DNA from: Borrelia hermsii DAH
GTDB taxonomy: Bacteria > Spirochaetota > Spirochaetia > Borreliales > Borreliaceae
Direction of reading: 5' to 3'
Length of the DNA: 12,304 bases
NCBI RefSeq assembly: GCF_023035675.1
Contig: NZ_CP073141.1
Location: 1-12,304, forward strand
Notes under the pieces: model-generated
What the model saw: the letters and a program-made list of their open reading frames with translations, nothing else
Told to the model about the DNA's origin: nothing
Databases searched by the model: none
Shown here: piece by piece, positions 1 to 12,304 of the stretch
Layout: each line of letters starts with the position of its first letter
Position numbering within the stretch: the first letter of the stretch is position 1
Translations under genes and position numbers: made by a program

Positions 1-25
1 TAGTTAATTAATTTTTAGTATAGAA
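1..25. other. Left hairpin telomere
   Basis: The tip begins TAGTTAATTAATTTT and carries TAGTATA at 16-22. That heptamer is the conserved 'box 3' of Borrelia telomeres, recognised by the telomere resolvase ResT. Its place about 15 bases from the end, in AT-rich sequence, fits a covalently closed hairpin end. The closed structure itself cannot be seen in a linear sequence file, and the exact tip base is uncertain. Confidence 0.8.
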
Positions 26-34
26 TAGCCAAAT

Positions 35-59
35 AATCATTATTATATCATAAATGATT
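35..59 (-). terminator. Weak hairpin at the end of the PF49 gene
   Basis: AATCATT and AATGATT (seven-base arms, about 11-base loop) straddle the PF49 stop codon and, read in the gene direction, are followed by ATTATTT. The stem is short and AT-rich, so this is at best a weak terminator. Transcription would in any case reach the hairpin end about 35 bases later. The same element lies at 12246-12270 on the plus strand. Confidence 0.25.
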
Positions 60-558
60 CCCAATTATCCAACAAATGTTTAAGCAAAAACTTCTCAAGC
101 TTTTGCTTATTTTTCACAAGAACCAATTGTTTCTCTTTGTCTTCCAAATTAAACCTAATAATAACGGGCTTACACTCTGGGGGGCTCTTTTTAACTCTTA
201 TATCATTAATAATTTTATTCAAAGAACTCTGCATAATATCTTGCTCGCTTATATTCTCTTTTTCTAAATAAGCACCTATTTTAATATATCTGTATATCAT
301 AGTTCTACTGAATTTATAGTCTAGGCAAAATTCATAAAAATTATCATATCCATCGAATCTGTATAATTTATTCTTCTTTATCTCATAAAGCGCTTTGGCC
401 AATTCTACCCTATTAACAGCTTCTTCTAAGGTCCGGGCCTTAATTTCTTCCTTAAGCTGCCTATATCTTAATCGAGCCTTTTCTTTGCCAGAATCACTCT
501 CAACTCGAGTTACATCCCCCACCCTACTTTTAATAGTATTAAGTATGTCTATTTTCAT
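43..558 (-). CDS. PF49-family plasmid partition protein (ParB-like)
   Basis: 171 residues. The central part (LYRFDGYDNFYEFCLDYKFS, then a YRYIKIG segment, about residues 65-95) matches what I recognise of the Borrelia PF49 / Plasmid_parti family: an aromatic-rich 'YDGYxxF' block followed by a helix-turn-helix-like segment. The C-terminal part, ending in LLKHLLDN, is also typical. Family members act with the PF32 ParA in segregating Borrelia plasmids. The ATG is preceded by AAGGA six bases upstream. It is the last gene of the operon, 188 bases after parA, separated from it by a 42-bp inverted repeat. Its stop codon lies only 42 bases from the telomere tip. Family assignment is good; the biochemical role is inferred from the family. 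Confidence 0.85.
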   Translation of the reverse strand: MKIDILNTIKSRVGDVTRVESDSGKEKARLRYRQLKEEIKARTLEEAVNRVELAKALYEIKKNKLYRFDGYDNFYEFCLDYKFSRTMIYRYIKIGAYLEKENISEQDIMQSSLNKIINDIRVKKSPPECKPVIIRFNLEDKEKQLVLVKNKQKLEKFLLKHLLDNWESFMI

Positions 559-569
559 TTTTATTCCTT

Positions 570-611
570 CAACATAAATATTTGTAAACCAGTTTACAAA
601 TATTTATGTTG
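570..611. repeat. 42-bp perfect inverted repeat: candidate centromere or operator
   Basis: Two 20-base arms, starting CAACATAAATATTTG and ending at a TG/CA centre of two bases, form a perfect inverted repeat. It overlaps the last codons of parA and fills most of the gap to the PF49 gene. In plasmid partition loci the centromere (parS) bound by the ParB-type protein is often placed like this, beside or between the two genes. There is no T-tract after the stem, so a terminator is less likely. Alternatives are an operator, or an mRNA hairpin that lowers PF49 expression. Confidence 0.6.
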
Positions 612-1371
612 TCTTTATGTTTTCAATACCTTCAATAACTTCAGCCACTTTTAAATATTCATTATAATATCTTTCGCTCTCCTGGGGCGCTAATCTATAA
701 GTAATCATCTTCTGGATAGCAGCACTTCTATGAATTTTAATCGGAACATATTCTTGATAAAGCTGTTGCAAGCTATAGAAAAATTCTTTCTTTATTTTTC
801 TATTTTCCTCATAAAGAGTTTGAATAACATAATAACTCTTAAAATCCTGTTTCTGATAAGCACTAATAATCTCTTGCATTTTACTTTTCAAAATATCATA
901 GCTCTCAATTGCCCAGAGCTCTGCTGGCAAAGGAATAACAACCTTAGTAGCAATCATCAAAGAATTAATAAGCTCTTTATTAACTGAGGGGGGAGTATCA
1001 ATTAATATATAATCATATTCATCGAAATAAGGTGTCAAAATCGTTTTCAACTTATACTCCTGCCCAATAATATTCTCTCCTGAAAATTGAGAAAGCTTAA
1101 TATGCGATGGAGCAAAGTGTAAATCATCTGTTATCTCATGTACAATACTCATAAAAGACTTTTTAGACTTTAATACTTCGTAAATATTATATTCTCTTAT
1201 ATCTATTTTGTTTTCAAAATAAGGAAGGAAATAAGAAGTAATACTAGCCTGGGAATCAATATCTATAAGCAAAGTTTTATACCTTTTAGAAAAAATAAAT
1301 CCCAACATTATCGCTGTTACACTTTTGCCAACTCCGCCCTTAATCGAAGAAATAGCTATAACATCTCTCAT
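604..1371 (-). CDS. parA: ParA-family partition ATPase (PF32)
   Basis: 255 residues. The deviant Walker A motif KGGVGKS is at residues 11-17 (signature lysine K11, phosphate-loop K16), the Walker A' region LLIDIDSQAS at 34-43, and the Walker B region YILIDTPPS at 121-129. ParA/MinD ATPases of this kind dimerise with ATP, bind DNA non-specifically and move plasmid copies apart together with a ParB-type protein. Starting directly with the Walker domain, it lacks the N-terminal HTH of the larger type Ia ParAs, so it may not be its own repressor. AGGGG lies six bases before the ATG. The start overlaps the end of the 89-aa gene by four bases (ATGA), implying coupled translation. The order parA then PF49 matches Borrelia plasmid partition clusters. 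Confidence 0.95.
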   Translation of the reverse strand: MRDVIAISSIKGGVGKSVTAIMLGFIFSKRYKTLLIDIDSQASITSYFLPYFENKIDIREYNIYEVLKSKKSFMSIVHEITDDLHFAPSHIKLSQFSGENIIGQEYKLKTILTPYFDEYDYILIDTPPSVNKELINSLMIATKVVIPLPAELWAIESYDILKSKMQEIISAYQKQDFKSYYVIQTLYEENRKIKKEFFYSLQQLYQEYVPIKIHRSAAIQKMITYRLAPQESERYYNEYLKVAEVIEGIENIKTT

Positions 1372-1637
1372 CTTATACCCCTAGAATCTAAACACTTAAA
1401 TCTCTTATCATAAAAAAGTTTATCCAAATTATCCTCAGCGACTAAGAGTTCCTCGGACAAAGAATTAACAACGCCAATATCTTTTGCCCTAACCGAAATA
1501 TTAAGCTTTTTAATCTTATTTTTTATTGTAAAATAGGAGATATTGTTAACCTTAGCCAAAAAAAGAGGAGTATAATATTTTTTCCCCTCATATTCAATGA
1601 AAAACTCTTTCAAATTTGTTTTCTCTGTCAAGCTCAA
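1368..1637 (-). CDS. Small helix-turn-helix-like protein upstream of parA
   Basis: 89 residues, not assigned to a named family. The segment from about residue 19, YYTPLFLAKVNNISYFTIKN, followed by KIKKLNI, has the spacing and hydrophobic pattern of an HTH that begins with an 'LAK..NIS..TI' recognition region, like MerR or excisionase folds. This is a reading of pattern, not a database match. It sits between the 71-aa gene and parA, overlapping the parA start by four bases, where a PF50 gene or an autoregulator would be expected. The start is ambiguous. The annotated TTG lies only three bases after the AAAAGGG Shine-Dalgarno, while a second in-frame TTG (mirrored at 10674) gives nine-base spacing and a product two residues shorter, which I prefer. 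Confidence 0.7.
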   Translation of the reverse strand: MSLTEKTNLKEFFIEYEGKKYYTPLFLAKVNNISYFTIKNKIKKLNISVRAKDIGVVNSLSEELLVAEDNLDKLFYDKRFKCLDSRGIR

Positions 1638-1648
1638 CTACCCTTTTG

Positions 1649-1864
1649 TCATTCTTTCTTTAACTTACACTTAATAAGATTTTGAGCCTCTTCACTTAAA
1701 AGCAACTCTCTTTTCTTAAAGAATAAATCCTTAGAAGAAATTATGCCTTCAATCTTATTTTTTTTTATATATCTCGAGAGATAAGAAGAATCGCTGTATC
1801 CCATCTCTCTTGAAAATTCTTTAAGGTTTTTTAAAGAATTTAAAAAATTTAGCGTAATTCGCAC
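1649..1864 (-). CDS. Small HTH-like protein, first gene of the partition operon
   Basis: 71 residues with a GTG start and AGGAG (1875-1879) ten bases upstream. I do not recognise a family. Residues about 14-37 (LKEFSREMGYSDSSYLSRYI) resemble the second HTH of AraC-type proteins ('G+sd.sylsR.FK'), and the rest is basic, so DNA binding is plausible. It is the promoter-proximal gene, about 66 bases downstream of the -10 box at 1930-1935 and directly next to a shared operator-like repeat. A role as repressor of the operon and/or of the divergent replication gene is an inference from position. The real open frame has a clean Shine-Dalgarno in both arms. Confidence 0.7.
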   Translation of the reverse strand: MRITLNFLNSLKNLKEFSREMGYSDSSYLSRYIKKNKIEGIISSKDLFFKKRELLLSEEAQNLIKCKLKKE

Positions 1865-1929
1865 GAAATTCTATCTCCTAAATAAGTTTTCATTAATAGC
1901 ACAACTTATTGTCTAACATAACTAACTTT

Positions 1930-1958
1930 ATTATAAACTATGAACATCATTTTGTAAA
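1930..1958 (-). promoter_or_regulatory. Promoter of the partition operon
   Basis: On the minus strand TTTACA (1953-1958) is followed after exactly 17 bases by TATAAT (1930-1935). This is a near-consensus sigma-70 promoter pointing to the 71-aa gene. The predicted start leaves a leader of about 58 bases. Its -35 lies inside the inverted repeat at 1949-1973. The mirrored copy is at 10347-10375 on the plus strand. Confidence 0.6.
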
Positions 1959-1973
1959 TCAAATTGACAAAAT
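1949..1973. promoter_or_regulatory. Shared operator-like inverted repeat
   Basis: Arms ATTTTGT (1949-1955) and ACAAAAT (1967-1973) are separated by 11 bases and cover both divergent -35 boxes. A dimeric repressor bound here could silence partition and replication genes together. The 71-aa or 89-aa HTH-like proteins are the natural candidates, by position only. Confidence 0.45.
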
Positions 1974-1992
1974 AACTTTTTTGGTATATAAA
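1964..1992 (+). promoter_or_regulatory. Promoter of the replication gene
   Basis: TTGACA (1964-1969), 17 bases, then TATAAA (1987-1992): a strong sigma-70 match pointing into the replication gene, with an untranslated leader of about 100 bases. Its -35 box sits in the same inverted repeat as the -35 of the divergent operon promoter, only five bases away. The mirrored copy is at 10313-10341 on the minus strand. Confidence 0.6.
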
Positions 1993-2048
1993 TTAGTATA
2001 TATAAATTATATTAATAATTATCTTGTTCTTTAAATAAAACTAGAGAC

Positions 2049-2073
2049 AAAAAAGACCTATAATAAAGGTCTT
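2049..2073 (-). terminator. Intrinsic terminator in the replication-gene leader
   Basis: Seven-base arms AAGACCT and AGGTCTT with a seven-base loop are followed on the minus strand by TTTTTT. On the plus strand the same hairpin lies in the replication mRNA leader without a T-tract, where it could be a structured target for an antisense RNA. The right-arm copy is at 10232-10256 on the plus strand. Confidence 0.6.
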
Positions 2074-2119
2074 AAACAAACTGAAATAAAGGATAAATCG
2101 ATGAAAAATTTAAATTTCT
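2049..2119 (-). ncRNA. Candidate antisense RNA over the replication-gene start
   Basis: On the strand opposite the replication gene, TTGATT (2149-2154) is followed after 17 bases by TATTAT (2126-2131), predicting a start near 2119. Transcription would meet a hairpin (2053-2073) followed by six T's, an intrinsic terminator. The resulting RNA of about 71 nt would be complementary to the Shine-Dalgarno (2089-2093), the start codon (2101) and the leader of the replication gene. This is the layout of a counter-transcribed RNA that limits plasmid copy number. AT-rich DNA yields promoter look-alikes easily, so the terminator orientation is the stronger part of the evidence. Confidence 0.4.
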
Positions 2120-2676
2120 TTTTACATAATAACAGCAAACTCAAGAAAAATCAAGTTAGACTAATAAAACTAATTTCCATCCTAAAATATCTAAATAAAA
2201 ACAGGTTAGGATATAACCAACAAGATATACTCAACTTAGCTAACTTTTTTCTAAAAAAAGAAGGTTACTCAGTAATTAAAATGAAAACATTACAAAAAGA
2301 CTTGGGCTTCCTCAAAAAAAACCATGTAATTAAAACATTCATAATAAGACTTGGGGAATACAAAGGTTCAAAAATAAAGTATATGCCAAAAAGAAACGCA
2401 TATCAAATATTAAAGCAAGTACTCAATTCAACAGAAGAACTATTAGAAAAAACATTCAATATCATACATAAACTAAATAAACAGGAGAAAATCAAAAACA
2501 AAACCGAAGAAAAAAATAGAACAAAAAATAGCAGTGTATATAATATAATATATAATAATATAAATAATAAGAAAAAAATAGAAAGAGCAACGAATAGACA
2601 ACAGCAAATAAAAGAAAAAATAGTAAAAAAGTACACATTGCAAGGGGATACACAACGGGAAACTACCAAAGTCTGA
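2101..2676 (+). CDS. PF57/62 (Borrelia_orfA) replication protein, N-terminal part
   Basis: 191 residues; AAGGA lies seven bases before the ATG. The start is typical of Borrelia_orfA replication proteins: LISILKYLNKN (about residues 25-35), YNQQDIL (38-44), then a KMKTLQKDLGFLKK block (60-73) that resembles the family's 'VKLKTLQNYLYKLEK'. Family members are the presumed replication initiators of Borrelia plasmids. From about residue 120 the protein is Lys/Asn-rich and low in complexity. Relatives I recall are usually longer, well above 300 residues. After the stop the same frame has two more stops, then coding-like sequence continues to 3010, so the gene is probably a truncated or decaying version. 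The N-terminal half, with its own promoter, is intact in this arm. Confidence 0.75.
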   Translation: MKNLNFFLHNNSKLKKNQVRLIKLISILKYLNKNRLGYNQQDILNLANFFLKKEGYSVIKMKTLQKDLGFLKKNHVIKTFIIRLGEYKGSKIKYMPKRNAYQILKQVLNSTEELLEKTFNIIHKLNKQEKIKNKTEEKNRTKNSSVYNIIYNNINNKKKIERATNRQQQIKEKIVKKYTLQGDTQRETTKV

Positions 2677-3010
2677 TAACAACAAAAATAAAAGGGAATG
2701 AAAAAACCAATGCACAAACCAAAATTAAAAAGAAAGAAATATCTACACAAGTATAGAGCCAAAAACTTTCAATTCTTGAAGCTTATATAATACCCTAAAG
2801 AGGGTATCAGAAAGAATACAAAAAAGCAAAGATGCAAAAGAAAGACCTCATAATAAAAACACTAGCAAAAACTTATCAAATAACTACAATAATCAAAACA
2901 CTAATAACAAAAAGACAATAAAAGATCAAAATTGTAAAAACAACCAATCTCAAACAAAGGCTTGGAAAAAACAAAGCCTAAATAATAAAAGACAAAACCC
3001 TAAAGCATAG
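2677..3010 (+). pseudogene. Decayed 3' part of the replication gene
   Basis: After the stop at 2674-2676 the same frame meets TAA at 2677 and again at 2689, then stays open from ATG 2698 to a stop at 2788-2790, encoding 30 residues such as KRKKYLHKYRAKNFQFLKL. One frame over, sequence from 2780 runs open to TAG 3008-3010 (about 75 codons), beginning SLYNTLKRVSERIQKSKDAK and then Asn/Lys-rich. The two pieces read like one protein broken by a single-base change near 2780. I take them as the former C-terminal half of the replication protein, but the assignment is by position and composition. Confidence 0.45.
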
Positions 3011-3046
3011 CAAAGAATATTTTAAAAATTAAGAATGGTAGAATAA

Positions 3047-3196
3047 AAAGCAACAAAGAAAGCACATCTTGTCCATCAAAGTTTATCAACGTATTATGAA
3101 TTTTGCAAAAATTATGGTGACATTAGCACTCTTTCTCTTAAGAGCATCACCAAAGTCCCAGTAAAACATACTAATATTAACCTTAAAAGCAAATAA
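3047..3196 (+). pseudogene. Short coding-like remnant, unidentified
   Basis: From 3047 to the stop at 3194-3196 one frame is open without a start codon. It gives a normal-looking protein sequence, for example LSTYYEFCKNYGDISTLSLK. The run is short and has no ribosome site. It may belong to the far end of the decayed replication gene or to another lost gene. The mirrored copy is 9108-9257 on the minus strand. Confidence 0.25.
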
Positions 3197-3203
3197 ATTC
3201 GGT

Positions 3204-3401
3204 TCATTCATTACTTTTTATCATATCGTCAGGTAATGAATGGATTACAAAATCAAATAATCGTTGTAATTTTGGATTGCTTATTGGCAAATAAAACTCG
3301 CCAAACTTGATGTATGCAATTTTATTCACAACAGTGCATTTGTAAACGGATTTCTTGGGAGGGGGGGGATAATATAATATCCTGAATGATAACTTTAGAA
3401 T
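3204..3401 (-). pseudogene. Remnant or slip-switchable small gene with a G8/C8 tract
   Basis: On the minus strand a frame without a start codon encodes a protein-like stretch (SVYKCTVVNKIAYIKFGEFY, then LPISNPKLQRLFDFV) ending at TGA 3204-3206. Upstream, an ATG frame (minus strand 3322-3441, 39 codons) starts with a hydrophobic segment, MLFFCLLISLFYL, like a signal peptide. It runs into the same eight-C tract (plus-strand G8 at 3361-3368). Removing one C would join both into one frame of 78 residues. No Shine-Dalgarno is visible, so decay is the simplest reading. The right copy spans 8863-9100 on the plus strand. Confidence 0.3.
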
Positions 3402-3442
3402 TTAAGTAAAAAAGGCTAATAAGCAAACAAAAAAATAACATT

Positions 3443-3661
3443 ATGCTTAAACAAGGGACTTCAAAAAAGAATACTTACAGTGGGGATGTTTCAATTGAAT
3501 CTTTCTTAAGGGAAGAATTTATATGCAAAATAAGAACTTTTTTCCTATCAATTCAAACTCAACATACAAATTACTTAGCAAATGGCATTACATTACAATA
3601 CGACATTTTCTCAATCAACGAATTTTTTCTTTTAAAGCAAGTGTTTAAACTGGTAGTTTAG
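3443..3661 (+). CDS. Doubtful 72-aa open frame, unidentified
   Basis: 72 residues with no recognisable motif and no Shine-Dalgarno before the ATG. A different frame inside it (3523-3648, 41 residues, starting MQNKNFFPIN) does have a good site, AAGGGA about nine bases before its ATG, and is at least as plausible. Neither has a family I know. Both lie among decayed sequence, so either may be chance. The mirrored frames are 8643-8861 and 8656-8781 on the minus strand. Confidence 0.2.
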   Translation: MLKQGTSKKNTYSGDVSIESFLREEFICKIRTFFLSIQTQHTNYLANGITLQYDIFSINEFFLLKQVFKLVV

Positions 3662-3718
3662 ATTTTTGTCGGTATATTTACAATATACCTAAATCTAGGC
3701 ACGGATTACGGCCCATGC

Positions 3719-3748
3719 AAATAAAAAGAAAACCCCTTGGGGAAGGGG
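3719..3748 (-). terminator. Intrinsic terminator
   Basis: On the minus strand, a stem CCCCTT / AAGGGG with loop CCCC is followed by TTTTCTTTTTATTT. This is the most GC-rich hairpin of the arm and a textbook terminator. It points outward, toward the telomere, and would stop transcripts coming from the direction of the 220-aa gene. No intact gene lies directly before it; the 220-aa gene ends about 1.2 kb upstream, so it may be a relic of a lost gene. Confidence 0.75.
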
Positions 3749-3810
3749 ATTATTTAAAAGAATGTATGGTATGAAGTAAATATTGATAATAAATTCTTTT
3801 AATTTTAAAA

Positions 3811-3816
3811 AAGGAG
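3811..3816 (+). promoter_or_regulatory. Orphan Shine-Dalgarno
   Basis: AAGGAG with no usable start codon behind it; the following frame hits TAA quickly. It lies just before the decayed coding stretch at 3904-4557 and may be what is left of that gene's ribosome site. Confidence 0.3.
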
Positions 3817-3903
3817 AATATTTAATAATTAAGTATTAGTTCAAAAATTAATCATTTTCAAGTTTTTCCAAAACATTACTCAATATTTTTCTCAAAATTT
3901 TAA

Positions 3904-4557
3904 ATAGATGTACCAATAATCATTAATGATCCTGTAATTTCGAGTCATAAAGACAAAGTTACCATTGTTTTAATGATCCGATTAAATTGCAATATAACTT
4001 TGAAGCAATTAGTCAAAATTATTCTTAGAGCAATAGGAACAGAAGGATTTCAATAACTTCATGGACGACCTTTCTAAAGAATACAAAGGCATGAATATAA
4101 GGTGCCTTACAGGGAACATTTGACTTCAAACTTTATGTCCCATTAATGCCGTTATCGTAAAATCTTGTTCTATACAGGAGAAGTAAAAAGCTCTCTAATA
4201 TTAACAATGGTAATTTATTGGGCTTCAAATATTAGGAAAAGGTTCGTTATGCCCTCATATTTGGTATTAATAATATGATGAATTTGTTAGAAAAGGGGGA
4301 AACACGTGCTTTTAGATTTTTATTATTGCTAAATAGCTAAGGGCCTTAAAAGACAGTGAAAATATTTATTGTAAATATGATATAGGATTTGCGATTAGTT
4401 TGTATGTGAAACACAGAGACTCAGTTTGTCGACTTTCAGATTGAGCCTTCTAAATATTGACCGCATTAATAACAGCACACTTGCAAGTTCAACATTGATA
4501 ATTTCCTTGTATTTATTTTACGGAAATAACGACAATATGTTTTACTATAATTTTTAG
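3904..4557 (+). pseudogene. Decayed protein-coding gene, unidentified
   Basis: Successive fragments in changing frames read like ordinary protein. 3904-4056 is a 50-codon stretch beginning IDVPIIINDPVISSHKDKV. 4101-4160 includes GTFDFKLYVPLMPLS. 4200-4340, with one internal TAG, includes EKVRYALIFGINNMMNLLEK. About 4341-4444 includes LKDSENIYCKYDIGFAISLY. 4399-4557 is a further open run. All point the same way and are interrupted by single stops and shifts, as expected of a dead gene of about 220 codons. I do not recognise the family. An orphan Shine-Dalgarno lies upstream at 3811-3816. Chance open runs in AT-rich DNA are the alternative. Confidence 0.4.
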
Positions 4558-4659
4558 ATTTACAGTTTCTATTTTGCCAAAAGAATTACAATATATTGGG
4601 AGGAATAAATAGATTATTATGATATATGTTTGTTTGGGGGCATATATTTTTTAGAATGC

Positions 4660-4723
4660 AAGAAAAGAAAGTCCCTACTCCTATGTCTTGTTTTGGAGAG
4701 GATTAATAGGAGTGTTGGGGACT
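4660..4723 (-). terminator. Long hairpin, probable terminator of the 220-aa gene
   Basis: On the minus strand AGTCCCC and ACTCCTAT pair with ATAGGAGT and AGGGACT across a loop of about 21 bases. A T-rich stretch (TTCTTTTCTT) follows. It lies about 200 bases after the 220-aa stop codon. The stem has an internal bulge and a large loop, so it might also be a structured RNA element. The last 10 bases of the feature are the T-rich tail. Confidence 0.55.
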
Positions 4724-4825
4724 GTTGATAGAATTCTTTCTACCGTATTTATATATGTTTATAATATTATTTTATTTTTTTAATTTTGTAAATATTTTTA
4801 AACAATTTTATTATATTCGATATCA

Positions 4826-4921
4826 ATACCCAAGATTTTTTGACACAATCAACAGTACAAACAAGTTGCTAACAGGTTGATATTCGGATGTTATTGCCAC
4901 CGTTTGCCATCGGGATTTATA
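4826..4921 (-). other. In-frame open run after the 220-aa stop codon
   Basis: After the TAG of the 220-aa gene the same frame stays open for 32 codons (starting YKSRWQTVAITSEYQPVSNL) before TGA. Either the ancestral protein was longer and was cut by a point change to TAG, or this is chance. The mirror is 7383-7478 on the plus strand. Confidence 0.25.
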
Positions 4922-5584
4922 CTAAATACATTTGCACTTATTCTCCTGCTTTAAATCATGATCAAGCTTTTTTATTGCTTTCATAAGTCTCATTTGACCC
5001 ATTTGCAAGGCAGAAATTTTTCTCCTCTTATTTCTAAAATTTAATTCTTGGTTTATTTTTTTATTCAATTCTTGCATTTCTTTAATTTCTAAGGCACTTG
5101 GTTCATAATCGATCCACTTTTTATCTACCCACCCCTTTTCCCATTCATAATATCCTTCATTGTAGTTAGTTCCATTAGACTCATCAAAATGCCTTGAAAG
5201 GGCTGATATTACTTTTACGCCGTACTGAAGCATTTTCTCTGTTTCCGTCTTTGCAATAAATTCATCATAATCATAAGTTTTGCCCGTTTGCATATTAATG
5301 ATATCAACAATTAACTTAAAGGTATTTATGCAGTTCATTGCAATATTGCCAAATGGGAGATCTGGACTACTTAGACATTTAATATTGACTTCATATTTAT
5401 TCTTTAAGCTTTTAGGTATTTTGAAGAAGTCAACTATAAATCCATCGACTTTGGATTTATAGTTTGCTTCATATTGAGAATTTCCGAAAAAGGTTTCACG
5501 ATTACCCTCGGTCATGTAATTATCATAATCCAGTATCATAGGCAGTTTTCTTTCTCGGGCATTATATTGTTTAATATTTCTCAT
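4922..5584 (-). CDS. 220-aa protein of unknown function
   Basis: 220 residues; a GAGGA Shine-Dalgarno six bases before the ATG supports the start. I do not recognise a family. There is no signal peptide or membrane segment, so it should be cytoplasmic. The N-terminal two thirds is mixed in composition and looks globular, with Tyr/Trp-rich stretches such as NYNEGYYEWEKGW (about 141-153). From about residue 160 it is a charged, probably helical tail (EMQELNKKINQELNFRNKRR and onward), which could form a coiled coil, ending in a Cys-Lys-Cys motif. It stands alone, transcribed toward the telomere. It is the only intact-looking gene of the inner half of the arm, which suggests it is kept for a function. 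Confidence 0.75.
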   Translation of the reverse strand: MRNIKQYNARERKLPMILDYDNYMTEGNRETFFGNSQYEANYKSKVDGFIVDFFKIPKSLKNKYEVNIKCLSSPDLPFGNIAMNCINTFKLIVDIINMQTGKTYDYDEFIAKTETEKMLQYGVKVISALSRHFDESNGTNYNEGYYEWEKGWVDKKWIDYEPSALEIKEMQELNKKINQELNFRNKRRKISALQMGQMRLMKAIKKLDHDLKQENKCKCI

Positions 5585-5813
5585 CTCATATCCTCAGAAA
5601 TCAAAATTCTTTTTTTATCTTTATATCATACATTATTATAATATATATTAAATAAGAATGGGTATAAATAGCTGATAATTTTTTAGTCTAAAATTTTTTG
5701 CTTGTTTAACAGGGGATTGATATTCATTTACCTGAAATTATTATTTTTATATTTGATATTGTTTTTTTGCTGGCTTGCAATATACTTAATTTATCTTTAA
5801 CCTTTAACCATTT
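5585..5813. other. AT-rich upstream region of the 220-aa gene
   Basis: No gene seen. It holds the probable promoter of the 220-aa gene near 5625-5640, a small palindrome TTTTAG-T-CTAAAA near 5684, and, read on the minus strand, a doubled GGTTAAA. The mirrored stretch is 6491-6719. Confidence 0.4.
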
Positions 5814-5854
5814 ATAAGAAGCTTTGAGCGAGCAATTTTCTCAAGGCTTCTTAT
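5814..5854. repeat. Strong hairpin between the spacer and the 220-aa gene
   Basis: ATAAGAAGC pairs with GCTTCTTAT and TTGAG with CTCAA around an 11-base loop, with one unpaired or wobble position. No good T-tract follows on either strand. It could be an mRNA leader structure of the 220-aa gene, or a relic of a transposon end like the neighbouring tnpB remnant. The mirrored copy is 6450-6490. Confidence 0.5.
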
Positions 5855-5886
5855 TGCTTTATCTTCTATACAGAACAATAATACAG

Positions 5887-6171
5887 CTATGCCGGGTTAC
5901 TTTTATAGAGTTGTTGATATAATCTGATTATTCTAAACTCAGTGAGTTTGAATTGATTATATCCTTTAATTAACAAGTTGTCTATTATTATGTTCTCATG
6001 ATTATTTACAAAGGATAGGGGTAGTTTATGCAGAAAGTATTTTCTTTGATTAGCAATCTTTTTGTGTAATCTGGCAACCCTTAATCTAGCTTGGTCTCTA
6101 TTATTTTAGCATTTCTTCTTCTTATATAATCCTCCTTATCTTCTTTGGTATTTTTTGAGCTTATTCTCACT
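5887..6171 (-). pseudogene. tnpB: Fragment of an IS200/IS605-family tnpB
   Basis: Read on the minus strand, one frame gives NKLKKYQRR, a stop, KKKK, a stop, then NRDQARLRVARLHKKIANQR and YFLHKLPLSFVNN, followed by IIIDNLLIKG. This is the middle of TnpB: the basic helix region and the RuvC-II strand, whose usual 'EDL' has become 'DNL', so the catalytic Glu is replaced by Asp. Two internal stops (6136-6138, 6106-6108) and absent N- and C-terminal parts make it dead. Similarity fades at about 5960, the arm boundary; the frame then runs on in arm sequence to a stop at 5887-5889. TnpB is an RNA-guided nuclease of these transposons; nothing here could be active. Confidence 0.8.
5930..5953. repeat. 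Palindrome with one bulged T at the inner edge of the arm
   Basis: ATTC plus AAACTCA pair with TGAGTTT plus GAAT around a single G, with one unpaired T at 5934. Subterminal hairpins with a bulged T are a known feature of IS200/IS605-family ends, where the TnpA transposase binds. This one lies next to a tnpB remnant and only five bases from where the two arms stop matching. The mirrored copy is 6351-6374. Confidence 0.5.
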
Positions 6172-6345
6172 TTTATTAAATAGTAATTCTTGATGCTATA
6201 TCAATATAATAATGTACTTCAAACATATTGCTTGATTAACAGTCGTTTGATCAAAAAGACTTAAAAGTGTGAGTCAGATCCAATAGATAGTAAAATATAA
6301 GTACTTGTGCATAAATCACTCTAATAACTTTTTCTAAAAAATTAG
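5959..6345. other. Unique central spacer between the arms
   Basis: 387 bases present once and not self-complementary as a whole. The left part holds the tnpB remnant. In 6172-6345 I see no gene, only AT-rich sequence with short broken frames. No TAGTATA telomere box is present. Confidence 0.9.
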
Positions 6346-6719
6346 AATCAATTCAAACTCACTGAGTTTAGAATAATCAGATTATATCAACAACTCTATA
6401 AAAGTAACCCGGCATAGCTGTATTATTGTTCTGTATAGAAGATAAAGCAATAAGAAGCCTTGAGAAAATTGCTCGCTCAAAGCTTCTTATAAATGGTTAA
6501 AGGTTAAAGATAAATTAAGTATATTGCAAGCCAGCAAAAAAACAATATCAAATATAAAAATAATAATTTCAGGTAAATGAATATCAATCCCCTGTTAAAC
6601 AAGCAAAAAATTTTAGACTAAAAAATTATCAGCTATTTATACCCATTCTTATTTAATATATATTATAATAATGTATGATATAAAGATAAAAAAAGAATTT
6701 TGATTTCTGAGGATATGAG

Positions 6720-7382
6720 ATGAGAAATATTAAACAATATAATGCCCGAGAAAGAAAACTGCCTATGATACTGGATTATGATAATTACATGACCGAGGGT
6801 AATCGTGAAACCTTTTTCGGAAATTCTCAATATGAAGCAAACTATAAATCCAAAGTCGATGGATTTATAGTTGACTTCTTCAAAATACCTAAAAGCTTAA
6901 AGAATAAATATGAAGTCAATATTAAATGTCTAAGTAGTCCAGATCTCCCATTTGGCAATATTGCAATGAACTGCATAAATACCTTTAAGTTAATTGTTGA
7001 TATCATTAATATGCAAACGGGCAAAACTTATGATTATGATGAATTTATTGCAAAGACGGAAACAGAGAAAATGCTTCAGTACGGCGTAAAAGTAATATCA
7101 GCCCTTTCAAGGCATTTTGATGAGTCTAATGGAACTAACTACAATGAAGGATATTATGAATGGGAAAAGGGGTGGGTAGATAAAAAGTGGATCGATTATG
7201 AACCAAGTGCCTTAGAAATTAAAGAAATGCAAGAATTGAATAAAAAAATAAACCAAGAATTAAATTTTAGAAATAAGAGGAGAAAAATTTCTGCCTTGCA
7301 AATGGGTCAAATGAGACTTATGAAAGCAATAAAAAAGCTTGATCATGATTTAAAGCAGGAGAATAAGTGCAAATGTATTTAG
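6720..7382 (+). CDS. 220-aa protein of unknown function, right-arm copy
   Basis: Same product as 4922-5584. The Shine-Dalgarno GAGGA is at 6709-6713. An AT-rich upstream stretch contains TATAAT (6664-6669) and TATGAT (6674-6679) as possible -10 boxes, without a clear -35. The two copies are transcribed away from each other, outward from the central spacer. Confidence 0.75.
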   Translation: MRNIKQYNARERKLPMILDYDNYMTEGNRETFFGNSQYEANYKSKVDGFIVDFFKIPKSLKNKYEVNIKCLSSPDLPFGNIAMNCINTFKLIVDIINMQTGKTYDYDEFIAKTETEKMLQYGVKVISALSRHFDESNGTNYNEGYYEWEKGWVDKKWIDYEPSALEIKEMQELNKKINQELNFRNKRRKISALQMGQMRLMKAIKKLDHDLKQENKCKCI

Positions 7383-7580
7383 TATAAATCCCGATGGCAA
7401 ACGGTGGCAATAACATCCGAATATCAACCTGTTAGCAACTTGTTTGTACTGTTGATTGTGTCAAAAAATCTTGGGTATTGATATCGAATATAATAAAATT
7501 GTTTAAAAATATTTACAAAATTAAAAAAATAAAATAATATTATAAACATATATAAATACGGTAGAAAGAATTCTATCAAC

Positions 7581-7644
7581 AGTCCCCAACACTCCTATTA
7601 ATCCTCTCCAAAACAAGACATAGGAGTAGGGACTTTCTTTTCTT
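7581..7644 (+). terminator. Long hairpin, probable terminator, right-arm copy
   Basis: Arms 7581-7587 plus 7591-7598, and 7620-7627 plus 7628-7634; T-rich tail to 7644. Same as 4660-4723. Confidence 0.55.
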
Positions 7645-7746
7645 GCATTCTAAAAAATATATGCCCCCAAACAAACATATATCATAATAATCTATTTATT
7701 CCTCCCAATATATTGTAATTCTTTTGGCAAAATAGAAACTGTAAAT

Positions 7747-8400
7747 CTAAAAATTATAGTAAAACATATTGTCGTTATTTCCGTAAAATAAATACAAGGA
7801 AATTATCAATGTTGAACTTGCAAGTGTGCTGTTATTAATGCGGTCAATATTTAGAAGGCTCAATCTGAAAGTCGACAAACTGAGTCTCTGTGTTTCACAT
7901 ACAAACTAATCGCAAATCCTATATCATATTTACAATAAATATTTTCACTGTCTTTTAAGGCCCTTAGCTATTTAGCAATAATAAAAATCTAAAAGCACGT
8001 GTTTCCCCCTTTTCTAACAAATTCATCATATTATTAATACCAAATATGAGGGCATAACGAACCTTTTCCTAATATTTGAAGCCCAATAAATTACCATTGT
8101 TAATATTAGAGAGCTTTTTACTTCTCCTGTATAGAACAAGATTTTACGATAACGGCATTAATGGGACATAAAGTTTGAAGTCAAATGTTCCCTGTAAGGC
8201 ACCTTATATTCATGCCTTTGTATTCTTTAGAAAGGTCGTCCATGAAGTTATTGAAATCCTTCTGTTCCTATTGCTCTAAGAATAATTTTGACTAATTGCT
8301 TCAAAGTTATATTGCAATTTAATCGGATCATTAAAACAATGGTAACTTTGTCTTTATGACTCGAAATTACAGGATCATTAATGATTATTGGTACATCTAT
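7747..8400 (-). pseudogene. Decayed protein-coding gene, right-arm copy
   Basis: Mirror of 3904-4557 with the same interruptions, so the decay came before the arm duplication or was spread by conversion. Confidence 0.4.
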
Positions 8401-8555
8401 TTAAAATTTTGAGAAAAATATTGAGTAATGTTTTGGAAAAACTTGAAAATGATTAATTTTTGAACTAATACTTAATTATTAAATATTCTCCTTTTTTAAA
8501 ATTAAAAGAATTTATTATCAATATTTACTTCATACCATACATTCTTTTAAATAAT

Positions 8556-8585
8556 CCCCTTCCCCAAGGGGTTTTCTTTTTATTT
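8556..8585 (+). terminator. Intrinsic terminator, right-arm copy
   Basis: Stem 8556-8561 / 8566-8571, T-rich tract 8572-8585. Same element as 3719-3748. Confidence 0.75.
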
Positions 8586-8642
8586 GCATGGGCCGTAATC
8601 CGTGCCTAGATTTAGGTATATTGTAAATATACCGACAAAAAT

Positions 8643-8861
8643 CTAAACTACCAGTTTAAACACTTGCTTTAAAAGAAAAAATTCGTTGATTGAGAAAATG
8701 TCGTATTGTAATGTAATGCCATTTGCTAAGTAATTTGTATGTTGAGTTTGAATTGATAGGAAAAAAGTTCTTATTTTGCATATAAATTCTTCCCTTAAGA
8801 AAGATTCAATTGAAACATCCCCACTGTAAGTATTCTTTTTTGAAGTCCCTTGTTTAAGCAT
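8643..8861 (-). CDS. Doubtful 72-aa open frame, right-arm copy
   Basis: Identical to 3443-3661. The alternative 41-aa frame with a better ribosome site is 8656-8781 on the same strand. Confidence 0.2.
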   Translation of the reverse strand: MLKQGTSKKNTYSGDVSIESFLREEFICKIRTFFLSIQTQHTNYLANGITLQYDIFSINEFFLLKQVFKLVV

Positions 8862-8862
8862 A

Positions 8863-9100
8863 ATGTTATTTTTTTGTTTGCTTATTAGCCTTTTTTACTT
8901 AAATTCTAAAGTTATCATTCAGGATATTATATTATCCCCCCCCTCCCAAGAAATCCGTTTACAAATGCACTGTTGTGAATAAAATTGCATACATCAAGTT
9001 TGGCGAGTTTTATTTGCCAATAAGCAATCCAAAATTACAACGATTATTTGATTTTGTAATCCATTCATTACCTGACGATATGATAAAAAGTAATGAATGA
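8863..9100 (+). pseudogene. Right-arm copy of the C8-tract small gene
   Basis: The ATG frame 8863-8982 encodes the hydrophobic start; the downstream frame 8903-9100 encodes the rest; the C8 tract is at 8936-8943. The tract has eight bases in both arms, so the broken state is shared. Confidence 0.3.
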
Positions 9101-9293
9101 ACCGAATTTATTTGCTTTTAAGGTTAATATTAGTATGTTTTACTGGGACTTTGGTGATGCTCTTAAGAGAAAGAGTGCTAATGTCACCATAATTTTTGCA
9201 AAATTCATAATACGTTGATAAACTTTGATGGACAAGATGTGCTTTCTTTGTTGCTTTTTATTCTACCATTCTTAATTTTTAAAATATTCTTTG

Positions 9294-9627
9294 CTATGCT
9301 TTAGGGTTTTGTCTTTTATTATTTAGGCTTTGTTTTTTCCAAGCCTTTGTTTGAGATTGGTTGTTTTTACAATTTTGATCTTTTATTGTCTTTTTGTTAT
9401 TAGTGTTTTGATTATTGTAGTTATTTGATAAGTTTTTGCTAGTGTTTTTATTATGAGGTCTTTCTTTTGCATCTTTGCTTTTTTGTATTCTTTCTGATAC
9501 CCTCTTTAGGGTATTATATAAGCTTCAAGAATTGAAAGTTTTTGGCTCTATACTTGTGTAGATATTTCTTTCTTTTTAATTTTGGTTTGTGCATTGGTTT
9601 TTTCATTCCCTTTTATTTTTGTTGTTA
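9294..9627 (-). pseudogene. Decayed 3' part of the replication gene, right-arm copy
   Basis: Same broken frames as 2677-3010. The long T-rich open frames on the plus strand here (9542-9901 and 9589-9831) are shadows of this region. Confidence 0.45.
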
Positions 9628-10204
9628 TCAGACTTTGGTAGTTTCCCGTTGTGTATCCCCTTGCAATGTGTACTTTTTTACTATTTTTTCTTTTATTTGC
9701 TGTTGTCTATTCGTTGCTCTTTCTATTTTTTTCTTATTATTTATATTATTATATATTATATTATATACACTGCTATTTTTTGTTCTATTTTTTTCTTCGG
9801 TTTTGTTTTTGATTTTCTCCTGTTTATTTAGTTTATGTATGATATTGAATGTTTTTTCTAATAGTTCTTCTGTTGAATTGAGTACTTGCTTTAATATTTG
9901 ATATGCGTTTCTTTTTGGCATATACTTTATTTTTGAACCTTTGTATTCCCCAAGTCTTATTATGAATGTTTTAATTACATGGTTTTTTTTGAGGAAGCCC
10001 AAGTCTTTTTGTAATGTTTTCATTTTAATTACTGAGTAACCTTCTTTTTTTTAGAAAAAAGTTAGCTAAGTTGAGTATATCTTGTTGGTTATATCCTAAC
10101 CTGTTTTTATTTAGATATTTTAGGATGGAAATTAGTTTTATTAGTCTAACTTGATTTTTCTTGAGTTTGCTGTTATTATGTAAAAAGAAATTTAAATTTT
10201 TCAT
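9628..10204 (-). pseudogene. PF57/62 replication gene, frameshifted right-arm copy
   Basis: Inverted copy of 2101-2676 with one extra base in a homopolymer (T8 at 10045-10052 on the plus strand, against A7 in the left arm). From ATG 10202-10204 the frame runs 53 residues as in the left copy, then six different ones (RRLLSN) and a stop at 10025-10027. The rest is open from an internal ATG (10021-10023) as a 131-residue frame with no convincing ribosome site. Either this copy is dead, or the base is a homopolymer sequencing error. Length variation of such tracts could also switch expression. Confidence 0.7.
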
Positions 10205-10256
10205 CGATTTATCCTTTATTTCAGTTTGTTTAAGACCTTTATTATAGGTCTTTTTT
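10186..10256 (+). ncRNA. Candidate antisense RNA, right-arm copy
   Basis: Mirror of the left candidate: -35 TTGATT 10151-10156, -10 TATTAT 10174-10179, terminator 10232-10256. Since the right replication gene is frameshifted, an RNA made here could still act in trans on the left-arm mRNA. Confidence 0.4.
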
Positions 10257-10331
10257 GTCTCTAGTTTTATTTAAAGAACAAGATAATTATTAATATAATT
10301 TATATATACTAATTTATATACCAAAAAAGTT

Positions 10332-10356
10332 ATTTTGTCAATTTGATTTACAAAAT
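10332..10356. promoter_or_regulatory. Shared operator-like inverted repeat, right-arm copy
   Basis: Mirror of 1949-1973. The operon promoter reads rightward (TTTACA 10347-10352, TATAAT 10370-10375) and the replication promoter reads leftward (-35 at 10336-10341, -10 at 10313-10318). Confidence 0.45.
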
Positions 10357-10440
10357 GATGTTCATAGTTTATAATAAAGTTAGTTATGTTAGACAATAAG
10401 TTGTGCTATTAATGAAAACTTATTTAGGAGATAGAATTTC

Positions 10441-10656
10441 GTGCGAATTACGCTAAATTTTTTAAATTCTTTAAAAAACCTTAAAGAATTTTCAAGAGAG
10501 ATGGGATACAGCGATTCTTCTTATCTCTCGAGATATATAAAAAAAAATAAGATTGAAGGCATAATTTCTTCTAAGGATTTATTCTTTAAGAAAAGAGAGT
10601 TGCTTTTAAGTGAAGAGGCTCAAAATCTTATTAAGTGTAAGTTAAAGAAAGAATGA
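10441..10656 (+). CDS. Small HTH-like protein, first operon gene, right-arm copy
   Basis: Same product as 1649-1864. The GTG is at 10441 and AGGAG at 10426-10430. A 14-codon open frame starting at ATG 10412 overlaps the Shine-Dalgarno and the GTG in another frame; it has no ribosome site of its own and is probably chance. Confidence 0.7.
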   Translation: MRITLNFLNSLKNLKEFSREMGYSDSSYLSRYIKKNKIEGIISSKDLFFKKRELLLSEEAQNLIKCKLKKE

Positions 10657-10667
10657 CAAAAGGGTAG

Positions 10668-10937
10668 TTGAGCTTGACAGAGAAAACAAATTTGAAAGAG
10701 TTTTTCATTGAATATGAGGGGAAAAAATATTATACTCCTCTTTTTTTGGCTAAGGTTAACAATATCTCCTATTTTACAATAAAAAATAAGATTAAAAAGC
10801 TTAATATTTCGGTTAGGGCAAAAGATATTGGCGTTGTTAATTCTTTGTCCGAGGAACTCTTAGTCGCTGAGGATAATTTGGATAAACTTTTTTATGATAA
10901 GAGATTTAAGTGTTTAGATTCTAGGGGTATAAGATGA
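10668..10937 (+). CDS. Small helix-turn-helix-like protein, right-arm copy
   Basis: Same product as 1368-1637. The Shine-Dalgarno AAAAGGG is at 10658-10664; the TTG at 10674 is better spaced than the one at 10668. It follows the stop of the 71-aa gene (10654-10656) by about 11-17 bases and runs into parA through ATGA, so the four genes read as one operon. Confidence 0.7.
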   Translation: MSLTEKTNLKEFFIEYEGKKYYTPLFLAKVNNISYFTIKNKIKKLNISVRAKDIGVVNSLSEELLVAEDNLDKLFYDKRFKCLDSRGIR

Positions 10938-11701
10938 GAGATGTTATAGCTATTTCTTCGATTAAGGGCGGAGTTGGCAAAAGTGTAACAGCGATAATGT
11001 TGGGATTTATTTTTTCTAAAAGGTATAAAACTTTGCTTATAGATATTGATTCCCAGGCTAGTATTACTTCTTATTTCCTTCCTTATTTTGAAAACAAAAT
11101 AGATATAAGAGAATATAATATTTACGAAGTATTAAAGTCTAAAAAGTCTTTTATGAGTATTGTACATGAGATAACAGATGATTTACACTTTGCTCCATCG
11201 CATATTAAGCTTTCTCAATTTTCAGGAGAGAATATTATTGGGCAGGAGTATAAGTTGAAAACGATTTTGACACCTTATTTCGATGAATATGATTATATAT
11301 TAATTGATACTCCCCCCTCAGTTAATAAAGAGCTTATTAATTCTTTGATGATTGCTACTAAGGTTGTTATTCCTTTGCCAGCAGAGCTCTGGGCAATTGA
11401 GAGCTATGATATTTTGAAAAGTAAAATGCAAGAGATTATTAGTGCTTATCAGAAACAGGATTTTAAGAGTTATTATGTTATTCAAACTCTTTATGAGGAA
11501 AATAGAAAAATAAAGAAAGAATTTTTCTATAGCTTGCAACAGCTTTATCAAGAATATGTTCCGATTAAAATTCATAGAAGTGCTGCTATCCAGAAGATGA
11601 TTACTTATAGATTAGCGCCCCAGGAGAGCGAAAGATATTATAATGAATATTTAAAAGTGGCTGAAGTTATTGAAGGTATTGAAAACATAAAGACAACATA
11701 A
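10934..11701 (+). CDS. parA: ParA-family partition ATPase (PF32), right-arm copy
   Basis: Same protein as the 604-1371 copy, with all three nucleotide-binding motifs intact. The ATG follows AGGGG at 10923-10927 and overlaps the preceding stop (ATGA). In Borrelia the PF32 sequence usually decides plasmid compatibility, so two identical copies on one molecule act as one compatibility type. Confidence 0.95.
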   Translation: MRDVIAISSIKGGVGKSVTAIMLGFIFSKRYKTLLIDIDSQASITSYFLPYFENKIDIREYNIYEVLKSKKSFMSIVHEITDDLHFAPSHIKLSQFSGENIIGQEYKLKTILTPYFDEYDYILIDTPPSVNKELINSLMIATKVVIPLPAELWAIESYDILKSKMQEIISAYQKQDFKSYYVIQTLYEENRKIKKEFFYSLQQLYQEYVPIKIHRSAAIQKMITYRLAPQESERYYNEYLKVAEVIEGIENIKTT

Positions 11702-11735
11702 ATATTTGTAAACTGGTTTACAAATATTTATGTTG
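11694..11735. repeat. 42-bp perfect inverted repeat, right-arm copy
   Basis: Same element as 570-611, with arms 11694-11713 and 11716-11735. If it is the partition site, the plasmid has two centromeres, each close to a telomere. Confidence 0.6.
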
Positions 11736-11746
11736 AAGGAATAAAA

Positions 11747-12262
11747 ATGAAAATAGACATACTTAATACTATTAAAAGTAGGGTGGGGGATGTAACTCGA
11801 GTTGAGAGTGATTCTGGCAAAGAAAAGGCTCGATTAAGATATAGGCAGCTTAAGGAAGAAATTAAGGCCCGGACCTTAGAAGAAGCTGTTAATAGGGTAG
11901 AATTGGCCAAAGCGCTTTATGAGATAAAGAAGAATAAATTATACAGATTCGATGGATATGATAATTTTTATGAATTTTGCCTAGACTATAAATTCAGTAG
12001 AACTATGATATACAGATATATTAAAATAGGTGCTTATTTAGAAAAAGAGAATATAAGCGAGCAAGATATTATGCAGAGTTCTTTGAATAAAATTATTAAT
12101 GATATAAGAGTTAAAAAGAGCCCCCCAGAGTGTAAGCCCGTTATTATTAGGTTTAATTTGGAAGACAAAGAGAAACAATTGGTTCTTGTGAAAAATAAGC
12201 AAAAGCTTGAGAAGTTTTTGCTTAAACATTTGTTGGATAATTGGGAATCATTTATGATATAA
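11747..12262 (+). CDS. PF49-family plasmid partition protein, right-arm copy
   Basis: Identical in sequence to the product of the left-arm gene at 43-558. The start ATG follows AAGGA at 11736-11740. The stop codon lies 42 bases from the right tip. With two intact copies per molecule, the dosage of both partition partners is doubled relative to a single-arm plasmid. Confidence 0.85.
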   Translation: MKIDILNTIKSRVGDVTRVESDSGKEKARLRYRQLKEEIKARTLEEAVNRVELAKALYEIKKNKLYRFDGYDNFYEFCLDYKFSRTMIYRYIKIGAYLEKENISEQDIMQSSLNKIINDIRVKKSPPECKPVIIRFNLEDKEKQLVLVKNKQKLEKFLLKHLLDNWESFMI

Positions 12263-12279
12263 TAATGATTATTTGGCTA

Positions 12280-12304
12280 TTCTATACTAAAAATTAATTA
12301 ACTA
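12280..12304. other. Right hairpin telomere
   Basis: Exact complement of the left tip, with the TAGTATA box on the minus strand at 12283-12289. Both ends of the molecule therefore carry the same telomere, whereas the two telomeres of a Borrelia replicon usually differ in sequence. Confidence 0.8.

What the first reader, a model, noticed from the sequence alone, without database searches (positions are those of the whole stretch)
1..12304. A linear plasmid that is an inverted duplication around a 387-bp non-telomeric spacer
The arms of about 5.96 kb match as inverted copies, and both outer ends carry the same telomere. A replicated but unresolved Borrelia plasmid would be an inverted dimer with a telomere junction at its exact centre. 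Here the centre is a unique, non-palindromic 387-base stretch holding a dead tnpB. This suggests a fold-back event: one arm lost its old right end, and the broken end was repaired by copying back from an inverted position inside the tnpB region. That would create a symmetric replicon with two telomeres of one type and a doubled gene set.
Basis: partly seen in the sequence, partly recalled or inferred. Interest (0 to 1): 0.8.

Follow-up and report, generated by a model that had tools for sequence, protein, structure and literature searches.

The report
Borrelia's two-armed mirror-image linear plasmid
This 12.3-kb Borrelia plasmid consists of two near-identical 6-kb halves facing each other around a short single-copy centre; the same layout is found in many relapsing-fever Borrelia and was published in 2023, and comparison between species suggests that the doubling is probably old and that the halves are likely kept identical by copying from one another.

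Summary
In detail: bases 1-5961 and 6343-12304 are inverted copies (one homopolymer indel, one edge mismatch) around a 381-387-nt single-copy centre with a tnpB remnant, and both ends carry the same telomere sequence. It is not new. This is the F27 family of relapsing-fever Borrelia; Kneubehl et al. 2023 (PMC10580987) describe an "ancestral inverted duplication", test it by digestion and nanopore reads, and mention the transposase pseudogene in B. hermsii DAH. The window is very probably DAH lp12.

In 14 plasmids compared, arms differ by 0-3 substitutions within a plasmid but up to 23% between species, so they are probably homogenised by gene conversion. The arm border lies about 40 bp further inward in nietonii than in hermsii: the present edge is a moving border, not a birth scar. 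tnpB pieces also follow the ittA locus in an unnamed relative and in lp17 of B31 and mayonii, so tnpB probably predates the duplication. Spacers of anserina and two unnamed relatives match no other.

The parts
1..5961 (+). left arm of the inverted duplication
   Evidence: inverted copy of 6343-12304
6343..12304 (-). right arm of the inverted duplication
5962..6342 (.). single-copy spacer between the arms
   Evidence: aligns with spacers of nietonii, coriaceae and the turicatae group
5963..6182 (-). tnpB (IS605 OrfB-type) remnant, about nt 637-839 of the gene, cut off at the left arm border
   Evidence: stops in all frames
6183..6342 (.). part of the spacer that aligns with the turicatae group and coriaceae
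1..22 (+). left telomere sequence with box-3-like TTTAGTATA
   Evidence: tip read-through in the HS1 record
12283..12304 (-). right telomere sequence, same as the left
43..558 (-). PF49-type partition protein (left copy)
   Evidence: PF01672, borfam_49 NF033725 above cut-off
11747..12262 (+). PF49-type partition protein (right copy)
   Evidence: identical translation
604..1371 (-). ParA / PF32 of the F27 type (left copy)
10934..11701 (+). ParA / PF32 of the F27 type (right copy)
2101..2676 (+). plasmid maintenance protein (Borrelia_orfA; PF57/62 type, a name recalled), open in the left arm
   Evidence: PF02414
9628..10204 (-). right-arm copy of the same gene, frameshifted by one extra base in an A/T run
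   Evidence: HS1 agrees with the left arm
4922..5584 (-). bbd18 homologue (left copy)
   Evidence: 61% identity over 199 aa to the B31 lp17 protein at the bbd18 place
6720..7382 (+). bbd18 homologue (right copy)
   Evidence: identical translation
5740..5867 (+). ittA-like locus with conserved terminal hairpin (left copy)
   Evidence: matches B31 lp17 11737-11851; hairpin with compensatory changes
6437..6564 (-). ittA-like locus (right copy)
3719..3880 (.). nearly invariant noncoding element E1 (left copy; right copy 8424-8585)
4655..4840 (.). conserved noncoding element E2 beside the bbd18 homologue (right copy 7464-7649)

Best explanation
This is an F27-type linear plasmid of Borrelia hermsii, an inverted dimer, probably ancestral, with a telomere sequence at each end, whose two arms are likely kept identical by gene conversion that also shifts the border between the arms and the single-copy centre. 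Shown: the symmetry, the shared layout in related species, the near-absence of differences between arms against large differences between species, the similarity of a group of soft-tick spacers, and the different border positions. Inferred: conversion (copying between arms or sister molecules) as the homogenising process; processing of both telomeres by the resolvase encoded on another replicon of the same genome; descent of the centre from an lp17-like order bbd18 - ittA - tnpB; and the original event. For that event I commit to a replication dimer left unresolved at its inner telomere, followed by asymmetric loss of the central palindrome, at about 50% against ancestral fold-back repair or transposon-linked fusion.
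For: Two ParA places in 33 of 38 plasmid records with an F27-type ParA at 90% identity or more; the other 5 are half-size records of 4978-6540 bp. In 14 of 14 two-armed records compared, arms differ by 0-3 substitutions and 0-6 indels (12 substitutions and 33 indels in all, 25 of the indels in homopolymers), and the two arms of one plasmid are sisters in the tree, while left arms differ by up to 23% between species and by 7.7% between hermsii and nietonii. Spacers of hermsii, nietonii, coriaceae and the turicatae group match each other, most pairs with 0 of 200 shuffles as good. Nietonii arms run about 40 bp further inward than hermsii's (208 against 166 nt past the ittA core): sequence single-copy in hermsii is on both sides in nietonii, ending at ACAAGT in the tnpB remnant. 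In 16 of 16 two-armed plasmids the border lies just beyond the ittA-like locus (exact core motif in 15 of 16, 89-208 nt from the border). A wrap-round contig of an unnamed relative has exact palindromes at two tips 11,162 bp apart and a 274-nt single-copy centre between them. Counted from the right arm, tnpB follows ittA in the same direction in hermsii, nietonii and that relative, as in lp17 of B31 and mayonii. A ResT/TelK-type gene is in the same genome. Published digestion data for DAH fit a linear molecule of this size.
Against: The 14 records were chosen for having two arms. Polishing with short reads can make arms look more alike than they are, and two of the 14 have one incomplete end. 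Four of nine isolates digested by Kneubehl et al. kept a fragment compatible with other topologies. Spacers of anserina and of two unnamed relatives match no other spacer tested; miyamotoi matches weakly, and against hermsii no better than 8-12 of 200 shuffles and in the opposite orientation. A single common origin therefore rests partly on layout and border position. No telomere-like motif was found in any of the 12 spacers scanned, so the proposed origin rests on plausibility. tnpB remnants are common on Borrelia plasmids (118 records match the spacer), so their place beside ittA could be coincidence; valaisiana lp17 and two reptile-associated plasmids lack one there.
Confidence: 0.74

Rival explanations
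1. Recent fold-back in this lineage: a broken right end was repaired by copying back from an inverted position inside tnpB.
For: The tnpB homology starts at the arm border in this plasmid (5963), and a local copying event into the tnpB end is seen in nietonii.
Against: The inverted layout exists in many other species, and 13 of the 16 spacers tested have no convincing tnpB match (two of the 13 have weak matches at chance level). The border has moved between sister species.
Confidence: 0.05
2. Ancestral fold-back (template switch or hairpin-primed repair), perhaps inside or beyond tnpB, without an unresolved dimer.
For: A short single-copy loop between long inverted arms is what fold-back leaves; in hermsii, nietonii and the unnamed relative G012 the left arm ends in or next to tnpB.
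Against: Nothing in the sequence separates it from an unresolved dimer with later central loss; the original join has probably been overwritten by border movement.
Confidence: 0.3
3. Transposon-linked fusion of two copies of one plasmid, as Kneubehl et al. suggest.
For: A transposase pseudogene lies in the spacer of hermsii and nietonii, and a 78-nt piece of the tnpB start lies in the spacer of the unnamed relative G012.
Against: lp17 of B31 and mayonii has tnpB in the same order and direction, and the stretches seen there show no inverted duplication, so tnpB can be there for other reasons. tnpB remnants are common. A fusion mechanism has no direct trace.
Confidence: 0.15
4. Assembly artefact: hairpin read-through or a chimeric join doubled a 6-kb plasmid.
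For: Borrelia hairpins give inverted read-through in long-read assemblies (PMC12958805, passages). Older assemblies give 5-6.5-kb records.
Against: Read-through makes an exact palindrome at the tip, as in HS1 and L048, not a single-copy spacer. HS1 also crosses arm-spacer-arm. Published digests support the layout, EcoRI being used for DAH; the window has exactly two EcoRI sites, 4731 and 7568.
Confidence: 0.03

Closest known systems
F27 plasmid family of relapsing-fever Borrelia (Kneubehl et al. 2023, PMC10580987): lp10, lp11, lp12
   Same: Same ParA type, size, linear topology, inverted arms, variable spacer; the transposase pseudogene is reported for B. hermsii DAH.
   Different: A term search of its main text gives 0 hits for gene conversion, homogen-, bbd18, lp17 and ittA. 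It says the other isolates lack sequence similarity in the transposase region, whereas I find the rest of the spacer similar across a group of soft-tick species, and a tnpB piece in one unnamed relative.
lp17 of Lyme-disease Borrelia (B31, mayonii, valaisiana)
   Same: Shares E2 - bbd18 - ittA in the same order; E1 is clear in valaisiana; tnpB follows ittA in B31 and mayonii.
   Different: The parts seen are not inverted-duplicated; the ParA is of another type; only about 1.2-2.1 kb per arm corresponds.
Chloroplast inverted repeats and Y-chromosome palindromes (recalled, no call)
   Same: Long inverted arms homogenised by conversion, a single-copy centre, borders that move.
   Different: Other replicons and enzymes; resemblance in behaviour only.
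Natural linear plasmid dimers reported in B. burgdorferi sensu lato in the 1990s (recalled, not seen in a call)
   Same: Inverted dimers of hairpin-ended plasmids.
   Different: As recalled, joined at a telomere junction; here the centre is single-copy.

Membership tests
F27 plasmid family | F27-type PF32/ParA | tested here: met
   ParA 100% identical to HS1, 99.2% to nietonii YOR lp11, 92-96% to the other 36 records of the group; the next records shown are at 38-40%, and all others counted are below 60% (capped at 5000 records)
F27 plasmid family | 10-12 kb linear plasmid of two inverted halves with a central spacer | tested here: met
   linear ends by sequence and by HS1 tip read-through
F27 plasmid family | No PF50 partition gene | tested here: met
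   7 left-arm ORFs scanned gave PF49, PF32/ParA and Borrelia_orfA matches only; that PF50 equals DUF226 and that Borrelia_orfA equals PF57/62 is recalled
F27 plasmid family | Physical size and topology of the molecule | not testable with these tools
   The published digest for DAH used EcoRI; the window has exactly two EcoRI sites, one either side of the spacer
Unresolved replication dimer | Telomere junction at the exact centre | tested here: not met
   No box-3-like motif inside the spacer; centre single-copy
bbd18 gene family | Protein similarity and neighbourhood (ittA upstream) | tested here: met
   61% identity over 199 aa; ittA-like locus upstream
ittA small RNA | Transcribed RNA processed to about 70 nt | not testable with these tools
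   Only sequence, position and hairpin conservation were seen

The most novel reading that the evidence does not exclude
F27 is an lp17-like regulatory block (bbd18 - ittA - tnpB) that became fixed as its own mirror image: a permanently palindromic bacterial replicon that behaves like a chloroplast inverted repeat, its arms correcting each other by conversion while their borders creep through the old tnpB region, so that two copies of a bbd18 homologue and an ittA-like RNA are kept through most of the relapsing-fever lineage.
Probability: 0.5. Interest if true: 0.6.

Novelty: already known. Interest (0 to 1): 0.4.

Why it matters
The structure itself is published. What the comparison adds is a testable reason why it persists: a small linear plasmid whose halves correct each other, with a border whose movement can be followed between sister species. 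It also offers a reason why F27 is so widely kept: it carries relatives of a regulator (bbd18, called essential for viability of wild-type B. burgdorferi in vitro in the abstract of PMC9839762, seen in a search listing) and of an infectivity-linked small RNA (ittA, PMC7224557, passages) in two copies, whereas the Lyme-disease records matched have one bbd18 place each in the rows shown. It is not universal: 10 of the 18 same-genus genomes searched have the F27-type ParA. Of the 8 without it, three are 0.9-Mb single contigs, and one (G017) is near-complete, with 20 contigs.

Tried and rejected
Present tnpB edge as the birth scar: rejected. Hairpin read-through as the cause of the symmetry: rejected. 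A telomere relic in the centre: none in the 12 spacers scanned. tnpB as a late insertion in hermsii and nietonii alone: I held this until a direct test found a 78-nt piece of the tnpB start in the spacer of G012 (E 5.7e-12) and long tnpB remnants after ittA in lp17 of B31 and mayonii. Because of that I raised transposon-linked fusion from 0.10 to 0.15, and because the spacers of G010, G012 and anserina match no other I lowered the best explanation from 0.78 to 0.74. Control for the tnpB match: 5 of 200 block shuffles of the G012 spacer reached E 1e-4 or better, so the weak matches in turicatae 91E135 (8e-4) and puertoricensis (5e-4) are taken as chance. GC skew for an origin: the cumulative minimum lies near the centre in 6 of 8 records but in an arm in hermsii and parkeri, and the symmetry makes it ambiguous. 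Spacer orientation differs between deposited records, but the molecule is symmetric, so it only reflects the strand deposited. Rfam on 1-6400: no match near a gathering score; two weak matches to a microRNA family on one short palindrome. Covariation for E1: too few changes to judge. The enzymes named in the paper cut once either side of the centre in 8 of the 9 records checked; EcoRV has no site in the puertoricensis record.

Limits: of the 33 two-copy plasmid records 13 were fetched and compared with the window; 20 further B. miyamotoi records were not. Of the 5 half-size records 3 were fetched. The shuffles move two-base blocks, 200 times. Anserina, G010 and G012 were left out of the alignments. 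For the paper searches I saw listings; PMC4718594, PMC5870499, PMC9108270 and PMC13081726 were opened for passages, PMC9039534 was not opened.
Full report
What was claimed and what is there. The window is a whole contig of its genome. Two inverted arms, 1-5961 and 6343-12304, match except for one base in an A-run (A7 at 2253-2259 against T8 at 10045-10052) and one mismatch 2 nt from the inner edge. The extra base breaks the right-arm copy of the Borrelia_orfA-type gene; the HS1 record agrees with the left arm, so the difference may be an error. The centre is 381 nt (387 if counted from before the mismatch) and single-copy in the genome apart from one weak 42-nt match. It holds a tnpB remnant at 5963-6182. 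Both ends read TAGTTAATTAATTTTTAGTATA.

It is published. Kneubehl et al. 2023 (PMC10580987; I read passages, the first of two parts of the F27 section and the first of two parts of the discussion) report that the F27 family, present in all Western Hemisphere soft-tick species they studied, is a linear 10-12-kb plasmid with an ancestral inverted duplication and a variable spacer. They tested this with a restriction enzyme cutting either side of the spacer, S1 nuclease and nanopore sequencing. Five isolates including B. hermsii DAH were relatively unambiguous; four kept a fragment that could mean mixed topology or incomplete digestion. They note a transposase pseudogene in the DAH spacer and suggest a mobile element fused two plasmid copies. 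The window is very probably that plasmid: the genome has 12 contigs, as many as the DAH replicons listed in PMC9158201 (passages), and the window has exactly two EcoRI sites, one either side of the spacer, EcoRI being the enzyme used for DAH. The DAH record itself was not in the collections.

The layout is not hairpin read-through. The B. hermsii HS1 record, deposited as a circular 6.5-kb plasmid, is identical to window 1-6530 preceded by 10 nt that form a palindrome with the window's first bases: it runs round a tip at one end and through the spacer into the second arm at the other. A contig of an unnamed relative (G012, L048) has exact palindromes centred at 5444 and 16606, 11,162 bp apart, and between them a 274-nt single-copy centre. 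Tips give exact palindromes; the centre does not.

Age and maintenance. Among plasmid records with an F27-type ParA of 90% identity or more, 33 of 38 have two places and 5 are half-size. I compared 14 two-armed plasmids (the window and 13 of the 33; 20 B. miyamotoi records not fetched). Arms within a plasmid differ by 0-3 substitutions, while left arms differ by 7.7% between hermsii and nietonii and by up to 23% across the set, and the two arms of one plasmid are sisters in 14 of 14 cases. If the duplication is ancestral, the arms must have been evened out since; short-read polishing may exaggerate the identity. The spacers of hermsii, nietonii, coriaceae and the turicatae group (turicatae, parkeri, venezuelensis, puertoricensis, fainii) match each other: most pairs tested had 0 of 200 block shuffles as good, the weakest being hermsii-coriaceae (6), hermsii-fainii (1) and turicatae-nietonii (1). 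Miyamotoi matches weakly, and against hermsii no better than 8-12 of 200 and in the opposite orientation; anserina, G010 and G012 show no clear match to any spacer tried (the best, G010 with miyamotoi, had 9 of 200 shuffles as good). In all 16 two-armed plasmids examined the border lies just past the ittA-like locus. One ancestral event is thus the simplest reading, but the spacers alone prove it only for part of the group.

The border moves. In nietonii the arms extend about 40 bp further than in hermsii (208 against 166 nt past the ittA core): the stretch that is single-copy in hermsii beside the right arm is found on both sides in nietonii, ending at ACAAGT, a hexamer present at that place in the hermsii tnpB remnant. 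tnpB genes elsewhere align with hermsii through the replaced bases, so nietonii is the derived state. Coriaceae, the turicatae group and miyamotoi have yet other borders. So the edge of tnpB at 5962 is where copying last stopped.

tnpB and the old order. Of 16 spacers tested directly, three have a convincing tnpB match: hermsii and nietonii (about gene nt 637-839 and 637-821) and G012 (nt 1-78). Read from the right arm, each lies beyond ittA and runs in the same direction as ittA, with gaps of 262 nt (hermsii) and 235 nt (G012); B31 lp17 has a long tnpB remnant 311 nt beyond ittA in the same direction, and mayonii lp17 has one too. In valaisiana lp17 and in two reptile-associated plasmids none was found there. 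tnpB remnants are common on Borrelia plasmids (118 records match the spacer), and the lp17 copy is less like the hermsii piece (64%) than copies elsewhere (69-73%), so coincidence is possible; but descent of the F27 centre from an lp17-like order bbd18 - ittA - tnpB is the likelier reading. It would mean that tnpB was there before the duplication and that the left arm has since eaten into it to different depths.

How it likely works (inferred). Each end is a hairpin telomere, to be processed by the resolvase, for which a gene is on contig C12. The two arms are long templates for each other, so breaks or mutations in one can be copied from the other; copying that runs on into the spacer enlarges the arms. 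How the first inverted dimer arose cannot be read from the sequence: an unresolved replication dimer that later lost its centre is the simplest route for a hairpin plasmid, and ancestral fold-back is the main alternative.

What it carries. Besides partition genes, each arm has a homologue of BBD18 (61% over 199 aa) and, upstream of it, a locus matching B31 lp17 11737-11851, the place of the small RNA ittA (transcription start at 11689 and 3' part removed at 11820-11850 in PMC7224557, passages). A terminal hairpin there is conserved, 7 of 16 pairs showing change on both sides with the pair kept in at least one of 13 sequences. That the B. miyamotoi 6-kb plasmid has a BBD18 homologue was noted in PMC4718594 (passages). 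I found no paper linking F27 to ittA in the searches (listings), the term search of PMC10580987 or that of PMC13081726.

Verdict. The interest lies in the evidence for homogenisation and border movement, and in the doubled lp17-like regulatory block.

Noticed in passing
window 5740-5867 (+) and 6437-6564 (-): Locus homologous to the B. burgdorferi lp17 small RNA ittA, with an invariant core and a hairpin kept by compensatory changes, in both arms; 13 sequences aligned from relapsing-fever, reptile-associated and Lyme Borrelia.
   Followed up: partly
window 3719-3880 and 8424-8585: A nearly invariant noncoding element (E1): matches with E below 1e-40 in 30 of 61 genomes searched, all 30 among the 36 genomes of the window's own family, and no match at 0.001 in the 25 others; a diverged copy at G000:C7:9568-9707. 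No Rfam family.
   Followed up: partly
window 4655-4840 and 7464-7649: Second conserved noncoding element (E2) beside the bbd18 homologue; 78% identity over 115 nt in B31 lp17. The lp17 small RNA BasA (SR0735) is described as near ittA (PMC13081726, passages); whether E2 is BasA was not tested.
   Followed up: no
window 570-611 and 11694-11735: A 42-bp near-perfect palindrome lying between the PF49-type gene and ParA and overlapping the end of ParA by a few bases, perhaps a terminator or partition site.
   Followed up: no
window 2253-2259 / 10045-10052: A one-base homopolymer difference truncates the right-arm Borrelia_orfA-type gene. In several other F27 records one of the two copies of this gene is also annotated as split or shortened; the cause there was not checked.
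   Followed up: partly
NC_011263.1 (L023) right end: The B. recurrentis pl6 record ends in G+C-rich sequence unlike the rest, and looks like a half plasmid with a doubtful end.
   Followed up: no
L025 1229-3230, L026 4599-6643: The E1 - E2 - bbd18-like - ittA-like block lies near an end of large linear plasmids in two reptile-associated Borrelia.
   Followed up: partly
G017: A near-complete same-genus genome (1.6 Mb, 20 contigs) without an F27-type ParA; its name is not known.
   Followed up: no
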